Origin: Oceanicoccus sagamiensis
GTDB lineage: Bacteria; Pseudomonadota; Gammaproteobacteria; Pseudomonadales; Dasaniaceae
DNA: 64,000 bases
Direction of reading: 5' to 3'
NCBI RefSeq assembly: GCF_002117105.1
Contig: NZ_CP019343.1
Location: 558,001-622,000, forward strand
Below the pieces are notes generated by a model. That model saw only the letters and a program-made list of their open reading frames with translations, was not told the DNA's origin and did no database searches. Positions 1 through 64,000 of the stretch are shown piece by piece. A program made the translations under genes and the position numbers. Numbering within the stretch: the stretch's first letter is position 1; every line of letters starts with the position of its first letter.

Positions 1-195
1 GGGTAAGCTGTTGCAGGGAGCCGATAAAAGATTCCAGCAACACCCCAGCTTCTTTGTATTGCTTATTATGACGATAGCTACGCGCAAGATAGGCAACCAC
101 TTCAGTGTTAGACGGGTTGAGCTTTTGTGCCTTTTTAAGCACTGCGATGGCTTTCTAAAGCCTCCCTTTTTCTCCAGGCAAACTCCCTTTGCCAT
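1..195 (-). pseudogene. TPR protein fragment, frameshifted and cut by the window edge
   Basis: Read on the minus strand, positions 156 to 1 encode a clean tetratricopeptide-like helix pair (KAIAVLKKAQKLNPSNTEVV, then AYLARSYRHNKQYKEAG). It is preceded in frame by a TAG stop. In the neighbouring frame, upstream to an ATG at 195, the codons read MAKGVCLEKKGGFRK, which is how such a repeat would begin. A one-base frameshift near 155-160 therefore probably separates the two halves. The rest lies beyond the window edge, so its role cannot be given. It may be part of a longer TPR protein, and a sequencing error is an alternative to a real mutation. Confidence 0.45.
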
Positions 196-240
196 TAATA
201 GGAGAAAAGAGCGTGGCCGGGAGGCTAGTGCCCTGACCAC

Positions 241-3200
241 CTAGATGACCATACCTTCACTCACTTTCAGCTTTTTGCGTCGTCTGGCGGGTATCGCCAA
301 TAACGCAAAAGCAAACAGTGCCGAACCGAATAAATTACCAGCATTGAGAAACCAGGCTTTCTCTACCGTAATGGTGACTTCACTTTCATCACTTACAATA
401 CTGTCTTGAAGACCATCATTCACGGTAAGACGAAAGGTATAATCCCCAACCGCTGCGGCATGAAAGCCTGGAGTCTGCGCAGAAGCATTTTGAAAAACAC
501 TGTCTGCAACGGTAACTAACTCCGGCACCATTTCGACTTCGCCCACCATCGGCGCCGACACCACCTCCCAGCTATAAGTCAGCTCATCCCCATCAGCATC
601 ACTGCTGCCACTACCATCCAACAACTCAACGGGGAATTCACTCCCGGATATAGTCTTCGCGATTGTATAGGTGCCCTCTTTCACATCCGCAATAGCTACA
701 GGCCTTGCATTGGTGATAGCGGTAATAACAAGGCTGTCACTAGCGCTTAGCCCACCATTATCAACGGTTAATGTTGCGGTGTAGCTACCCTCCACATCAG
801 CAGTAAAACTGGCGTCCCTTGCAGCTGCGTTATTCAAGTTGGCAGAAGACCCATCCGGTGAAATCAAAGACCATAAATAGGTAATTACGTCACCACTTAC
901 CGTTGCACTTAGATTAACTAACGCCCCTGTCAGCACCTGTTGATCAGAGCCCACAATCACTGACGGCGGTACATTTACTTTAATGGCAGTAGCCTTAATA
1001 CTGGTTATCACGGCCGGACTATCTTGCAAGTCACTTGCGACCAGAGTCACGGTATAGTCGCCATCCACCAGCATAGAAAATGTGGCAGCCGCACTGTTTG
1101 CATTGGTGACGGCAACGTCTCCCTCTGGCCCGGTAACCGTCCAGGCATAAGTCAGCGGATCATCGTCGATATCAGTACTGCCACTGGCATCAAGCTGAAC
1201 CAATGAACCGGTATCCAACGACGCATCTAATGCTGCAATCACTGCCACAGGTGGGGTGTTATCAGCCAATGTCGCCCTGTCAGCATCTGTCGGATAGAGA
1301 TCCTCATCGTCACAGACACCGTCACCATCACTATCGATAAACCCAGCTATCACACAGGCCGCTCTATCATCGTTATTAGCGCTAATAACGACAGTATCGT
1401 TAGCGGATAACTCACCATCATTAACCGTTAATGTTGCGGTATAATCACCCTCTACATCAGCGGTAAAACTGGGGGTCAGGTCATTCACATCACTTAAGGT
1501 GGCGGAAGAGCCTGCCGGTGAACTCAAAGACCATGAATAAGTAAGCACATCACCATTGGCATCGTTAACAACACCACTCAGATCAACCACCACCACTGCT
1601 GTGACCTGTTGATCAAGGCCCGCAAACGCTTGCGGCGCCACATTGCCTACCGGAGTAGTAGCCGAAAACCCTACTGTCGCCGCCAGACTGTCCTCCCGAT
1701 CACTAACGACCAGGGTCGCGGTATAGTCACCATCCGCTGAAATTAAAAAGCTGGCATTGACAGTCGTTGCATTATTGAGGGCAACATCTCCATCAGGCCC
1801 TACAACTACCCAGCTATAAGTCATCGGATCATTGTCGACATCACTACTACCACTGGCGTCAAGCTGAACTAATGAACCGGTAAACAACGACGCATCTAAT
1901 GCTGCAATCACTGCCACAGGTGACGTGTTATCAGCCAATGTCGTCCTGTCTGCATCTGCCGGATAGAGATCCTCATCGTTACAGACACCGTCACCATCGT
2001 CATCGGTAAACCCGGCTATCACACAGGCCGCTCTATCATCGACAATAGCGCTAATAACGACAGTATCGTTAGCGGATAACTCACCATCATTAACCGTTAA
2101 TGTAGCGGTATAATCACCCGCTACATCCGCGGTAAAACTGGGGGTCAGGTCATTCACATCACTTAAGGTGGCGGAAGACCCTGCCGGTAAACTCAAAGAC
2201 CATGAATAAGTAAGCACATCATCATTGGCATCGTTAACAACACCACTCAGATTAACTATTGCCCCTACCAGAACCTCTTGATCAGGGCCCGCAAGCGCTT
2301 GCGGCGCGACATTAAGGGCAGACGGGGCCGTCGCCGATATACCCGCTGTCGCTAGACTGTCTTCCTGGTCGCTAACTAGCAAAGTCACGGTATAGTCACC
2401 GTCCACTGGCATAAAAAAGCTGGCACCCGCGCTGTTTTGATTGGTAACGGCAACGTCTCCCTCTGGCCCAGCAACCGTCCAGGCATAAGTCAGCGGATCA
2501 TTGTCGACATCGCTACTGCCACTGGCGTCAAGCCGAACCAATGAACCGGTAACCAGCGACGCCTCTAGTGCTGCAATCACTGCCACAGGCGGGGTGTTAT
2601 CATCCAATGTTGCCCTATCAGCATCTTCCGGATAGAGATCTAATGGAACCGCGCCCGCATCGTTACAAATACCGTCGCCATCGCTATCGGTAAATCCAGC
2701 ACCCACTGCCACACAGGCATCGGCGTTATCGCCAACATCATCACCATCCGTGTCTGCCCACTCTGTATTATCCGCGGGAAAGGCATCGGCAGCATCACTA
2801 TAACCATCACCATCACTATCAGGCCCGGCAACCACTTTCTCAATCTCAGGGGCGGCTTCTTCCTCAATCACAACATCTGACAGCGCTTCAGTTTCAGCCA
2901 CCAGCACATTATTAAGCTCCGCTATGGGCGTGCTGGTACCCGGTATAGGCAGTTGCAGTAATTCAGCAGCCGGTTTGCTAAAGGTCGCCTGTAATTGATC
3001 GTTAGTGATAGCCGATAATGTTTCAATGGGCTGACCATCTGCCTGACCATCGAGGGCACCATCGGCCAAATCTTCAGCCAAACCTTCAAGCAATTGATCA
3101 CCAGTTGAATTAGTGTCAAGCGAGTTTAATTCGTTAATCAAAGCTCCCAGTACTTCAATGGCCGTTCTGTACTTCAGTACAAAGCTCGCATCTGAAGCGT

Positions 3201-3837
3201 CATCTATGACTAAAGGAGCACGCTTGAAAAAATTATCCCCCGGGTTTTCCGGATCCAACAAACCCAGGCCAAAGAAATCCTTTACAACAGCTTCCTGAAC
3301 ACCAAGCTGTCGATTAAAATCGGTCTCAATATCTTCCGCCGACATATCCGTATTATGCTTTGCCAGCTCAATTGTCAGCGACGTTAGTGGCGTTGCATAC
3401 ACTGGCGCCCCTAACTTTAAATTAGACAACTTACCAATGGTTCTCAATACTGGAATAACGGGTGCTGAGTTATTCAACTCAACACCACCAGTAAATTCAA
3501 TTAGATAGAAGCTTGAAGAGGTTTTGTTGCCCGGTACAACCAAACCGGTAATAGCAGCATTGTCATCCGTGGTTCCGGACGCCACCAGTTCACCTTTCAG
3601 GTCCGCCGCACTAACATCCAGAATATAGGCATTAACGGTTGCATTGACCAACGGGCCTTTTACAGCCGCGCCACTAACAGGCACATCAAATGGCCCGGCA
3701 TCTTCAAAATCACTCACTGTATCGCTGTCGCCACTACTACCACAGCCGGGCAGTATTAACGCGGATAGACAAGTGGCAACTAGCAATAGGGTGTTAAAAC
3801 CTGAACGGCTCCCGGTATTTTTATTGGTATTTTTCAT
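241..3837 (-). CDS. large PKD-repeat surface lipoprotein with C-terminal membrane anchor
   Basis: A 1198-residue exported protein. The N-terminus has a basic start, a hydrophobic stretch and a lipobox (LPGC, Cys about residue 32), so it should be lipidated. Residues about 340-410 contain calcium-binding thrombospondin type 3-like repeats (DSDGDG, DTDGDD). From about 415 to 1140 there are successive PKD/cadherin-like beta domains, recognisable by DASGSSD, DPLTY(A/S)W and GDYT(A/V)TL. The C-terminus has a hydrophobic segment followed by RRRKK, resembling a sorting or anchor tail but without a PEP motif. A 669-bp unit is tandemly repeated within the gene. PKD arrays usually act in adhesion or glycan binding at the surface; the ligand is unknown. 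AGTATACT boxes lie just upstream, in the region shared with the divergent PEP-CTERM gene. Confidence 0.8.
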   Translation of the reverse strand: MKNTNKNTGSRSGFNTLLLVATCLSALILPGCGSSGDSDTVSDFEDAGPFDVPVSGAAVKGPLVNATVNAYILDVSAADLKGELVASGTTDDNAAITGLVVPGNKTSSSFYLIEFTGGVELNNSAPVIPVLRTIGKLSNLKLGAPVYATPLTSLTIELAKHNTDMSAEDIETDFNRQLGVQEAVVKDFFGLGLLDPENPGDNFFKRAPLVIDDASDASFVLKYRTAIEVLGALINELNSLDTNSTGDQLLEGLAEDLADGALDGQADGQPIETLSAITNDQLQATFSKPAAELLQLPIPGTSTPIAELNNVLVAETEALSDVVIEEEAAPEIEKVVAGPDSDGDGYSDAADAFPADNTEWADTDGDDVGDNADACVAVGAGFTDSDGDGICNDAGAVPLDLYPEDADRATLDDNTPPVAVIAALEASLVTGSLVRLDASGSSDVDNDPLTYAWTVAGPEGDVAVTNQNSAGASFFMPVDGDYTVTLLVSDQEDSLATAGISATAPSALNVAPQALAGPDQEVLVGAIVNLSGVVNDANDDVLTYSWSLSLPAGSSATLSDVNDLTPSFTADVAGDYTATLTVNDGELSANDTVVISAIVDDRAACVIAGFTDDDGDGVCNDEDLYPADADRTTLADNTSPVAVIAALDASLFTGSLVQLDASGSSDVDNDPMTYSWVVVGPDGDVALNNATTVNASFLISADGDYTATLVVSDREDSLAATVGFSATTPVGNVAPQAFAGLDQQVTAVVVVDLSGVVNDANGDVLTYSWSLSSPAGSSATLSDVNDLTPSFTADVEGDYTATLTVNDGELSANDTVVISANNDDRAACVIAGFIDSDGDGVCDDEDLYPTDADRATLADNTPPVAVIAALDASLDTGSLVQLDASGSTDIDDDPLTYAWTVTGPEGDVAVTNANSAAATFSMLVDGDYTVTLVASDLQDSPAVITSIKATAIKVNVPPSVIVGSDQQVLTGALVNLSATVSGDVITYLWSLISPDGSSANLNNAAARDASFTADVEGSYTATLTVDNGGLSASDSLVITAITNARPVAIADVKEGTYTIAKTISGSEFPVELLDGSGSSDADGDELTYSWEVVSAPMVGEVEMVPELVTVADSVFQNASAQTPGFHAAAVGDYTFRLTVNDGLQDSIVSDESEVTITVEKAWFLNAGNLFGSALFAFALLAIPARRRKKLKVSEGMVI
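1261..2598 (-). repeat. 669-bp in-frame tandem duplication inside the PKD lipoprotein
   Basis: The sequence starting ATCAGCCAATG at 1261 recurs at 1930, and a diverged copy (ATCATCCAATG) occurs at 2599. The spacing is 669 bp each time, exactly 223 codons. Each unit encodes one DxDGDG calcium-loop segment plus two PKD domains. The near-identical stretches (for example the CACAGGCCGCTCTATCATCG block near 1353 and 2020) point to recent duplication. The repeat could allow length variation by recombination. Confidence 0.85.
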
Positions 3838-3900
3838 ATTTAGTACCCAGATGGTGAATTATTCACGAACGTCAAAATAAGCTCTGCATAGAGCCAATAC

Positions 3901-3934
3901 AGTATACTATTAAAATAAAATTAAAAAGTATACT
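3901..3934. promoter_or_regulatory. AGTATACT operator pair upstream of the PKD lipoprotein
   Basis: Two copies of the 8-bp palindrome AGTATACT, at 3901 and 3927, each followed by ATT in an AT-rich context, 26 bp apart and 64 bp from the lipoprotein start. The same box recurs at seven other places in this window, always between genes and near promoters. It is interpreted as an operator; the regulator is unknown. Confidence 0.55.
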
Positions 3935-4067
3935 ATTTAAAGTGCCGGCCAAGCTGGAATGACGTTTATTGTGAATATTCCAGTTAGTTTCTGCCAGCTA
4001 CAAACAGCCAGTATCAAAGCGAATTAGCTCACACACAAAGGGATTGACAGTTCACACTTTTCTATTT

Positions 4068-4097
4068 AGCATACTGTTTAACGATATTTAGTATACC
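4068..4097. promoter_or_regulatory. AGTATACT-type operator pair upstream of the PEP-CTERM gene
   Basis: AGCATACT at 4068 and AGTATACC at 4090, 22 bp apart, lie about 130 bp before the PEP-CTERM gene at 4229. They match the recurrent box with one substitution each. Apart from the two box pairs, the 391-bp intergenic region 3838-4228 shows nothing else recognisable. Confidence 0.5.
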
Positions 4098-4228
4098 TTT
4101 TAAAAGATTAAAAAATACAAATATTCGTTATTTGGTATTTCTTTACAGGAGAGGCCCTCGATCTTGTAGCTTTAGGAAATATGTTAGACATTAATTTAAC
4201 TGGGCAATAATAATTACGGAGTAACCCT

Positions 4229-5008
4229 ATGAAATTTACTAACAAGAAATTATTGGCAGCAGCGGTATTAACCGCCATCGCCACTCAAGCCAACGCGGCA
4301 CCTGTCACCTATACAGTAACGTCCTCCACTGTCACTGCGGACTTGTTCTTTGGCACCGGTTATGTCGGCGCCGGCAGTACGCCTGGTGAAGGTTCCACTG
4401 ACCCTCTAGCCTCGGGCATGGCCTCCTACCAAGGAAACGCGCTACCGGACGGTGGCTATGCGTTCAACATTAGCGGAACAGTGACCTATGATGATGCGGA
4501 TGGCTCAGTGATTAGCAATAATCTAAAGTTTAATGGCGGTGTAACTGTCGACGTAGGCGGTGAGCTAGCTTACGCTGGCTTTCTTAACGCTGGTGGTGAC
4601 TATGTCAACGGTAGTGGCTTAACCCTCAACACAGGGCTTTTTGATGCGACATTCGGAGCTTACCCTGAAGATATGGTCGACCTTACTACCACCAACCTCG
4701 ATTTCACCGTGGCTAGCTTTTGGGATGGTTTCGGATTTGTAAATCCAGGCTTTATTCTTGAGACAGGTGCTCCAATCACTGCTGGCGACATCATTACTCT
4801 TACTATGCCAGGCTACACTCATGAGAGTGGGTTCAACCAAATCAATACTGTTGGTAATGTATCACTATTTGGAGAAGAAGCAGGTATGGGTATGGGCGGC
4901 ACGCTGACTCTGGAAGTTGCTGCAGTTCCTGTTCCTGCCGCAGCATGGCTGTTTGGCTCGGCCATTGTGGGGCTTGCGGGTATTGGACGTAAGCGTAAAT
5001 CAGCTTAA
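4229..5008 (+). CDS. PEP-CTERM-type exported protein
   Basis: A 259-residue protein. Residues 1-24 are a Sec signal peptide ending in ANA-A. The body is rich in Gly, Thr, Asp and beta-type sequence with no recognised catalytic motif. The last 27 residues are a sorting signal: VPVPAAAWLFGSA, a short hydrophobic segment, then RKRK. This is the VPxPAAxWLFGSG variant of the PEP-CTERM tail recognised by exosortase/EpsH systems, so the mature protein is probably processed at the inner membrane and released or surface-attached. No exosortase gene is in the window. A good SD-like GGAG lies before the start. A second, shorter protein with the same tail is at 40184-40834. Confidence 0.8.
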   Translation: MKFTNKKLLAAAVLTAIATQANAAPVTYTVTSSTVTADLFFGTGYVGAGSTPGEGSTDPLASGMASYQGNALPDGGYAFNISGTVTYDDADGSVISNNLKFNGGVTVDVGGELAYAGFLNAGGDYVNGSGLTLNTGLFDATFGAYPEDMVDLTTTNLDFTVASFWDGFGFVNPGFILETGAPITAGDIITLTMPGYTHESGFNQINTVGNVSLFGEEAGMGMGGTLTLEVAAVPVPAAAWLFGSAIVGLAGIGRKRKSA

Positions 5009-5068
5009 CGCTTTAATGGGCCAGCCCCCGTGGCTGGCTTGGATTCGAGTATAAGGAAATACGCAGAG

Positions 5069-5099
5069 CACGGAGTGTTAACCCACTCCGTGTTTTTTT
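5069..5099 (+). terminator. rho-independent terminator after the PEP-CTERM gene
   Basis: CACGGAGTG and CACTCCGTG form a perfect 9-bp stem with a short loop, followed by seven T residues. It sits 60 bp downstream of the stop at 5008. Confidence 0.85.
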
Positions 5100-5107
5100 A
5101 TGCCTAT

Positions 5108-5128
5108 AAAAAGCCCGCGTAAGCGAGC
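5108..5128 (-). terminator. rho-independent terminator of the 11.7-5.1 kb operon
   Basis: On the minus strand, GCTCGC-TTAC-GCGGGC forms a stem with one G-T wobble and is followed by TTTTT. It lies just past the sulfotransferase stop and back to back with the plus-strand terminator. Confidence 0.6.
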
Positions 5129-5134
5129 AAAGGG

Positions 5135-6766
5135 TTAATGACTCGTCCTATTGAGTATGTCAGCTAAAGGCTGAAGCTGCTGTTCATAGTTCTTCCATTT
5201 TTCTACCGCTGTTTTATACATGGGTTTACGTACTTGCGAAGCACTCGGTGTGTTGACATTGCGTTTTGTTTTATGAAAATTCATGCAAGCCTGCTCGAAA
5301 GGTAACTCGCAATAATTCAATAATTCTTTTACCTGATTATCAGGGTCGGCTATCAATTTCTCGTAACTCAAACAATAAATTTTGTCGGGCAGCAGTTCAT
5401 GCCAAAATGCCATAAGGCTTTCATAGAGTCGATAATACTCTGCCAATTCTTGCAGATTGGCGGCATAGCCATGAGCGACATTAAAATCCTGCTGAAAAAT
5501 TGACAGACAATGGTCAAGTGGATTGCGAACACAGTGAATGATTTTAGCCTGAGGAAAAACGGCAGCTATCAAGCCTACCCGAAGAAAATTATGCGGCAGC
5601 TTATCGGTAACCCTAAGTATTGAGTCGTCGACTCCATTTCTTAATTTTTCAATATATTGACTGGCAGCCGTAACAAAAGAGCCTTCATTGACTTGATTAA
5701 GTCCTGCAGGAAATTCCTGCCTCGTTATCGTCATTGCAACCTCACAAACCTGGCGTATATATTCTACTTCCCCAGCACCATGCACAGAGGAATGGCTTGC
5801 CAAAATTTGCTCTGTTAGGCTGGTGCCAGAGCGAGGCATGCCGACAATAAATATGGGGGTTGAATCTTCTAATCCCTTGCCTTCAAAGCGTTGCTGGAAT
5901 GCAGCGCCAAGCTCTAACTCATGCTGCTTGAAGTATTTCTTTTGATCCGGCACGCAATACTGGTAGGTTTGTCTTCTGAGCCGGTTGGCTTCAAGCAGGT
6001 GGTCGAAAGCTTTATCATACTCTGACAAATCATCAAACACTTTACCTAATGCATACTCTAATAGCATACGATCAGGGTCTTTAAGCGTATCGAGTTGAGA
6101 GGCTAGCTCCATAGCTTTCACATCATCATTGTGCTCTTTACATTTTTGCAGAAAAGCAAGTCCATGGTGAGCACTGGCGCAACCAGCATCAAGGGCGATA
6201 GCCTTGCGAAAGCTAAGCTCTGCTGCAGCAAAATCTCCCTGAACTTTTTGAACTGAGCCTCTTTTAGCGTGTGCCAGGGCATTATTGGGCGCCAACTTTA
6301 CCGCTTGATCATACAGCTTTCTTGCCCTATCAGGTTTATTGGTGTCGGTAGAGAACACGCCATAAGTCAGAAGGAATAGTATGTTGTCCGGCTCTAGTTT
6401 ATAAAGTTTTTTTAGACTTTTCTCTGCATCAATTAGCAGATTTAATGCTCGCTCTACAATAAAAACATTCCATGTGGCATTAAAATCATTGGGCCGAATT
6501 ATTTCTGCATGGCGCAAGTAATTCAGGGCTTCCTGGTTACGGTTTATTTTGTGTAGCAGCTGGCCGAGAGACGAGTTAGCCTCATAGTGGTCAGGGGCCA
6601 TGTTAATAATATGGGCATAGCCATTGGCGGCTTGCTGAAGTTGGCCGGTGTTCTCCAGCAACTTAGCGGTCTTTAAAGCTTCCAGATATTTAGGGTTATC
6701 CTTTTTTCTTGGTTTAAGCTTGGCACCGGGCTTGGCTGATCTTTTTTTGCTGGTTTTTTTCGCCAC
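5135..6766 (-). CDS. TPR-repeat sulfotransferase
   Basis: A 543-residue protein. A Lys-rich leader (1-25) is followed by several TPR helix pairs (about 25-230). The sulfotransferase domain starts near residue 303 with PIFIVGMPRSGTSLTEQIL, the 5'-phosphosulfate loop (PRSGTS 311-316) that binds PAPS. RVTDKLPHNFLRVG and KIIHCVRNPLDHCLSIFQQ supply the usual second and 3'-phosphate-binding segments. The family transfers sulfate from PAPS to a hydroxyl of a small molecule, sugar or protein; the acceptor is unknown. The start is a GTG with AGAAGG seven bases upstream. It is the last gene of an operon, 11 bp after the CoA-transferase fusion, which is unusual company for a sulfotransferase. A second gene with the same architecture is at 33948-35570. 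Confidence 0.85.
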   Translation of the reverse strand: MAKKTSKKRSAKPGAKLKPRKKDNPKYLEALKTAKLLENTGQLQQAANGYAHIINMAPDHYEANSSLGQLLHKINRNQEALNYLRHAEIIRPNDFNATWNVFIVERALNLLIDAEKSLKKLYKLEPDNILFLLTYGVFSTDTNKPDRARKLYDQAVKLAPNNALAHAKRGSVQKVQGDFAAAELSFRKAIALDAGCASAHHGLAFLQKCKEHNDDVKAMELASQLDTLKDPDRMLLEYALGKVFDDLSEYDKAFDHLLEANRLRRQTYQYCVPDQKKYFKQHELELGAAFQQRFEGKGLEDSTPIFIVGMPRSGTSLTEQILASHSSVHGAGEVEYIRQVCEVAMTITRQEFPAGLNQVNEGSFVTAASQYIEKLRNGVDDSILRVTDKLPHNFLRVGLIAAVFPQAKIIHCVRNPLDHCLSIFQQDFNVAHGYAANLQELAEYYRLYESLMAFWHELLPDKIYCLSYEKLIADPDNQVKELLNYCELPFEQACMNFHKTKRNVNTPSASQVRKPMYKTAVEKWKNYEQQLQPLADILNRTSH

Positions 6767-6777
6767 AACGCTGCCTT

Positions 6778-9336
6778 CTATTTTAAGCGAGCTTTGATCG
6801 CCGCAACTTTAAGTATGGTTTTAACGCCCAGAGAAACGGCCAGAGTTTTTAACCTTTGCCTGGCCACGCCCCAATCTGCCGGCTTGCCGATTTCAAGATC
6901 GCCGGCTGCCACCAAGGTGTCAATCTCCTGATCAGATAACTCAAGCAACTCCCTGATCAGTTCACGAGTATGCTCTGCCTGAGCCGGCGCCCGGTTAATG
7001 ACAGGCGGTGGCAAAGTTTCGCTAAAGCCAACTGGGCCATTTTCTGTTTCTAACAACCTGCCTGCAGTAGGCTGATCCAGCAGGCGGAAGAAGTGCCTGA
7101 CCTTATAGTGCGGATTTTGCAGAAACTCGCTGAGTCGCAGCATATTACCCGCGGGCACACCCTGTGCCTGACACGCCATCATCACTTGATAGGGCGAGAG
7201 ACTGGCACTCCACTGTGTCACCATCGCTTCCAGTTGTTCACGGTGCTGCACTCTACCCAAGGCACTAGCGTAGCGACTATCTTCCGCTAAATCGTCTCGC
7301 CCCATAGCCCTGCATAGCCCCTGCCATTCATAATCGCTGGTCACTGATACGACACACCACTGGTCATCCCCTTGACAAGAAAATACCGAGTCAGGTGCGT
7401 TGAACTCATGGCTATTACCCTTGGCGACCATAGTGCCCGGCGCTAAAGATTCGCGCAGAAATTCGGGCGCCAATACATTCATAATGCATTCAGCCTGAGA
7501 CAAGTCCACAAAACCGCCGACACCGGTGGCTCTGCGCTGAATCAGTTTGGCAAGGATGGCCGTTGCACTCACCCGGGCGGAAAAGTGGTCAGGGTAAATG
7601 GTGACTACATCCGCAAAGCCCGCTTCCTGTTCCGGGTAACGCCACAGGCCTGATAGTGAAGTACTGGCACGTACCAGCGGGCCATAACCCATCGTGCTGG
7701 CTTCGGGGCCGGCGCTGCCCATGGCGCTACTCTCGGCACATATAATGCGCGGGTTAATCGACTGTAAAACTTCATAGCCTATACCCAGCTTATCCATCGT
7801 CCCCGGCTTGAAATTGGAGAGCACAATATCAGCCTGCTCAACCAGCTGTTTAAACAGTTCAATGCCTTTTTCGGAGCGTAAATTTAAGCCTAATGATTGC
7901 TTGCCTCGGTTGCCCTGTGCAAAGGGTATGGACACTGGGTTGCTATCGAAGCTTTGCCGCATGCCATCACCAAAGGCTTTATTCTCGAGCTTAATCACCC
8001 TCGCCCCTTGATCGGCAAACAGGCGGCCCAGCTCTGCCCCCGCCACAATCACACCTAAATCCAACACTAACAACCCGGCTAAAGGGCGCCGCGTTATCGG
8101 CTCACTACCGAATGGATCCGGTGTCTGCGCCTCATCACTCAGCCGTGCCACGCACTGGGCTACAGTATCTTGTCCAACGGCCGGTGCCGGCTGACGAAAC
8201 CCCACGCGCTGACCATCAATCCGCTGATAACCGGCAGGGACTTTCCCGGTAGCCCCCTCCAATGTAAGGTCTACAAAAAAGTCGCGGGCCGCAAAATGCT
8301 GATCGTTAAATAACTCCGATGGCTGCGCCACCGAGGCAATAGGAATACCTTTTTCACGACCGGCCAGCACCAGCTCTTCACGGGTTTTATCGGCAAACAG
8401 AGCCGCAATCAGCTCATTAATCGGGCCGATACTCAAGAGTCTGACAGCCGCCTTGCCGTACTTGGGGTGCTTAAAATGATGATCAGGACCCAGCCATGCC
8501 GACATGGCCTGCCACTGCCGTGGGTTGAGTACACAGGCGCGTACATAACCATCGACACATTTGAAAACCGGATACATTAGCGCCAGGGAAGGTAATTGAC
8601 CAGGCACAAAATCAACCACGGTGCGCCCTTTAATCGCCACTTCGATGGCGGTACGACCGGCAGAGGCGCTGCCCGTCACACCAATGGGTGGGTCCAGAAT
8701 CTGAGCCACGGCATCATTAATAGAGAAGTCCAGCGTATCGCCCTGCCCAGTGTGCAGGCGCTGCCAGTAGGCCAGCAAAGCGACCCAAGCTGCCTGAATA
8801 GCGGCGGTTTCCAGCGCCATATCACCCGGTGGTAATAAGGGCTTATTTCCCGCAGTCCCCGAACGCGATAGCTCACCGCCCATGGCCATATGGACCGCTT
8901 CAGTCGCCTTGAAATCTTTATAGGGCCCCTGCAAACCAAAATCGCTAATGGATAACACCAACAACTCGGGTTTTAAAGCGCGTAATTTGGCGGCCCCTAA
9001 ACCCTTTGCATTCAGATAGCCTGACTCTGTACCATCCAACACGATATCGGCACTCTTCAGTAAACTTAGAAATTGTTCTTTACCTTCACTGACCGCTAAA
9101 TCAATCACCACACTTTTCTTATTCGCATTGCGGGCTGCAAAAGTAAGGCTTTGCCCCTGATAGAGTGGCTCGCGCAGTCTGGAGGCCATTCCCCCTGGCG
9201 GCTCAACCAAAATCACCTCGGCACCCAGATCCGCCAATTGACGGCCACAACCCTGACCAATACGGTCACACAAATCCAGTATCCGCAGGCCGGATAAAGG
9301 CAAAGCGGCTTGGTTATCGGAGGTATTGACTGACAT
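6778..9336 (-). CDS. double-domain class III CoA-transferase (CaiB/BaiF fusion)
   Basis: An 852-residue protein of two CaiB/BaiF domains in tandem, about twice the usual 400 residues. Domain 1 spans about 14-395 (LSGLRILDL, ADLGAEVILVEPPGG). Domain 2 spans about 417-800 (RPLAGLLVLDLG, ADQGARVIKLENK). Each has an Asp where the family carries its catalytic aspartyl-CoA residue (PPGD172M and YPD583HF). Class III enzymes move CoA between carboxylic acids and normally form interlocked dimers, so a fusion could act as a covalent pseudo-dimer. It follows the thiolase/crotonase fusion by 28 bp and precedes the sulfotransferase by 11 bp. A single-domain homologue is at 26212-27423. It probably activates a catabolic acid; the substrate is unknown. 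Confidence 0.85.
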   Translation of the reverse strand: MSVNTSDNQAALPLSGLRILDLCDRIGQGCGRQLADLGAEVILVEPPGGMASRLREPLYQGQSLTFAARNANKKSVVIDLAVSEGKEQFLSLLKSADIVLDGTESGYLNAKGLGAAKLRALKPELLVLSISDFGLQGPYKDFKATEAVHMAMGGELSRSGTAGNKPLLPPGDMALETAAIQAAWVALLAYWQRLHTGQGDTLDFSINDAVAQILDPPIGVTGSASAGRTAIEVAIKGRTVVDFVPGQLPSLALMYPVFKCVDGYVRACVLNPRQWQAMSAWLGPDHHFKHPKYGKAAVRLLSIGPINELIAALFADKTREELVLAGREKGIPIASVAQPSELFNDQHFAARDFFVDLTLEGATGKVPAGYQRIDGQRVGFRQPAPAVGQDTVAQCVARLSDEAQTPDPFGSEPITRRPLAGLLVLDLGVIVAGAELGRLFADQGARVIKLENKAFGDGMRQSFDSNPVSIPFAQGNRGKQSLGLNLRSEKGIELFKQLVEQADIVLSNFKPGTMDKLGIGYEVLQSINPRIICAESSAMGSAGPEASTMGYGPLVRASTSLSGLWRYPEQEAGFADVVTIYPDHFSARVSATAILAKLIQRRATGVGGFVDLSQAECIMNVLAPEFLRESLAPGTMVAKGNSHEFNAPDSVFSCQGDDQWCVVSVTSDYEWQGLCRAMGRDDLAEDSRYASALGRVQHREQLEAMVTQWSASLSPYQVMMACQAQGVPAGNMLRLSEFLQNPHYKVRHFFRLLDQPTAGRLLETENGPVGFSETLPPPVINRAPAQAEHTRELIRELLELSDQEIDTLVAAGDLEIGKPADWGVARQRLKTLAVSLGVKTILKVAAIKARLK

Positions 9337-9364
9337 GCTGTTTTATCCTGAAGCTATTAAAGTG

Positions 9365-11716
9365 TTAACGCCCAGACCATTTCGGGGCTCTTTTCTCAAC
9401 AAAGGCTTTGGGCCCCTCCATAAAGTCCTCACTGGCCAGCAACTCATCAAAGGCGGCCGGTATACCGACTACGGAGTCTTCAACGGCACTGTGCAGATTA
9501 GTTTCTGCTAATAGCTTCATGGTTATACGAATAGACGAGGGGGAGTTTTGGCACAATAGCGTGGCGTATTCTCTTGCCGCTTCCATCACCGCACCACTGT
9601 CACACACTTGATTCACAAAGCCTATTTCCTGCGCTCGAGTCGCCGTAATGGGTTTACCGGTGATCAATAAATCCATCGCCTGCTTGAGTGGAATCTGCCG
9701 TGTTAATCGTTGGATACCGCCGGCACCGGCAATCAGCCCCACTTTAACTTCGGGTAAGGCAAACTGCGCTTTTTTATCGGCGATAACAATGTCGCAGGCC
9801 AGTGCAACTTCCATCCCACCACCCATCGCAAAACCGTTGACCGCGGCAATAACCGGCTTAGTTCTACGGCGTGATGTAATGCCGGCAAAACCGGACGTTG
9901 GCGTCCACATAGGCTTGCCCGTGGCGGAATACTTCAGGTCGTTGCCGGTACAAAAGGCTTTATCACCCGCTCCGGTTAGAATGGCAACCCAGAGCGAAGC
10001 ATCACTTTCATAGACATCAAAAACCTCTGCCAACTCCTCATTGGCGTAGGGGTGTAAAGCGTTCATAGCTTCAGGGCGGTTGATGGTCACTTCCAGAATA
10101 TGCCCCTTTTGCGCTACCGTGCAAAACTCATAGTTATCCCTAAACTCCGTTGCTGGGACCGGCATCTGCAAACTCAGCGCCTCTTTAGATAAAGCCACGC
10201 GGTTACCCTTGCCTATGGCGCCGGCAAAAATAGTTTGGCCAAGCATATCGCGACTTAACAAGGCCTCAATAAACGCCTGGTCGTTGGAAAAATTGTTGGC
10301 AATAAAGCGTGCACCGCTTGTTACCATGCGACCGATAACCACCGCATATAAGGGTTTGCCTCGACTAAATTGAACCGTATAGGATTCCACCACCGCTTCA
10401 CCTTCAGGGCTATTATCCAGCTTCACCGCCGCCACTGCGTTTAGTTGTTCCTGCAAGGCTTTAGAATCGCAGCGCTGCCAGCCAGGTCGAGTCGAATAAA
10501 CCCCCACCGAATGCTTGTGCATCACACCACCATTAGCACCGACCAGTCCATAGCTATCGGGTTTATGCCGCAGTCGATTCACCACCGCAGCAATACCGTG
10601 CATAGAATAATTATTGCCCGGGCCGCCAAAGAAAGGCAGGCCGCCGGTTTGGGTTAAACACTGATCAGTGCCATCTAAACCCAGTGCCGCTTTCGCCTCT
10701 GAAACTACAATAGGAAAGCAGCTATAGATATCGATAAACTCAAGGTCAGCACCACGAATGCCGGCGGTGGCTAAAGCCTGCTGGTAAGCGCCGGTCAATG
10801 CGGTGGACTCACCCAGTTTTTCTCGCTCCAGCAAGCTTTTATCATAGCTATCGGCATAGGCATGCAGGTAAACCCACTGGCTCTGGTCAATGCCTAGTTG
10901 CTGTGCTTTGCCTACGGTCGTTAACACTACCGCGGCCGCTTGATTAACCCCGTCTTTGGCCACCATGGCGCGGGTATAGGGATAAGCAACATAAGCGTTT
11001 TTGCCGGCCGGATTGGCAATCTCTTCGGCACTCAGGCTAAGCGGGAACATGGCATTGGGATTGTCAGCCGCCACCGCCGAAAAAGGTGCCAGCAAGGCTG
11101 CCATCTCCTGCGTATAGCTGGCGATCTCTTTATTCTGACTGTTACATCTGGCCATTTCGCAGATAGCGTAAGAAACGGGTGCGGCCAATAGTTGATGTTT
11201 CATCTGTTCGTAGCTGAGCATACCCTGCATACCAATGCCTTGGTCTTCCAACTGCCCATCGACTTGCTCTGCCCAATCCAATGACTGCTGGGCCTTTATC
11301 GCGGCTTTAGTGCTGGCAATGACTTCGGCTCCGGCCAGCAATACCATATTGGCCTTGCCGTCAGCCAAATGTTCACTCCATTCATTCACCAGTTTTTGCG
11401 GTGTATTGCCACCCATGGTGGAATAAATCGCCCTGGTTGGATTGGCGCCAACACGCTGGGCGATAGAGCGGGGCATATTATTGGTATTGCCAAAGGGCTG
11501 TGGCCACATGGCATTGCTGTCGGGAAAAGTTCGGGTGGCTACTACCACATCAATTTCGCTCGCCAGCTGTTCGACTGACAAGGCATCATTAAGTGCTATT
11601 GCAGCTGCCTGACCTGCCAGAGCGTGGGCCGAAGAGGCCTCTTGCAACGGTTCAGTCAACAGCTCTGTAACTTCACCCACACCGATAATAATGGGGGTAT
11701 TTAAATCAATAGACAC
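9365..11716 (-). CDS. thiolase-like protein fused to enoyl-CoA hydratase
   Basis: A 783-residue fusion. Residues 1 to about 505 are a thiolase-superfamily domain of the SCP-x/lipid-transfer type (FIDIYSCFPIVVSEA with Cys333, GGPGNNYSMHG with His373). The position of the classical nucleophilic Cys is occupied by STMGGNTPQ, without Cys, so ordinary thiolysis is doubtful; relatives lacking this Cys include retro-aldolases of steroid side-chain breakdown. Residues about 530-783 are a crotonase domain with the oxyanion-hole GGG (GFAMGGGMEVALACDI) and LPEVKVGL. The fusion could couple hydration to C-C cleavage. The start is GTG after GAGAGG. It is the first gene of its operon, with AGTATACT boxes 60 bp upstream. 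Unfused homologues are at 23826-25409 and 27474-28265. Confidence 0.85.
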   Translation of the reverse strand: MSIDLNTPIIIGVGEVTELLTEPLQEASSAHALAGQAAAIALNDALSVEQLASEIDVVVATRTFPDSNAMWPQPFGNTNNMPRSIAQRVGANPTRAIYSTMGGNTPQKLVNEWSEHLADGKANMVLLAGAEVIASTKAAIKAQQSLDWAEQVDGQLEDQGIGMQGMLSYEQMKHQLLAAPVSYAICEMARCNSQNKEIASYTQEMAALLAPFSAVAADNPNAMFPLSLSAEEIANPAGKNAYVAYPYTRAMVAKDGVNQAAAVVLTTVGKAQQLGIDQSQWVYLHAYADSYDKSLLEREKLGESTALTGAYQQALATAGIRGADLEFIDIYSCFPIVVSEAKAALGLDGTDQCLTQTGGLPFFGGPGNNYSMHGIAAVVNRLRHKPDSYGLVGANGGVMHKHSVGVYSTRPGWQRCDSKALQEQLNAVAAVKLDNSPEGEAVVESYTVQFSRGKPLYAVVIGRMVTSGARFIANNFSNDQAFIEALLSRDMLGQTIFAGAIGKGNRVALSKEALSLQMPVPATEFRDNYEFCTVAQKGHILEVTINRPEAMNALHPYANEELAEVFDVYESDASLWVAILTGAGDKAFCTGNDLKYSATGKPMWTPTSGFAGITSRRRTKPVIAAVNGFAMGGGMEVALACDIVIADKKAQFALPEVKVGLIAGAGGIQRLTRQIPLKQAMDLLITGKPITATRAQEIGFVNQVCDSGAVMEAAREYATLLCQNSPSSIRITMKLLAETNLHSAVEDSVVGIPAAFDELLASEDFMEGPKAFVEKRAPKWSGR

Positions 11717-11775
11717 TAATTACAACCTCTCAGCTAACTAATTTATAAACTGTAAAAAACAGACACCCTATAAAG

Positions 11776-11800
11776 AGTATACTGTTTTAAAAAGTATATC
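11776..11800. promoter_or_regulatory. AGTATACT operator upstream of the thiolase/crotonase operon
   Basis: AGTATACT at 11776 and a weaker AGTATATC at 11793, 17 bp apart, lie 60-84 bp upstream of the GTG start of the fusion gene. They match the recurrent intergenic box. Confidence 0.5.
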
Positions 11801-11842
11801 AATTAACATCTTTACGCTTGAGGTCTTGTTATCGTTAAGCCA

Positions 11843-12217
11843 TCAGCCAGTGGCAGCCAGCATGATTCGACGCCTGTATTCTGTTGGGGTTACTCCCTTC
11901 CAGCGATAAAAGGCATGGGTAAAAGATTCCTTGGTAGCGTAACCTGACCGACGCGCTACATCCTCAATACCGTACTGACAATCATCGATAAGCGGCATGA
12001 TCATTTGCTCTATATACAAATCCAATACTTGCTTAAAACTGGTATTTTCTGCCCTTAACCTACGTGTCAAAGTGCGGGCGGACATATGAAGTTGACGAGC
12101 GACGGCTTCTTGACTGGGCAGGGAATTAAAATCAAGTGTGCTACCAATAGCGGACTTAACTTTTTGCTGATAGGTCATCGGTGTCATAGTGATTTTTTGA
12201 TAGATAAAAAAGAGCAT
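11843..12217 (-). CDS. minimal AraC-type DNA-binding protein
   Basis: A 124-residue protein that is essentially only the C-terminal AraC/XylS DNA-binding domain. The first HTH is at about 38-60 (SQEAVARQLHMSARTLTRRL) and the second at about 85-112 (YGIEDVARRSGYATKESFTHAFYRWKGVTPTEYRRR). Family members usually have about 300 residues with an N-terminal effector-binding half, which is absent here. The DNA upstream is noncoding and carries an AGTATACT box at 12279, so this is either a genuine stand-alone domain or the surviving part of a truncated gene. Several ATG codons are possible (12217, 12187, 12178). It lies between two divergent catabolic operons and is a candidate local regulator. Confidence 0.8.
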   Translation of the reverse strand: MLFFIYQKITMTPMTYQQKVKSAIGSTLDFNSLPSQEAVARQLHMSARTLTRRLRAENTSFKQVLDLYIEQMIMPLIDDCQYGIEDVARRSGYATKESFTHAFYRWKGVTPTEYRRRIMLAATG

Positions 12218-12278
12218 GCCGCAATAATTATTACAGCACGCTCAAGTGGGAATATGAGACTCCTGAATCATTATAAAC

Positions 12279-12286
12279 AGTATACT
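12279..12286. promoter_or_regulatory. AGTATACT box upstream of the AraC-type gene
   Basis: A single perfect AGTATACT followed by ATATAAAA, 62 bp upstream of the AraC-type start. It suggests that the regulator belongs to the same regulon as the flanking operons. Confidence 0.45.
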
Positions 12287-12401
12287 ATATAAAAATAATT
12301 TCAAGTCAACTTTTTACAAACTAGTACCAAGTGCCCTCTTTGACACCAAAAAAAATCTACCAATGCTGGTATTTCAGGATAGTGTTAATCGCCTTCGCCC
12401 C

Positions 12402-13034
12402 GAATGGCACTGCCTCAAGAATGTCATTGAGCCTTGTAGGGTGGAATATATTCCACCATCGGCCTGCAAATCATTAACGGCTGGTGGATTATAATCCACT
12501 GCTGTCTCACAAATACCTCTCTATTCTTCGCTGGCACTTTAGTGGTGCGGGATAGATCGCATTAGATGTATTTAGGACATGAATTTGAACTTGGTTTCCA
12601 CTAACCATCCGGCAGTAAGCTGTCTATTTTTAGTGGACGGCTCTAACATCTCGTAATCGTCCTCCCTGCTTTTGTACGCCACTAAAAACAGACAGCTCAC
12701 TACCTTCAGATCACGCATTCTTTCAGTGTTGTTGAAAACAAAAAGGCGTGAAACCCAGTAATGGCGGGTGGTAAAAAGCGTGAACGTGATGCAAGAGCTG
12801 TGCTGGGTAGGGGGTTCTGGGACCGTGAAAATACAGGGATGTATTTTCCCGAGCGCCGAGCCTGCCCCATGACCGAAGGGAGTGCTTTGGGTACAGGGAA
12901 GGCTTGCAGCGTGTCCCATAACCCCCTACCCAGTACAGCTCGTTCCCAATCTTCGAATAATTCGCAAAACTATGAGACAGCAGTGGATTATAATCCACCC
13001 TACAGCAGCATTTTAAGCTTAAGGCAGTGCCATT
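12402..13034. repeat. palindromic intergenic repeat interrupted by a miniature element
   Basis: The outer arms are AATGGCACTGCCT (from 12403) and AGGCAGTGCCATT (13022-13034). Inside are the palindrome GGTGGAATATATTCCACC (12440-12457) and, after a 25-bp spacer, GTGGATTATAATCCAC (12484-12499). The second palindrome appears again at 12983-12998, running on into CCACCCTAC. Compared with the intact copies at 18469-18537 and 33683-33751, this copy is split by a 483-bp insertion. Confidence 0.7.
12500..12982. mobile_element. 483-bp MITE-like element with 10-bp terminal inverted repeats
   Basis: It begins TGCTGTCTCA and ends TGAGACAGCA, a perfect 10-bp inverted repeat, and is flanked by identical 16-bp copies of GTGGATTATAATCCAC that look like a target duplication. 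It has no transposase; the short frames inside overlap on both strands and look non-coding. It contains a long stem (AAGCTGTCTATTTTTAGTGG near 12620 against CCACTAAAAACAGACAGCT near 12680) and a second one (GCTGTGCTGGGTAGGGGGTT near 12797 against its complement near 12921). A diverged copy lies at 33388-33899. Confidence 0.7.
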
Positions 13035-13111
13035 ACCTTCGCCCCCACTACAGATCGGTCATTATTAGCCATTGATACAAAAATCTGTTTTGACTAACCG
13101 TAACTTTAATT

Positions 13112-13119
13112 AGTATACT
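13112..13119. promoter_or_regulatory. AGTATACT box upstream of the desaturase operon
   Basis: A perfect TTAGTATACTATTAG site about 110 bp upstream of the desaturase start at 13227. It matches the other intergenic boxes. Confidence 0.5.
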
Positions 13120-13226
13120 ATTAGTGGAAGGGCACACTATGGGCTCAATAGCATGCCCAAACCAATAACCGATTCGTATTCAATGCTCTGAATCAAAGGC
13201 TGTATAGCGCTAAAGGCAGGTGATAA

Positions 13227-14096
13227 ATGACCATATCAGAACAAACTCTAAGGTTTAACCGCTTAAAACAGGCCCCGGAAATGGCCTGGCCAACGCTGGG
13301 CCTGTTCTGTCTCTGCATGCTGGGTTTTGCTGCTACCTATTATCTGGCGCTAACCGATGCCATACCTATGTGGCTGGGAACACTGATTAGTGGCGTGCTC
13401 TGCTTTTACTGCTTTACCGTCGCCCATGATGCTACCCACGGTGCCGTCTCAAAAAATAAGGCCATCAACAATGGGCTTGGGCATATTGCCATGTTTTTCT
13501 TTGGCGGCTTCGCCTCTTTAGACGTCGCTCGCTGGATCCATATGCAGCACCACCGGTTTACCAACGATCATGATAAAGACCCGGATGCCTATGGGCATTC
13601 AATAGATCTATGGTTCCCCCTGCGGTGGGCGAACTTTGATTTTCATTACTCCCGTTACTTTCTCAATAGAGCCGGCCCTATGCGCAAGCGGCTGATGGGG
13701 TCTATCTATATCAAGCTAAGCGTCGTTCTGACGATGATTATTGTCGGCGTCGCCTTCGGCTATGGCTATGAAATTCTGATGCTATGGTTTTTACCGACGC
13801 GTATTAGCTCGTTTCTTTTTGTCGCCATGTTTGTCTATTTACCGCATATACCCTTTGCGGCAACCGCTGCTGAAGATGAGTACAAAGCCACTAATATTCG
13901 GCAAGGCTTTGAGTGGCTGCTGACACCAGTAATGATGTATCAAAACTATCACCTGCTGCATCACCTTTACCCTTCTGCACCTTTCTACCGGTATATAAAA
14001 CTCTGGGAGATGAATAAAGAAGAACATATGAGTCATCAACCTATTTTTGTAAAAGCCTTCTCCCTCGATGGGGTGGTTAGCTCTAAGTCAAAGTGA
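13227..14096 (+). CDS. membrane fatty-acid desaturase/hydroxylase family protein
   Basis: A 289-residue integral membrane di-iron enzyme. The three histidine clusters are HDATHG (67-72), HMQHH (105-109) and HLLHH (242-246), with hydrophobic segments at about 20-42, 50-68, 165-185 and 190-210. The family uses O2 and electrons to desaturate or hydroxylate lipids, alkyl chains or terpenoids in the membrane. It is shorter than AlkB alkane hydroxylases and fits the generic desaturase/carotene-hydroxylase group. A rubredoxin gene follows 24 bp later, a likely electron donor. It is the first gene of an operon continuing through an SDR, an acyl-CoA synthetase and an acyl-CoA dehydrogenase. The exact reaction is not determinable. 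Confidence 0.85.
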   Translation: MTISEQTLRFNRLKQAPEMAWPTLGLFCLCMLGFAATYYLALTDAIPMWLGTLISGVLCFYCFTVAHDATHGAVSKNKAINNGLGHIAMFFFGGFASLDVARWIHMQHHRFTNDHDKDPDAYGHSIDLWFPLRWANFDFHYSRYFLNRAGPMRKRLMGSIYIKLSVVLTMIIVGVAFGYGYEILMLWFLPTRISSFLFVAMFVYLPHIPFAATAAEDEYKATNIRQGFEWLLTPVMMYQNYHLLHHLYPSAPFYRYIKLWEMNKEEHMSHQPIFVKAFSLDGVVSSKSK

Positions 14097-14120
14097 GATT
14101 TTTATTGTGAGGTTAGTAGC

Positions 14121-14285
14121 ATGAAAAAATGGCAATGTCGCTTTTGCTCCCATGTCTATGATGAGGCTCTGGGTGAGCCGGATATGGGGGTCGCACCAGG
14201 TACCAAACTTGAAGATCTTCCCGACGAGTGGTTTTGCCCTGAATGTGGCGCCACAAAAGAAGACTATGAAGAAGTTGTTGAATAA
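14121..14285 (+). CDS. rubredoxin
   Basis: A 54-residue protein with the two iron-binding knuckles CRFC (6-9) and CPEC (39-42, followed by GA), plus the conserved Y-D and GT-(K/F)-x-x-LP-x-x-W pattern (GTKLEDLPDEWFCPECG). Rubredoxins carry single electrons on an Fe(Cys)4 site. The position between a desaturase-type oxygenase and an SDR supports a role in feeding electrons to the oxygenase, as in alkane hydroxylase systems. A GAGG precedes the ATG. No rubredoxin reductase is present in the window, so reductant must come from elsewhere. Confidence 0.93.
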   Translation: MKKWQCRFCSHVYDEALGEPDMGVAPGTKLEDLPDEWFCPECGATKEDYEEVVE

Positions 14286-14296
14286 AGGGGATTAGG

Positions 14297-15103
14297 ATGA
14301 GTGATTTATCGGGAAAGAACCTATTAATAACCGGCGCAGGCAATGGCTTGGGACATGCAATGGCTTTGCATCTGGCTGGCTGCGGTGCGCAATTAGTGAT
14401 TGCTGATATCGATGAACCGGCACTGGCAGCGCTCAGTGAAAAGATTCAGGCTATCAGCGGCAATACACCTTTATCTGTAGTGCTGGATGTGAGTAGCGAA
14501 GAACAGTGGCAGGCTGCTGCCAGTACTATTGCGCAACAGTTGGGTTATCTAACAGGTCTGGTCAACAATGCAGGCATCATGCTGCATGTGCCATTTCAAG
14601 AGATGACGCTGGAACAATTTCGGCAAACACTACAAGTGAATGTAGAGGGCGTGTTTCTTGGCTGTCAAAACTGTTTACCGTTACTGGAACTTGGCGCGAA
14701 AGAAGCCGGCAGTAGCTCCATTGTTAATATCTCGTCCATCTTTGGTCATGTTGCCGGCTTGATGCATAGTGCTTACGCCGCCTCAAAAGGGGCGGTCAAT
14801 ATGTTCTCAAAATCTCTGGCTAATGAACTGCCAAGACAAGGCTTGAATATTAGAACGAATACCGTGCATCCCGGAGTGATGAGTGCAGGTGTGTCTATCG
14901 CGGGTACTCAAGCTGCGATTGACCGGGGCGTGTTCAGTTCAGCCGAAGAAGCCGGACAAGTACTGATGATGGGTAACCCCTATGGACGACCAGGCCAGCC
15001 CGAAGAAATACCCGGTGCCATTGCGTTTTTACTCTCTGATGCATCGCTGTTGATGAACGGTGCTGAAATCACTTTGGATGGTGGCCATACGGCAGTTTAT
15101 TAA
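14297..15103 (+). CDS. short-chain dehydrogenase/reductase
   Basis: A 268-residue classical SDR. It has the NAD(P)-binding TGAGNGLG near residues 12-19, D-V after the third strand, NNAG near 92, Ser in NISSIFG and the catalytic YAASK near 158-162. The Asp ending the second strand (IADID) suggests NAD(H) preference. It likely oxidises the alcohol made by the upstream oxygenase, or a hydroxyacyl-CoA. Strong SD (GGGGATTAGG), 11 bp after the rubredoxin. Its closest relative in the window is the SDR at 21354-22166 (shared SIFG, GPMHSAY/GLMHSAY and ASKGAV), consistent with paralogous catabolic clusters. Confidence 0.88.
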   Translation: MSDLSGKNLLITGAGNGLGHAMALHLAGCGAQLVIADIDEPALAALSEKIQAISGNTPLSVVLDVSSEEQWQAAASTIAQQLGYLTGLVNNAGIMLHVPFQEMTLEQFRQTLQVNVEGVFLGCQNCLPLLELGAKEAGSSSIVNISSIFGHVAGLMHSAYAASKGAVNMFSKSLANELPRQGLNIRTNTVHPGVMSAGVSIAGTQAAIDRGVFSSAEEAGQVLMMGNPYGRPGQPEEIPGAIAFLLSDASLLMNGAEITLDGGHTAVY

Positions 15104-15130
15104 TCAGTCATTGCTATAGGATTTAAACCG

Positions 15131-16642
15131 ATGCATTACAATATTCTCGATTATTTTAATTTTCATGTGACTGAAAGTCCCTCTCTACCCTGCCTTATCG
15201 AAGGGGATACTTCGGTCTCTTATCAAGACCTTGATCGGCTGTCTGATGCATTGCTCAATGATATTAATAAGCTGGGCTTGAAATCAGAGGATAGAATAGC
15301 CCTGCTGGCCAAAAACTCGATTGATTTAGTGGTGGCGGTTATTGCATCCATCAAATCCGGACACGTTTTTGTGCCCTTGAACTACCGGCTTTCTCTGCCT
15401 GAAATCAACTATATTCTTAAAGATAGCCAAGCTCGTTCGCTGATGGTTTGTGCAGACTTCGCTAGCGACGAACTAACTGACTTATGTAATCAACTTGGAG
15501 TGAAATCTTATCCACTGGATTATTCGTCCCTTGACGCCCACCAGCTTATTACCGCTGCTGCAACATCAGTGAGTGAAGACCTTTGCCAGATGTATACCTC
15601 TGGCACAACAGGGCAGCCAAAAGGTGTGGTCAGTGGCCATCGACAATTATTTGAACTGGTGGTAACCAATGCCTTGATGCCACCAAAACTCAATAGCCAA
15701 CAACCGTCACTACTACTGATGCCACTGTTTCATGCGGTGGGTTTGGGGCAGCTATTTATTAATCTGGTCAATGGCAAACCTACAGTCATATTGCAGGACT
15801 TCGATCCGGATCTCGCCCTGGCTTTAGTCGATCGCCATCAAATAGAAGATACCATTGTGGCCCCTATTATGTTGCAGGCATTTGTTGCCCTGCTCTCTGC
15901 GGGCTCTATTCACAATGTAACTTCACTAAAGAGAATGGTTTACGGTGCGTCCTCTATTGATAGTCAGTTGTTGAAAAAGGCCATGAGCGTTTTTAGCGCT
16001 GATTTTTTGCAAGGCTATGGCATGACGGAATTATCAGGTGGGGCCATTTTCCTCACGGCTGAAGATCACAAAAAAGCCATCGCCGGCAAAGAACATATTT
16101 TGAAATCAGCAGGCAGGCCCGCTCCCGGTGTAAGAGTGATCACTGTAGATGCCGACAAAAATCCTTTGCCCGCCAATGAATCTGGCGAAATTGCCATTTA
16201 TAGCAGGACGTTAATGAATGGTTACTGGAACAATCAGCAAGCTACCAGCGAAGTGGTTGAAGACGGTTGGTATTACACCGGTGATGCAGGCTATATCGAT
16301 GAAGAGGGTTATGTTTATATCTGTGACCGCATCAAAGATATGGTGATTTCCGGCGGTGAAAATATTTACCCACTCGAAGTGGAGCGGGTGCTGAACAAGC
16401 ATCCTGATATTGTTGAATCATCAGTGATTGGTATACCCGACAAAACCTATGGTGAGACCTTGCTAGCCGTTTGCGTTAGCAAAGTAGCCGACACGCTTGA
16501 CGAGAAAGAGGTCATAGCATTTTGTCGAGACCAGTTGGCAGGTTATAAAATACCGAGGAAATTTTCCCTGGTAACCTCTTTACCAAGAAACGCTGCTGGA
16601 AAAATACAAAAAGCTGTTCTGAGAGAAACCCATACAGAGTAG
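15131..16642 (+). CDS. acyl-CoA synthetase (AMP-forming)
   Basis: A 503-residue member of the ANL adenylate-forming family. It has the P-loop-like MYTSGTTGQPKGVV (about 153-166), the GYGMTE motif near 296, the YTGDAGY hinge segment and DRIKDMVISGGENIYP, then PRNAAGK with the catalytic Lys at the C-terminus. It converts a carboxylic acid to its acyl-CoA using ATP. It resembles the synthetase at 22200-23810 (for example FCRDQLAGYKIPR and YCRDQLAGYKIPR), so the two operons carry paralogues. Substrate length and type cannot be read. Confidence 0.88.
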   Translation: MHYNILDYFNFHVTESPSLPCLIEGDTSVSYQDLDRLSDALLNDINKLGLKSEDRIALLAKNSIDLVVAVIASIKSGHVFVPLNYRLSLPEINYILKDSQARSLMVCADFASDELTDLCNQLGVKSYPLDYSSLDAHQLITAAATSVSEDLCQMYTSGTTGQPKGVVSGHRQLFELVVTNALMPPKLNSQQPSLLLMPLFHAVGLGQLFINLVNGKPTVILQDFDPDLALALVDRHQIEDTIVAPIMLQAFVALLSAGSIHNVTSLKRMVYGASSIDSQLLKKAMSVFSADFLQGYGMTELSGGAIFLTAEDHKKAIAGKEHILKSAGRPAPGVRVITVDADKNPLPANESGEIAIYSRTLMNGYWNNQQATSEVVEDGWYYTGDAGYIDEEGYVYICDRIKDMVISGGENIYPLEVERVLNKHPDIVESSVIGIPDKTYGETLLAVCVSKVADTLDEKEVIAFCRDQLAGYKIPRKFSLVTSLPRNAAGKIQKAVLRETHTE

Positions 16643-16723
16643 AACATCTACCGGCCTAAACAAACGAATAGCTACCCTGCTCTGGTCAGCGATAAAACCT
16701 ATTATTAAAGAGAATTTAAAATC

Positions 16724-17902
16724 ATGTTAAAGCGTGAATTTACCGAAGAACAAACCCTATTTCGTGGCGCTTACCGAAAGTTTTTGCAGCAGGAAATTGT
16801 GCCTTATATGGAACATTGGCGCGAACAAGGTATTGTCGGGCGAGAAGCTTTTCTAAAAGCCGGTAAGTTGGGTTTTTTAATGACCTGGCCAGATGAACAA
16901 TATGGCGGTATGGGTGATAACGATTTTCGCTTTGAACAAATTATTATCGAAGAAAACCAATACGCCCTCACCGGTGATTGGGGAGCAACGACCCATAGCC
17001 GTTTAGTAGGCCCGTACTTAAGCCGTTTTGGCAATGAAGAACAGAAGCAACGATTTTTACCAAAATGTGTAGCCGGTGAAAGTATTTTGGCCATCGCCAT
17101 GACCGAGCCGGATGCAGGCAGTGACCTGGCGGGTATGCGTGCCACGGCTATTGATCAAGGGGATCACTATCTACTGAATGGGAATAAGATTTATATTTCC
17201 AACGGCATTAACGCGGATGTGATTATTGTGGCGGCCAAAACTGACCCAAGCAATAACCCACGCAATATCGGTTTATTTATTGTAGAGCGAAACTTTGAAG
17301 GGTTTACTCACGGCCCTATGTTGAAAAAAATGGGCCAGAAAGGGCAAGACACCGCCGAGTTATTTTTTCAGGATGTTATCGTACCCAAGAGCAATGTGTT
17401 AGGCGATGACGCTAAAGGGCTGTCGTATTTGATGGAAGGCCTGGCTGAAGAGCGGCTAATTTCAGCGTCGAGCAGTTTAGCGGCTGCCCAAAAAGCCTTT
17501 GATATTACGCTGAATTTCACCAGAGATCGAAAACTCTTTAAAAAGTCTCTGGCTGATTTTCAAAACACTCAATTCAAACTGGCTGACCTGCGTGCGGAAC
17601 TGGATATGCAGCAGACTTATCTTGATCAATGCGTAAAAGCACTTAACCATAATGCATTAAGTGCGGTTGATGCTGCCAAAGTCAAACTACTTAGCAGTGA
17701 ATTACAGTGCCGTGTGGTCGATGAAGGTGTACAGCTTCACGGTGGTGCTGGCTATATGGATGAATACCCTATCAGTCGCATGTTCACCGATGCCAGAGTC
17801 ACACGGATTTATGCAGGTACCTCTGAGGTGATGAAATTAATTGTGGCGCGCGATATGTATAAGGATGAGACCTTGCCTTTTATCGACAGAGACTTACCCT
17901 GA
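16724..17902 (+). CDS. acyl-CoA dehydrogenase
   Basis: A 392-residue flavoprotein with the three-domain ACAD fold. It has AMTEPDAGSDLAGM (125-138) for FAD and substrate contact and the C-terminal IYAGTSEVMK. The usual Glu before GT is Ala, but a Glu in LAEERL (243) matches the alternative catalytic base position used in long-chain and isovaleryl-CoA dehydrogenases. It should introduce the alpha-beta double bond into an acyl-CoA, passing electrons to ETF. It is the last gene of the plus-strand operon, 81 bp after the synthetase, and is convergent with the GFA-family gene. Confidence 0.88.
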   Translation: MLKREFTEEQTLFRGAYRKFLQQEIVPYMEHWREQGIVGREAFLKAGKLGFLMTWPDEQYGGMGDNDFRFEQIIIEENQYALTGDWGATTHSRLVGPYLSRFGNEEQKQRFLPKCVAGESILAIAMTEPDAGSDLAGMRATAIDQGDHYLLNGNKIYISNGINADVIIVAAKTDPSNNPRNIGLFIVERNFEGFTHGPMLKKMGQKGQDTAELFFQDVIVPKSNVLGDDAKGLSYLMEGLAEERLISASSSLAAAQKAFDITLNFTRDRKLFKKSLADFQNTQFKLADLRAELDMQQTYLDQCVKALNHNALSAVDAAKVKLLSSELQCRVVDEGVQLHGGAGYMDEYPISRMFTDARVTRIYAGTSEVMKLIVARDMYKDETLPFIDRDLP

Positions 17903-17934
17903 GTGGTAAGGCTCACTGATAGTCATCACTAAAG

Positions 17935-18342
17935 CTAAGACTGCTTGGCCATATTGGGAACGCCTTCATCAAGTATTACCCAATCTTGCTTGCTATCACA
18001 CCAAACGTTAAATTGCGGGATAAAGCCACTGGTATCATCCAGAGTTCCGGCCTTAAGGTATACAGTGTCAGGTTTACTCGAGACAGCTGAATAAAGCGGT
18101 GAGCCACAATGGTCACAGAAATAACGTTTAACCCTATTGCCGCTATCGGTATCACTATCTCGATAAAGCTTCGGTTGCCCGGCGGTAAATTTAAAGTCTG
18201 AAACGGCAACAGCAGCCAGTGTCGAGAATGCTGAGCCTGCCTGCCTTTGGCAGTTCTTGCAGTGACACACACCCGTAATAGTAGGTGCCGCTTTAAGTTC
18301 ATAGGTTATTTGCCCACAAAGGCATTGTCCTGTTACTGCCAT
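17935..18342 (-). CDS. GFA/CENP-V zinc-fold protein
   Basis: A 135-residue protein of the Gfa/CENP-V family. Cysteine pairs CLC (7-9), CHCKNC (26-31) and CDHC (about 75-78) form the zinc-binding core. Members were named for glutathione-dependent formaldehyde activation, but for most the biochemical role is unproven. It lies between convergent or unrelated genes and is likely monocistronic. No link to the neighbouring catabolic operons is visible. Confidence 0.85.
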   Translation of the reverse strand: MAVTGQCLCGQITYELKAAPTITGVCHCKNCQRQAGSAFSTLAAVAVSDFKFTAGQPKLYRDSDTDSGNRVKRYFCDHCGSPLYSAVSSKPDTVYLKAGTLDDTSGFIPQFNVWCDSKQDWVILDEGVPNMAKQS

Positions 18343-18407
18343 TTCAAGCTCCTTGGTATATTTTTTGGTTGGTCGATTGGCTTAGTAGATAACGTGGGAA
18401 CAAACTG

Positions 18408-18464
18408 CTGTCATTCCCGCCCCCAACTAAAACACTCGAGGGCAGGCTTCGGTGGGAATGACAG
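18408..18464. repeat. short inverted repeat CTGTCATTCCC...GGGAATGACAG
   Basis: An 11-bp perfect inverted repeat with a loop of about 35 bp. It is a REP-like intergenic palindrome directly abutting the GTAGGGTGG palindromic repeat. Confidence 0.5.
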
Positions 18465-18468
18465 CTGG

Positions 18469-18537
18469 GTAGGGTGGAATATATTCCACCATCGGCCTGC
18501 AAATCATTAACGGCTGGTGGATTATAATCCACCCTAC
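18469..18537. repeat. GTAGGGTGG palindromic repeat, intact copy
   Basis: GTAGGGTGGA...TCCACCCTAC outer arms enclose two 18-bp palindromes, GGTGGAATATATTCCACC and GGTGGATTATAATCCACC. The conserved tail TTAAGCTTAAGGCAGTGCCATT follows. This is the uninterrupted form of the element split at 12402-13034. Confidence 0.75.
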
Positions 18538-18608
18538 AGCAGTATTTTAAGCTTAAGGCAGTGCCATTCGGGCCGGCCCTGTATTTTATCGAGCGCCCAT
18601 ACTACATT

Positions 18609-19931
18609 TTAGGTATGCAACACCGCACGCTCATGGGATAACTCCTTGAAACCATGAATGCTATGGTAACGACCAATACCACTGGTATTGACACCACCAA
18701 AAGGAAGGTTGCGTTCAAGATAATGTATAGCACAGTCGTTAACCGTCACACCACCGGAGGAAGTGTTTTGTAGCATCAACTCAACAAACTCATTGCTCTC
18801 AGTGAACAAATACATGGCCAAGGGCTTGGGCTGCTGCTGTAGCGTGGTGATAACTTCATCGATATCGTTGTAGGTAAATACACTTAAAATAGGACCAAAG
18901 ACTTCTTCAGCCAAAATTTTTGCATCAGCGGGCACATCGGTAAGTAAAGTTGGATGTACCGCTTGATTTTCCACCTCACCACCGCAGACTACCGTCGCAC
19001 CTTTTTCACGAGCATCATCAATATAGCCTTTTACCCGTTGCAGATTGCGCTCATCAATTATTTTTCCGGTAGCCTCGGTGTTTAATGCACCGTCTACATA
19101 AAACATCGCCTGGTAAGTGGCTTGCACAGTCGCAATAAATGCTTCTTTTTGCTCTTCGTGCACCCAAATATTTTCCGGGCACAGACACACCTGCCCGTTA
19201 TTCATATTGCGCCAGGCCGCCACTTTCTGAGCGGCTTCTTGAATATTGGCGGTGCGGTCGATAACGACAGGATTTTTGCCCCCCAGCTCCAGTGTCACCG
19301 ACGCCAGATGTTGTGCTGCTGCTGCCATGACTATCTTACCCACTGCCGGACTGCCGGTAAAAAACACATGGTTGATCGGCTGTTCTAACAATTGATTGGC
19401 CAATTCAACGCCACCTTCAAAGACAGCGACTTCCTGCTCATCAAACACGTCACGGATTATTTCAGCGGTCACTTTGCTGATATGCGGTGCCATTTCATTA
19501 GGTTTGACCAGCGCACAATTACCGGCGGCCACTATAGCGACCAACGGCTGAAACACCAGACAGAAAGGAAAATTCCAGGGACCAAACAACAACACAATAC
19601 CTTTTGCCTCATAGGTCAGTCGCGGGCGGGCATGCTCTAAGCCTGGAGACGATTCAATATCTACCGGCTTCATCCACTGCGCAAGATTATTGATGGCATC
19701 GTCAATATCGGTGTAGCAGCCAGTTATTTCTGCCTCGTCACCTTCGGGTGATTTTCGAAGGTCGGCATAGAGTGCTGCTCTGATGGCGGCTTCCCGAGAC
19801 TGTATGGCTGACTTTAGTCGCGCAAGCTTGGCAATACGCTGTTCTGCAGTAGAACGCTTTACCAGCCATTGATGCTTGGACTGCAACTGAAAGATACGAT
19901 TTATTTCGCTGACTGAGGTTTCACTATTCAT
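18609..19931 (-). CDS. aldehyde dehydrogenase (class 3 type)
   Basis: A 440-residue NAD(P)-dependent aldehyde dehydrogenase. It has the Rossmann segment FTGSPAVGK, the general-base Glu in TLELGGKNPV, the nucleophilic Cys in NNGQVCLCPEN and the EEVFGPILSVF segment. Its length and the PWNFPFCL start of the cofactor domain fit class 3 enzymes, which act on medium or long-chain, aromatic and terpenoid aldehydes. There is no C-terminal membrane anchor. It is the last gene of the eight-gene minus-strand operon, 96 bp after the P450, and likely converts the aldehyde from P450/SDR oxidation to an acid for the operon's acyl-CoA synthetase. Confidence 0.88.
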   Translation of the reverse strand: MNSETSVSEINRIFQLQSKHQWLVKRSTAEQRIAKLARLKSAIQSREAAIRAALYADLRKSPEGDEAEITGCYTDIDDAINNLAQWMKPVDIESSPGLEHARPRLTYEAKGIVLLFGPWNFPFCLVFQPLVAIVAAGNCALVKPNEMAPHISKVTAEIIRDVFDEQEVAVFEGGVELANQLLEQPINHVFFTGSPAVGKIVMAAAAQHLASVTLELGGKNPVVIDRTANIQEAAQKVAAWRNMNNGQVCLCPENIWVHEEQKEAFIATVQATYQAMFYVDGALNTEATGKIIDERNLQRVKGYIDDAREKGATVVCGGEVENQAVHPTLLTDVPADAKILAEEVFGPILSVFTYNDIDEVITTLQQQPKPLAMYLFTESNEFVELMLQNTSSGGVTVNDCAIHYLERNLPFGGVNTSGIGRYHSIHGFKELSHERAVLHT

Positions 19932-19949
19932 AGTATTCTACTTTTTTTC

Positions 19950-19991
19950 AAAGGTACTGTTTTAAAGGTACTGTTTTAAAGGTGCTGTTTC
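19950..19991. repeat. 14-bp tandem repeat x3 between P450 and aldehyde dehydrogenase
   Basis: AAAGGTACTGTTTT is repeated three times head to tail (19950, 19964, 19978; the last copy has two changes). It lies 19 bp upstream of the aldehyde dehydrogenase start. Its core resembles the AGTATACTGTTTTAAA operator at 11776, so a degenerate regulatory role is possible, although simple slippage would also explain it. Confidence 0.5.
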
Positions 19992-20027
19992 AATGAGTTC
20001 GATGATGGAATAAACATGCTCAAAAAC

Positions 20028-21278
20028 CTAACTCATAGTAAATTTAATCGGCAGCTTTTTAAGCCCCGTGACAAAAATCGCTTTTGCTACTTGAGGCTCG
20101 CCGGCCAGCTCAATACTGTCGAGGCGGGGTAACAACTCTTGGAAAAAGGAGACAAGTTCCATCTTGGCGAGGTGCATACCCAAACAAACATGTGGCCCAA
20201 AACCAAACGCTAAATGCCGGTTGGGTTTACGCGTCACATCAAATGTAAAGGGTTCATCAAAGATACTTTCATCACGGTTGGCCGATGGATAATAAAGCGC
20301 TAGTGACTCCCCTGCCTTGATCTTAACGCCCTCCACTTCACAGTCATCTTTGGCGGTACGAACAAAGCTTTTCACCGGTGTCACCCAGCGAAGCATCTCA
20401 TCAACAGCGGCAGGAATTAAGTCAGGATTGTCTTGTAGTAAACGCAGCTGATCCGGATTTTCTATTAATGCCCGCATACCGCCCGCCAAGGTATGGCTGG
20501 TAGTATCGTGACCGGCCGTTGCCGTGAGAACATAATAGGAAATCGCTTCCAAATGACTAATAGCTTCACCGTCGACTTCTGCCGTGGCGATCACTGTGGC
20601 AAGATCGTCTTTGGGGTTGGCTCTTTTTTCTTCAATTAGCTTACCGAAGTAGGTATGAAAATCCCTAAGCACCTCATTTCTGGTCGCCGCCCCCGTCTCT
20701 TCCCCGTCGGTTCGCGCCATATCTTCATCTTCACCGCCAAACAGTTGTTGAGTCAATTTTAGAATAAAAGCCTCATCTTCATCGGGAATACCCAGCGTGG
20801 CCATCAGTACACGTAGCGGGTAATACATAGCAATGTCAGCGGCAAAGTCACACTCACTACCCAGAGATGCCATCTGATTAACCATTGTCTTTGCTAACTG
20901 TTCTACATTGCCGCGCAAGTTACTGATGTTTTTTGGAGAGAACCAATTTTGTCCGATTCTGCGCATTTTTTTATGTCGCTCACCATCCATATTGACCAGC
21001 ATTTCCAATGCATTAACGGTACCAAAGGCTTTTAAAGCTGCTTGCTCGACCTCAGTAGGTCGTAAAATAGATCGAGGGTTACTGAGAAACTGCTCGTTAT
21101 CCAGCTCAATATCCTTGATGGTTTCGTAGCGTGTCACCGCCCAAAATGGCCGATACTCTTCAGGCTCAACACGACAAACCGGCGTGTCTTTTCTTAACGC
21201 TGTAAAAAGTTTATGTAAACGATCTTCATCAGCGAATAAGGCGGGATTAGTGAGCTCTTCAACTTTTGTCATGATCAT
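20028..21278 (-). CDS. cytochrome P450
   Basis: A 416-residue soluble bacterial P450. The I-helix oxygen motif is TAGHDTTSH, the K-helix contains EMLRW, and the heme loop FGFGPHVCLG gives the thiolate ligand Cys365. Bacterial P450s of this type hydroxylate hydrophobic substrates such as terpenoids, steroids or alkyl chains, using electrons from a ferredoxin. No ferredoxin or ferredoxin reductase gene is adjacent. It sits between an SDR and an aldehyde dehydrogenase, which fits sequential oxidation of a methyl or methylene group to a carboxylate. Confidence 0.93.
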   Translation of the reverse strand: MIMTKVEELTNPALFADEDRLHKLFTALRKDTPVCRVEPEEYRPFWAVTRYETIKDIELDNEQFLSNPRSILRPTEVEQAALKAFGTVNALEMLVNMDGERHKKMRRIGQNWFSPKNISNLRGNVEQLAKTMVNQMASLGSECDFAADIAMYYPLRVLMATLGIPDEDEAFILKLTQQLFGGEDEDMARTDGEETGAATRNEVLRDFHTYFGKLIEEKRANPKDDLATVIATAEVDGEAISHLEAISYYVLTATAGHDTTSHTLAGGMRALIENPDQLRLLQDNPDLIPAAVDEMLRWVTPVKSFVRTAKDDCEVEGVKIKAGESLALYYPSANRDESIFDEPFTFDVTRKPNRHLAFGFGPHVCLGMHLAKMELVSFFQELLPRLDSIELAGEPQVAKAIFVTGLKKLPIKFTMS

Positions 21279-21353
21279 TCTCTTTAAATTTATTTTGAAA
21301 TTTTTTGAAATATTGTATTAGGTAAAAACGTCGGCTAAATAACGCTACGCCAA

Positions 21354-22166
21354 TCACACAATGGAGTAAGCACCATCCACAACCAACTCGGTACCGGTAA
21401 CAAATTGCGAGGCATCGGCGGCAAGAAAGGCGATAACACCGGCGACATCTTGCGCTTCACCCCATCGCCCCATGGGAAACAAAGTGCCTACCATTTTATT
21501 TCTCTCATCGGCATCGTCTACCAGGCCCAGTTTCTCGGCATCCTTTGCGGCACTAAGCCCCAACTCAGTATTGACGGGACCAGGGTGTACGGAATTAACG
21601 CGAATTTTTGTCCCCATACGGCCCAGTTCAACCGCCATGGCTTTGCTCATCATACGCACCGCACCTTTTGACGCACAATAGGCCGAATGCATAGGGCCTG
21701 ATATTTGCCCGAAGATAGAAGACAGGTTAATAATGGAACTACCCGCCGTGGTCTTGCCTGACTCCGCCATTAACTCATAAGCCGCTTTGCAACCGATAAA
21801 AACACTGTCGACATTGATCGTCTGCTGCTTTTTGAAATCTTCATAACTGCACAGGGCAAAGGGAATATTCATCATGATACCCGCGTTGTTGACCAACACA
21901 TCCAACCGTGAGAACTGCTGTTTGCACGTTGCAACCACTTTTTCCCAATCAGCTTCACTGGTCACATCGTGTTTGATGGCCATGGCCTTGCCATTAGACT
22001 CAAGGATTTTAGCGGCGGTGGCTTCGACACCCGCCTTATCAATATCGGTGGCTACTATCGTAGCGCCCATATCGGCCAGGTCGTAAGCACACTGCTCACC
22101 AATACCTTTAGCTGCACCGGTAATAACAATGACCTTTCCTGTTAAATCAAAATTTTGCATAGTCAC
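21354..22166 (-). CDS. short-chain dehydrogenase/reductase
   Basis: A 270-residue classical SDR: TGAAKGIG near 16-23, NNAG near 95, INLSSIFGQ with the catalytic Ser, and YCASK with Tyr and Lys. The Asp after the second strand (ATDID) suggests NAD(H). It probably oxidises the alcohol formed by the adjacent P450. Close paralogue of the SDR at 14297-15103. It is 33 bp after the acyl-CoA synthetase and 75 bp before the P450 in the same operon. Confidence 0.88.
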   Translation of the reverse strand: MTMQNFDLTGKVIVITGAAKGIGEQCAYDLADMGATIVATDIDKAGVEATAAKILESNGKAMAIKHDVTSEADWEKVVATCKQQFSRLDVLVNNAGIMMNIPFALCSYEDFKKQQTINVDSVFIGCKAAYELMAESGKTTAGSSIINLSSIFGQISGPMHSAYCASKGAVRMMSKAMAVELGRMGTKIRVNSVHPGPVNTELGLSAAKDAEKLGLVDDADERNKMVGTLFPMGRWGEAQDVAGVIAFLAADASQFVTGTELVVDGAYSIV

Positions 22167-22199
22167 TTCTCCTCGATTCTTGTAGGTTTTTTTGCTTTG

Positions 22200-23810
22200 C
22201 TATTGTGAATGCGCAAAACGTTCTCTGAGCTCACGCTTTAATAACTTACCCGATGCATTGCGTGGCAGCTCATCAAGGTATTCATAGCGTCTTGGAATTT
22301 TATAGCCCGCCAACTGATCGCGGCAGTACTCAATCAGTTCTTCATCTGAAGGTGAGCTAGCCTGTTTTTTTACACAAACAGCCACCACCGCTTCACCGTA
22401 TTTTTCATCCGCTAATCCAATAACGGCAATATCAGTAATATCGGCATGGGACATCAGTACATTTTCCACTTCTGTGGCATACACATTTTCTCCACCGGAA
22501 ATAATCATATCTTTCAGGCGATCTTTAATAAAAATATAGCCTTCTTCATCCATATAACCGCCATCGCCGGTGTAATACCAACCATTCTCAAACACGGCGG
22601 CGGTTTTATCCGCTTGCTTGCTATAACCTTCCATAAGAAACGATGAACGCACGGCAATTTCACCGATCTCTCCCCTTGGCAGCTCCTTACGGGTTTCTGA
22701 GTCAACAATATTGACTTCGGCAAACGCGGCAGCTCGGCCACAGGAAAGCAATAATTCCGGGCGACCATTGAGCGCTTTATGATGATCATCAATGGTAAGA
22801 ATAACGGTGGAGGCAACGGACTCGGTCATGCCAAAGCCTTGCTGAAAGTTACATTGAAAACCCTCCATCGCCCGCCGTAATACATCGACTGTTATGGAAG
22901 ACGCGCCGTAAAATATTTTTTCAAGGTGAGAGAAATCGTATTGCTTAAGATTATCTATGGATGTCAACACCGCCAGTATCAATGCCGGAGGCAACATCAC
23001 TTCAGAGATTTTTTCACTGACCAGGGTCTCAACTAATTGCAAGGGTTCAAATTCTTTTAGAATCACCACGGGACGCCCCATGCACAAAGCCACAATACCG
23101 TTACATAAAGCCGCCGCATGAAAAATAGGAGCAACGATCAAGTGGGGTTTTCCAGCATCAATACGCGGTGGGATCAATATCGAAGAGACAATAAAGTTGG
23201 CTAGCTGTTGTTGCGTCACCATCACCCCTTTGGGGAAGCCTGTGGTGCCGGAGGTATACATCTGGTAAACCACAGTGTCTGCTAATGGCTCAAAGGTCAC
23301 TACGGTATCAGGGCTATCAATACCTATTGTTGTTAAACTTTGCCAACGACTATTGCTGGGCTTATCCTCTGTTTCTATATCCAGACGTACAAAATGATTG
23401 AGTGAAGTATCAGCAGCAATGGCATCGATATTGGCACAGAGTTCGTCACTTTCAGAAAAAATAATTTTTGCTTCAGACTGCTGAAGAATATAAGCAATTT
23501 CCTGCGGGGCTAAACGATAATTGATGGGCACATAAACAGCCCCCAACTTCATGGTGGCATAAAGCAGGATAAACTGTTCAATACGGTTATAGCTCATGAT
23601 GGCTACGCGGTCGCCGCCGGTGATACCGGACGCTGACAAAGCCTTCGCCAAATTGTCCGCCTGCTGCTGCCACTCACCAAAGCTTAATATCTGCGAGCCT
23701 TGCTTTAATGCCTGCTTGTCGCCACTAATACGGACATAATAATCCAGCATTTCAATGGCGGTTATGGCGTTTTTTCTCACTTTTTTCTCCATCGCTATCA
23801 GCGATTCCAC
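22200..23810 (-). CDS. acyl-CoA synthetase (AMP-forming)
   Basis: An ANL-family adenylate-forming ligase of up to 536 residues: YQMYTSGTTGFPKGVM, GFGMTE, YTGDGGYMDEEG, DRLKDMIISGGENVY and the C-terminal PRNASGK with the catalytic Lys. It activates a carboxylic acid as acyl-CoA. The start is uncertain: GTG at 23810 has little SD, whereas GTG at 23780 has GGAG six bases upstream and would give 526 residues. It is 15 bp after the thiolase-like gene. Paralogue of the synthetase at 15131-16642. Confidence 0.88.
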   Translation of the reverse strand: MESLIAMEKKVRKNAITAIEMLDYYVRISGDKQALKQGSQILSFGEWQQQADNLAKALSASGITGGDRVAIMSYNRIEQFILLYATMKLGAVYVPINYRLAPQEIAYILQQSEAKIIFSESDELCANIDAIAADTSLNHFVRLDIETEDKPSNSRWQSLTTIGIDSPDTVVTFEPLADTVVYQMYTSGTTGFPKGVMVTQQQLANFIVSSILIPPRIDAGKPHLIVAPIFHAAALCNGIVALCMGRPVVILKEFEPLQLVETLVSEKISEVMLPPALILAVLTSIDNLKQYDFSHLEKIFYGASSITVDVLRRAMEGFQCNFQQGFGMTESVASTVILTIDDHHKALNGRPELLLSCGRAAAFAEVNIVDSETRKELPRGEIGEIAVRSSFLMEGYSKQADKTAAVFENGWYYTGDGGYMDEEGYIFIKDRLKDMIISGGENVYATEVENVLMSHADITDIAVIGLADEKYGEAVVAVCVKKQASSPSDEELIEYCRDQLAGYKIPRRYEYLDELPRNASGKLLKRELRERFAHSQ

Positions 23811-23825
23811 GTTACTTAATGCTGT

Positions 23826-25409
23826 TTAATGGCCTGCAAAACAAAAAAAGCATTGTTTATCTTCTGAGGCTATTGTTACTTTACGACCAATGGGCTCTGG
23901 CTGCCTGGGTAATAGTGACGCCAAGGTCTGAGCGTCACCGCTGGCCACTTTTGCCAACACTCGCTGCTGTGTGTTTTCAACTCTTGCAACAACACAAGCT
24001 GTATCGGGCTGGCCTTTTGCATAAATCAGACAATAACTTTCGATAATGGCCTCGCCGTTATAGTGACTGAGAACCTCTACTGTCTGCTGTTGATCAAGTG
24101 CCTGCTGCGCTGAATCAGGAGACGCTGGCTGCCAGTGCGGCACCGCTGTGGTTGAGTAAACCCCAACCGATTGTTTCGAGAGAAAACCGCCATTGGCACT
24201 GACCAGACCAAATTCACCCGGTGCTTTGACTAAACGCTCACACATCTCGGCGATGGCATGCAAACTATAGTTATTGCCCGCGCCACCAAAACAAGGCAAG
24301 CCGCCCGTAATCGTTAGGGGTTTTTCACCCTGCCAATCAATGCCCAAGGCATCACAGGCCGCTAATACGGCAATGGGGAAACAGCTATAAAGATCGAGCA
24401 GCGCAATATCTTCCACCGTCTTATCCGCCATAGCCAAAGCATGCTGGGTCGTTGCTTTAATCGCATTAGACCCACTTAGGTCGGGGCGCTGTGAAACATG
24501 GCTATCTTCAGCATCGGCATAGCCGTGCAGGTAAACCCACTGATCTTCAGCAATACCCAGAGACTTCGCTTTGCCGACCGACGTCATCAGCACGGCTGCG
24601 CCTTGATTAACCGCATCCTGTGCGACTAACCATTTGTTATAGGGGGTATTCACCGCAAAGTTATCTTTTGAAGGGGTTTTTAAAAAATCCTGGTCTCTGG
24701 CAATAGGAAATTGCGCATAGGGGTTGTTCGCCGCGACCTGACTAAAACTGGCAATCATTTGTGCCATCAATGCCTGATGCTGCTCTACCGTTAAGCTGTG
24801 TTTATAGCGCCAGGCATTTTCAAATAAGGCGTAGGTGTGTATCGGATAGTTAATATGGTGAGCGCGTTCTAAATCTGTGGTTAAGCGCTTAACGCCCTTA
24901 TCTTCACATTGATTGTCCAACTGCTCAGACCAATCCAATGGCCATTGATTACGCAGCGCCATTTTCATCGCGCCGGTGGCTTCGGCGCCACAAATAAGCG
25001 CCATTTGAGAATCGCCGGCATAAATTGCTTCCGCCATCTCGTTCACCAGCTGCTGTGGACTCTGCCCACCCACATGGCCATAAATAAGCCGGTCTGGTTT
25101 CGCGCCTATACGATTGGCTACCGACAAAGGCGGGTTATTGCTGGTACCAAAGGGGTGCTGGCCTTCGGCTCGGTTGTCTATCATTGATCTGACTACGGCC
25201 AAGGTGTCGATCTGACTGGCAAGCTCTTGCTCTTTATCAATAGCTTGTAGTGCCGCCTGACTCGCCAATGCTACCGGTGATAACACTTGCTCAGCGGTGC
25301 TGATGTCTCTTTTCACTACCTGACCAAAACCGATTAACACCGGCGTATTCAGTGACACCTCACTGGTAGTCATCGAAGTCGTGTTGGTTGTAGCTGTTGC
25401 CATCATCAC
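23826..25409 (-). CDS. thiolase-like acetyl-CoA acetyltransferase family protein
   Basis: A 527-residue SCP-x-type thiolase-superfamily protein. It has LDLYSCFPIAV and GGAGNNYSLHAIAE, with His in the latter, but the classical nucleophile position reads GHVGGQSPQQ and lacks Cys. The same substitution occurs in the fused homologue at 9365-11716, so this whole subfamily may do retro-aldol or other C-C chemistry rather than thiolysis. It may start at the internal MTTSEVSLNTP rather than at the GTG at 25409. It lies in a tight operon, 12 bp after the SDR and 15 bp before the synthetase. Confidence 0.82.
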   Translation of the reverse strand: MMMATATTNTTSMTTSEVSLNTPVLIGFGQVVKRDISTAEQVLSPVALASQAALQAIDKEQELASQIDTLAVVRSMIDNRAEGQHPFGTSNNPPLSVANRIGAKPDRLIYGHVGGQSPQQLVNEMAEAIYAGDSQMALICGAEATGAMKMALRNQWPLDWSEQLDNQCEDKGVKRLTTDLERAHHINYPIHTYALFENAWRYKHSLTVEQHQALMAQMIASFSQVAANNPYAQFPIARDQDFLKTPSKDNFAVNTPYNKWLVAQDAVNQGAAVLMTSVGKAKSLGIAEDQWVYLHGYADAEDSHVSQRPDLSGSNAIKATTQHALAMADKTVEDIALLDLYSCFPIAVLAACDALGIDWQGEKPLTITGGLPCFGGAGNNYSLHAIAEMCERLVKAPGEFGLVSANGGFLSKQSVGVYSTTAVPHWQPASPDSAQQALDQQQTVEVLSHYNGEAIIESYCLIYAKGQPDTACVVARVENTQQRVLAKVASGDAQTLASLLPRQPEPIGRKVTIASEDKQCFFCFAGH

Positions 25410-25421
25410 TATAGTCTCAAT

Positions 25422-26207
25422 TTAAATCGGCTTAATCGCATGACCGCCATCTACGGGCAATAAAGCACCGTTAATAAACGAGCTTGCATCACTGGCCAAT
25501 AACAGTAACGGCCCATCTAATTCTTCTAATTGCCCCAAGCGCCCTGCTGGCGTGCGCTTAATATAGTTAGCGCCACTTTCAGCATTGAAATAATCGTCAT
25601 TTAACTCGGTTAAAAAGTACCCGGGGCACAAGGCATTGATACGAATAGGATGATTAGCATGTGTCATCTCGGCAGCCATGGTTTTGGTCAGCTGGGCAAC
25701 CGCCGCCTTAGAGACGTTGTAGGGCACTTTTGCCAAGCTTTCACGCAAGCCGTAAAGAGATGAAATATTAACAATGCAGCCGCTCTTTTCAGTTTTTATT
25801 AAACGCTGGCACATTTCCTGCGCAACGATCCAGGCACCACGCAAGTTGACACCCATGACAAAATCCCAATCTTCCAGTGTTACCGATGCCAACAGTTTTG
25901 TATCACCACTGGCTCCAGCATTATTAACCAATACATCAACAACACCGACTTCTGCTTCAATTTTTTCATAGCCTGCACGGATACTTTTTTCATCCTGAAC
26001 ATCCATTGCCACGGCAAAAGCTGAACCACCCTGCTCTTCGATACTAGCCACTAATGCCTCAAGCCTGTCTACTCGTCTGGCGGCCACTATTACTGTCGCT
26101 CCAGCGCCAGCCAGTACTTTGCTAAAATGTGCGCCTAAGCCACTGGAAGCTCCGGTGACTAGTGCAACTTTATTTTTTAACAACGAATCATTAAACATCA
26201 GCGCCAT
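25422..26207 (-). CDS. short-chain dehydrogenase/reductase
   Basis: A 261-residue SDR with VTGASSGLG near 17-25, AARRVDRL after the second strand (Arg pair suggesting NADP), NNAGASG, NISSLYG and YNVSK. Being next to CoA-transferase and thiolase-like genes it may act on a 3-hydroxyacyl-CoA. It differs from the two mutually similar SDRs elsewhere in the window. It is four bp downstream of the CoA-transferase, so probably translationally linked. Confidence 0.88.
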   Translation of the reverse strand: MALMFNDSLLKNKVALVTGASSGLGAHFSKVLAGAGATVIVAARRVDRLEALVASIEEQGGSAFAVAMDVQDEKSIRAGYEKIEAEVGVVDVLVNNAGASGDTKLLASVTLEDWDFVMGVNLRGAWIVAQEMCQRLIKTEKSGCIVNISSLYGLRESLAKVPYNVSKAAVAQLTKTMAAEMTHANHPIRINALCPGYFLTELNDDYFNAESGANYIKRTPAGRLGQLEELDGPLLLLASDASSFINGALLPVDGGHAIKPI

Positions 26208-26211
26208 AACC

Positions 26212-27423
26212 TCATTGCGCCTTAGGCTTTACTATTTCTGCAATCTCGGCTTCATCATAGCCAAGCCCCATCAAAATATTTTTACTATTCTCCCCAAGCA
26301 TGGGTGCATCAGAGCGGACACTGGCCGGCGTTTCACTAAACTTTACCGGGTGCTTGATACTGTAATAGCTGCCCACTTGAGGGTGCTCTCGCGGCGTGAA
26401 GAAACCTGTGGCCTGCAAGTGTTCGTCGTGACGAACCTCGTCCAGACGGTTAACTCTCATGCAGGGGATGGTATTGGCTTGCAACAGGGTTAACCACTCA
26501 TCGGTGGTTTTGCTGGGGGTAATGTCATGCAACATACCGTAAAGAATACCAATATGTTTGGTACGCTCGGTATAGGTGCTAAAACGAGGGTCTTCGAGAA
26601 TACCCTCAACGCCCGTCACACTCATAATCACTTTCCAGTCATTTGCCGAGTAAGGCACTATAGAAATATAGCCGTCCTGAGTTTGATACGGTTTGCGATT
26701 AGGGTCGATGGAACGGGTGTAAGCCACATCACCGGTAGCTGGTTCAAAGGTGTGTTCATAAAGATTTTCAATCATATTAAAAGAGGTAAAGGCTTCAAAC
26801 ATCGGCACTTCTACAAATTGCCCCTCGCCTGTGCGCTCGCGATGATAGAGCGCAGCTATGGTGGCGTAAGCGGCATGTAGCCCCGCTGTTTTGTCAGCGA
26901 TTAATGAAGGCACATATCGGGGCGTGCTGTTGCCATCCACCCGCGGCAGCAAATCAGTAAAACCCGCTGCCGCCTGAATAACATCGTCATAGGCTACACG
27001 GCCACCATAAGGGCCATCGGAGTCAAAACCGGTGCAGTGCACAAAAAGTATATTGGGATTAATCGCTTTGACTAAGTCATAACTCAAACCCAAACGCTCA
27101 AGCCCGCCCATGCGCACATTGGTATAAAACACATCGGCATCGACCAACAGTTTTTTCATAGCGCCCAGCGCCGCCGGGTTGGACAGGTCTAACTGAATGG
27201 ATTGTTTGTTGCGATTAAGGGCCATATAGATGGGGCCCATGCCCTTCACCGGTGTGTTGCCAGGCAGCCGCATCACATCGCCGGAGCCGGCTTCAACTTT
27301 AATCACCTCAGCCCCAAGGTCGCCAAATATTTGGCCACCATAAGGACCGAACACCACCGTGCTCATCTCGATAACTTTGACACCCGCCAGTGGGCCAGAT
27401 TTTTTATTCGTACTTGTACTCAT
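26212..27423 (-). CDS. class III CoA-transferase (CaiB/BaiF)
   Basis: A 403-residue single-domain class III CoA-transferase: LAGVKVIEMSTVVFGPYGG, LGAEVIKVEAGSGD and the catalytic Asp in LIADKTAGL (about 177). It moves CoA to a carboxylate, likely activating or recycling an intermediate of the pathway. It is a homologue of each half of the fusion at 6778-9336. Second gene of the eight-gene operon, 50 bp after the enoyl-CoA hydratase. Confidence 0.9.
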   Translation of the reverse strand: MSTSTNKKSGPLAGVKVIEMSTVVFGPYGGQIFGDLGAEVIKVEAGSGDVMRLPGNTPVKGMGPIYMALNRNKQSIQLDLSNPAALGAMKKLLVDADVFYTNVRMGGLERLGLSYDLVKAINPNILFVHCTGFDSDGPYGGRVAYDDVIQAAAGFTDLLPRVDGNSTPRYVPSLIADKTAGLHAAYATIAALYHRERTGEGQFVEVPMFEAFTSFNMIENLYEHTFEPATGDVAYTRSIDPNRKPYQTQDGYISIVPYSANDWKVIMSVTGVEGILEDPRFSTYTERTKHIGILYGMLHDITPSKTTDEWLTLLQANTIPCMRVNRLDEVRHDEHLQATGFFTPREHPQVGSYYSIKHPVKFSETPASVRSDAPMLGENSKNILMGLGYDEAEIAEIVKPKAQ

Positions 27424-27473
27424 ACTCTATCTCTCAAAAAGCAGCTCAAATAGCGGCGGTTTTTTAGTGCGGC

Positions 27474-28265
27474 TTACTGGCCTTGCCAGTTGGGTTTACG
27501 TTTTTCAACAAACGCCTGAATACCTTCTTTAAAATCTTCAGAGCCAAGAATTCGCTCTCGTGTAGCACTATCCAGTGACATGGCTTGCTCAACACTGTCG
27601 TATTTTAAGGTTTCATTAACTGTGGCCAGCGTCACTTCAACCGACAACGGCGCGCAGGCAATGATCTTGTTGGCATAGTCGATAGCGGCTTCAAGTAACT
27701 GCTCCTGTGGTACCACTTTATTAACAAAGCCCATCTGCTCACCGCGCTCTGCGCTGATAGGGTCACCGGTGATCATGGCCGCTACGGCTTGCTTAAGGGG
27801 AACTTGACGCGGCAGGCGATGCATACCACCGGCTAAAGCGGCTAAGCCCACTTTGGGTTCCGGCAAGGCAAATTGGGCATGTGCTGCGGCAACGACAATA
27901 TCAGTCGCTAATGCAATCTCGAAACCACCGCCGAAAGCGAAGCCATTAACGGCAGCAATAACGGGTTTCTTACGATCATAAAAGGACGTTAAACCAGCAA
28001 AGCCTTCGGCGGGTTGTTTGCGTTGTTCCGGTGTGGCTGTTGCAGTAAATTTCAGGTCATTGCCGGAACAGAAGGCTTTGCTACCTGCACCGGTGAGAAT
28101 GGCAACACGCAGCTCCGGATTAGCTTCAAAGTCTCGAAAAACTTGCGCTAACTGCGTGTTAGTTTGTGGAGTAAGGGCATTCATGGAATCTGGGCGATTG
28201 ATGGTCACGAGCAAAATATTGCCACGCTCCTCAACCAGTACCGGTGATGAATGACTACTTTTCAT
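27474..28265 (-). CDS. enoyl-CoA hydratase/isomerase
   Basis: A 263-residue crotonase. The oxyanion-hole segment is GFAFGGGFEIALATDI, with a Glu at the first catalytic position, and LPEPKVGL carries the second Glu. NRPDSMNALTP is the usual start of the domain. It should hydrate an enoyl-CoA. It is very like the C-terminal domain of the 9365-11716 fusion (same KPVIAAVNGFA and PLKQA blocks). It is the first gene of the operon that runs down to 18609. No AGTATACT box was found upstream. Confidence 0.9.
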   Translation of the reverse strand: MKSSHSSPVLVEERGNILLVTINRPDSMNALTPQTNTQLAQVFRDFEANPELRVAILTGAGSKAFCSGNDLKFTATATPEQRKQPAEGFAGLTSFYDRKKPVIAAVNGFAFGGGFEIALATDIVVAAAHAQFALPEPKVGLAALAGGMHRLPRQVPLKQAVAAMITGDPISAERGEQMGFVNKVVPQEQLLEAAIDYANKIIACAPLSVEVTLATVNETLKYDSVEQAMSLDSATRERILGSEDFKEGIQAFVEKRKPNWQGQ

Positions 28266-28307
28266 AAAATTATTTCTCGATAGTATTAAACGAAATGATG
28301 GCTATCC

Positions 28308-28346
28308 TCTCAATATCGTCTCAATATCGCCTCAATATCGTCTCAA
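28308..28346. repeat. 12-bp tandem repeat (CTCAATATCG type)
   Basis: CTCAATATCGT/C is repeated three times and followed by a partial CTCAACTGAG, about 45 bp upstream of the hydratase start. It is a slippage-prone microrepeat in the promoter region of the eight-gene operon; no function can be assigned. Confidence 0.5.
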
Positions 28347-28384
28347 CTGAGTGGATAGCTTTTGTGAACGTTAACAATGAAAAT

Positions 28385-28413
28385 CCGAGGCCAGTCTCCA
28401 GTACCAGCCTCGG
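28385..28413 (-). terminator. probable terminator of TonB-dependent receptor 1
   Basis: On the minus strand, CCGAGGC and GCCTCGG form a 7-bp stem with a 15-base loop, followed by ATTTTC. It lies about 50 bp past the receptor stop. Confidence 0.5.
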
Positions 28414-28465
28414 ATAAGGGATAAGAAACGCTTTATAGAGAAAGTCGCTCCCAATGAACCCGACG

Positions 28466-30619
28466 CTAGAACCGAATATTAAATTCAGCTCTCATCAGGC
28501 GTCCGTCACCCTGCAATAGCTGCTCGTCTCCCAAACCAAAATCTGCTATGCCGCGATCAACGGCATAATCTTCATCGGTAATATTGTCCACGGCCACTGC
28601 AATATCCCAGCTCTCACTCACCGGTGTATAGGTGACTCTGGCATTGACTATCCCGTAGCTACTCTCATCAACCTCATTGGCCCCATCAAAGTAATAATCA
28701 TCGGTGTAGTTATACACGGCGAACCAGTTGAGATTGCCCCCTAGAAAACCGTGCTCATAATCCACTCCCAGCGAGAGAGTATTCTCGGGGGCGAAAGCCA
28801 GGTCATTGCCGTCCAAGTCGCCAGAACTGAACTCTGCATCAAGAAAAGCATAAGTGGCCATTAAGATCAGGCTACCCGTAGGGTTATAGCGGGCCTCTAA
28901 TTCCACACCCTGGGTTGTTGCATCACCGGCATTATCAATCAGGACTCCGGCCCCTGTTACTGTCTGCATTTGGAAGTCTGAGTAATCGGTGTAGTAGATG
29001 GAGCCATTAAACTGTAGTCGATAGTCAAGCAAGGTGGACTTGAGCCCAAGCTCATAGGCGATACTGGTTTCGGGGTCAAAGGCAGGAACGCTATCTCCCA
29101 CACCATCTCCATCGGAATCAACTGGGCTGAAATTAAAACCACCGCCCTTGTAACCCTTGGCGACACTGGCAAAAAGCATAGCGTCCACACCCACATCATA
29201 CTGCGCTACAAGACGAGGGGTTACCTCACTCCAGCTTTCGTCTTCGCATACGGCGCCTGCAGTGGGTGCAGTAACTTCAATATCGTCAACCGGCACATTG
29301 CTGCAAAAGTCCTTTTCATCCTGGCTCCAGCGAAGACCGCTAGAGATAGAAAGATCTTCTGTCGCATGCCAGGTGGCATCAATAAATGCACCGTAGGAAT
29401 CTGTATCGGCGCGGTTTTCCAAGCGGCTTAACGCGAGGGTCCCAAATCCAAAAAGCGTATCATCAATAGCGAGTTCACCCGGGACTGCGTCAAGCTCCTC
29501 GCTGTAGTAACTCACACCGACAAACCAATCCAGTTCATCCCCCCAACGGTTCAATCTAAACTCTTGATACAGTGTGTCTGCTTCTCCTTCTTGATCGAAA
29601 ACAGCGTTCGCACCCCCGGTACCGAAAGGGCCAAAGAAGGCAGCATCAATTAAAGCATCGGCAGCAGTGCCATCAAGGTCTTCCCGGAACTGGTTGGTGC
29701 CTGTACGACTATCGGTGATAGACGTAAATTCCATATCATCATCCAGCTCCCATGTCAGGTTCAGGCCAGCACCCTGGTTTCGTGCCAGTTCGTAGTCCGG
29801 CTGACTGGTTTCGGTCAGGGCATATTTATCGGGAAACTTTTCTCCCGGATCAGCGGTATTAAAGTCAGTACTGTAGGGGCTAACATAATTGGAATCAGCC
29901 TCACTGTAGTTTAGCCTGAGCACAGCCTCCAGGCTGTCAGTAGGGTTCCAGCGCGTCATCAACCGCACACTGTCTCTATCGGTAAAAGCCTCTGTCCCAT
30001 TACTCACATCTTCTCTTTGCCCCTCAATGCGATCACCGGCATAGGCCAACCTAAAGGCCAGCGTGTCGCTGACTGCCCAGTTACCCACAACATCCAATTT
30101 GCGTTGCCCCTCATCCCCGGCAGCCACACCCAACTCAAGGGTAGTTACATCCTCTGGCGTATTGGACACAATACTGATGGCGCCAGCCGAAGCATTACGG
30201 CCAAACAATGTTCCCTGAGGGCCCTTGACCACCTCAACCCGATTGACATCAAAGAACGCACCCGTGGCAAAAGTATTCCTACCGATATAGGCACCATCAA
30301 AGAAAACACCTACCGAGGGCTCTGAACCGATGCTCCAGTCATTACTACTGATGCCACGCAGCGCCCAAGTGTTGGTCGCAAGCCCGTACTGTGAACCGGT
30401 CAGCCCCGGTATCATCGGGATCAGATCGGTAACGACGGTGGCATCCACCTTAGCCAGCAGCGCATTATCAACACTGCTAATGGCAATGGGCACGTCCTGG
30501 ACATTTTGCATTTGCTTCTGTGCGGTAACAATGATCTCTTCAAGTTGAGCATTGGCCGATAGGGGGGAAATCACAGCAGTAATGGCAGCGGCAATTAGCG
30601 TTTTATTCATTCTTTTCAT
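28466..30619 (-). CDS. TonB-dependent outer-membrane receptor 1
   Basis: About 717 residues from the ATG at 30619 (an open frame extends to 30670 without a better start). Signal peptide ending SANA-Q, TonB box EEIIVTAQ, a plug domain (DVPIAISSV, VEVVKGPQGTLFGRNASAGAI) and a beta-barrel ending in a terminal Phe (AEFNIRF). Such receptors use TonB energy to bring large or scarce molecules across the outer membrane. Its position after the eight-gene catabolic operon and its AGTATACT operator suggest uptake of that pathway's substrate, but iron chelates cannot be excluded. Confidence 0.9.
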   Translation of the reverse strand: MKRMNKTLIAAAITAVISPLSANAQLEEIIVTAQKQMQNVQDVPIAISSVDNALLAKVDATVVTDLIPMIPGLTGSQYGLATNTWALRGISSNDWSIGSEPSVGVFFDGAYIGRNTFATGAFFDVNRVEVVKGPQGTLFGRNASAGAISIVSNTPEDVTTLELGVAAGDEGQRKLDVVGNWAVSDTLAFRLAYAGDRIEGQREDVSNGTEAFTDRDSVRLMTRWNPTDSLEAVLRLNYSEADSNYVSPYSTDFNTADPGEKFPDKYALTETSQPDYELARNQGAGLNLTWELDDDMEFTSITDSRTGTNQFREDLDGTAADALIDAAFFGPFGTGGANAVFDQEGEADTLYQEFRLNRWGDELDWFVGVSYYSEELDAVPGELAIDDTLFGFGTLALSRLENRADTDSYGAFIDATWHATEDLSISSGLRWSQDEKDFCSNVPVDDIEVTAPTAGAVCEDESWSEVTPRLVAQYDVGVDAMLFASVAKGYKGGGFNFSPVDSDGDGVGDSVPAFDPETSIAYELGLKSTLLDYRLQFNGSIYYTDYSDFQMQTVTGAGVLIDNAGDATTQGVELEARYNPTGSLILMATYAFLDAEFSSGDLDGNDLAFAPENTLSLGVDYEHGFLGGNLNWFAVYNYTDDYYFDGANEVDESSYGIVNARVTYTPVSESWDIAVAVDNITDEDYAVDRGIADFGLGDEQLLQGDGRLMRAEFNIRF

Positions 30620-30680
30620 ATCAATGATTCCGTTAAGGTAAGTTTGAACCATAACCAGCTCAAGCAACAAAGCAGCAATT

Positions 30681-30707
30681 AGTATACCTTTAATATATTA
30701 GTATACT
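30681..30707. promoter_or_regulatory. AGTATACC/AGTATACT operator upstream of receptor 1
   Basis: AGTATACC at 30681 and AGTATACT at 30700, separated by 11 AT-rich bases, 62 bp upstream of the ATG. Nearly the same arrangement as at 52480 upstream of receptor 4. Confidence 0.6.
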
Positions 30708-30821
30708 ATAAATAGCCTATCAACTATTCATAGCAAGAAATTTGGAAGTGGTTAGATTAAAAATGTCAGGAAATGCTTTTTAAATATCTAATGGCTATAT
30801 TGGATAGCGTGTTAAAACATA

Positions 30822-30850
30822 GCTATCACCCTGTATAACAGGGCGATAGC
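30822..30850 (-). terminator. probable terminator of receptor 2
   Basis: On the minus strand, GCTATCGCCCTG and CAGGGTGATAGC form a 12-bp stem with one wobble pair and a five-base loop, followed by TATGTTTTAAC. It lies 16 bp past the receptor stop. Confidence 0.6.
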
Positions 30851-30865
30851 ATTAAGCCTGTTGAC

Positions 30866-33181
30866 CTAAAACTCGTAATACAGCTCAACGCCATACATCC
30901 GGGGCTCACCATCAGCGGCCACCTGCAGTGTTTCCACATCACCGTAACCAAAGTCAGCAGCAGTGGACCCCAAGGCCGCGTTCATATACTTTTCATCGGT
31001 TAAATTCCTGCCAAACACGGCAATACTTAAGCCCGAGTCAAGCATCAGTGCTGCACGTGCGTTAACCAACTCGTAGCCATCGGTTGGAACGAAGTCATTG
31101 ACATAGTCAACATTCAGCACCTCTACGCCATCCGTGTAAGAATAGTTAGTGGTGAACAGCCATTCACCATAGCTTTGCAGCAGGCTATAACTGAATGTGA
31201 AACCATACTTATATTTCGGCGCATCTTGTTGAAACAGCGCTTCATCATATTCAAAGTCCAGATAGCTGCCGAAACCACTCACCATCAAACCTTCAAGCAG
31301 TAAATAAGACACTTCAGCTTCGAAGCCCTGAATGGTGGCGTCACCCAGGTTATAGACGAAGGTCGACACACCGATAATCTCCGAGTATTGATACTCTGAA
31401 TAGTCCGTATAAAAATACGCGGCATTAATTCGGCCCCGGCCATTCTCTGTGTCGTACTTGATACCAACCTCGGTATCCAACACTTCCTCAGGGTCAAAGG
31501 GGGCTAGTGAATCTACTGTCTCACCACCAATCGGTAACACGACCTGACCACCACCGCGGATATTTTGTCCCCCCGCTCGCTGGCCCAAGCTATTTTTGAT
31601 ATAGGCCATGCCCTTATCACTGAAAAACCAATCCAGCCCTACGGTCCAGGAAACATACTCATAATCTTCAGTTAAATCGGCCTCACACTCAGTAGCACTC
31701 GCCTTTACACCTTGCTTTGGGGTAAAGGTATTGGTGTCAGTTTCCCAACCAAAGGGACAAGCCAAAGGGTTAAGGGTAACCGCCTCCTTATCAAGGTTCT
31801 CACCATCGCCGTCAAACCATGCATATCCATCAATATTGCTGGACAATATGCTTTTTTCATCCTGGGTATAACGCAGCCCGAGTTGCGCAGAAAACTGCTC
31901 GTTGATGGCGTAAACCAGATGACCAAAGATAGACTGGCTTTCTGACTCCGCCGTACCGTCAAAGACAAAATCCGCAAAATCAATACCTTGCACATCAAGT
32001 GCGCTGGTATAATCACTCGCCTCTTCTTTGAAATAATATAAGCCCACCATCCATTGCAGATCCTGGTTCAGAGCATCACCGGAGAGCTGTAGCTCTACAC
32101 TGTCTTGATCCCCAAATTGATCCAGCTCCGGGAAAGCAATATTAAGATTGGTCGCTGCTAAATCAAAACGCTGGTAAAAGCTCCATTCACGATGAGCCAG
32201 AATGGCTTTTGCAGTCAATGATTCAAACTCATTTTCCAGTGACAGGTAATAGCCCTCATTACTGGCATTGGCATCGGAAGGTACATAGGCAACACCGACA
32301 CTACGATCGTTGTCGTACTGAATAAACTCAAAACCCGTCCATACATCGCCACCTCTTTGCCTTAGCAAGGTACCCACGTCGTTTGCATCCCAATAGTCAC
32401 CGCCGGCTTCTATATACAGACTATCGGTCGCATCCCAGGATGCCGAAATTCTATAGGTCTCTGAATCGATACTGTTAAGCTCAACGTGGTCGGTCACCAC
32501 CCCGTCTGGCCCCATAATGACTTGATCACTCCAGCCATCTCGTTGATTGTTACGAGCCGCAATTCTGATCGCTGCGCTGTCAGTCACTGGCAGGTTTATC
32601 GCCCCTTCAACAATCTGGGCGTCATAATTACCGGCAGTCGTCGACACAAACCCCGTAAGACCCGCGCTGGGATCAGCCTTTACCGTTTCAATCTTAAGCG
32701 CACCACCCGTGGAGTTACGGCCATAAAGTATCCCCTGTGGACCTTTGAGCACTTCTATTCCAGCGATATCAAACATCTCACTCATGGCCCCCTGGGCACG
32801 GCCCAGATACACACCATTGAAATAAATACCCACCGATGGATCAAGGGTGACTGCCGTAGAGTCACCCTGTATCTGCCCTCGAAGTTCAATAATGGGGCTC
32901 GCTGAGGCACCTTCAGAGGGATAAATATTCAATGACGGCGTCATCATTTGTATATCCTGGACACTGACCAAACCGAGGTTTTTAATCATCTCAGGGGAAA
33001 AGGCGGTGACGGCAACCGAGACCTCCTGCAATGATTCCGTCTTCTTCCGCGCAGTAACGGTCACCTCTTCCAGCATCAGGCCGGAGTCGCTTTGCGCCAG
33101 TGTATAGGGGGCTGCCAGTGTTCCACCCACTAATAAAGCGATTGCAGTCAGGGGGAAGGCAAAGGGATTACTTGCTCTCAT
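30866..33181 (-). CDS. TonB-dependent outer-membrane receptor 2
   Basis: 771 residues. The signal peptide ends in LAQS, followed by the TonB box LEEVTVTARKK, a plug (SLQEVSVAVTAFS, IEVLKGPQGILYGRNSTGGAL) and a 22-strand-type barrel ending in Phe (VELYYEF). SD GGAGAA before the ATG. It is transcribed alone from a promoter with two AGTATACT boxes. The substrate is unknown; the shared operator groups it with receptors 1 and 4. Confidence 0.9.
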   Translation of the reverse strand: MRASNPFAFPLTAIALLVGGTLAAPYTLAQSDSGLMLEEVTVTARKKTESLQEVSVAVTAFSPEMIKNLGLVSVQDIQMMTPSLNIYPSEGASASPIIELRGQIQGDSTAVTLDPSVGIYFNGVYLGRAQGAMSEMFDIAGIEVLKGPQGILYGRNSTGGALKIETVKADPSAGLTGFVSTTAGNYDAQIVEGAINLPVTDSAAIRIAARNNQRDGWSDQVIMGPDGVVTDHVELNSIDSETYRISASWDATDSLYIEAGGDYWDANDVGTLLRQRGGDVWTGFEFIQYDNDRSVGVAYVPSDANASNEGYYLSLENEFESLTAKAILAHREWSFYQRFDLAATNLNIAFPELDQFGDQDSVELQLSGDALNQDLQWMVGLYYFKEEASDYTSALDVQGIDFADFVFDGTAESESQSIFGHLVYAINEQFSAQLGLRYTQDEKSILSSNIDGYAWFDGDGENLDKEAVTLNPLACPFGWETDTNTFTPKQGVKASATECEADLTEDYEYVSWTVGLDWFFSDKGMAYIKNSLGQRAGGQNIRGGGQVVLPIGGETVDSLAPFDPEEVLDTEVGIKYDTENGRGRINAAYFYTDYSEYQYSEIIGVSTFVYNLGDATIQGFEAEVSYLLLEGLMVSGFGSYLDFEYDEALFQQDAPKYKYGFTFSYSLLQSYGEWLFTTNYSYTDGVEVLNVDYVNDFVPTDGYELVNARAALMLDSGLSIAVFGRNLTDEKYMNAALGSTAADFGYGDVETLQVAADGEPRMYGVELYYEF

Positions 33182-33282
33182 TATTGTTCTCCAAATAAGT
33201 CTTCAACATTATTTTTTTTGTCTTTGGTAAAGCCATGGAGAGGGTATAGCCACCATCAGGCTCAAATCTTGAGGCCGATATT

Positions 33283-33320
33283 AGTATACTAAAAGAAATC
33301 ATTCAATAGATTAGTATACT
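33283..33320. promoter_or_regulatory. double AGTATACT operator upstream of receptor 2
   Basis: Two perfect TTAGTATACTAA-like palindromes, cores at 33283 and 33313, exactly 30 bp apart (about three helical turns), 102-139 bp upstream of the receptor 2 start. Confidence 0.6.
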
Positions 33321-33387
33321 AATTTAAGGCGTTAGTCGTTTGTCGTAGTACTTGAAGTCTGGATGAGTATGTGGGAGGGCTATGCAT

Positions 33388-33899
33388 TGCTGTCTCACAA
33401 TTATTTCACTATTGCTAGCAGGCTCTTTGGTGGCGCAGTCTAGATTACATTAGGCGCATTCGGGACATGAATTTTAACTGGGTTTACGCTAACCATCCGG
33501 CAGTAAGCTGTCTATTTTTAGGGGACGGTTCTAACATCCCGTAGTCGTCCTCCCTGCATTTTAACGCCCCTAAAAACAGACAGCTCACTACCTTTTAGAT
33601 CACGTATTCTTTGAACTTTTGTTGAAAAACCGATGTAAAGCCCTGCAATGGCGGTAAAAATCGTGAACGTGATGCTAGCCTTGTAGGGTGGAATATATTC
33701 CACCATCGGCCTGAAAATCATTAACGGCTGGTGGATTATAATCCACCCTACAACAGCATTTTAAGCTTAAAGCAGTGCCATTCGGGCCGGCCCCATGACC
33801 GAAGGGAGTGTTTTGGGTACAGGGATGGCTTGCAGCGTGTCGCACAAACTCCTACCCAGCACAGCTCGTTCCCAGCCCATGCAAAACTATGAGACAGCA
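33388..33899. mobile_element. 512-bp MITE-like element, second copy
   Basis: It begins TGCTGTCTCA and ends TGAGACAGCA, as in the copy at 12500-12982. Imperfect flanking copies (GTGGGAGGGCTATG before, GTGGATGGCTATG after) may be an old target duplication. The internal stem is preserved with matched changes: the arms read TTTTTAGGGG and CCCCTAAAAA here, against TTTTTAGTGG and CCACTAAAAA in the other copy. Its right part carries an inserted GTAGGGTGG palindromic repeat. With 33182-33387 this accounts for the gene-free stretch between receptor 2 and the sulfotransferase; I see no gene there. Confidence 0.65.
33683..33751. repeat. GTAGGGTGG palindromic repeat nested in the MITE
   Basis: An intact copy, nearly identical to 18469-18537, inside the second MITE-like element. 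At the corresponding place the first MITE has a different inverted-repeat arm (GCTGTGCTGGGTAGGG). Each repeat family is thus found inserted in the other. Confidence 0.7.
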
Positions 33900-33947
33900 G
33901 TGGATGGCTATGTGGGATGGGTATGTGGGAAATGCCTGAGCACTATC

Positions 33948-35570
33948 TCAAATGATATTTTCCTCAAGCAGTCTGTCCCGTACCGGCTGTAATTGTTTTT
34001 CGTAGCGACGCCAGCGCCCTATTGAACGGGTATGGGCGGGCTGCCTTACCTGCACAGCACTGGCGGTGGTAACCGCCGTATCCTGTTGGTGGAAATTGGC
34101 ACAGACATCTTCCCATGGCAGTTGTAAGTAATTCATAATCCGTCGACCTTCCGTTTCCACATCAGCCGCTACCGCTTCATAGCGCACGTCAAGAAATCGG
34201 CCAGGGAAGCGCTGTCGCCAAAGTTCCATCAGGCGGTAGTAGCGCACAAAATGCTTAGCCATTGCTTCAAGATCGTAGGAGTGTGGATAGGCATCAGCAA
34301 ATAATTGTTTATAGACCGAAAAACAAACATCCATGGGGTCGCGTACTAAGTGGATAATCCTGGCATTGGGCAACGCGGCCAGAATAAGCGGTAAAAACAG
34401 GTAGTTATAGGGCAGCTTGTCAACAAAATGGGGGGCGTCTCCCCTTAACCTGGCCGTGCTGGTCATATAGGCTGCGCCCAGCTTTTTTCCATCCAGACTT
34501 GCGGCCGACTCAAATAGCGACGCCGAGAATCGTTCACTGCCCTCATAGTTACTTTGCCGGCGCACCGCATTGCCAAAATGCATTAACTCACCCGCTGAAT
34601 GTACCTGCGAGTGGGATGTGATAATACGCTCCACCAGAGTGGTGCCCGTGCGAGGCTGGCCGACAATAAAGATCGGCGCGCTGGTATCACAATAGTCAGA
34701 TTGGCTCGCCAACCACTGTTCGGTATAGGTGTTTGTTAGTGCCTTAAACGTCTCTTCTTCCTGGGCATTGTCAAAGCTAATATGTTTGCGCCGTGCCTTG
34801 GCACCTCGCTCAAAATAACGGAAGGCCTGATCCCAGTTTTCCAGGTCTTCGCATTCCTTGCCTGCGCCATAACATAAAAAGGCTTCGGCTTGGCTTGGTA
34901 TCGACGGGTCAGTCAACAGGTTTTCAATGCTCTCTATATGCTGGGTGTTATTCGCCTTAGCCAGCCCCGAGAGTAACCAATGAGCCTGCCCAATGTTGGG
35001 CGCAAGTGCCAACACTTTAGTCAGCTGAGATTTTGCCGCCTGCGTTTTACCTAGGAATATCTGGCTGCTGGCTAAGTTGACGCTAATAGACAAGTTATCG
35101 GGAGCTTTGGCAGCGGCTTTTTTAAACCACTGATGGGCTATTTGGTGCTCTCCCAGCATGGAATAACATGAGGCAATCACATCCTGTACCTCGGCTATAT
35201 CGCCATTTTCATGCTTTACCGCCATGGCCAGGGCGTGATCGGCCCGGTTAATTTGCCCATTTTGCGCCTGCAATTTTGCAAGATGTGCCCATGCAGCTAC
35301 ATGCCCGGGATTGAGACGGGTAACGGTAGCGAAAGCCAGGGCGGCCTTTTTTCGATCACCACTGGCCAACCCAATCAAGCCGACTAAAAAGTGGGTCTGC
35401 TCATTGTTGGGCTGCTGTTTAAGTACCGCCATACAACAACCACGGGCCTCGTCTAACTTACCCTGCGACAGTGCCCGAAAGCCCCGCGCGATGACACTCT
35501 GGAGGGTTACTTGAGTTTGAGTATTAGCTGTAGTTGTAGTTGTAGTTGTAGCTGTCGTTTTAGTGGTCAT
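33948..35570 (-). CDS. TPR-repeat sulfotransferase
   Basis: About 540 residues from the ATG at 35570; an upstream TTG at 35603 would add 11. A Thr-rich leader encoded by GTAGTT-type microrepeats is followed by TPR helices (about 35-235) and a sulfotransferase domain with PIFIVGQPRTGTTLVE, the PAPS 5'-phosphosulfate loop, plus FVDKLPYNYL and RIIHLVRDPMDVCFSVY. Same architecture as the gene at 5135-6766. Acceptor unknown. It lies downstream of receptor 3 and beyond a terminator (35615-35645), so it may be transcribed separately. Confidence 0.83.
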   Translation of the reverse strand: MTTKTTATTTTTTTANTQTQVTLQSVIARGFRALSQGKLDEARGCCMAVLKQQPNNEQTHFLVGLIGLASGDRKKAALAFATVTRLNPGHVAAWAHLAKLQAQNGQINRADHALAMAVKHENGDIAEVQDVIASCYSMLGEHQIAHQWFKKAAAKAPDNLSISVNLASSQIFLGKTQAAKSQLTKVLALAPNIGQAHWLLSGLAKANNTQHIESIENLLTDPSIPSQAEAFLCYGAGKECEDLENWDQAFRYFERGAKARRKHISFDNAQEEETFKALTNTYTEQWLASQSDYCDTSAPIFIVGQPRTGTTLVERIITSHSQVHSAGELMHFGNAVRRQSNYEGSERFSASLFESAASLDGKKLGAAYMTSTARLRGDAPHFVDKLPYNYLFLPLILAALPNARIIHLVRDPMDVCFSVYKQLFADAYPHSYDLEAMAKHFVRYYRLMELWRQRFPGRFLDVRYEAVAADVETEGRRIMNYLQLPWEDVCANFHQQDTAVTTASAVQVRQPAHTRSIGRWRRYEKQLQPVRDRLLEENII

Positions 35571-35614
35571 AGTCAATGGCGCCTGGCTATCGCTTTTACC
35601 CAAACATCAGTTCA

Positions 35615-35645
35615 GAAAAAAAAGGGAGCCGATAAATCGACTCCC
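35615..35645 (-). terminator. rho-independent terminator of receptor 3
   Basis: On the minus strand, GGGAGTCG and CGGCTCCC form an 8-bp stem with one wobble and an ATTTAT loop, followed by eight T residues. It lies 38 bp after the receptor stop. Confidence 0.85.
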
Positions 35646-35682
35646 AAGGGGAAGTTAAACAATAAAACCGACGCTGTTACCG

Positions 35683-37848
35683 TTAAAAGCTGTAGCTAAT
35701 ATCAACACCCGCCAAGCGTTCCTGCGAAGGGCCAGCGTTGACAGGAAATCCAGCAACGCCACTACGCCCGGCAAAGGATTCTTCATCGAAAACGTTTTCA
35801 ACATAAACGCTCACACTCCAGTTCTGCTCGCTGTTCCAGCCGGTACGCAAGTTAACAAAACCTACACTATCAACAGTGGCATTGTCTGAATTCTCACCAT
35901 CGCTGTAGAAATCATCCTGCCAACTAAAATCCAGCGCGGCAAAAACTTCACCGCCATTAAGGGGGTAGTTAGCATTGATACCGCCGGAAACAGTCCACTC
36001 CGGGTTGAATGCAAGGCGATTGCCATCGCAGTTGCTACCACCGGGTTCTGCACACACATCCAAAGGAATATCGCTAATATCAGTTTCACTCCAGGCGGCC
36101 CCGATAAATAGACTCCAATTGTCATTAATAGCTGCACGCAGATCCATCTCCACACCCATGCCATCGACCTCGCCTATATTCTCAACCAGCGCTTTGCCGA
36201 CTTCTATAATGACGGTTTGCAGATCTTCGTAATTGTAGTAGTAGGCACTGACGCCATACTTTACTTTACCGCCAGCAAGATCACCTTTGGCACCGATTTC
36301 GTAAGAAGTAATGGTTTCTGGATCGAAATCATCAAGCTCTGCATCTGGCAGGGCTACTCCACCTATCGAAGAGGTTACAGTGTCAGTACCAAAACCACCC
36401 GCTTTATAGCCCTCGGACACAGAGCCAAACAACATCAGGTCTTCGTCAACAAAGTAACGCAGCGCGATACGTGGTGATATGTCATCCCAATCCTGTTTGG
36501 ACTTTACCGGAGCGAGCGTTATGACAGGCCAGACAAAGCCTAACCCAAAAATTTCGGTCTCAGCTTCCTTTTCATCATAGGTGTAACGCGCGCCCACGCT
36601 GACATCCAACTTCTCTGTTATCTGATAAGTCATGTCGGCATAAACAGCCCAGCCATTGTATTCACCATCAGTATCATTAGTCTCGAGTAAGCCGTTGTAG
36701 TAAGGGACGCCAAAATAAGGGGTCGCGTCCCCGACCTCGTTGCTTAACTCGGCTGTGACATCTTCCTCATAGGCACTTGCACCGACATACCATTTTAAGT
36801 CTTCACTGGTATCGACATTGAGGCGCACTTCCTGACTATAGTATTCCCCTGATTGCTCTTGAAGGTATCCAGCCAGTCCAACTGGCGTGCCGTCCCAGTC
36901 TTCCTGGTAGACCCAATCATGTTTGCTATAACCGGTAATGGAGGTCAGTGTCATTTCTTCATTGAGGTCAATATTGGCGGTTAAAGTAACACCCGTCACT
37001 CTGGCGTCATCCTTCCCTTGAAAATCGAGATTCGCCGTGCGGTCATCACCGGTAAAGCTGTTACCATTGGCATCCTGACCGATATAGATAGATCCATACT
37101 GCTTGCGCTCTTCGTGCTCAGCGGTCAGTGTGACATCACCCCAATCGCCTTGATTTTTGATCGACAAACGAACTGCATCGCGGTCGTGCTCACCGAGGTC
37201 ATCGCCGTTATAGAGGTTTTTAACAAAGCCATCTTGTTCCGAATGAGAGCCAGCGATACGCATCGCCCAGCTGTCACCTAATGGTTGGTTATAGGCAAAT
37301 TCTGCTTGCTGACGACCGCTCTCACCGGCACCTAAGCGAACATAACCTTCAACGTCCTCAAGATTAGGTTTCTCGGTAATGGTGTGCACAGCACCTGAAG
37401 CGGCATTACGGCCAAACAATAAACCCTGTGGGCCTTTCAAAACCTCAACGCGCTCAACATCGAAAAAGCTGGTTACCGCAGCGCCGTTACGGCCATAGTA
37501 AACACCATCTTTATAGATACCAATTGAGCTATCACCACCAATACCGAAAGAGTTGGTGGACACCCCACGCACTGATATGGTGTCGAGAAAACTGTCTGTA
37601 GAGTTACCGGATAAACCGGGAGTAAATGCCACTAACTGTTTAACATCGGTGAGTTTAGCCTCTTTGATAAAATCACCGGTAAAGGCAGACAGAGCAATAG
37701 GTACGTCTTGCAACGACTCTGACCGTTTCTGAGCGGTGACAACAATTTCTTCCAATAAAGCGGACTCTTTTTCATTGGCCGACAGCGACACCGGCGCCCC
37801 CACAACTGCCAGGGCTAATAAGGATTTGGCATACTTTGTAGCTTTCAT
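35683..37848 (-). CDS. TonB-dependent outer-membrane receptor 3
   Basis: About 721 residues from the ATG at 37848, which has GGAGAG six bases upstream; the open frame extends to 37860. Signal peptide ending SLSANE, TonB box EEIVVTAQKR, plug (VEVLKGPQGLLFGRNAASGAV) and a barrel ending in Phe (VDISYSF). Unlike receptors 1, 2 and 4 its promoter region has no AGTATACT box but contains the CATGTC-N4-GACATG operator also found at the TetR gene (54802) and at the Tat flavoprotein (41737). It is therefore probably in a different regulon and imports a different substrate. Confidence 0.9.
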   Translation of the reverse strand: MKATKYAKSLLALAVVGAPVSLSANEKESALLEEIVVTAQKRSESLQDVPIALSAFTGDFIKEAKLTDVKQLVAFTPGLSGNSTDSFLDTISVRGVSTNSFGIGGDSSIGIYKDGVYYGRNGAAVTSFFDVERVEVLKGPQGLLFGRNAASGAVHTITEKPNLEDVEGYVRLGAGESGRQQAEFAYNQPLGDSWAMRIAGSHSEQDGFVKNLYNGDDLGEHDRDAVRLSIKNQGDWGDVTLTAEHEERKQYGSIYIGQDANGNSFTGDDRTANLDFQGKDDARVTGVTLTANIDLNEEMTLTSITGYSKHDWVYQEDWDGTPVGLAGYLQEQSGEYYSQEVRLNVDTSEDLKWYVGASAYEEDVTAELSNEVGDATPYFGVPYYNGLLETNDTDGEYNGWAVYADMTYQITEKLDVSVGARYTYDEKEAETEIFGLGFVWPVITLAPVKSKQDWDDISPRIALRYFVDEDLMLFGSVSEGYKAGGFGTDTVTSSIGGVALPDAELDDFDPETITSYEIGAKGDLAGGKVKYGVSAYYYNYEDLQTVIIEVGKALVENIGEVDGMGVEMDLRAAINDNWSLFIGAAWSETDISDIPLDVCAEPGGSNCDGNRLAFNPEWTVSGGINANYPLNGGEVFAALDFSWQDDFYSDGENSDNATVDSVGFVNLRTGWNSEQNWSVSVYVENVFDEESFAGRSGVAGFPVNAGPSQERLAGVDISYSF

Positions 37849-37868
37849 CTGTCTCTCCAATCTATGTT

Positions 37869-38113
37869 TTTATTTATGGTCGTCAGTCATCAAGCCAATA
37901 TTTCTGTTTTTCACGCTCTGGCAGCCGCTTTTTCTTTCTTATTGATTGATTAAGATTTATTTCCAATAACAACGTCATAATCCGTACACCAACCATTGAC
38001 ATGTCGATCGACTCGCCAAAACATGTCGAATGACATGCTAAATTACACCCATAACCATGTCAAGTGACAGTTTCAAAGATAACAGGAGATAAAATGGCCT
38101 CTAAGGTGAAGCG
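37869..38113. repeat. duplicated promoter region, copy A
   Basis: Very similar to 41584-41794: the same order TATTTATGG, GTCATCAAGCCAATATTTCT, TTTTTCACGC, GGCAGCCGCTTTT, ATTGATTGATTAAGA, CAACGTCATAATCCGTACAC, the operator sites, AAAGATAAC(A/G)GGAGATAAAATG and the first codons. Copy A has about 34 extra bp carrying a third, partial operator. The two copies flank the AbiE genes as direct repeats about 3.7 kb apart. Confidence 0.8.
38000..38071. promoter_or_regulatory. CATGTC-N4-GACATG operator cluster, copy A
   Basis: A perfect site at 38022-38037 (CATGTC-GAAT-GACATG), a half-conserved one starting at 38000 (22 bp upstream) and another starting at 38056 (CATGTC-AAGT-GACAGT). They lie between receptor 3 and a truncated reading frame, and match the sites next to the TetR gene. 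Confidence 0.65.
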
Positions 38114-38153
38114 CCCCATGAAATTGCGCACGAAACCGGAGAAGTTGCGCTGA
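38094..38153 (+). pseudogene. truncated leader of a Tat flavoprotein gene
   Basis: After GGAGAT, an ATG opens MASKVKR, then runs out of the flavoprotein sequence and ends at TGA after 19 codons. The corresponding gene at 41775 begins MTSKVTRRDF with the same ribosome site. The twin-arginine motif and the rest are missing. This is the stump left when the sequence after the promoter was replaced. From 38154 to 38365 I see no gene; a minus-strand frame at about 38112-38230 without a start is unidentified. Confidence 0.6.
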
Positions 38154-38365
38154 CTGGCTGTCAGCATATCTTGGATAATAGGCTCTAGATCAACAGGCTT
38201 TTGTTGGTGACCGTCTTCCCAGTTTTACGAAAAGATAATTACCAATAAAATCAATGTGTTATCAATTTCGATGAATATTAAACAATCAATTTCTAACTCT
38301 CATTTACGAATTAAATTTGAGCTTTAAGAGAAATAACTATATATTTTCTCTCAAAGGAGAAAGTT

Positions 38366-38968
38366 ATGTCCACTGCGCAGACCATTACAACCGAAGTGAA
38401 GCGCCTACCCTTAGGCGAGCCATTTGCCACTACCAGCTTTCTCAAGCTGGGGTCTCGTAGCGCCGTCGACAATTCACTTTCGCGCTTAGTTAAACAGGGG
38501 GTCGTAGAGCGCATTACTCAAGGCATCTACATTCGCCCAAAGAAGAATCGCTTTGTTGGAACAGTAAAACCTGAAATCAATAAAGTGATAAAAGTTATCG
38601 CTGAATCCAATGGCGAAACGATCCAGGTTCATGGTGCAGAAGCGGCTAGGCGATTCAAACTATCAACACAGGTACCTACCCAGCCTATTTATTACACCAG
38701 TGGCTCTACTAGAACTTTAAAAATTGGCAAACTGACAATCAAGCTCGTTCACGTTGCCCGGCGCAAATTACAGCTGTCCGAAAAAAAATCAGGTCTAGCC
38801 TTATCTGCACTATGGTATATCGGCAAAGAAAACATGAGTCGTTATACCGTTGAACAAGTATGCAATAAGCTGAACGCCACAGAACAAGAGGAACTTTTCT
38901 CTGCGGAAATGCCCGCATGGATAAGTAACGCCCTTCAGACCTATCAAAAGGAATATGCTATTGGCTGA
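38366..38968 (+). CDS. AbiEi-like antitoxin (DUF6088-type)
   Basis: A 200-residue protein with an N-terminal winged-helix-like region (about 18-58: SRSAVDNSLSRLVKQGVVERITQGIYIRP) and a C-terminal domain typical of type IV antitoxins of AbiE systems. It likely represses its own promoter and counteracts the nucleotidyltransferase toxin encoded next. Strong SD AAGGAG. The downstream gene starts 14 bp before this one stops, so the pair is translationally coupled. The pair lies between duplicated promoter copies, as expected for a transferred defence or addiction module. Confidence 0.8.
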   Translation: MSTAQTITTEVKRLPLGEPFATTSFLKLGSRSAVDNSLSRLVKQGVVERITQGIYIRPKKNRFVGTVKPEINKVIKVIAESNGETIQVHGAEAARRFKLSTQVPTQPIYYTSGSTRTLKIGKLTIKLVHVARRKLQLSEKKSGLALSALWYIGKENMSRYTVEQVCNKLNATEQEELFSAEMPAWISNALQTYQKEYAIG

Positions 38969-39983
38969 TCAATTTTTTCATTTGGATGCTACTGAGCAAA
39001 AAGATATTTTAGCAACACTTGCTACCGAGCTTGGCAGAAAATCCAATGTGCTAGAAAAGGATATTTGGGTCTGCTGGGCACTTAATGCAATGTTTACATT
39101 ACCAGAGGGCTTACCAATGGCCTTCAAAGGCGGCACGTCTTTATCAAAAGTATTTACAGCTATTAATCGTTTCTCTGAAGATATTGATATCACCATTGAT
39201 TACAGGGAACTGGCTAAATATCTCGATGACAAATTTGACCCGTTTGACGAAAAATCCTCAAACAGCCAAATTAGTAAATTTAGTGACCGCTTAAAAAAAG
39301 GCCTTAAAGAGTATGCAGCAGATAAAGTAATACCCCACCTCCAGAATAAAATTGATCTACTACCTACAAAGTCAGATATTTCAATCGAACACTCAGATGA
39401 TGGTGAAAGCATATGGGTTCATTTTCCGTCGGTGGTTGAAGAAGAGGATGAATATTTAAAAAGCAGTATTCTTATTGAATTAGGTGGTCGTAATATTATC
39501 GATCCAAATGCCACTCATATGATTACTGCCGATATAGCAGAAAAGCTATCAGATCAAGAACTCGAATTCCCCGTGGCAGAAACAGTCGTGCTCGCCGCAG
39601 AAAGAACCTTTTGGGAAAAAGCCACACTTATTCATGCTGAGTGTAATCGCGGCACACTCAAAGCCAATGCCGAACGCCTCTCTCGACATTGGTATGATCT
39701 TTATCTACTCAACCAAACAACCATTGGTGAATCAGCACTCGCAGATATCGATTTATTGAAAGATGTCATCAAATATAAAAAATGTTTTTTTAGAAGTGGA
39801 TTTGCAAATTATGACGCCTGTCTAACAAACACCTTTAAACTTGTTCCAAGCAAGGCCGTTTTGGACGAGCTAGAAAAAGATTACCGAAGTATGCGTGACA
39901 TGATTTATGGCGATGCACCAGACTTTTCCACCATCATCACATCGTTAACTGAATTAGAAAAAACAATTAACGAACTCACTTAA
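38955..39983 (+). CDS. AbiEii-like nucleotidyltransferase toxin
   Basis: A 342-residue protein of the AbiEii family. KGGTSLSK (about 54-61) and SEDIDI (about 69-74) form the nucleotidyltransferase GS-x(n)-DxD active site, and a later RTFWEKATLIHAE is typical of the family. AbiEii enzymes transfer nucleotides to tRNA or other targets and stop growth, for example upon phage infection, unless held in check by AbiEi. It overlaps the antitoxin gene by 14 bp. Base composition is more AT-rich than that of the neighbouring flavoprotein gene, consistent with horizontal origin. Confidence 0.88.
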   Translation: MLLADQFFHLDATEQKDILATLATELGRKSNVLEKDIWVCWALNAMFTLPEGLPMAFKGGTSLSKVFTAINRFSEDIDITIDYRELAKYLDDKFDPFDEKSSNSQISKFSDRLKKGLKEYAADKVIPHLQNKIDLLPTKSDISIEHSDDGESIWVHFPSVVEEEDEYLKSSILIELGGRNIIDPNATHMITADIAEKLSDQELEFPVAETVVLAAERTFWEKATLIHAECNRGTLKANAERLSRHWYDLYLLNQTTIGESALADIDLLKDVIKYKKCFFRSGFANYDACLTNTFKLVPSKAVLDELEKDYRSMRDMIYGDAPDFSTIITSLTELEKTINELT

Positions 39984-40136
39984 TCTGTATCGGGCTAGAC
40001 TCGACCTGACACCATTGATTATTAGTTCATAGAAAATCGTACAGTCTGCTCTCCGCAGGAAAGCAGACATTGAAGATTATGAAATTTGGAAATCTAGCAC
40101 TTCTGTTGTGTGCCATTAGCGGACTAGAGCAAGAAT

Positions 40137-40162
40137 AAAAAAGGCCCCAAATGAGGAGCCTT
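40137..40162 (-). terminator. rho-independent terminator of the PEP-CTERM gene
   Basis: On the minus strand, AAGGCTCC-TCATTT-GGGGCCTT forms an 8-bp stem with one G-T pair, followed by TTTT. It lies 21 bp downstream of the stop at 40184. Confidence 0.8.
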
Positions 40163-40183
40163 GATAGCTTGAGTTATACAGTG

Positions 40184-40834
40184 TTACTTCTTACGCTTGA
40201 TTCCAGCTAAGCCAACTAACGCAGAGCCAAATAACCACGCTGCCGCCGGTACAGGTACCGCATTGATAGTTTGTGAGGTCCAAACTCCCGTGACCAACGA
40301 TCTACCTTCGTCGAAAGTGTTGCCGAATTCACCACCATTGCGGTTGGGATTACACTCCGTTTCAGCGCGATTGAGCAGAGCGCACTGTTCGTGCCTGGCT
40401 GTAGCTGAGCTTGGTGAAATGCTAATTGATTCCCTGATCCCTTCGGGGTCCAGATCAAACCACTCTTGGTTTTCCGAAAACAGGAGCATCTCGACACTGT
40501 CTATGGCACCGAACGCGTCGGTGGACACATAAAAATATTGGATCTGCGCCAGTGCATCCGATGAAGAGATAGTAACGGGCCCCGCACTGAATGAAAATGA
40601 TTCAAATGATTCCGCTGTTAAATTGCCGTAATAGGAAGACCCTAAATCCGACACCACAAACGAACCAGTGATCGAGTCGGTATTGGTAAACGTTTCGCCT
40701 GCAGGTAGGATGTTGTTAACAACGTCCGTGAACATGTTTCCCTGGTAACTATACTCAACCAATGCGGAATGAGCACTTGTGGATAAAATTAATGAAAGTG
40801 TAACGCCCACTAGGGCTAGGGTTTTCTTCAGCAT
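40184..40834 (-). CDS. PEP-CTERM-type exported protein
   Basis: A 216-residue protein with a Sec signal peptide (1-23, ending AHSA) and a C-terminal VPVPAAAWLFGSALVGLAG anchor followed by KRKK, the exosortase-recognised tail also seen at 4229-5008. The central part is Ser-rich and beta-like with no known domain. GGAG lies just before the start. It sits in the segment between the duplicated promoters, together with the AbiE genes but in the opposite direction. Confidence 0.8.
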   Translation of the reverse strand: MLKKTLALVGVTLSLILSTSAHSALVEYSYQGNMFTDVVNNILPAGETFTNTDSITGSFVVSDLGSSYYGNLTAESFESFSFSAGPVTISSSDALAQIQYFYVSTDAFGAIDSVEMLLFSENQEWFDLDPEGIRESISISPSSATARHEQCALLNRAETECNPNRNGGEFGNTFDEGRSLVTGVWTSQTINAVPVPAAAWLFGSALVGLAGIKRKK

Positions 40835-41381
40835 GAGGGAGTACTCCTGTAAGTTTTATAATTATGCTGTTTATTTTTGTACAGCCACTATGGACTATGC
40901 CCCCATCATTAGATAGAGCAAAGGTGTAAAGCTTTTCGTCGATATGTTATTTAATTTTGGTATTCGTCAATAGATACGAGGTATTGTCGGAAATGGTGGC
41001 AGTTAAATGCCGTATTGAGTTTTTGTAGAAACTACGGGTAAAAATAAAATAGTTTCATAAAGTAAATCTGAATGGCGCTGTGGAGAAATCAACTACTTAC
41101 TACTATTCAATTCTAACAGTTGGCCTTAATGTCCGAAAAGGGTCAAACTCTGCCCAAATGGTGTTTTGGCACTAAAAGGCAATTTTTTGTCTGCTTTCCG
41201 ACACAAATGAGACAGATGACCAGGTGCGCCTCCCCGTTCTCAATTGTCAGGCTCAATTCAGCCCTCAATAGCAATCTGTCAGATCAAGTTTGAGCTATTA
41301 CACTTAATCACACCTCAATGCTGAAGGATGTGTCTGCGAATGTATCTCCTTCTGTGTACTCTTGATATCCGCATGTTCTGC
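40835..41381. other. gene-free stretch without recognised features
   Basis: No convincing frame, repeat or operator was found here on either strand. A hairpin-prone GTCTGCTTTCC near 41190 resembles GTCTGCTCTCC near 40046, but no function is apparent. Confidence 0.4.
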
Positions 41382-41592
41382 CTATACTCCCTCACATTTA
41401 CGAACATCAACGTTAATACCAGTAAGGTGCGCCTGGTTACTAATAACCTCATAGCTACCTATCCCGGACGGCGAAAGTAGGTTGGCATTAACGCCAGGGT
41501 AAGATTGCGCGATCGACATGCCATAACTCTGCTGATGTCCCCAGCCATGAGTGATCGCGATGACACCCTGCTTAAGGTCGCAATCTATTTAT
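41382..41592 (-). pseudogene. C-terminal remnant of a molybdopterin oxidoreductase
   Basis: The minus-strand frame reads IDCDLKQGVIAITHGWGHQQ, then SYPGVNANLLS, then SYEVISNQAHLTGINVDVRK and a stop at 41382-41384. ITHGWG, GVNANLL and the final TGINVDVRK match the end of the molydopterin dinucleotide-binding domain of large oxidoreductases. Only about 65 codons survive. The upstream limit, where a TAA precedes the frame, coincides with the edge of the duplicated promoter region at 41584. The rest of the gene was evidently lost in the rearrangement that brought these sequences together. Confidence 0.6.
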
Positions 41593-41794
41593 GGCTGTAA
41601 GTCATCAAGCCAATATTTCTATTTTTCACGCGCTGGCAGCCGCTTTTCCTTTCCTATTGATTGATTAAGACTCATTTCCAACAACAACGTCATAATCCGT
41701 ACACTAGCCATTGACATGTCAACCGACTTGCTAGAGCATGTCATTTGACATGCTCAAAGATAACGGGAGATAAAATGACCTCTAAGGTGACGCG
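41584..41794. repeat. duplicated promoter region, copy B
   Basis: Counterpart of 37869-38113. Here it is followed by an intact Tat flavoprotein gene, so this copy is the functional one. It carries two operator sites. Confidence 0.8.
41715..41752. promoter_or_regulatory. CATGTC-N4-GACATG operator, copy B
   Basis: A perfect site CATGTC-ATTT-GACATG (41737-41752) and a partial one CATGTC-AACC-GACTTG starting 22 bp upstream (41715). They lie 23-60 bp before the flavoprotein start. The 22-bp offset is the same as at 38000/38022 and at 54802/54824. Confidence 0.65.
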
Positions 41795-43670
41795 ACGGGA
41801 TTTTCTAAATGGGATGGCGATCACTGTGGGTGCAGGCATGCTGGCCCCTCCCCCATTATTCGGGCAGCCCGCGCCATCAGGGCTAAGCTCAACGGCACCC
41901 TACTACCCGCCAACACTCACCGGCATGCGAGGCAGCCATAAAGGCTCCTTCGAAGTAGCCCACGCACTGGCTTGGCAAGGCCAAAAACCGGCCCAGTTTC
42001 ACCCACTGAACGAACACTATGACCTAGTGGTGGTGGGCTCCGGCATCAGCGGCCTTGCCAGCGCTTGGTTTTACCAGCAAAAAATGGGGGGCACTGCGCG
42101 CATTCTCATTATGGATAATCACGATGATTTCGGCGGCCACGCCAAGCGTAACGAGTTTCACTACGAAGGCAGAATGGTGCTGGGGCTGGGGGGTGCCCAA
42201 AACATCGATGGCCTCAGTGCTTATAGCGACGAGGCCGCCAGCCTGTTTGCCGATATCGGTATCAGTACGGATAACGCCGAGCAACTGGAGGCCAACACGC
42301 CAGACGACTTCTTTATGGGGGGTAAGACCAATGCAAAAAATGCTATGGCATTGCCCGGAACCGATGGCCATGTAACAGTGTCAGGCAACTGGTTGCGGTT
42401 TATGAACGGTGCCGAAGGTTATGAGGCTGCGGTTCGTGAACTCCCCCTACCCCGCGCCGAGCAGGACAAATTAATTACCTTTTTCAGCGGCGACCACGAC
42501 TTTTTGGCTGAGTTCTCGCTCAGCGAAATGGCCGACTATTTAAATGCTACGCCCTATAACCAGTTTCTGACTGAACGCGTTGGCCTGGCCAAAGAAACCC
42601 TCCCCATACTCGATAACCTACTGCGCATTGTGGAAGGTTATACCGGCTGGAACCTGACGGTATTGGAAGCCTTCGGCCTTGGTGCTCCCGGCATCCGCTC
42701 CATTGGCTGGCTGGGTGATAAGCTCGGTGCATTAGCCTTAAAGTTTGCCGATAGCCTAGGTGAAACACAGATGTTCCCCGACGGTAATGCCTCCATTGCC
42801 CGGCTCTTGGTGCAAAAGCTGGTACCCGGCGTAGCACCCACGATGAAAGGCATGGAAGATGTTGCTATCGCCCGTTTTAATTATGGCGTATTAGATCAGA
42901 GCAAACAGCCTAACCGCATCAGGCTCAACAGCACCGTAGTGGGTGTGCGCGAAACCGAGGCTAAGCGAGTGCAAGTGGATTATGTTCAACAAGGGAAGGC
43001 ACTTAGCGTCACCGCCGATCACTGCGTGCTGGCCTGCTACAACGGCCTGATACCTCACCTGTGCCCGCAACTGCCTGAGCCACAAAAAGAAGCTCTAAAG
43101 TATGGAGTCAAAACGCCTCACGTCTACGCCAATGTATTACTCAAAAATGGCCAAGCTTTCGACAAGCTGGGGGCTACCATGGTTCAGTGCCCGCAAGACC
43201 CTTTTCAAATTGTAAGCGTTGCACCCACCATGACCAACGGCGGCTACCAACCACCACGAGGGTCTGAGGATCCTATGGCGGTATATATGATGGGCGACCC
43301 CACTCCCGCACCGACGACTAAAGTGTCGGGCCGCGAGATGCTTCGGCGTGGGCGCTACAAAGTCTACTCAACGCCCTTCGCCAGCTACGAGCAGCAGATT
43401 CGCGATCAGTTACAAGCGCTACTGGGTCCCTACGGTTTTAACCACGAGACCGACATCCAAGCCATAACAGTTAATCGCATATCCCACGGCTACGCCTATG
43501 CCTATCTCGCGCTGGATGACCCCGAGTGGGCTGAAGGTGAGGCGCCACACGAGGTTGGGCGAGCGCAATTCGGCCGCATCTCCATTGCCAACTCAGACTC
43601 TGAAGCGCGCGCTTATATGGACGCCGCCATCGATGCAGCCTGGCGCGCTGTACAAGAGCAAACAGCCTGA
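41775..43670 (+). CDS. Tat-exported FAD oxidoreductase, spermidine-dehydrogenase-like (1)
   Basis: 631 residues from the ATG at 41775 (GGGAGA six bases upstream; the open frame begins at 41745). A twin-arginine signal (TRRDFLNG) with a hydrophobic stretch is followed by YYPPTLTGMRGSHKGSFEVAH, the FAD Rossmann motif VVGSGISGLASA, HDDFGGHAKRNEF, and a C-terminal GRISIANSDSEARAY that closes the FAD site. The pattern resembles periplasmic FAD amine dehydrogenases of the SpdH type; the family assignment is from memory of motifs and the substrate is unproven. It is one of three paralogues here. It is followed 54 bp later by a small exported protein and is probably controlled by the TetR-type operator. 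Confidence 0.75.
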   Translation: MTSKVTRRDFLNGMAITVGAGMLAPPPLFGQPAPSGLSSTAPYYPPTLTGMRGSHKGSFEVAHALAWQGQKPAQFHPLNEHYDLVVVGSGISGLASAWFYQQKMGGTARILIMDNHDDFGGHAKRNEFHYEGRMVLGLGGAQNIDGLSAYSDEAASLFADIGISTDNAEQLEANTPDDFFMGGKTNAKNAMALPGTDGHVTVSGNWLRFMNGAEGYEAAVRELPLPRAEQDKLITFFSGDHDFLAEFSLSEMADYLNATPYNQFLTERVGLAKETLPILDNLLRIVEGYTGWNLTVLEAFGLGAPGIRSIGWLGDKLGALALKFADSLGETQMFPDGNASIARLLVQKLVPGVAPTMKGMEDVAIARFNYGVLDQSKQPNRIRLNSTVVGVRETEAKRVQVDYVQQGKALSVTADHCVLACYNGLIPHLCPQLPEPQKEALKYGVKTPHVYANVLLKNGQAFDKLGATMVQCPQDPFQIVSVAPTMTNGGYQPPRGSEDPMAVYMMGDPTPAPTTKVSGREMLRRGRYKVYSTPFASYEQQIRDQLQALLGPYGFNHETDIQAITVNRISHGYAYAYLALDDPEWAEGEAPHEVGRAQFGRISIANSDSEARAYMDAAIDAAWRAVQEQTA

Positions 43671-43724
43671 GAATAGCCTTACTAATAACAACGATGCAGA
43701 AAACTGACGGAAAAAAAACCTATT

Positions 43725-44324
43725 ATGAAAAGACGCCTCACAACAATCTTCACCACCTTTTTAGTCACCACATCCTGCGCCATGGCTGAGAAAACAACAC
43801 CACAGCCAACGCAGCATTTAACCGAGCAACAAAGACAACGGTATTTTAATCATCTGGAGTACGAATACGGCAACCGAGGGCGAACGTACATCGGCATGCG
43901 TAAGATAGCAAAATACGCAGCGGGGTCGGAGCGAGGAGAATTCTTTCAAGCCTATTATGAGATGGAAGTGATCAACCAACAAATTCTCGGGCATATGCAA
44001 AGCGAGCTGGGCGTCGACTACGAGGCGAATTGGTTTATTCGCAGCGGGCTTCATATGTTCAGCTATTTGGGTTGGCGCTTTGTTAGCCCACAACAACTGA
44101 TCGACGTCATTATCCCCTACATGCCCAAACTAGAGGAAATGGAATCACTTGCCAGCCCCGAGCATAAAACTTTCTTCGCTTACATTGTCGCACAAGAGCA
44201 AGCACAACTGGATGCCTGCCGCGCTGCGAAGCATAAGAGCTGGGATAGCGGCGCCGAGGTCTTTAGAGACTTTTTACCGCAGGCTAAGGCCGAGTTACAG
44301 CGATTGCTAAACAGTTCAAACTAA
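43725..44324 (+). CDS. exported helical protein of unknown function
   Basis: A 199-residue protein with a signal peptide (cleavage after AMA, about 21). The mature part is mostly alpha-helical and rich in Glu, Gln and aromatic residues (EFFQAYYEMEVINQQILGHM, KTFFAYIVAQEQAQLDACRA), suggesting a helical bundle. I do not recognise a family. Its position directly after the Tat flavoprotein suggests a periplasmic partner or accessory subunit. It is convergent with the FadJ-like gene. Confidence 0.7.
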   Translation: MKRRLTTIFTTFLVTTSCAMAEKTTPQPTQHLTEQQRQRYFNHLEYEYGNRGRTYIGMRKIAKYAAGSERGEFFQAYYEMEVINQQILGHMQSELGVDYEANWFIRSGLHMFSYLGWRFVSPQQLIDVIIPYMPKLEEMESLASPEHKTFFAYIVAQEQAQLDACRAAKHKSWDSGAEVFRDFLPQAKAELQRLLNSSN

Positions 44325-44338
44325 GATTTTATATTGTC

Positions 44339-46486
44339 TTACCGGAAGGTTTCACCCGCGGATAGTTTGTCTTCCACAATGTGTGGGCAAACAAAACGCT
44401 CGCCATATTGTGCCGCCAGCTCACCACAACGCGTTTGGAATTTTTCCAGGCCGTAGGTATTAACAAACTGGATAAAACCACCGCTCCAGACAGGTGCACC
44501 AATGCCCATAATAGAACCGACATTACCATCGGCAACCGTTCGTAAAACATTGCTTTGCAGGCACTTAAGCGTTTCAATCACTTGGCGGAATAACAGTCGA
44601 TCCTTGATGTCTTGATCGGACATTTCAACGTCCGACCGATAGAACTGATCAACCAGCTGCGGCCATAGTGTCTTACCACCATCGCTGCTGTAGTCAAAGT
44701 AGCCACCCTTGTGGTGACGGCCACCGCGACCATTCTCAACCGTAAGGAAGTTAATGACTTTACGCAGAGCGTCTTGCTCACCCCACTTGTCCGTTACGCC
44801 CATATCAGCCCAAGTCTCAAACGCCTTGCGCGACAGCTCTTGGCTGACTTCATCGTGAACCGTCAACGGGCCTACCGGCATACCCATCGCCTTGCCCAGA
44901 TTATCCACTCGAACAGGGTAGACGCCTTCTGTCACCATGCGCGCAGCTTCATCAAAGTAAGTGCTAAAGGTACGAGAAGTAAAGAAACCCAGAGAATCGT
45001 TAACGACGATAGGGGTCTTTTTGATTTGCTTGGTGTAATCAAACGCTTTTGCCAGTGCGACATCACTGGTGTTATCACCGCAAATGATTTCAACCAACGG
45101 CATCTTATCAACAGGAGAGAAGAAATGAATGCCAATAAAGTTTTCAGCCTTACTGGACGCCTCGGCTAACTGTGTAATCGGCAAAGTAGATGTATTGGAA
45201 CCCCACACACCGTCCTGCGCCAGGAATTTCTCAGTCGTTTGGGTAATCTTGTTTTTCAGTTCGATGTTCTCGAAAACCGCTTCGATGATCAAATCACAGC
45301 CCTGAAGATCATTGTCATCAGCGGTGGGTTTAATTAAAGCCAGAACCGCCGCTTTCTTTGCTTCACTCATGCGGCCTTTGGCGACGCGTTTTGCCAACAG
45401 ATTTTCTGAATAGGCCTTGCCCTTTTCTGCAGATTGCTCAGAGATATCCTTTAGAATCACTTCAATGCCCGCCATCGCAGACACATAGGCAATGCCCTGC
45501 CCCATCATGCCGGCACCCAATACGCCGACCTTCTTAGTCAACTGTGGCTCAATAGCCTGAGGGCGAGAAGCGCCGCCATTGACCTTGTTCATCTGAAAGA
45601 AAAAGGTATTGATCATATTTTTGGCTTCAGGTGTCACCGCCAAATACGCCAGCCCGCGACTCTCGATGGTCATAGCAGCATCAAAATCAAGACGCGCCGC
45701 TTCAACCGCACAGTCCAGAATCTGTTCTGGCGCAGGCAGTAATCCGCGTGTTTTCTTCGCCAGCATGGCCGGGGCGGCCATGATTACCTGAGCCAGTTTT
45801 GGTGAGTTGGCAGCGCCACCAGGTATCTTGAAGCCCTTAACATCCCAAGGTTGTACCGACGCGGCTTGATTGCCTTTTTGTTCCAGAATATAAGCCTTGG
45901 CACTGGGGATAAGCGCCTCTAATGAATCGACCATTTCATGGATCATGCCAGCTTTAAGTGCTTTCTCGGGCGTCACTTTTTTACCTTCCAGCAGGAATGG
46001 CAGAGCATTTTGTAGACCCAACAGATTCACCATGCGCACCACGCCACCGCCACCGGGTAACAAACCCAGGCTAACCTCTGGCAGACCGAGCTGTACCGAT
46101 TTATGGTTGTAAGCAATGCGGTAGTGAGTTGCCAAACAAATTTCAAAACCACCGCCCAGCGCCGCGCCATTAATGGCCGACACAACCGGTACCGGTAATT
46201 TTTCCAGGCGGCGAAAATCCGCTTTCATAGCTTCGATGGAATTAAAGAAGTCTTGCGTCTGCGCAGGCGTTGTCGCCAACAGACTGTTCAGATCCCCCCC
46301 CGCAAAAAAAGTTTTCTTGGCTGAAGCCAATACAACACCCGTTAAACCTTGTTCTTTTTCTAACCTCTCCACCGTCGCTTTCATTACGGGATTAAATTCG
46401 GCACTCATCGAGTTAACCGGGCCCGTCATATCCATGGTGACGGTGACTATGCCGTCAGCATCTTTTTCATACTGGAATATACTCAT
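44339..46486 (-). CDS. bifunctional enoyl-CoA hydratase/3-hydroxyacyl-CoA dehydrogenase (FadJ/FadB-like)
   Basis: A 715-residue multifunctional beta-oxidation enzyme. The N-terminal crotonase domain (about 1-190) has NGAALGGGFEICLATHYRI and LPEVSLGLLPGGGG. The central NAD-binding domain starts near 328 (KKVGVLGAGMMGQGIA), with HFFSPVDKMPLVEII and NDSLGFFTSR, and a C-terminal helical dimerisation domain follows. It catalyses hydration of enoyl-CoA and oxidation of 3-hydroxyacyl-CoA. It follows a thiolase in a minus-strand operon that starts with receptor 4 and a Tat flavoprotein, giving a full lower beta-oxidation spiral together with the thiolase. Confidence 0.92.
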   Translation of the reverse strand: MSIFQYEKDADGIVTVTMDMTGPVNSMSAEFNPVMKATVERLEKEQGLTGVVLASAKKTFFAGGDLNSLLATTPAQTQDFFNSIEAMKADFRRLEKLPVPVVSAINGAALGGGFEICLATHYRIAYNHKSVQLGLPEVSLGLLPGGGGVVRMVNLLGLQNALPFLLEGKKVTPEKALKAGMIHEMVDSLEALIPSAKAYILEQKGNQAASVQPWDVKGFKIPGGAANSPKLAQVIMAAPAMLAKKTRGLLPAPEQILDCAVEAARLDFDAAMTIESRGLAYLAVTPEAKNMINTFFFQMNKVNGGASRPQAIEPQLTKKVGVLGAGMMGQGIAYVSAMAGIEVILKDISEQSAEKGKAYSENLLAKRVAKGRMSEAKKAAVLALIKPTADDNDLQGCDLIIEAVFENIELKNKITQTTEKFLAQDGVWGSNTSTLPITQLAEASSKAENFIGIHFFSPVDKMPLVEIICGDNTSDVALAKAFDYTKQIKKTPIVVNDSLGFFTSRTFSTYFDEAARMVTEGVYPVRVDNLGKAMGMPVGPLTVHDEVSQELSRKAFETWADMGVTDKWGEQDALRKVINFLTVENGRGGRHHKGGYFDYSSDGGKTLWPQLVDQFYRSDVEMSDQDIKDRLLFRQVIETLKCLQSNVLRTVADGNVGSIMGIGAPVWSGGFIQFVNTYGLEKFQTRCGELAAQYGERFVCPHIVEDKLSAGETFR

Positions 46487-46511
46487 GTCTTTTCCTGAAT
46501 TCTGTTGTTAA

Positions 46512-46540
46512 TCTCGATCACTCTCGATCACTCTCGATAG
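46512..46540. repeat. short tandem repeat CTCGATCACT
   Basis: CTCGATCACT occurs twice in tandem and is followed by CTCGATAGAT, just upstream of the FadJ-like gene. A microrepeat without clear function. Confidence 0.5.
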
Positions 46541-46563
46541 ATAGTAAATAGCTGCTTTTACGC

Positions 46564-47772
46564 TTACACACGCTCAATGATGGTAGAGATACCCATACCA
46601 CCGCCGACACATAAAGACAGCATGGCGCGCTTTAAACCACGGCGCTCAAGCTCATCGAGCATGATGCTGACGAGCATCGCACCGGTGGCACCCAGCGGGT
46701 GACCCATGGCAATGGAACCGCCGTTAACGTTGGTCACTTCATGGCTGATGTCGAGATCTTTCATATAGCGCATGGCCACTGAGGCAAAGGCTTCGTTGAT
46801 TTCCCAGAGGTCGATATCAGAGGTTTTCAGACCGGCTTTATCGAGGGCTTTTTGGGCTGCAGGGCCAGGGCCTGTCAACATGATGATGGGGCAGCGGGCC
46901 AGTACGGCCGTTGCCACAATACGACCACGAGGTGTCAGGCCCAGATCTTTTCCGGCTTTTTCGCTGCCGATAAGCACCGCCGAAGCACCGTCGACAATAC
47001 CCGATGAGTTACCCGGCGTATGAACATGGGTGACTCTTTCCAACGAGTTGTACTTGCGCAAGATAACGTCGTCAAAACCAACACTGCCTATCATTTCAAA
47101 CGAGGCTTTCAAATTGCCCAATCCTTCCATGCTGGTGTCAGGCTTAATAAAGTCGTCCCTGGCCAAAATGGTCAAGCCATTCTTATCCAGGACTGGCAAG
47201 ACTGACCTGTCGAAGTAACCATTATCACGGGCGTAGCTAGCACGTTGCTGCGACGCCAGAGCGAAGGCATCCACATCTTCACGGCTGTAGCCGTCCAGGT
47301 TGGCGATAACATCGGCGCCAATCCCCTGAGGCACAAAACCCGTCTTCAATTGAAAAGCCGCGTCACCAGCCATCGCTCCACCGTTGGAGCCCATAGGCAC
47401 ACGGGACATACATTCAACACCGCCGGCTACGACCAAATCTTCCCAGCCTGATGCCACTTTTTGCGCGGCAATATTGACCGCCTCAAGACCTGAAGCGCAA
47501 AAGCGATCCAGCTGCACTCCGGCAACAGACTCATCCCAGTCGGCATTCTGGACGATCATCTTGGCGACATCGGAGCCCTGCTCACCCACCGGTGTCACAC
47601 AGCCCATCACCACATCATCCACGTAGGATGTGTCCAAGTCATGGCGGGCCTGCAGGCCTTTTAATAAGCCAGCGCCCAAGTCAATCGGTTTGACTTGGTG
47701 CAAGCTGCCGTCTTTTTTACCCTTGCTGCGAGGGGTACGTACGGCGTCGTAGATATAAGCGTGATGAGTCAT
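46564..47772 (-). CDS. acetyl-CoA C-acyltransferase (thiolase)
   Basis: A 402-residue thiolase with the complete active site: nucleophile Cys in [12 protein letters not shown] (about 91), His in [10 protein letters not shown] and the second Cys in LCVGGGMG. This contrasts with the two thiolase-like proteins elsewhere in the window that lack the nucleophile. It cleaves 3-ketoacyl-CoA with CoA. 56 bp after the Tat flavoprotein and 77 bp before the FadJ-like gene, it is the thiolytic step of that operon. Confidence 0.92.
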
Positions 47773-47828
47773 CGTATGCCTTTTCTTTAATGGTTAGAGA
47801 TGCCTTTTACTAACTAAAACACCGGGAA

Positions 47829-49811
47829 TTATGCTGGGGAGTGGCTTGTTTGTTCTTCAACGGCGCGCCAGGCGGCGTCCCAGGCTGCATCCATAAAGGC
47901 CCTGGCTTCGGAGTCGGAATTGGCGATGGATATTCGGCCAAACTGTGCCCGACCGATCTCATGGGGCGCCTTGCCCTCCGGCCATTCTGGATCATCAAGC
48001 GCCAGATACTGATAGGCATAACCATGTGAGATCCTGTTGACGGTAATGGCTTTGATATCAGTCTCTTGATTGAAACCCAGGGGCCCCAGTGTTGCCTGTA
48101 ACTGGTCGCGAATCTGCTTCTCATAGTCTGCAAAGCTTGTTGCATAGATCTTGTGGCGCCCGACCCGGAGCAAGTCTCGCCCTTTCACCCCCTTCTGCGA
48201 AATGGATATCGGGGATGACATCATAAATACCGCCATGGGGTCTTCAGGTTTACTCGGTGGTTGGTAACCGCCAACAGACATTGTGGGCGCCGTACTGATT
48301 ATCTGAAAGGGGTCTTGCGGACACTGGATCATCGATGTCCCTAGCTTCGAAAACGCTTGCCCGTTCTCCAACAACACATTGGCATAGACAAACGGGACCT
48401 TAACACCGTACTTGAGGGCTTCTTTCTGGGCTTCAGGCAACTCTGGACACAGGTGAGGTATTAGGCCGTTGTAACAGGCTAGTACGCAATGACTGGCTGA
48501 GATTCGCAGCGGCTCGCCCTCCTTGACATAATCAATGTGCACCTTGTTGTCTGGTTTTTCGCGTACGCCAACAACGGTGCTGTTAAGCCTGATGCGGGTA
48601 TTGTTATCGGCTTTATCCAAGGCTTGGTAGTTAAACCGGGATATAGCAACGTCCTCGACGCCCTTCATGTTAGGGGCAACCGCAGGAATCAGCTGTTTGA
48701 CCAGCATCCGGGCAATGGACGCATTGCCATCCGGAAACATCCGCACATCCAAAAGACTTTCGGAAAACTGCACACTCAAAGAGTCCACCAGACCGCCTAA
48801 CCAACCCATGGCGCGCAACCCGGCTGCGCCTGAAACGATGGCCTCAAGTACGGACAGGTTCCAACCCGACAGGCCTTTATAGACCATGAGCCAAGCGCTA
48901 AAGAGTGGCAATGTGCCCTCCTCCAGACCCACTCGCTCCACCAGAAATTGGTTGTAGCTTACCGAGCTGGCATAGTCGTACTTCTCACTCAGCGACAACT
49001 CTGCCAAATAGTCTCGTTCGCCGCCGACAAAGTCGATCAGTTTGTCTTGCTCAGACTCAGCTAATGGGAGCCCTCGAATGGCTTCGACATAGCCTTCAGC
49101 CCCATGCAGCATCTTTACCCAGTTCCCATTGCGTACCACATGGCCGTTGGCGCCAGGTAATGCCATCGAGTTTTGCGCGTCATAATTGCCACCCATGGCA
49201 TAGTCATTGGGCGTGTTTTCCCTGATCCCGTCCAGCACGTCCTTGGTCAGTCCAAGTCCGTTCAGCAAGGCAGCAGAAGACTGGCTGTAGCTAGTGTAAT
49301 TTTCGATATTCTGTGCGCCGCCTAAACTCAGAACCATCCTGCCGTCGTGATGAAACTCATTGCGCTTGGCATGGCCGCCGAAGTCGTCATGATTATCCAG
49401 AATCAGTATTCGCGCCTCAGGCCCCATCTTTTCCCGGTAGTACCACGCCGCAGCCAGGCCGCTCATCCCCGCGCCAACCACCACCAGGTCATAGTGTTCA
49501 TCCAGTGTCTGGTATTGCGCAGGCTTTTGCCCCTTCCAAGCCAGAGCGTGAGCGACTTCATAGGAGCCTTTATGACTGCCACGCATTCCCGTCAGGGTCG
49601 GCGGGTAGTACTGATCAATACCCGGGGGGCTAAATGGCATCGGGGCCTGTGTCGTAACCAGCGCTGACGGTCCCTTATCAGCACCGCAAGCCTGGAGCAT
49701 CAAGCCACCAGTGCCTATCGCTACGCCGTTGATAAAGTCACGCCGAGTGATGCTTTTGCTGATTTTCCCTGCCGACTGGATTGACTCTGAGCCACGTTTT
49801 TTTCTTGTCAC
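47829..49811 (-). CDS. Tat-exported FAD oxidoreductase, spermidine-dehydrogenase-like (2)
   Basis: About 660 residues from a GTG at 49811, which has TTGGAGG six bases upstream; the frame is open to 49838. SITRRDFINGVAIG is a twin-arginine signal followed by LMLQAC, a lipobox, so this paralogue is probably a Tat-exported lipoprotein, unlike the other two. Conserved blocks: YYPPTLTGMRGSHKGSYEVAH, VVGAGMSGLAAA, HDDFGGHAKRNEF and GRISIANSDSEARAF. It lies 71 bp after receptor 4 and before a thiolase. This suggests that the compound imported by the receptor is first oxidised in the periplasm and then enters beta-oxidation. Confidence 0.75.
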   Translation of the reverse strand: MTRKKRGSESIQSAGKISKSITRRDFINGVAIGTGGLMLQACGADKGPSALVTTQAPMPFSPPGIDQYYPPTLTGMRGSHKGSYEVAHALAWKGQKPAQYQTLDEHYDLVVVGAGMSGLAAAWYYREKMGPEARILILDNHDDFGGHAKRNEFHHDGRMVLSLGGAQNIENYTSYSQSSAALLNGLGLTKDVLDGIRENTPNDYAMGGNYDAQNSMALPGANGHVVRNGNWVKMLHGAEGYVEAIRGLPLAESEQDKLIDFVGGERDYLAELSLSEKYDYASSVSYNQFLVERVGLEEGTLPLFSAWLMVYKGLSGWNLSVLEAIVSGAAGLRAMGWLGGLVDSLSVQFSESLLDVRMFPDGNASIARMLVKQLIPAVAPNMKGVEDVAISRFNYQALDKADNNTRIRLNSTVVGVREKPDNKVHIDYVKEGEPLRISASHCVLACYNGLIPHLCPELPEAQKEALKYGVKVPFVYANVLLENGQAFSKLGTSMIQCPQDPFQIISTAPTMSVGGYQPPSKPEDPMAVFMMSSPISISQKGVKGRDLLRVGRHKIYATSFADYEKQIRDQLQATLGPLGFNQETDIKAITVNRISHGYAYQYLALDDPEWPEGKAPHEIGRAQFGRISIANSDSEARAFMDAAWDAAWRAVEEQTSHSPA

Positions 49812-49882
49812 TGAAAGCCTCCAAATCGGCACTGACATTGACCCGGTTTTGGGTCCTATTAAATAAGGGGAGAGCCCGCCCG

Positions 49883-52414
49883 CTAAAAGTTATAGCGCAA
49901 CGATACTCCCCAGGTTCTCGGCATACCGGCATAACGCATCGTAGTGTCTGTCTGCGTCTGCACGCTGTTCCAATAGTACTCGTCAGTCAAATTCCGTCCC
50001 CACAGGGTGGCTTGCCAGTCGGAACTTGCGCTTGGCGAGACTAAGAAACTGGCTCCTACCAGCGTGTAAGAGTCAACGGCGAAAACAGGGTTACCTTCAA
50101 AATCAGCTTGCTGATCATCAGAGTAAGACGCATCAATGGTAAACCTTCCGATCAGTTGATCCGTGATATCAAAACCGTAGCTCATAAGACCAAACGCTTG
50201 AATTTCAGGAGAATACTCAAACTCGGAACCGGCAAAGTCGGTAGGCTCCGCGAACTTGTTGTAACCGACATATTCATTGATCTGCGTATCCAGATAGGAG
50301 ATACCGAATTGAGTCACCAGGTTATCTGTGGCCTGCCAGGTTAGATCCACTTCAGCGCCCATCACCTCTGAATCAGGAACATTGACCAGTCGGGTCAAGG
50401 TGTTGAAGATCGGATCTTCTACTTCGCCGAAAACTTGCTTGTCCTCGTAGTCGTAGTAATACACAGACGTATTTAACTGCACAGTCCCTTCCGCCATCGA
50501 GGATTTCAGCCCGACTTCATAGGCATCCACTTGTTCCTGTGTCACGGGGTCGTACTGGCTGGCTACGTTTGCTGACAAAGAGGGAAATGCGCCAGATTTA
50601 TAACCCCGGGAATAACTTACATAGAGCAAGTGATCATCAGACAGATTCCAGTCTAGCGCTATGCGGCCCGACCAATTGTCTTCATCCAAATTTTTCTTAA
50701 CCACTTCAACGGGCTGGGGAAAAGGACCTTCACCCGCAGCGAATTCATTGGTAAGGCAGCCACCATTTGGAATGGCAAGCTGAAACGCGACATTCCATAC
50801 CGCCAGGATATTGCCATCACCGTTAAGATCTCTTGAACAGCCCTCAAAGTCTGCCTCATCTTCCGTATATCTCAGGCCGGTTGTCAGTGTAAAAGCCTCA
50901 CTTAGCTCCCACTCCACCTGCCCAAATATTGCCCGGGTGTCGGTATCAATATTGGCAAAATTTTGCCAATCTCTGAAACCGCCAATAAACTCGTCAAAGT
51001 CAGCCTGTGGCAAAAAGACACCGGCATCAGCATAACCGGTTAGCGTTTGAAATTTCAGCCCTTCGAGGACCGAAGTCTGGCCAGCCCATGGATTGGAGCG
51101 GTCCTCCGTTTCATCAGAAGATATAAAGACACCGGCAATAAACTTCAGCTGATCATATTCACCGGTGATACGAAACTCCTGTGAGAATGATTCGATCGAT
51201 CCTTCGTCGTTAAAGACCACAACTTCATACTCAGTCCCGTCGCGATCATAGAAATCATCGCGCTCAAAGTCGGCGTAGCCGGTAAGGGAGGTAAGGGTCA
51301 GTGTGTCAGAAAGGCTCCAATCAAATCTTAGGGATAAAGACAGCATGTCATTATCCTGGGTAAACTTGTTGGGTCTGGGTGTAGCCGTTGAACCAGGCCA
51401 AGAATCTGAACTCTCGTAAGAGGTGCCATAGATAGCATTAAAAACGGGTATCCAGCCGGCACCCGGCCCAGTATTGGGTTGATCTGCCGTAGCCCAATCT
51501 GCATCTTGGTTGTCCGGGTTGGTCAGTATGGCGTCCTGAAGACCTGGCACGACAAATATACTGGCCTCAGGGCTGGTTCCTACCTCCGGGTTATAATTGA
51601 TTGCCTGGCCCGCCTGTCCGTCGGATTTATCTTCCCACCAACTGGCAGAAAACTGTGCTGAAAGCGTTTCGCTTGGCTCCCATAGCAGCGCAAGCCTGGC
51701 AGCGCTACGATCAACCTCGCCCAGTTCTGCATCGCGGGACACACTCTTCTGCCACCCTTCGTCTGAACCCTGTGTCTTGAAAGCAATTCTGCCACTCACA
51801 GTGTCGGTGATTCCACCATTCACAAAACCCTCAAGCCCCCAGGAATCAAACTCTCCATACTCAACTTCAATCGAGCCTTCGAATTCATCCGTTGGCTTAT
51901 TGGTGATGTAGTTGATCAGGCCACCCGTTGTATTTCGGCCGTAGAGAGTCCCTTGAGGACCTTTCAAAATTTCGACCCGATCGAAGTCAAAGTTCAAGCC
52001 CTTGGACATCACCGGGTAGGCATAGGACACTTCGTCGATGTAAACACCTACCGGAGAGGTAGAGGACATATTAGGCGTATTAAAGCCAATCCCGCGCATC
52101 GTATAGATAGGGGTGCCACCGCTGGACGTGGCCATAGTCAGTCCGGGCACGATCTGCACCAGATCTCGGGTGTCATTAATACCCAATGTGTCAAGATCAT
52201 CGCCACGAAAGGCTGAAATTGCCATACCGATATCGTTGACCGACTGCTCCCTTTTTTGAGCGGTTACGATGACTTCCTCAAGTATTTGCGCGCTGGAAAA
52301 TGTGCTGGCAAAGGTTGAAATCCCGGCTGCGAATATAGCCTTATACAGTCGATGACGCTGACGTCTCTGACGTGCCTCTAGTGTCAGCTGTGGCAATCTA
52401 CGGATGTTGTTCAT
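49883..52414 (-). CDS. TonB-dependent outer-membrane receptor 4
   Basis: About 843 residues from the ATG at 52414, which has GGAGAAG seven bases upstream; the frame extends to 52468. A long N-region, a signal peptide ending FSSAQ, TonB box LEEVIVTAQKR, plug (VEILKGPQGTLYGRNTTGGLI) and a barrel ending in Phe (SLRYNF). It is the first gene of an operon with the Tat flavoprotein, thiolase and FadJ-like enzyme. An AGTATACC/GGTATACT operator lies 66 bp upstream. Likely the importer for that operon's substrate. Confidence 0.9.
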   Translation of the reverse strand: MNNIRRLPQLTLEARQRRQRHRLYKAIFAAGISTFASTFSSAQILEEVIVTAQKREQSVNDIGMAISAFRGDDLDTLGINDTRDLVQIVPGLTMATSSGGTPIYTMRGIGFNTPNMSSTSPVGVYIDEVSYAYPVMSKGLNFDFDRVEILKGPQGTLYGRNTTGGLINYITNKPTDEFEGSIEVEYGEFDSWGLEGFVNGGITDTVSGRIAFKTQGSDEGWQKSVSRDAELGEVDRSAARLALLWEPSETLSAQFSASWWEDKSDGQAGQAINYNPEVGTSPEASIFVVPGLQDAILTNPDNQDADWATADQPNTGPGAGWIPVFNAIYGTSYESSDSWPGSTATPRPNKFTQDNDMLSLSLRFDWSLSDTLTLTSLTGYADFERDDFYDRDGTEYEVVVFNDEGSIESFSQEFRITGEYDQLKFIAGVFISSDETEDRSNPWAGQTSVLEGLKFQTLTGYADAGVFLPQADFDEFIGGFRDWQNFANIDTDTRAIFGQVEWELSEAFTLTTGLRYTEDEADFEGCSRDLNGDGNILAVWNVAFQLAIPNGGCLTNEFAAGEGPFPQPVEVVKKNLDEDNWSGRIALDWNLSDDHLLYVSYSRGYKSGAFPSLSANVASQYDPVTQEQVDAYEVGLKSSMAEGTVQLNTSVYYYDYEDKQVFGEVEDPIFNTLTRLVNVPDSEVMGAEVDLTWQATDNLVTQFGISYLDTQINEYVGYNKFAEPTDFAGSEFEYSPEIQAFGLMSYGFDITDQLIGRFTIDASYSDDQQADFEGNPVFAVDSYTLVGASFLVSPSASSDWQATLWGRNLTDEYYWNSVQTQTDTTMRYAGMPRTWGVSLRYNF

Positions 52415-52479
52415 ATTATCTTCTCCAGGTGGAAAGCGTGGCTTGAGCAATGCCTGCCTATGAGGCATAACTATAATTT

Positions 52480-52507
52480 AGTATACCTTTTATTATATTG
52501 GTATACT
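52480..52507. promoter_or_regulatory. AGTATACC-N12-GGTATACT operator upstream of receptor 4
   Basis: A perfect inverted repeat: AGTATACC (52480), 12 AT-only bases, GGTATACT (52500). This is the most symmetrical example of the recurrent box and suggests that the full operator is a pair of 8-bp boxes about two helical turns apart. Confidence 0.65.
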
Positions 52508-52579
52508 AAATAAAATCAACAGCTAATATAGCCGTGTGTAGAGACTCGAATTTTAATCGGTATCGCGCTACTCCCCCGG

Positions 52580-52833
52580 CTCGGTAGCCGGTGCTTATCC
52601 CGATCGGTCGCCCGGCTTGGTGGTGTTTCCAGCTGCTGCGGAACTCGACCATTTTTGCTGCGCAAAAATGGGGCTCACAAATTACATCGTAATTTGGACG
52701 ACCTTTAGGTCGCCCGTAGGGTGAAAATATGCCTTAGCATATTTGAATCAAACAGTCCTCGCTAAAAACGCTGGAAACACCACCAAGCCTAAAAGCGCGC
52801 CCTGACTGATCGGGATAAGCACCGGCTACCGAG
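52580..52833 (+). repeat. 254-bp nested inverted-repeat element S1
   Basis: Outer arms of 26 bp (52580-52605 and 52808-52833) are perfectly complementary. Inner arms of 18 bp (52616-52633 and 52770-52787) are also perfect. Between them lie four small hairpins: CATTTTTGC/GCAAAAATG, CAAATTAC/GTAATTTG, CGACCT/AGGTCG and AATATGC/GCATATT, with a GGGTGAA linker. No reading frame. It could fold as a multi-branched structure in RNA or single-stranded DNA. Confidence 0.75.
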
Positions 52834-52959
52834 CCTGACTTCTGCTTGTTAAACAGGTTTTGGAAAAGGCCGTGAAATAAAAAAACAAAAGAGTCTTTTG
52901 ATAGTGCTGTTGAAAGGTTTTATATTCCGCGGAATCTCTATCAGTGTGAGAAGGTAGGT

Positions 52960-53215
52960 CCAGCAGCGGTGTTGCCCTTATGCCCAATCAGACCACGTTT
53001 TTAGCTTGCCAGGGTGACTGACGGGGTTGGGCGAGGACTGTCCGAGTCCCAAAAATTGCACCGCAATTTCCGATGGCGAAGCCACCCGCAGGGTAAGAAC
53101 ACGCCTTAGCGTGTTCTTATCGGTTTTTTTGCAAAGCAAAAAAATGGTCGAGTTCCGCAGCCGTCAGTCACCCTGGCAAGTGAGTGGTCGGGCATAAGGG
53201 CAACACCGCTGCTGG
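52960..53215 (-). repeat. 256-bp nested inverted-repeat element S2, opposite orientation
   Basis: Outer arms of 26 bp (52960-52985, 53190-53215) and inner arms of 20 bp (53005-53024, 53161-53180), both perfect. The reverse complement shares CTGCGGAACTCGACCATTTTT and ACAGTCCTCGC with S1. The internal hairpins keep their shape but differ in sequence (GAACACGC-TAAG-GCGTGTTC against AAATATGC-TAAG-GCATATTT in S1; AAATTGC-GGT-GCAATTT against AAATTAC-GAT-GTAATTT). The unequal gaps between outer and inner arms are mirrored between S1 and S2, as expected for the opposite orientation. S1, S2 and their spacer fill the gene-free 52.5-53.3 kb. Confidence 0.75.
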
Positions 53216-53303
53216 GCCGGGTAACAATGCAACCCTTGATGCCAGCGAGTCAGAATTTATCCCGGACAGCAATGCGCGCGGGTCAGGTTGCCATCAATCT
53301 ATA

Positions 53304-54161
53304 CTAAGCCTCACAGGCTATATCAGGCCGAGTAGCAGGAAATAACGGCAGTAATTTTTTATAATCGTGTTCTGATGCAGTGCGGGAGGGGACTTTCAGC
53401 AACTCTTCAAGTAAGTCACCGAATTCAGTTAAATAGATCTCTTGAAAACGCCGTAACAACTCAGAGTCCGCCCTCGGATTCGCCAGAGTGATCCAGTAAG
53501 GCACATCATAACTGACAGGGAACACCGTTAATTCACGCCTTTGCTTTTCGCCCAGATACTCCAGATTCATCTCACTCTCAACCACGACATCAAACTTACC
53601 GCTATACAAGCCAACCAATAATTGATCCACCCAGGGAACATTAACAACCTCAACTTTATTGAGAAGGTCCGGATAATTCGCTGCTAATTTTTCGCGCAGC
53701 ATCACCAGCCCCGTATCATCGAAGTCCATAGCGCCCAATTTTTTTCCCTCTAATTGCTCAAGCGAAAGCACTGGAGCCTTTTTTTTACTAATCAGCACAT
53801 TCGCATAAACCTGATCGGTACTGATAACGGGTATATAACCTAACTTCTCTACCGCATAGGGAACCCAGGACAAAGGCAGATCAACAACATCAAACTGATA
53901 ATTTTCTATCGCCTTAAGATGCTTACAGCTTGTTCGGGAAAATTTAGTCTCTATATTGACAGGCATACTAATTCGCATCTGGGAAAACAACTTGTCAAAT
54001 TTTGCAGAAAATATCCTGTCCTCAGACCAGCTGACATAACCTAGCCTAAAACAAGGTTTTTCCGGCACACAAGCCGAGTCTGGGTAGCTTTCAGCCGACG
54101 CTGGCAGGGACGCGAAAAAACTTAGAAAAAAGGCCCATACGGCATAGGATTCTTTCTTCAT
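53304..54161 (-). CDS. periplasmic substrate-binding protein (PhnD/SsuA-like), orphan
   Basis: About 285 residues from the ATG at 54161 (AGAGGG six bases upstream; the frame is open to 54185). A signal peptide ending SAESY is followed by a periplasmic-binding fold: FRLGYVSWSEDRIF, the hinge segment LEQLEGKKLGAMDFDDTG and LYSGKFDVVVES, as in the phosphonate/sulfonate-binding group. No ABC permease or ATPase genes are nearby, so it may sense or deliver a ligand rather than serve a local transporter. It lies 39 bp after the TetR gene in the same direction and is probably co-transcribed with it. Confidence 0.7.
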   Translation of the reverse strand: MKKESYAVWAFFLSFFASLPASAESYPDSACVPEKPCFRLGYVSWSEDRIFSAKFDKLFSQMRISMPVNIETKFSRTSCKHLKAIENYQFDVVDLPLSWVPYAVEKLGYIPVISTDQVYANVLISKKKAPVLSLEQLEGKKLGAMDFDDTGLVMLREKLAANYPDLLNKVEVVNVPWVDQLLVGLYSGKFDVVVESEMNLEYLGEKQRRELTVFPVSYDVPYWITLANPRADSELLRRFQEIYLTEFGDLLEELLKVPSRTASEHDYKKLLPLFPATRPDIACEA

Positions 54162-54200
54162 AATCATCCCTCTCTTTATCATCAAAATAATGAAGTGGCT

Positions 54201-54779
54201 CTATTTAAGCGCCTTTTTTGAACCTGGATTGAACCTGGACTGGACATAGTCTACTACCGCTTCGCGGACAGTTTCTTTCTCTGCTTGCCACGGCCTACCC
54301 GAACCCACAAACAATGTTGTCCCTTCTACTAAGGACAGAATAAAAAGAGCTTCAGCCCGTGGAGACTTGCTACCAACGGCTTCGAACAACCGCTCTATAA
54401 TCTGCAAGTACTCCTCATAGATCTCGCCCACTAAATCGGCCACCAGTGGCTCAACCTCTGCCATGGCCCACAGTTGCGGCCAAAGTTTATCGGATTGCAG
54501 CGCGCTATCGATGGAGTCGTCAAGAATAAATTGGACAATATCATCAACGTTTGGCGTATCAACTTCACCCGCCACCAATTCAAAAGACTGGCGATATTCA
54601 TCAGCAATATAACCCACCAAGGCCCGTAACATATCGTCCCGGGTTTTATAGTGGTATTGCAGAGCGCCTAGCTTTAGATCACTAGCGCGGGCCAAAGCTC
54701 GCATGGTCAGACTGCCATAGCCCTGCCCCGCAATAATCTCTATAGCTGCCTGCAATATCTGCTGTTTGCGTTCACTCAT
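54201..54779 (-). CDS. TetR/AcrR-family transcriptional regulator
   Basis: A 192-residue protein. The N-terminal HTH (about 5-50) contains ILQAAIEIIAGQGYGSLTMRALARASDLKLGALQYHYKTRDDMLRAL with the typical TetR spacing. The C-terminal part is a helical ligand-binding and dimerisation domain. The intergenic region to the divergent synthetase carries two tandem CATGTC-N4-GACATG palindromes, a typical TetR autoregulatory arrangement. The same sites at 38.0 and 41.7 kb suggest that it also controls receptor 3 and the Tat flavoprotein at 41775. The ligand is unknown, perhaps an acyl-CoA or amine. Confidence 0.9.
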   Translation of the reverse strand: MSERKQQILQAAIEIIAGQGYGSLTMRALARASDLKLGALQYHYKTRDDMLRALVGYIADEYRQSFELVAGEVDTPNVDDIVQFILDDSIDSALQSDKLWPQLWAMAEVEPLVADLVGEIYEEYLQIIERLFEAVGSKSPRAEALFILSLVEGTTLFVGSGRPWQAEKETVREAVVDYVQSRFNPGSKKALK

Positions 54780-54801
54780 TGCTTTCTATTCCACCAGTTG
54801 A

Positions 54802-54839
54802 CATGTCATTAGACATGGTAGAACATGTCATACGACATG
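54802..54839. promoter_or_regulatory. tandem CATGTC-N4-GACATG operator at the TetR promoter
   Basis: Two perfect 16-bp palindromes, CATGTC-ATTA-GACATG (54802-54817) and CATGTC-ATAC-GACATG (54824-54839), offset by 22 bp. They lie 23 bp upstream of the TetR start and 115 bp upstream of the divergent acyl-CoA synthetase. Best conserved copy of this operator in the window. Confidence 0.75.
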
Positions 54840-54953
54840 CCAAGCCTATTTGCTGTCCAATTATACAGATAACCAAGGCCAGGATCTTTTTAAATTCTCC
54901 ATGACAGGCATCAAACATGGGCGGCATGCCCAACATTATCCATAGGAATACTC

Positions 54954-56486
54954 ATGCAGCAAAACGCTATCGCACACATTATCACGGATTCGGCACAACG
55001 CTTCGGCGACAAAACCGCTTTAATTATTGGGGATCAACGGTTCAGTTATGCTCGCCTTGAAGCGCTGTCTAATCAGGTCGCCAACAGCCTGATGGCCAGC
55101 GGGGTCTCAACGGGAGATCGAGTCACCCTCTATGGCGCCAACGCCTGGGAGTGGGTGGTGAGCTATTACGGTGTGTTAAAAACCGGCGCGGTAGTCAACC
55201 CCATCAATGTCATGCTAACGCCGGAAGAAGTGGAATTTGTGGTAGCCGACTGCGGCGCAAAAGCCATTATTGCGTCTAAAGAGAAAGGCTTGCCACTTAT
55301 CGGTTTGGAAAGCCGTTCAACCGTAGAAAAATTAATTTTATACGGCGATGATATTCCGGCCGAAGCCATCGCCTTTGAGCAACTGATTGAGGGAGCCTCT
55401 GAGACTTTTACCAGTCCAGCCATAGACACCGACGCCCTTTCAACCATCTGCTACACCTCGGGTACCACCGGTAAACCCAAAGGCGCCATGTTGTCGCACA
55501 AGGCGGTGATTACCAATTTTATGATGACCGCCTTGATGCATGGCCGCTGTGAAAGCGATGTGTTCGTCACCGCTTTACCCTGCCCCCATGTCTACGGCAA
55601 TGTGGTGATGAGCGGCTGTTTTCAAAGCGGCGGCACGCTAGTGCTGCATTCCACGTTTGATCCTGAGCAGATTCTTGAATCCATTGAAACGTACCGGGCG
55701 ACGGTATTCGACGGCGTGCCCACCATGTATATGTATATGCTGGAGAGCCCCACGCTCGAACAGCGGGATTTATCCGCCATGCGCCTGTGCGCCGTTGGCG
55801 GTCAAGCAATGCCGCTAGCCAAGATGAAACAGGTTGAAACCAGATTTGCCTGTCCCCTCGTCGAGCTCTGGGGCATGACTGAGCTGGCAGGGCTAGGCAC
55901 CACCTTCGCGCATAATGGCGATTATCGTCATGGCTCGATTGGTGTATCACTGCCTTACACTCAAGCAAAAATCATCAGCACTGAAGACCCAAGCGCTGAA
56001 ATACCCAACGGTGAAATTGGCGAACTGTCTATCAAAGGCCCCATGGTTATGCAGGGTTACTTCGGTAACGAAGCAGGCACCCGGGAAGTATTAAGTGACG
56101 ATGGCTGGCTGCGCACCGGTGATGTAGCCCGCATCGACGACAAGGGCTTTATCACCATTGTTGATCGCATCAAGGACATGATTCTTACCGCTGGCTACAA
56201 CATTTACCCCGCCGAATTAGAGAACACGATAGCCGCTCATCCGGACGTCGCTTTAGTGGCCGTAGGCCCGATACCCGACGAGCTTAAAGGCGAACTGGCC
56301 AAGGCCTATATCGTATTAAAACAAGGGGCCAAACCAACCGGGGAAGAGATCATCAGCTTTTGCCGTGAACATCTTGCCGCCTACAAAGTCCCCCGTGCCG
56401 TCCAGTTTGTTGATGATGTGCCTAAAACATCGACCGGAAAAATTATGCGCCGCGAACTGATTGGTTTGCACGAAGCGCAGCAATAA
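54954..56486 (+). CDS. acyl-CoA synthetase (AMP-forming)
   Basis: A 510-residue ANL-family ligase: CYTSGTTGKPKGAM (about 163-176), ELWGMTE, LRTGDVARIDDKGF, DRIKDMILTAGYNIYP and the C-terminal TSTGKIMRR with the catalytic Lys. It activates a carboxylic acid with ATP and CoA. It is the first gene of an operon with an aldehyde dehydrogenase, the third Tat flavoprotein and a small exported protein, under the TetR operator. It differs clearly from the two mutually similar synthetases at 15 and 23 kb. Confidence 0.88.
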   Translation: MQQNAIAHIITDSAQRFGDKTALIIGDQRFSYARLEALSNQVANSLMASGVSTGDRVTLYGANAWEWVVSYYGVLKTGAVVNPINVMLTPEEVEFVVADCGAKAIIASKEKGLPLIGLESRSTVEKLILYGDDIPAEAIAFEQLIEGASETFTSPAIDTDALSTICYTSGTTGKPKGAMLSHKAVITNFMMTALMHGRCESDVFVTALPCPHVYGNVVMSGCFQSGGTLVLHSTFDPEQILESIETYRATVFDGVPTMYMYMLESPTLEQRDLSAMRLCAVGGQAMPLAKMKQVETRFACPLVELWGMTELAGLGTTFAHNGDYRHGSIGVSLPYTQAKIISTEDPSAEIPNGEIGELSIKGPMVMQGYFGNEAGTREVLSDDGWLRTGDVARIDDKGFITIVDRIKDMILTAGYNIYPAELENTIAAHPDVALVAVGPIPDELKGELAKAYIVLKQGAKPTGEEIISFCREHLAAYKVPRAVQFVDDVPKTSTGKIMRRELIGLHEAQQ

Positions 56487-56536
56487 ATAAATAGATAAAT
56501 AGATAAATAATTTAAAAGAGTCAGCAGGAGAACAGC

Positions 56537-57979
56537 ATGATTGAATTCGATAGCCATTACGTAATGACCATTAATGGCAAAGCCGCTACCAACGACAGCA
56601 CCCAGCCCGCTTTTAACCCTGCCACCAAACAGGAGATTGCACAGGTGCCCGATTGTTCAGAGGCGCAACTGGATACAGCCGTTGCTGCATCGAGACAAGC
56701 CTTCAAAACCTGGAGCGCTACACCGATAGCCGAACGACAGGCCATGATGGTCCAATTAGCCGACTTGCTGGAAGAGCACGCCGAAGAATTTATGGCGCTA
56801 CTGACCAAAGAACAGGGCAAGCCTCGTGCCGGGGCGGAATGGGAAATTTTCGGCTCAGCCCTCTGGCTAAGAGAAATTGCCAAGCAAACATTGCCTGATG
56901 AAAACGTTGAAGAGACCGACGAGCGCAAAGTCGTTACACGCTTTACCCCACTGGGTGTGGTGGGTGCCATTGTGCCCTGGAACTTTCCTATGCTGCTGGC
57001 CGTTTGGAAAATTGCACCTGCATTGGCTGCGGGCTGTACGGTGGTTTTAAAACCCTCACCTTACACCCCCTTATGCAACCTGAAGTTTGTTGAACTTGCG
57101 CAACAAATTTTACCGCCAGGCGTGTTGAACTGTGTATCCGGCGGCAATGATCTCGGACGCTGGATGACAGCGCACCCCGATATCAACAAAATTGCCTTTA
57201 CTGGCTCCACAGAAACCGGGCGCCATGTTTACCGCTCCGCCAGTGAAACCATCAAGCGTCTCACACTGGAATTAGGCGGCAATGACCCCGCTATTGTGAT
57301 GCCTGATGTTGACGCCAAAGCCGTGGCGCCGCAATTATTCTGGGCAGCTTTTCAAAATAACGCTCAGTTTTGTAACGCTACCAAACGCCTCTATATTCAT
57401 GAATCGGTTTATGACGAAGTGCGTGACGCCTTGATTGATTTTATCAACCAAGAAATCAAAGTGGGTGACGGCGCCGATGCTGACACCAGCCTTGGCCCCA
57501 TTCAAAACTCGATGCAATACGAAAAGGTGCAAAACTATTTTGCCGACTGCCAAAATAATGGCCACGCTTTTGCCCTGGGTGGTGACATTGATACCACTGC
57601 GCCCGGTTGGTTTGTACCGGTAACGCTGGTTGATAATCCGCCGGAAGATTCTCGCATTGTTCAAGAAGAACCTTTCGGGCCTATTTTACCGCTATTAAAA
57701 TGGTCCGATGAAAAAGACGTTATCGCCCGTGCCAACGATACTATTTATGGTCTGGGTGCATCTGTGTGGGGTGAAGATTTAGAGGCGGTGCAACGCGTTG
57801 GCTCACAACTTGAAGCTGGCACGGTATGGCTCAATGAAGTGCATCAATACTCACCTCACCAAGCCTTTGGTGGCCACAAACAATCAGGACTAGGCTGTGA
57901 AAACTCACTGCACGGCTTGATGGAATATACCAACTGGCAAACCACTACCCTGAACAAAACCGGGGTGAAGTCAGCATGA
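56537..57979 (+). CDS. NAD(P)-dependent aldehyde dehydrogenase
   Basis: A 480-residue aldehyde dehydrogenase. It has VPWNFPMLL, FTGSTETGRH (cofactor binding), the general-base Glu in LTLELGGNDPA, the nucleophilic Cys in NNAQFCNATKR and EEPFGPILPLL. Its size fits class 1/2-type enzymes, including betaine-, aminobutyraldehyde- and succinate-semialdehyde dehydrogenases. If the following flavoprotein is an amine dehydrogenase, this enzyme could oxidise the resulting aldehyde. Strong SD GCAGGAG. Its stop overlaps the next start (ATGA), indicating translational coupling. Confidence 0.9.
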   Translation: MIEFDSHYVMTINGKAATNDSTQPAFNPATKQEIAQVPDCSEAQLDTAVAASRQAFKTWSATPIAERQAMMVQLADLLEEHAEEFMALLTKEQGKPRAGAEWEIFGSALWLREIAKQTLPDENVEETDERKVVTRFTPLGVVGAIVPWNFPMLLAVWKIAPALAAGCTVVLKPSPYTPLCNLKFVELAQQILPPGVLNCVSGGNDLGRWMTAHPDINKIAFTGSTETGRHVYRSASETIKRLTLELGGNDPAIVMPDVDAKAVAPQLFWAAFQNNAQFCNATKRLYIHESVYDEVRDALIDFINQEIKVGDGADADTSLGPIQNSMQYEKVQNYFADCQNNGHAFALGGDIDTTAPGWFVPVTLVDNPPEDSRIVQEEPFGPILPLLKWSDEKDVIARANDTIYGLGASVWGEDLEAVQRVGSQLEAGTVWLNEVHQYSPHQAFGGHKQSGLGCENSLHGLMEYTNWQTTTLNKTGVKSA

Positions 57980-59910
57980 AGAAAAAAATTACTCGCAGAG
58001 ATTTTCTCAATGGCGCTGCGATTGCTATTGCGGCGGGGGGCACACTATCGCCCAGTACTTTGCTGGCTTTAGAACAAGCTAAGCAATCTGCCTCCCCAAC
58101 CGGGCCAGGTAAAGACTACTACCCCCCCACCCTCACAGGCATACGCGGTAGCCACAAAGGCTCTTTTGAAGTATCCCATCAACTGGCATGGGCTAATCAA
58201 AAGCCCGACCATTACCAGCCATTGAATGAAGAGTATGACCTGATTGTTGTCGGTGCCGGTATTAGCGGCCTCGCTGCGGCTTACTTTTATCGCCAGCAAC
58301 ACGGCGCCGATAAAAAGATTTTAATTGTAGATAACCACGATGACTTTGGCGGCCACGCCAAGCGTAATGAATTCCAACACGGTGATCGTACCCTGTTAGG
58401 CGTTGGCGGCAGCGTTAACCTGGAGGCCTACGCTTTCAGCGATACAGTAAACCGCGTATTGGAAGAGCTGGGCGTCGACCTCGACAAACTCAATGCGGCA
58501 CGTGACCCCAATTACATTCTGTCAAATTTTAATGCTGATTCCGGCTATTTTCTCAATAAAAAATATTTCGGCCAGAATAAAATTGTGCAAGGAAACTGGG
58601 CGAAGCTATGGAGCGGTGATGAACAAGCGCTAGAACTGCTTAACGAGCTAGGCCTGCCCGCTGAACAGCAACAACGTTTGCGCGACCTGATCACGGGAGA
58701 GAAGGACCTACTCGATGACCTGTCTTTACTCGAAACAATAGACTACATCGCAGCCACCTCTTACGAGAAGTTTCTAGTTAGCCGAGCAGGACTCACGCAA
58801 GAAACGCTGATGTTGTTCGAACCTTTCAACAAAATATTAATGGGTGTAGGCACCGACTCGGTCTCCGTCGAAGAAGGCATATTACTCGGATACCCCGGTG
58901 CTAATAGCGTCGGTTACACCGGCCAGTTGGCTAATACGTTATTAAACTATGCTAAAGAAGATTTGAGATTCCCTATATTTCCCGACGGCAACGCCTCGAT
59001 TGCCCGCTTGCTGGTGCGTAAACTGATTCCCGAGGTCGCCCCCGGCAACACCATGGAAGATATCATCGATGCACGCTTCGACTATAGCCAGCTTGATCGT
59101 AGCGGCTCAGCCGTGCGCATTCGCCTAAACAGCACAGCCGTTAATGTTAAAAACGTGAATGGCGGTGTTGAAATGTCTTATGTACAAAATGGCAAACCGT
59201 CCACACTAAAAGGCAAGCATAGTATCTTGGCCTGTTACAACGGTCTTATCCCGCACTTGTGCCCAGAGCTGCCAGAGAACCAAAAAGAAAATTTACAATA
59301 CGGAGTAAAAGTACCGCTAGTAATGACCAACGTTTTACTGCGCAGCGGTAAAACGGTGAATGCATCGGGCCCCGCTCAGTATCATTGCCCCGGTAGCTAT
59401 TTCGCCGTTGTCAGCAAAGCTCCGCCTGTTAACCTTGGAAATTACCAAGATAACAGCGAAGGCAGCAATCCCTTGGTGCTGTGGATGTGCCATGCACCCG
59501 CACCCCGCAACAACGGCGAGCAGAACACCCGAGATTTATTCCGCCTGGGGCGTCACAGCCTTTACCGCACCTCCTTCGACACCTATGAACAAGAAGTAAA
59601 ACAACAACTGACGGCCATGTTCGGCGCCAACGGCTTTGATGCCGATCGCGATATCGAAGCCATCACCGTCAATCGCTGGTCCCACGGTTACGCTTACAGC
59701 TACAGCACACTGTTTGATCCTGACTGGGAAGAGGGAAAAACGCCTCATGAATTGGGCCGGGCACCGATAGGCCGTATCAGCATCGCCAACTCCGACTCTG
59801 AAGCTTCCGCCTCTGTTCAAGCGGCTATCGATACGGCTGAACGCGCGGTTGGCGAACTCAACCAGGCCAATAAATCCAAAGACTCAAATACATTAAGTTC
59901 AAAACCGTAG
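57976..59910 (+). CDS. Tat-exported FAD oxidoreductase, spermidine-dehydrogenase-like (3)
   Basis: A 644-residue protein. KKITRRDFLNGAAIAIAAGG is a clean twin-arginine signal, followed by YYPPTLTGIRGSHKGSFEVSH, the FAD motif VVGAGISGLAAA, HDDFGGHAKRNEF, ACYNGLIPHLCPELP and the C-terminal GRISIANSDSEASA. It is homologous along its whole length to the genes at 41775 and 47829. It overlaps the aldehyde dehydrogenase stop by four bases, so the products are likely made together even though this one is exported to the periplasm. Amine or alcohol substrates are possible; none can be proven from the sequence. Confidence 0.78.
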   Translation: MKKKITRRDFLNGAAIAIAAGGTLSPSTLLALEQAKQSASPTGPGKDYYPPTLTGIRGSHKGSFEVSHQLAWANQKPDHYQPLNEEYDLIVVGAGISGLAAAYFYRQQHGADKKILIVDNHDDFGGHAKRNEFQHGDRTLLGVGGSVNLEAYAFSDTVNRVLEELGVDLDKLNAARDPNYILSNFNADSGYFLNKKYFGQNKIVQGNWAKLWSGDEQALELLNELGLPAEQQQRLRDLITGEKDLLDDLSLLETIDYIAATSYEKFLVSRAGLTQETLMLFEPFNKILMGVGTDSVSVEEGILLGYPGANSVGYTGQLANTLLNYAKEDLRFPIFPDGNASIARLLVRKLIPEVAPGNTMEDIIDARFDYSQLDRSGSAVRIRLNSTAVNVKNVNGGVEMSYVQNGKPSTLKGKHSILACYNGLIPHLCPELPENQKENLQYGVKVPLVMTNVLLRSGKTVNASGPAQYHCPGSYFAVVSKAPPVNLGNYQDNSEGSNPLVLWMCHAPAPRNNGEQNTRDLFRLGRHSLYRTSFDTYEQEVKQQLTAMFGANGFDADRDIEAITVNRWSHGYAYSYSTLFDPDWEEGKTPHELGRAPIGRISIANSDSEASASVQAAIDTAERAVGELNQANKSKDSNTLSSKP

Positions 59911-59924
59911 CAAAGGAAAATTTA

Positions 59925-60332
59925 ATGAGCCTTTTAAGACTATTAAGACTATTAACAACGACATTAGCCATTATCTTATTACCGATAGTGACACAAGCCG
60001 ACGAGAAGCTGAATCAAGATGAGTTAAAAGCACTGCTTATCGATAGCACTATTATTGGAACCTTTAAGTGGGGTTTTCTTAAATTTGACTTCAATGAATA
60101 TTATTCTGAGAACAATAAAATTATAGGTCAGGACGATGATGGTGAATACACAGGCAGCTATCAAATACATGAAGAGGGTTGCTTTAACATAAAATACGAT
60201 GATGAAAACACCAGCGCCAATGGCTGTTATTACTATCAAGCCAAAGGTGATCAATATCTGATTACAGCACCCACTGGCGATGAGGTATTAGTGACCGTAA
60301 AAAAAGGCAAACACCTGAATTTAGGGAAATAA
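59925..60332 (+). CDS. small exported protein of unknown function
   Basis: A 135-residue protein with a signal peptide ending TQADE (about 25) and a mature beta-rich part (GTFKWGFLKFDFNEYYSENN, GSYQIHEEGCFNIKYDDENT) with two Cys that could form a disulfide (GCFNIKY and GCYYYQ). I do not recognise a family. It follows the Tat flavoprotein by 14 bp with an AAGGAAA ribosome site and may be an accessory or cytochrome-independent partner. Compare the different small exported protein after flavoprotein 1. Confidence 0.65.
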   Translation: MSLLRLLRLLTTTLAIILLPIVTQADEKLNQDELKALLIDSTIIGTFKWGFLKFDFNEYYSENNKIIGQDDDGEYTGSYQIHEEGCFNIKYDDENTSANGCYYYQAKGDQYLITAPTGDEVLVTVKKGKHLNLGK

Positions 60333-60441
60333 CGGAACAAGGGTTAACAATAACACACCAACCATTCTCCGCTTTGGATGACAAAAAGAATACTTACAAA
60401 GCCTGGAATGAGACAGAAAGCTAACAGAAGGAAAAAGCTTT

Positions 60442-61791
60442 ATGCTTGCTGATCCCAACGGGTTGTCGCTACTGCCGGCCGGCGTCACCATCGTTACCGC
60501 TATCCTTTCCCGGCGACCTATCGAATCCCTGTTGGCCGGCGTATTTGCCGGCCTGTTGTTACTGGAGCCAACAACGGCGCTGGCTAACTTTTCCTCCATC
60601 CTGCTGGAGGTGATGATGGATGAAACCATCGCCTGGGTAATTATTGTCTGCGGGCTAATGGGTAGCCTGATTGCGCTGCTAATGCGAGTAGGCGCTGCCG
60701 ACGCCTTCAGCCAAGTCATTGCCTCGAAGGCCAAGGACAGGCACAGCGCCCTTTTGTACACCTGGCTACTGGGCCTGGTGATATTTATTGACGATTACCT
60801 CAACGCCCTGGCAGTAGGCTCGGCGATGCGAAAGGTGACCGACAAGTTTCGAGTTTCTCGGGAAATGCTGGCCTACGTCGTCGACACCACCGCTGCACCC
60901 ATCTGCCTGTTGATACCGGTGTCCACCTGGGCTGTGTTTTTTGCTGGCATACTGGAGACCTCCGATGTCGCCGCACCCGGGGAAGGTATTGCCCTGTACG
61001 TCAGCTCCATTCCTTATATGCTATACCCCTTGATCGCCGTATTGATGGTACCGCTGGTAGCCACCGGACGTATTCCTGCGCTGGGTATGATGAAATCCGC
61101 AGAGGAGAAAACGGCACTAAACGACAACCAGCCACACCCGGATGAGTTGGCAGAAGCCGTCAGCGAACACGCTGGTCGGGTCAGGGTCTACCACTTTCTG
61201 CTACCCCTCGCTGCCCTGATAGGGTTTAGCCTCTGGTATGATCTGGATGTGCAGATTGGCGTACTTATGGCAGTCGTGGTAACCATCGTGCTGTTTGGCC
61301 TGCAGCGTTTAATGGCCTGGACCGAAATGTTTGATGCCGTGCTCGAGGGTATCAAGATTATGGTACCGGCATTGTCTATCGTGGTGATTGCCTTTATGTT
61401 TAAAGAGATCAACGACCAGCTGGGCCTCGCTACCTTCGTGATCAATAATGTAACACCCTATATGACCCCCACCCTGTTACCCTTGGTGGTATTTATTACC
61501 ATGTCGATTATCTCCTTCGCTACCGGCTCCAGCTGGGGCGTATTCGCGATCGCCATCCCGGTGATCTTACCGCTGGCTGACAGCGTCGGTGTTAGCACGC
61601 CACTGGCCATCGGTGCCCTGATGTCCGCCAGCGCCTTTGGCAGTCACGCCTGCCTATACTCCGATGCAACGGTTCTTGCCGCCCAGGGCAGCGGCTGTGG
61701 CGTAATGCAACACGCCCTGACACAGCTTCCCTATGCATTGATTGCCGCTGTTTTAGCCGGTATTGGACTGACGATTATCGCTGCAACATAA
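60442..61791 (+). CDS. NhaC-family Na+/H+ antiporter-like transporter
   Basis: A 449-residue integral membrane protein with about eleven hydrophobic segments. Family blocks include FIDDYLNALAVGSAMRKVTD, STWAVFFAGIL, ATGSSWGVFAIAIPV and SASAFGSHACLYSDATVLAA. NhaC-family members exchange sodium and protons or co-transport organic solutes. It is separated by 109 bp from the preceding small gene and followed by a gabD stub. A role in uptake of an amino compound for the upstream operon is possible but unproven. SD AAGGAAA. Confidence 0.88.
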   Translation: MLADPNGLSLLPAGVTIVTAILSRRPIESLLAGVFAGLLLLEPTTALANFSSILLEVMMDETIAWVIIVCGLMGSLIALLMRVGAADAFSQVIASKAKDRHSALLYTWLLGLVIFIDDYLNALAVGSAMRKVTDKFRVSREMLAYVVDTTAAPICLLIPVSTWAVFFAGILETSDVAAPGEGIALYVSSIPYMLYPLIAVLMVPLVATGRIPALGMMKSAEEKTALNDNQPHPDELAEAVSEHAGRVRVYHFLLPLAALIGFSLWYDLDVQIGVLMAVVVTIVLFGLQRLMAWTEMFDAVLEGIKIMVPALSIVVIAFMFKEINDQLGLATFVINNVTPYMTPTLLPLVVFITMSIISFATGSSWGVFAIAIPVILPLADSVGVSTPLAIGALMSASAFGSHACLYSDATVLAAQGSGCGVMQHALTQLPYALIAAVLAGIGLTIIAAT

Positions 61792-61815
61792 GTGAGAATA
61801 CAGGTAACAGACGCC

Positions 61816-61884
61816 ATGACGACACTGACTTTTCAAGACCCCACACTGTTACAGACCAGTGCCTGCATTAACGGCAAAGGGTAA
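61816..61884 (+). pseudogene. 5' stub of a succinate-semialdehyde dehydrogenase gene
   Basis: ATG opens MTTLTFQDPTLLQTSACING, then KG and a stop. The DPxLLxxxxxINGxW start is characteristic of GabD-type semialdehyde dehydrogenases, but the gene ends after 22 codons and nothing of the remaining roughly 460 codons follows. It is therefore a truncated remnant just downstream of the transporter gene, at the border of a gene-free stretch with a tRNA fragment and a structured repeat. Confidence 0.5.
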
Positions 61885-62152
61885 ACGCTACATCTAAAAC
61901 TCAAGGGTTTAGGTCATTTATGTGCAGGTTGGTGGTGACCATAAAATGGATTGTTTGATTCTATCTATGCAATTTTTAATGACTATTTTTTTCAACCCTC
62001 AAAAAAGTGTCATTAAAATCGGCATCAATCGGTGTTATATCTCTTTGTTTTTTTAGTCTTTTTATCTGCAAAGAATACCAATTAAGACCAAAAGTCATTC
62101 CTGAGTACCTTCTGAGACCACTCAGCTTCACAACACTCCTAAGGGACAGGCC

Positions 62153-62180
62153 GCAGGTTCGACTCCTGCAGGGCGGGCCA
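62153..62180 (+). tRNA. 3' fragment of a tRNA (T-arm, acceptor strand, CCA)
   Basis: GCAGG-TTCGACT-CCTGC forms a perfect T-stem and loop. It is followed by a seven-base acceptor strand AGGGCGG, discriminator G and CCA, exactly the spacing of a tRNA 3' end. The complementary 5' acceptor (CCGCCCT) and the D and anticodon arms are not found upstream, so this is not a functional tRNA. Such fragments are commonly left at attachment sites of integrative elements. The isotype cannot be assigned. Confidence 0.55.
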
Positions 62181-62220
62181 ATTGTTGGGCCGAACCAAGG
62201 CGGCGAACAGGTTCGAGCCG

Positions 62221-62320
62221 GAGCTTACGCAGTAAGCGTAGACAACGCCCGTTTTTTAGGGCGGCCCTTTAGGGTGAGAGCAGCGAATACAAATTGCATC
62301 GCCATTTGCTCCGAGTAGCT
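62221..62320 (+). repeat. structured repeat S3, relative of S1/S2
   Basis: Consecutive hairpins GCTTAC-GCA-GTAAGC, CGCCC-(8)-GGGCG, a TTTAGGGTGAGAG linker and AAATTGC-ATC-GCCATTT, then GCTGCGAAGCCCGACC. The order hairpin, hairpin, TAGGGTGA linker, hairpin is the same as in S1, while the stem sequences differ, so the shape rather than the sequence is shared. The large outer arms of S1/S2 were not found. The gene-free 61.9-62.4 kb contains this, the tRNA fragment and nothing else I recognise. Confidence 0.5.
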
Positions 62321-62386
62321 TGCTGCGAAGCCCGACCCCGGGGCTGTTGTTATTTCTGCAGGGCGACCATCGTTTAATCACCCGGA

Positions 62387-63097
62387 TTATTTGGCCCTGG
62401 TAGGCGCATCATCAGCCGTCGTCATCATCATGCCCGGCGTCATGACTTGTGTGGCTAAAGACTTTAAATAAGACACCGTGGCAATATGGCAGTAAGTTTG
62501 CCCTCTAAGGCTATTGGGCAAAGGCCAGAACAACAGGTTTTCCCAATCCGTTTGTAATCCTGGTGTATTGATATGTACTCTGCCGCTGTCGTCCTGATAA
62601 CTTAAGGGAAAGCTGGCCAGATAGCTGCGGCCCGTCACAAAAGGTTCATTGTCTTCAATCACAAACGCTTTAGCGCGAACGGCGGCTTCCGTTAAACCGG
62701 CCTGGCTTAACTCTGCAACAGCCTGAGCTTGAGCCAAGCGGGTGATGTGGGGGCAGTATTTTTGCTGGCCGGCCGCCTTCTCACCATATTCCGCTCTTAG
62801 ATGGTCGGCGGTTTTAACCTTGCAGGACACCATTATGGGCTGGCGCTGGTGATAGCTAACAACCTGATAGATGCTTAGGGGCCTGGGGACAGGTTTTGAA
62901 TGACGGTACTCAGGCATATCATCAAAAATAACGTTGCTGCTGCTAAGGGTAGTGTCGGCCAGAATAGCTTGCACCGCCGAACAAAAAGCCTGACTAGTCG
63001 GTTCAGGCAAGGTCACAGTGCTTGCAGCAACGTTGCTTGCCGAGAAAAACAGCAATAGCGCCAGTAGGTTTATAATCATAGGAAGCAGAGCCCGCAC
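62387..63097 (-). CDS. exported protein of unknown function
   Basis: A 236-residue protein with a hydrophobic signal peptide (about 7-26, ending NVAAS). The mature part has Cys residues in SQAFCSAV, VSCKVK, KYCPHI and TYCHIA, but no domain I recognise. The end is Met/Thr/Ala-rich and probably unstructured. It is flanked by the structured repeat region downstream and an EAL-domain gene upstream, with no clear operon partner. Confidence 0.65.
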   Translation of the reverse strand: MRALLPMIINLLALLLFFSASNVAASTVTLPEPTSQAFCSAVQAILADTTLSSSNVIFDDMPEYRHSKPVPRPLSIYQVVSYHQRQPIMVSCKVKTADHLRAEYGEKAAGQQKYCPHITRLAQAQAVAELSQAGLTEAAVRAKAFVIEDNEPFVTGRSYLASFPLSYQDDSGRVHINTPGLQTDWENLLFWPLPNSLRGQTYCHIATVSYLKSLATQVMTPGMMMTTADDAPTRAK

Positions 63098-63220
63098 ATT
63101 ATCTTATTATTCAATGGGGAGTCACTTCCCCTGCAGAGGCTATCATAACCCACACAGATACCCCCTAATACGCTAGTACCCGGAATTTCCTAAAATTTTT
63201 ACAGGTGTTGCCCAGATGGT

Positions 63221-64000
63221 TTATGCGGTATGAGACAGTTTATTAGCTCTAGAGATCACCATAGCTATAAAATCCTCAGTAGGCATTGGTTTGGAGTAAT
63301 AGTAACCCTGAAATATGTTGCAGCCGGATTGCTTAAGGTAAAAGGCTTGCTCAGCGGTTTCAACACCTTCCGCAACCGTGGTCATCCCAAAAACCCTACA
63401 GACATAGAGTACCGCTTTTAAAATCGCTGTACTGGATGTGTCTTCCGGTAACTGGCTAACAAAACTACGATCGATCTTAACAATATCCACGGGCATGGTG
63501 GACAAATAGGACAGTGATGAATAGCCGGTGCCAAAATCATCCAACGCAATCGGGCCAAGCTGGGTTAATTGCTGCATAGTGGCTATCACTTTTTTATTAT
63601 TTAATGCCGATACGGATTCGGTAATTTCAAAATGAATCTCCCCAGGTGCGATATTATACTTGGCCAGTATTCGCGCCACCTGCGGGACAAAATCCTCTTG
63701 GGAGAATTGTATAGCACTGACATTAACACTGAGGGGGATAGGAAAACCCTCGGTCAAATAAGGCTTTAACTGCTGAATCAGCGCACAGCATTTTTCAATC
63801 ACCAGATAGCCCACATGGACCACCATTCCGGAACGTTCCATCACATCGATAAAGTCGCCGGGGTAAATAATATCACCGTCACTGTTAATAATTCTCAGCA
63901 GGGCTTCCCCCCTACTATTTGACCAGAGAAATCAAATTGCGGTTGGACATGAATAACAAAGCCATCATTAATAAATGCATCTCGCAATAAGGCCTGGGCA
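63221..64000 (-). pseudogene. EAL-domain c-di-GMP phosphodiesterase, frameshifted, 5' part outside the window
   Basis: On the minus strand the domain starts LRDAFINDGFVIHVQPQFDF, then SGQIVGG, and continues in another frame EALLRIINSDGDIIYPGDF. The shift lies in a G6 run (C6 at 63907-63912 on the plus strand); seven Gs would restore GGEALLR. Downstream all catalytic elements are intact: EAL, SVNVSAIQFS, HFEITES, DDFGTGYSSLSYL, VKIDRSFV, AEGVETAEQ and GYYYSKP. The family hydrolyses c-di-GMP and is often coupled to GGDEF or PAS domains, which would lie beyond the window. Either a real one-base deletion, a phase-variable tract or a sequencing error. Confidence 0.7.

Follow-up and report, generated by a model that had tools for sequence, protein, structure and literature searches.

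A clustered palindromic box in Oceanicoccus sagamiensis and a duplicated GntR-FCD protein as its candidate regulator

The window analysed in this study, a stretch of 64,000 nucleotides from the genome of Oceanicoccus sagamiensis, carries the 8-bp palindrome AGTATACT and its variants before genes for TonB-dependent receptors and catabolic enzymes, raising the question of whether these boxes represent the operator of a single regulon and which protein reads them. The original prediction had claimed boxes at the places given below, all of which hold except for 4068 and 11793, where the palindrome is degenerate.

Boxes in the window and their probable target genes

The boxes, with the genes that they precede, are as follows.

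3901..3934, paired AGTATACT, 26 bp apart, 64-90 bp from the start of the PKD-domain protein gene (241-3837, minus strand)
4068..4097, degenerate AGCATACT (one mismatch) and AGTATACC, 139-161 bp before the gene at 4229 (plus strand)
11776..11800, AGTATACT and degenerate AGTATATC (11793, two mismatches), 60 bp before the thiolase/crotonase gene 9365-11716 (minus strand), a probable target encoding a thiolase-like protein fused to enoyl-CoA hydratase
12279..12286, AGTATACT, 62 bp before the minimal AraC-type gene 11843-12217 (minus strand), a probable target encoding an AraC-type DNA-binding domain only, 124 aa
13112..13119, AGTATACT, 115 bp before the desaturase gene at 13227 (plus strand), the first gene of a probable target operon (13227-17902, plus strand) for a fatty acid desaturase-type protein, SDR, AMP-ligase and acyl-CoA dehydrogenase
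30681..30707, paired AGTATACC/AGTATACT, 19 bp apart, before the gene for TonB-dependent receptor 1 (28466-30670, minus strand), a probable target
33283..33320, paired AGTATACT, 30 bp apart, 102-132 bp before the gene for TonB-dependent receptor 2 (30866-33181, minus strand), a probable target
52480..52507, inverted pair AGTATACC-N12-GGTATACT, before the gene for TonB-dependent receptor 4 (49883-52468, minus strand), a probable target

The last pair was confirmed as a perfect inverted repeat whose arms are 12 bp apart, and TATAAT is present between its boxes on the strand of the receptor gene. The product of the gene at 4229 is of the PEP-CTERM type, its VPLPA-CTERM match being slightly below the cut-off. 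The gene for the thiolase/hydratase fusion is followed by CoA-transferase and TPR-sulfotransferase genes (5135-9336), and that for receptor 4 by FAD oxidoreductase, thiolase and hydratase/hydroxyacyl-CoA dehydrogenase genes (44339-49838). The gene families seen (P450, CoA ligases, CoA-transferases, acyl-CoA dehydrogenases, AveC-like, Amidohydro_2 and lipid-transfer-type thiolase) suggest that the substrate of the island is a bulky lipid-like compound, no single marker being decisive, and this gene content fits the hydrophobic substrate that had been proposed.

Concentration of the box in the genome

In the window, AGTATACT was found 8 times against 0.62 copies expected, a count reached in none of 100 shuffles, and AGTATACC 4 times with both strands counted. 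The whole 4.47-Mb genome contains 18 copies of AGTATACT, 10 of which, all intergenic, are at genome positions 556325-591320, corresponding to window -1675 to 33320. The genome-wide count thereby bears out the concentration of the box, since the 54-kb span 556325-610507 holds 10/18 copies in 1.2% of the genome (binomial P 3e-15, uncorrected for the picking of the motif from the same region). AGTATACT is also the commonest intergenic 8-bp palindrome of this span, the runner-up having 4 copies. The 8 copies outside the span (6 in ORFs, 2 intergenic) all lack A/T flanks, and when the flanks were included in an extended box, 13 of the 16 genomic matches were inside the 54-kb stretch. The clustering of AGTATACC is weaker, with 4 of its 36 copies in the span (P 9e-4).

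The exact boxes (AGTATACT, AGTATACC or GGTATACT) at -1700..52600 were all intergenic (14/14, for an intergenic fraction of 0.116), as had been claimed, when two ORFs were set aside, namely 12572-12919, with no Pfam match, and -1910..-1575 (111 aa), which covers a box pair at -1675/-1651. The two copies of GGTATACC in the stretch were both in genes. The proximity of the boxes to gene starts was also supported, 13 of the 14 being no more than 170 bp from a predicted start, compared with 54% of 1500 random intergenic positions (P 0.003), where predicted starts are first possible start codons and uncertain. The full box is palindromic, about WWWnRGTATACYnWWW, with A or T only at positions 2 and 3 outside the box in the 37 chosen sites. 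The paired boxes of this genome start 19, 20, 22, 24, 26 and 30 bp apart; a fixed helical spacing was considered and rejected, the spacings being variable and of no single phase. A literature search with AGTATACT gave no title on this subject among the matches listed.

It is hardly conceivable that the boxes are mere promoter -10 elements, products of chance in AT-rich DNA or parts of dispersed repeats. TATACT is contained in AGTATACT, a simple scan for the promoter consensus, made with no control and not counted here as proof of repression, places the best -10 element on or near some boxes, and several boxes have repeats of GTGGATTATAATCCAC no more than a few hundred bp away. However, ordinary promoters would be expected genome-wide rather than in such a cluster, and the cluster recurs in two other genomes. 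Furthermore, beyond about 8 bp the flanks share almost no information, indicating that the sites did not arise by copying of a single repeat. The genome-wide counts refute this reading in the main.

A double GntR regulator beside the window

The box pair at -1675/-1651, directly outside the window and missing from the original prediction, is 162-186 bp before the gene for regulator A, a tandem GntR-FCD-GntR-FCD protein encoded immediately upstream of the window. The gene for a paralogue, regulator B (38% identical), is upstream of that for A and has a degenerate box only. In both proteins, Pfam assigned GntR (PF00392) in two stretches together with FCD (PF07729), the latter in one stretch of regulator A (its second half) and in two of regulator B; FCD in the first half of A was assigned by alignment with B and other double GntR proteins. 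Both regulators thus show the order of a GntR winged helix-turn-helix (wHTH) followed by FCD that is found in the FadR/FCD subfamily, but their chains contain two such units in about 480-509 aa, compared with the subfamily norm of one unit of ~240 aa.

The motif Ser-Arg-x-x-x-Arg is kept by both wHTHs in all seven double GntR proteins aligned, and the equivalent of Thr46 is Asp in the first helix of all seven and Ser or Asn in the second. As judged by eye, the second FCD of the four box-group proteins has two His in register and Ala at the place of the metal-site Asn/Asp, the third metal-site His being shifted by one in regulator A. A structural model of the Halioglobus double GntR protein, built with a four-row alignment (pLDDT 79.8, pTM 0.79), showed the GntR-FCD pattern repeated twice. 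The 50 Foldseek matches listed for this model were GntR-type regulators, including NanR, Atu1419, AlkR and FadR, each spanning about one half of it with modest target-normalised TM-scores (0.39-0.70). No double-length chain was present among these 50 structures or 5 sequence matches, and a limited search of the open-licence literature found no paper on a duplicated GntR-FCD architecture.

The GTATAC core with its A/T surroundings agrees with the operator consensus of the FadR subfamily, GTM-N0-1-KAC, as given in PMC4494728. A close parallel is Atu1419 of Agrobacterium fabrum, of the VanR group in the FCD subfamily of GntR, which, in PMC7797058, is described as a repressor of a catabolic gene region and of its own gene that acts on a palindromic operator with a GTATAC core (ATGTATACAT), two copies of which are in one promoter region and overlap promoter elements. 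There, the residues equivalent to Ser-Arg-x-x-x-Arg contact ATGTATACAT, Arg45 reading G, the metal site consists of Asn and three His, and the Atu1419 tetramer can bridge two palindromes. By contrast, Atu1419 is a tetramer of single GntR-FCD units rather than a covalent duplicate, the outer bases of its operator are AT..AT instead of A..T, and its paired sites are 190 bp apart, compared with 19-30 bp in the window genome. AlkR (GntR/VanR) of Pseudomonas aeruginosa is likewise an FCD-type repressor of hydrocarbon catabolism with a short palindrome and is released by long-chain acyl-CoA, but it is a single unit with the operator ATTGTCAGACAAT and one footprint-protected site according to PMC12042122. 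NanR of E. coli, whose structure 6wfq matches about half of the Halioglobus model, resembles the present system in placing several GntR units on closely spaced elements, although in PMC8012715 these are GGTATA repeats bound by three separate dimers, unlike the variably spaced palindromes and duplicated protein here.

Taken together, we consider it likely that the AGTATACT box is the operator of a covalently duplicated FadR/FCD-type GntR regulator, an autoregulated repressor of the catabolic and uptake island. The regulator, of the form wHTH-FCD-wHTH-FCD and encoded by two adjacent paralogous genes immediately upstream of the window (A and B, of which either may be the one that acts), would bind before its own gene and at or near the promoters of the operons for receptors and for beta-oxidation-type functions, would repress them, and would release the DNA once an FCD domain is occupied by an intermediate of the pathway, perhaps acyl-CoA. 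A further and more tentative idea, which we hold to be somewhat less probable than its converse, is that a single chain of the covalent FCD duplicate, whose two reading heads differ, works as a pseudo-dimer, that paired palindromes at variable spacing are bridged by two such chains, and that the regulator spreads with its operator from one bacterium to another, capturing different catabolic operons. The main reading links a rare regulator architecture to a concrete operator and to defined receptors and catabolic operons. What the duplication does and which substrate the island serves are thereby opened to direct tests, and the extended box could be used to locate further pathway operons when genomes are incomplete.

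The regulator and the box in other genomes

The extended box was counted 16 times in the window genome (G000) and 15 and 9 times in the two MAGs with the nearest relatives, of Halioglobus (G390) and Haliea (G391), respectively, compared with 0-6 times in the other 42 genomes counted. In the Haliea MAG, 3 of the 8 boxes used fall in predicted ORFs, where for two boxes the first possible start codon is close by, and pair spacings in the two MAGs range from 22 to 242 bp. With a pair of genes defined as boxed by a box at -60 to 300 bp relative to the start, 5 of the 18 reciprocal best pairs between the MAGs were boxed in both, as listed below with distances in Halioglobus/Haliea.

Amidohydrolase, 35/93 bp
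Fe-ADH, 140/119 bp
Periplasmic binding protein, 82/250 bp
136-aa protein before the lipid-transfer-type thiolase, 120/53 bp
Double GntR regulator, 158/-9 bp, i.e., upstream of the gene in Halioglobus and at its start in Haliea

The claim that receptors and catabolic operons belong to one regulon is well supported by the genome-wide clustering and by the presence of the same boxes in two other genomes. Its expected conservation before orthologous operons stood only in part, since none of the reciprocal best pairs of the window genome with Haliea (0/17) or Halioglobus (0/6) has a box in both members, indicating that its targets differ from those of the MAGs.

The MAGs also bear on the two regulators that the original prediction had put forward. 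It is quite improbable that the minimal AraC-type protein (11843-12217) reads AGTATACT and regulates itself through the box at 12279. Its gene has that box 62 bp before it and another just past its end, before the thiolase gene, and the Halioglobus MAG encodes an AraC protein of 346 aa (36% identity over 104 residues) whose gene is preceded, at 124 bp, by one AGTATACT. Binding sites of AraC proteins are, however, mostly direct repeats without symmetry, and the present box is a symmetric palindrome with A/T flanks. The clustered boxed operons in the compared MAG stretches are without an AraC relative, the only MAG match being the DNA-binding part of the 346-aa protein, whose gene is on another Halioglobus contig and whose box has no A/T flanks. 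The AraC-type gene would be merely one target of the double GntR regulator. Still less probable is a TetR-family reader, such as that encoded at 54201-54779, inside the window. Its gene is in the island, as is that of its orthologue (57%) in the Haliea island, but its promoter carries no exact box and two other, CATGTCA-type palindromes (ACATGTCA...GACATG), which are conserved before the Haliea orthologue, and its divergent operon has no exact box nearby. The double GntR-FCD protein is the best candidate.

A more serious alternative, which we regard as unlikely, is that another, unlinked regulator, e.g., a single-unit GntR protein, reads the boxes and that the double GntR gene is one of its targets. 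GTATAC is a core of GntR-type operators in general, a double GntR protein without box clusters is found in three genomes, and paired sites, of which at least one was found in 19/145 genomes, number seven, scattered, in G043 of the same order. At 1e-30, the double GntR protein was present in 3/390 genomes of its own order, own genome included (G000, G032 and G196 only, in a draw that may or may not include G043). Against this, box clusters surround the double GntR gene in 3/3 genomes found with such clusters. Regulator and cluster occur together in these three genomes only, two of them MAGs.

At 1e-40, the double GntR protein was found in 2/140 genomes of the family of the Haliea MAG and in 1/398 of the phylum, namely its own genome. 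Extended boxes were few in the genomes with more distant double GntR proteins (Zhongshania 1, Spongiibacter 0, G196 3), and a simple search of these double GntR regions, covering exact 10-14 bp palindromes whose arm contains GT as well as repeated 8-bp palindromes between genes, gave no common palindrome. Compared with the box group, the no-box group has I changed to T at one position of the second reading helix and R changed to Q in the second wing, which could alter operator specificity. A contig search yielded 4 double GntR loci from 25 candidate stretches.

Clustering and shape of the box

The GTATAC-core palindrome AGTATACT was present in the window in eight copies against 0.62 expected, and its variant AGTATACC in four with both strands counted. 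Over the whole genome (4,472,079 bases), 10 of the 18 copies of AGTATACT were found inside 556325–591320, in a 54-kb span (genome 556325–610507) that carries catabolic operons and TonB-dependent receptors, and all 10 were intergenic by the gene set used, which omits two doubtful ORFs, one of them covering the pair at -1675/-1651 (window position being genome position minus 558000). The eight copies elsewhere, six in ORFs and two between genes, had A/T flanks in no case (0/8). The binomial P values for the span, 3e-15 for AGTATACT (10/18) and 9e-4 for AGTATACC (4/36), are descriptive because the motif was picked from this region. AGTATACT was also the commonest 8-bp palindrome between genes in this span, with 10 copies compared with four for the next. 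The genome-wide counts thus confirmed and strengthened the original prediction of boxes concentrated between genes, and its positions held except for 4068, which reads AGCATACT, and 11793, which reads AGTATATC.

Paired boxes with 8–20 bases between them numbered four in the genome, and those with 8–24 bases five, all within the span; at least one pair was found in 19 of 145 genomes (own genome counted), so that pairs alone are not unique. Seven pairs were counted in a genome of the same order (G043), the paired RGTATACY sites being dispersed across 6.9 Mb and perhaps representing another GntR-type regulon.

To describe the site, 37 clustered boxes selected by eye from three genomes were aligned in both orientations: 15 from the window genome (including the degenerate 4068), 14 from contigs C83, C160 and C525 of the Halioglobus MAG ANT-34 and eight from contig C2 of a Haliea MAG, with scattered single matches, GGTATACC matches and a pair on Halioglobus contig C198 left out. 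The near-invariant core is a consequence of this choice; positions two and three outside the box, which were not selected for, were exclusively A or T, and information dropped off about 8 bp from the box, indicating a site of about WWWnRGTATACYnWWW (extended box). This pattern had 16 matches in the window genome, 13 of them in the span (P 7e-23, computed after choosing the motif).

Tandem GntR-FCD proteins as candidate readers

As candidate regulator, we replace the AraC-type and TetR/MarR proteins originally proposed by a tandem GntR-FCD-GntR-FCD protein (double GntR), of which two paralogues, regulators A and B, lie directly upstream of the window.

Features upstream of the window
-3897 to -2368 (genome 554103-555632), + strand: regulator B ORF, 509 aa, conserved part from about genome 554193
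-3861 to -3854: degenerate box AGTATATT near the likely start of regulator B, read by eye
-1675 and -1651 (genome 556325-556356): paired boxes AGTATACT, missed by the original prediction
-1489 to -32 (genome 556511-557968), + strand: regulator A, 485 aa, TTG start

The pair precedes the regulator A gene by 162–186 bp, and TTTAGTATATT was read by eye just upstream of the regulator B orthologue in locus L050. Pfam matched GntR in two stretches of both regulators, and FCD in one stretch of A and two of B (509-aa ORF); they are 38% identical. The predicted structure of the Halioglobus double GntR (four-row alignment; pLDDT 79.8, pTM 0.79) had the GntR-FCD pattern twice, with a low-confidence linker at about 234–256 between. 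The best 50 of its 849 Foldseek matches were GntR-type regulators, each covering about one half (target-normalised TM 0.39–0.70), and a sequence search gave five GntR sequences, each aligned to one half at most. Ser-Arg-x-x-x-Arg was invariant in both wHTHs of all seven aligned double GntR proteins; in Atu1419 the G of ATGTATACAT is read by the equivalent arginine, Arg45 (PMC7797058).

Few genomes encode a double GntR: 3 of 390 in the window's order (its own counted), 2 of 140 in the Haliea MAG's family and, in a draw of 398 genomes from the phylum, just the window genome itself; the genome contig collection had four such loci. Identity to regulator B was 74% for the Halioglobus protein and 37% for the Haliea protein. 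The site pattern was also frequent in these relatives: among 45 genomes, extended boxes numbered 16 in the window genome, 15 in the Halioglobus MAG and nine in the Haliea MAG, compared with 0–6 in the remaining 42. Fourteen of the 29 Halioglobus copies of AGTATACT lay on three contigs (18, 15 and 7 kb), the 7-kb one carrying the regulator, and seven of the 25 Haliea copies within 44 kb of the regulator's contig. As a point against, three of the eight Haliea boxes used fall inside predicted ORFs, two of these near the first possible start codon. Reciprocal best pairs were checked for boxes near the gene start (-60 to 300 bp): both members were boxed in 5 of 18 pairs between the MAGs, but in none of the pairs that link the window genome with the Haliea MAG (0 of 17) or the Halioglobus MAG (0 of 6), even though the islands of the Haliea MAG and the window genome have genes in common, namely an FAD oxidoreductase (70%), an aldehyde dehydrogenase (78%), an AMP-ligase (62%), receptor 1 (56%) and TetR (57%). 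Taken together, the clustering with the regulator in three genomes and the few shared boxed pairs indicate that regulator and operator recur together while their targets differ.

Against this assignment, the double GntR proteins of Zhongshania, Spongiibacter and genome G196 (28–32% identical to the Halioglobus one) occur in genomes with 1, 0 and 3 extended boxes, and a simple search for palindromes around their genes found no operator. Relative to the box group, they carry one substitution in the second recognition helix and another in the second wing, which may account for the missing boxes.

Other candidates and a putative mechanism

The TetR gene (54201–54779) is divergent from the AMP-ligase gene, and the intergenic region (54780–54840) contains two ACATGTCA-type palindromes, as does the region before its Haliea orthologue; TetR thus seems to have its own operator, which argues against it as the box regulator. 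The minimal AraC-type gene (11843–12217, - strand) has boxes on both sides. Its one match in the MAG stretches compared was to the DNA-binding part of a 346-aa Halioglobus protein encoded on a different contig, and the AGTATACT located 124 bp before that gene (C60, 7482) is without A/T flanks; the AraC-type gene is better seen as a target than as the regulator.

The double GntR would most likely be a repressor, since TATAAT lies between the two boxes at 52480 on the receptor gene's strand, and since two FCD regulators that control catabolic genes from operators placed on promoter elements, Atu1419 and AlkR, act by repression that a metabolite lifts (PMC7797058, PMC12042122). Bridging of two palindromes by an FCD protein is known from Atu1419 (PMC7797058). 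Because the reading heads are double and the boxes often so, two chains may hold a box pair. The probable targets, namely receptors 1, 2 and 4 and thiolase/crotonase, CoA-transferase, desaturase, ligase and acyl-CoA dehydrogenase genes, fit a pathway that takes up and degrades a bulky lipid-like compound. The idea of one regulon co-ordinating both steps is supported by the genome-wide clustering and by the recurrence of the boxes in the two MAGs.

Other features in and near the island

An aldehyde dehydrogenase (Pfam; -5459 to -4017) lies directly upstream of regulator B, and a double GntR neighbour in G032 and G196 (L042 2914–4341; L043 17–1291) resembles an aldehyde dehydrogenase by eye. The island includes an AbiEi/AbiEii-type toxin-antitoxin pair (38366–39983, + strand; Pfam and PADLOC matches), and two TPR-sulfotransferase proteins (5135–6766 and 33948–35603, - strand) adjoin receptor and catabolic genes. 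A REP-like palindrome, GTGGATTATAATCCAC, has 335 genome copies (reversed control 0), including those at 12484, 12983, 18517 and 33731, and some copies recur at even intervals like tandem arrays. In a 244-kb region, four of the five copies of GTGGAATATATTCCAC sit 43 bp from one of them.
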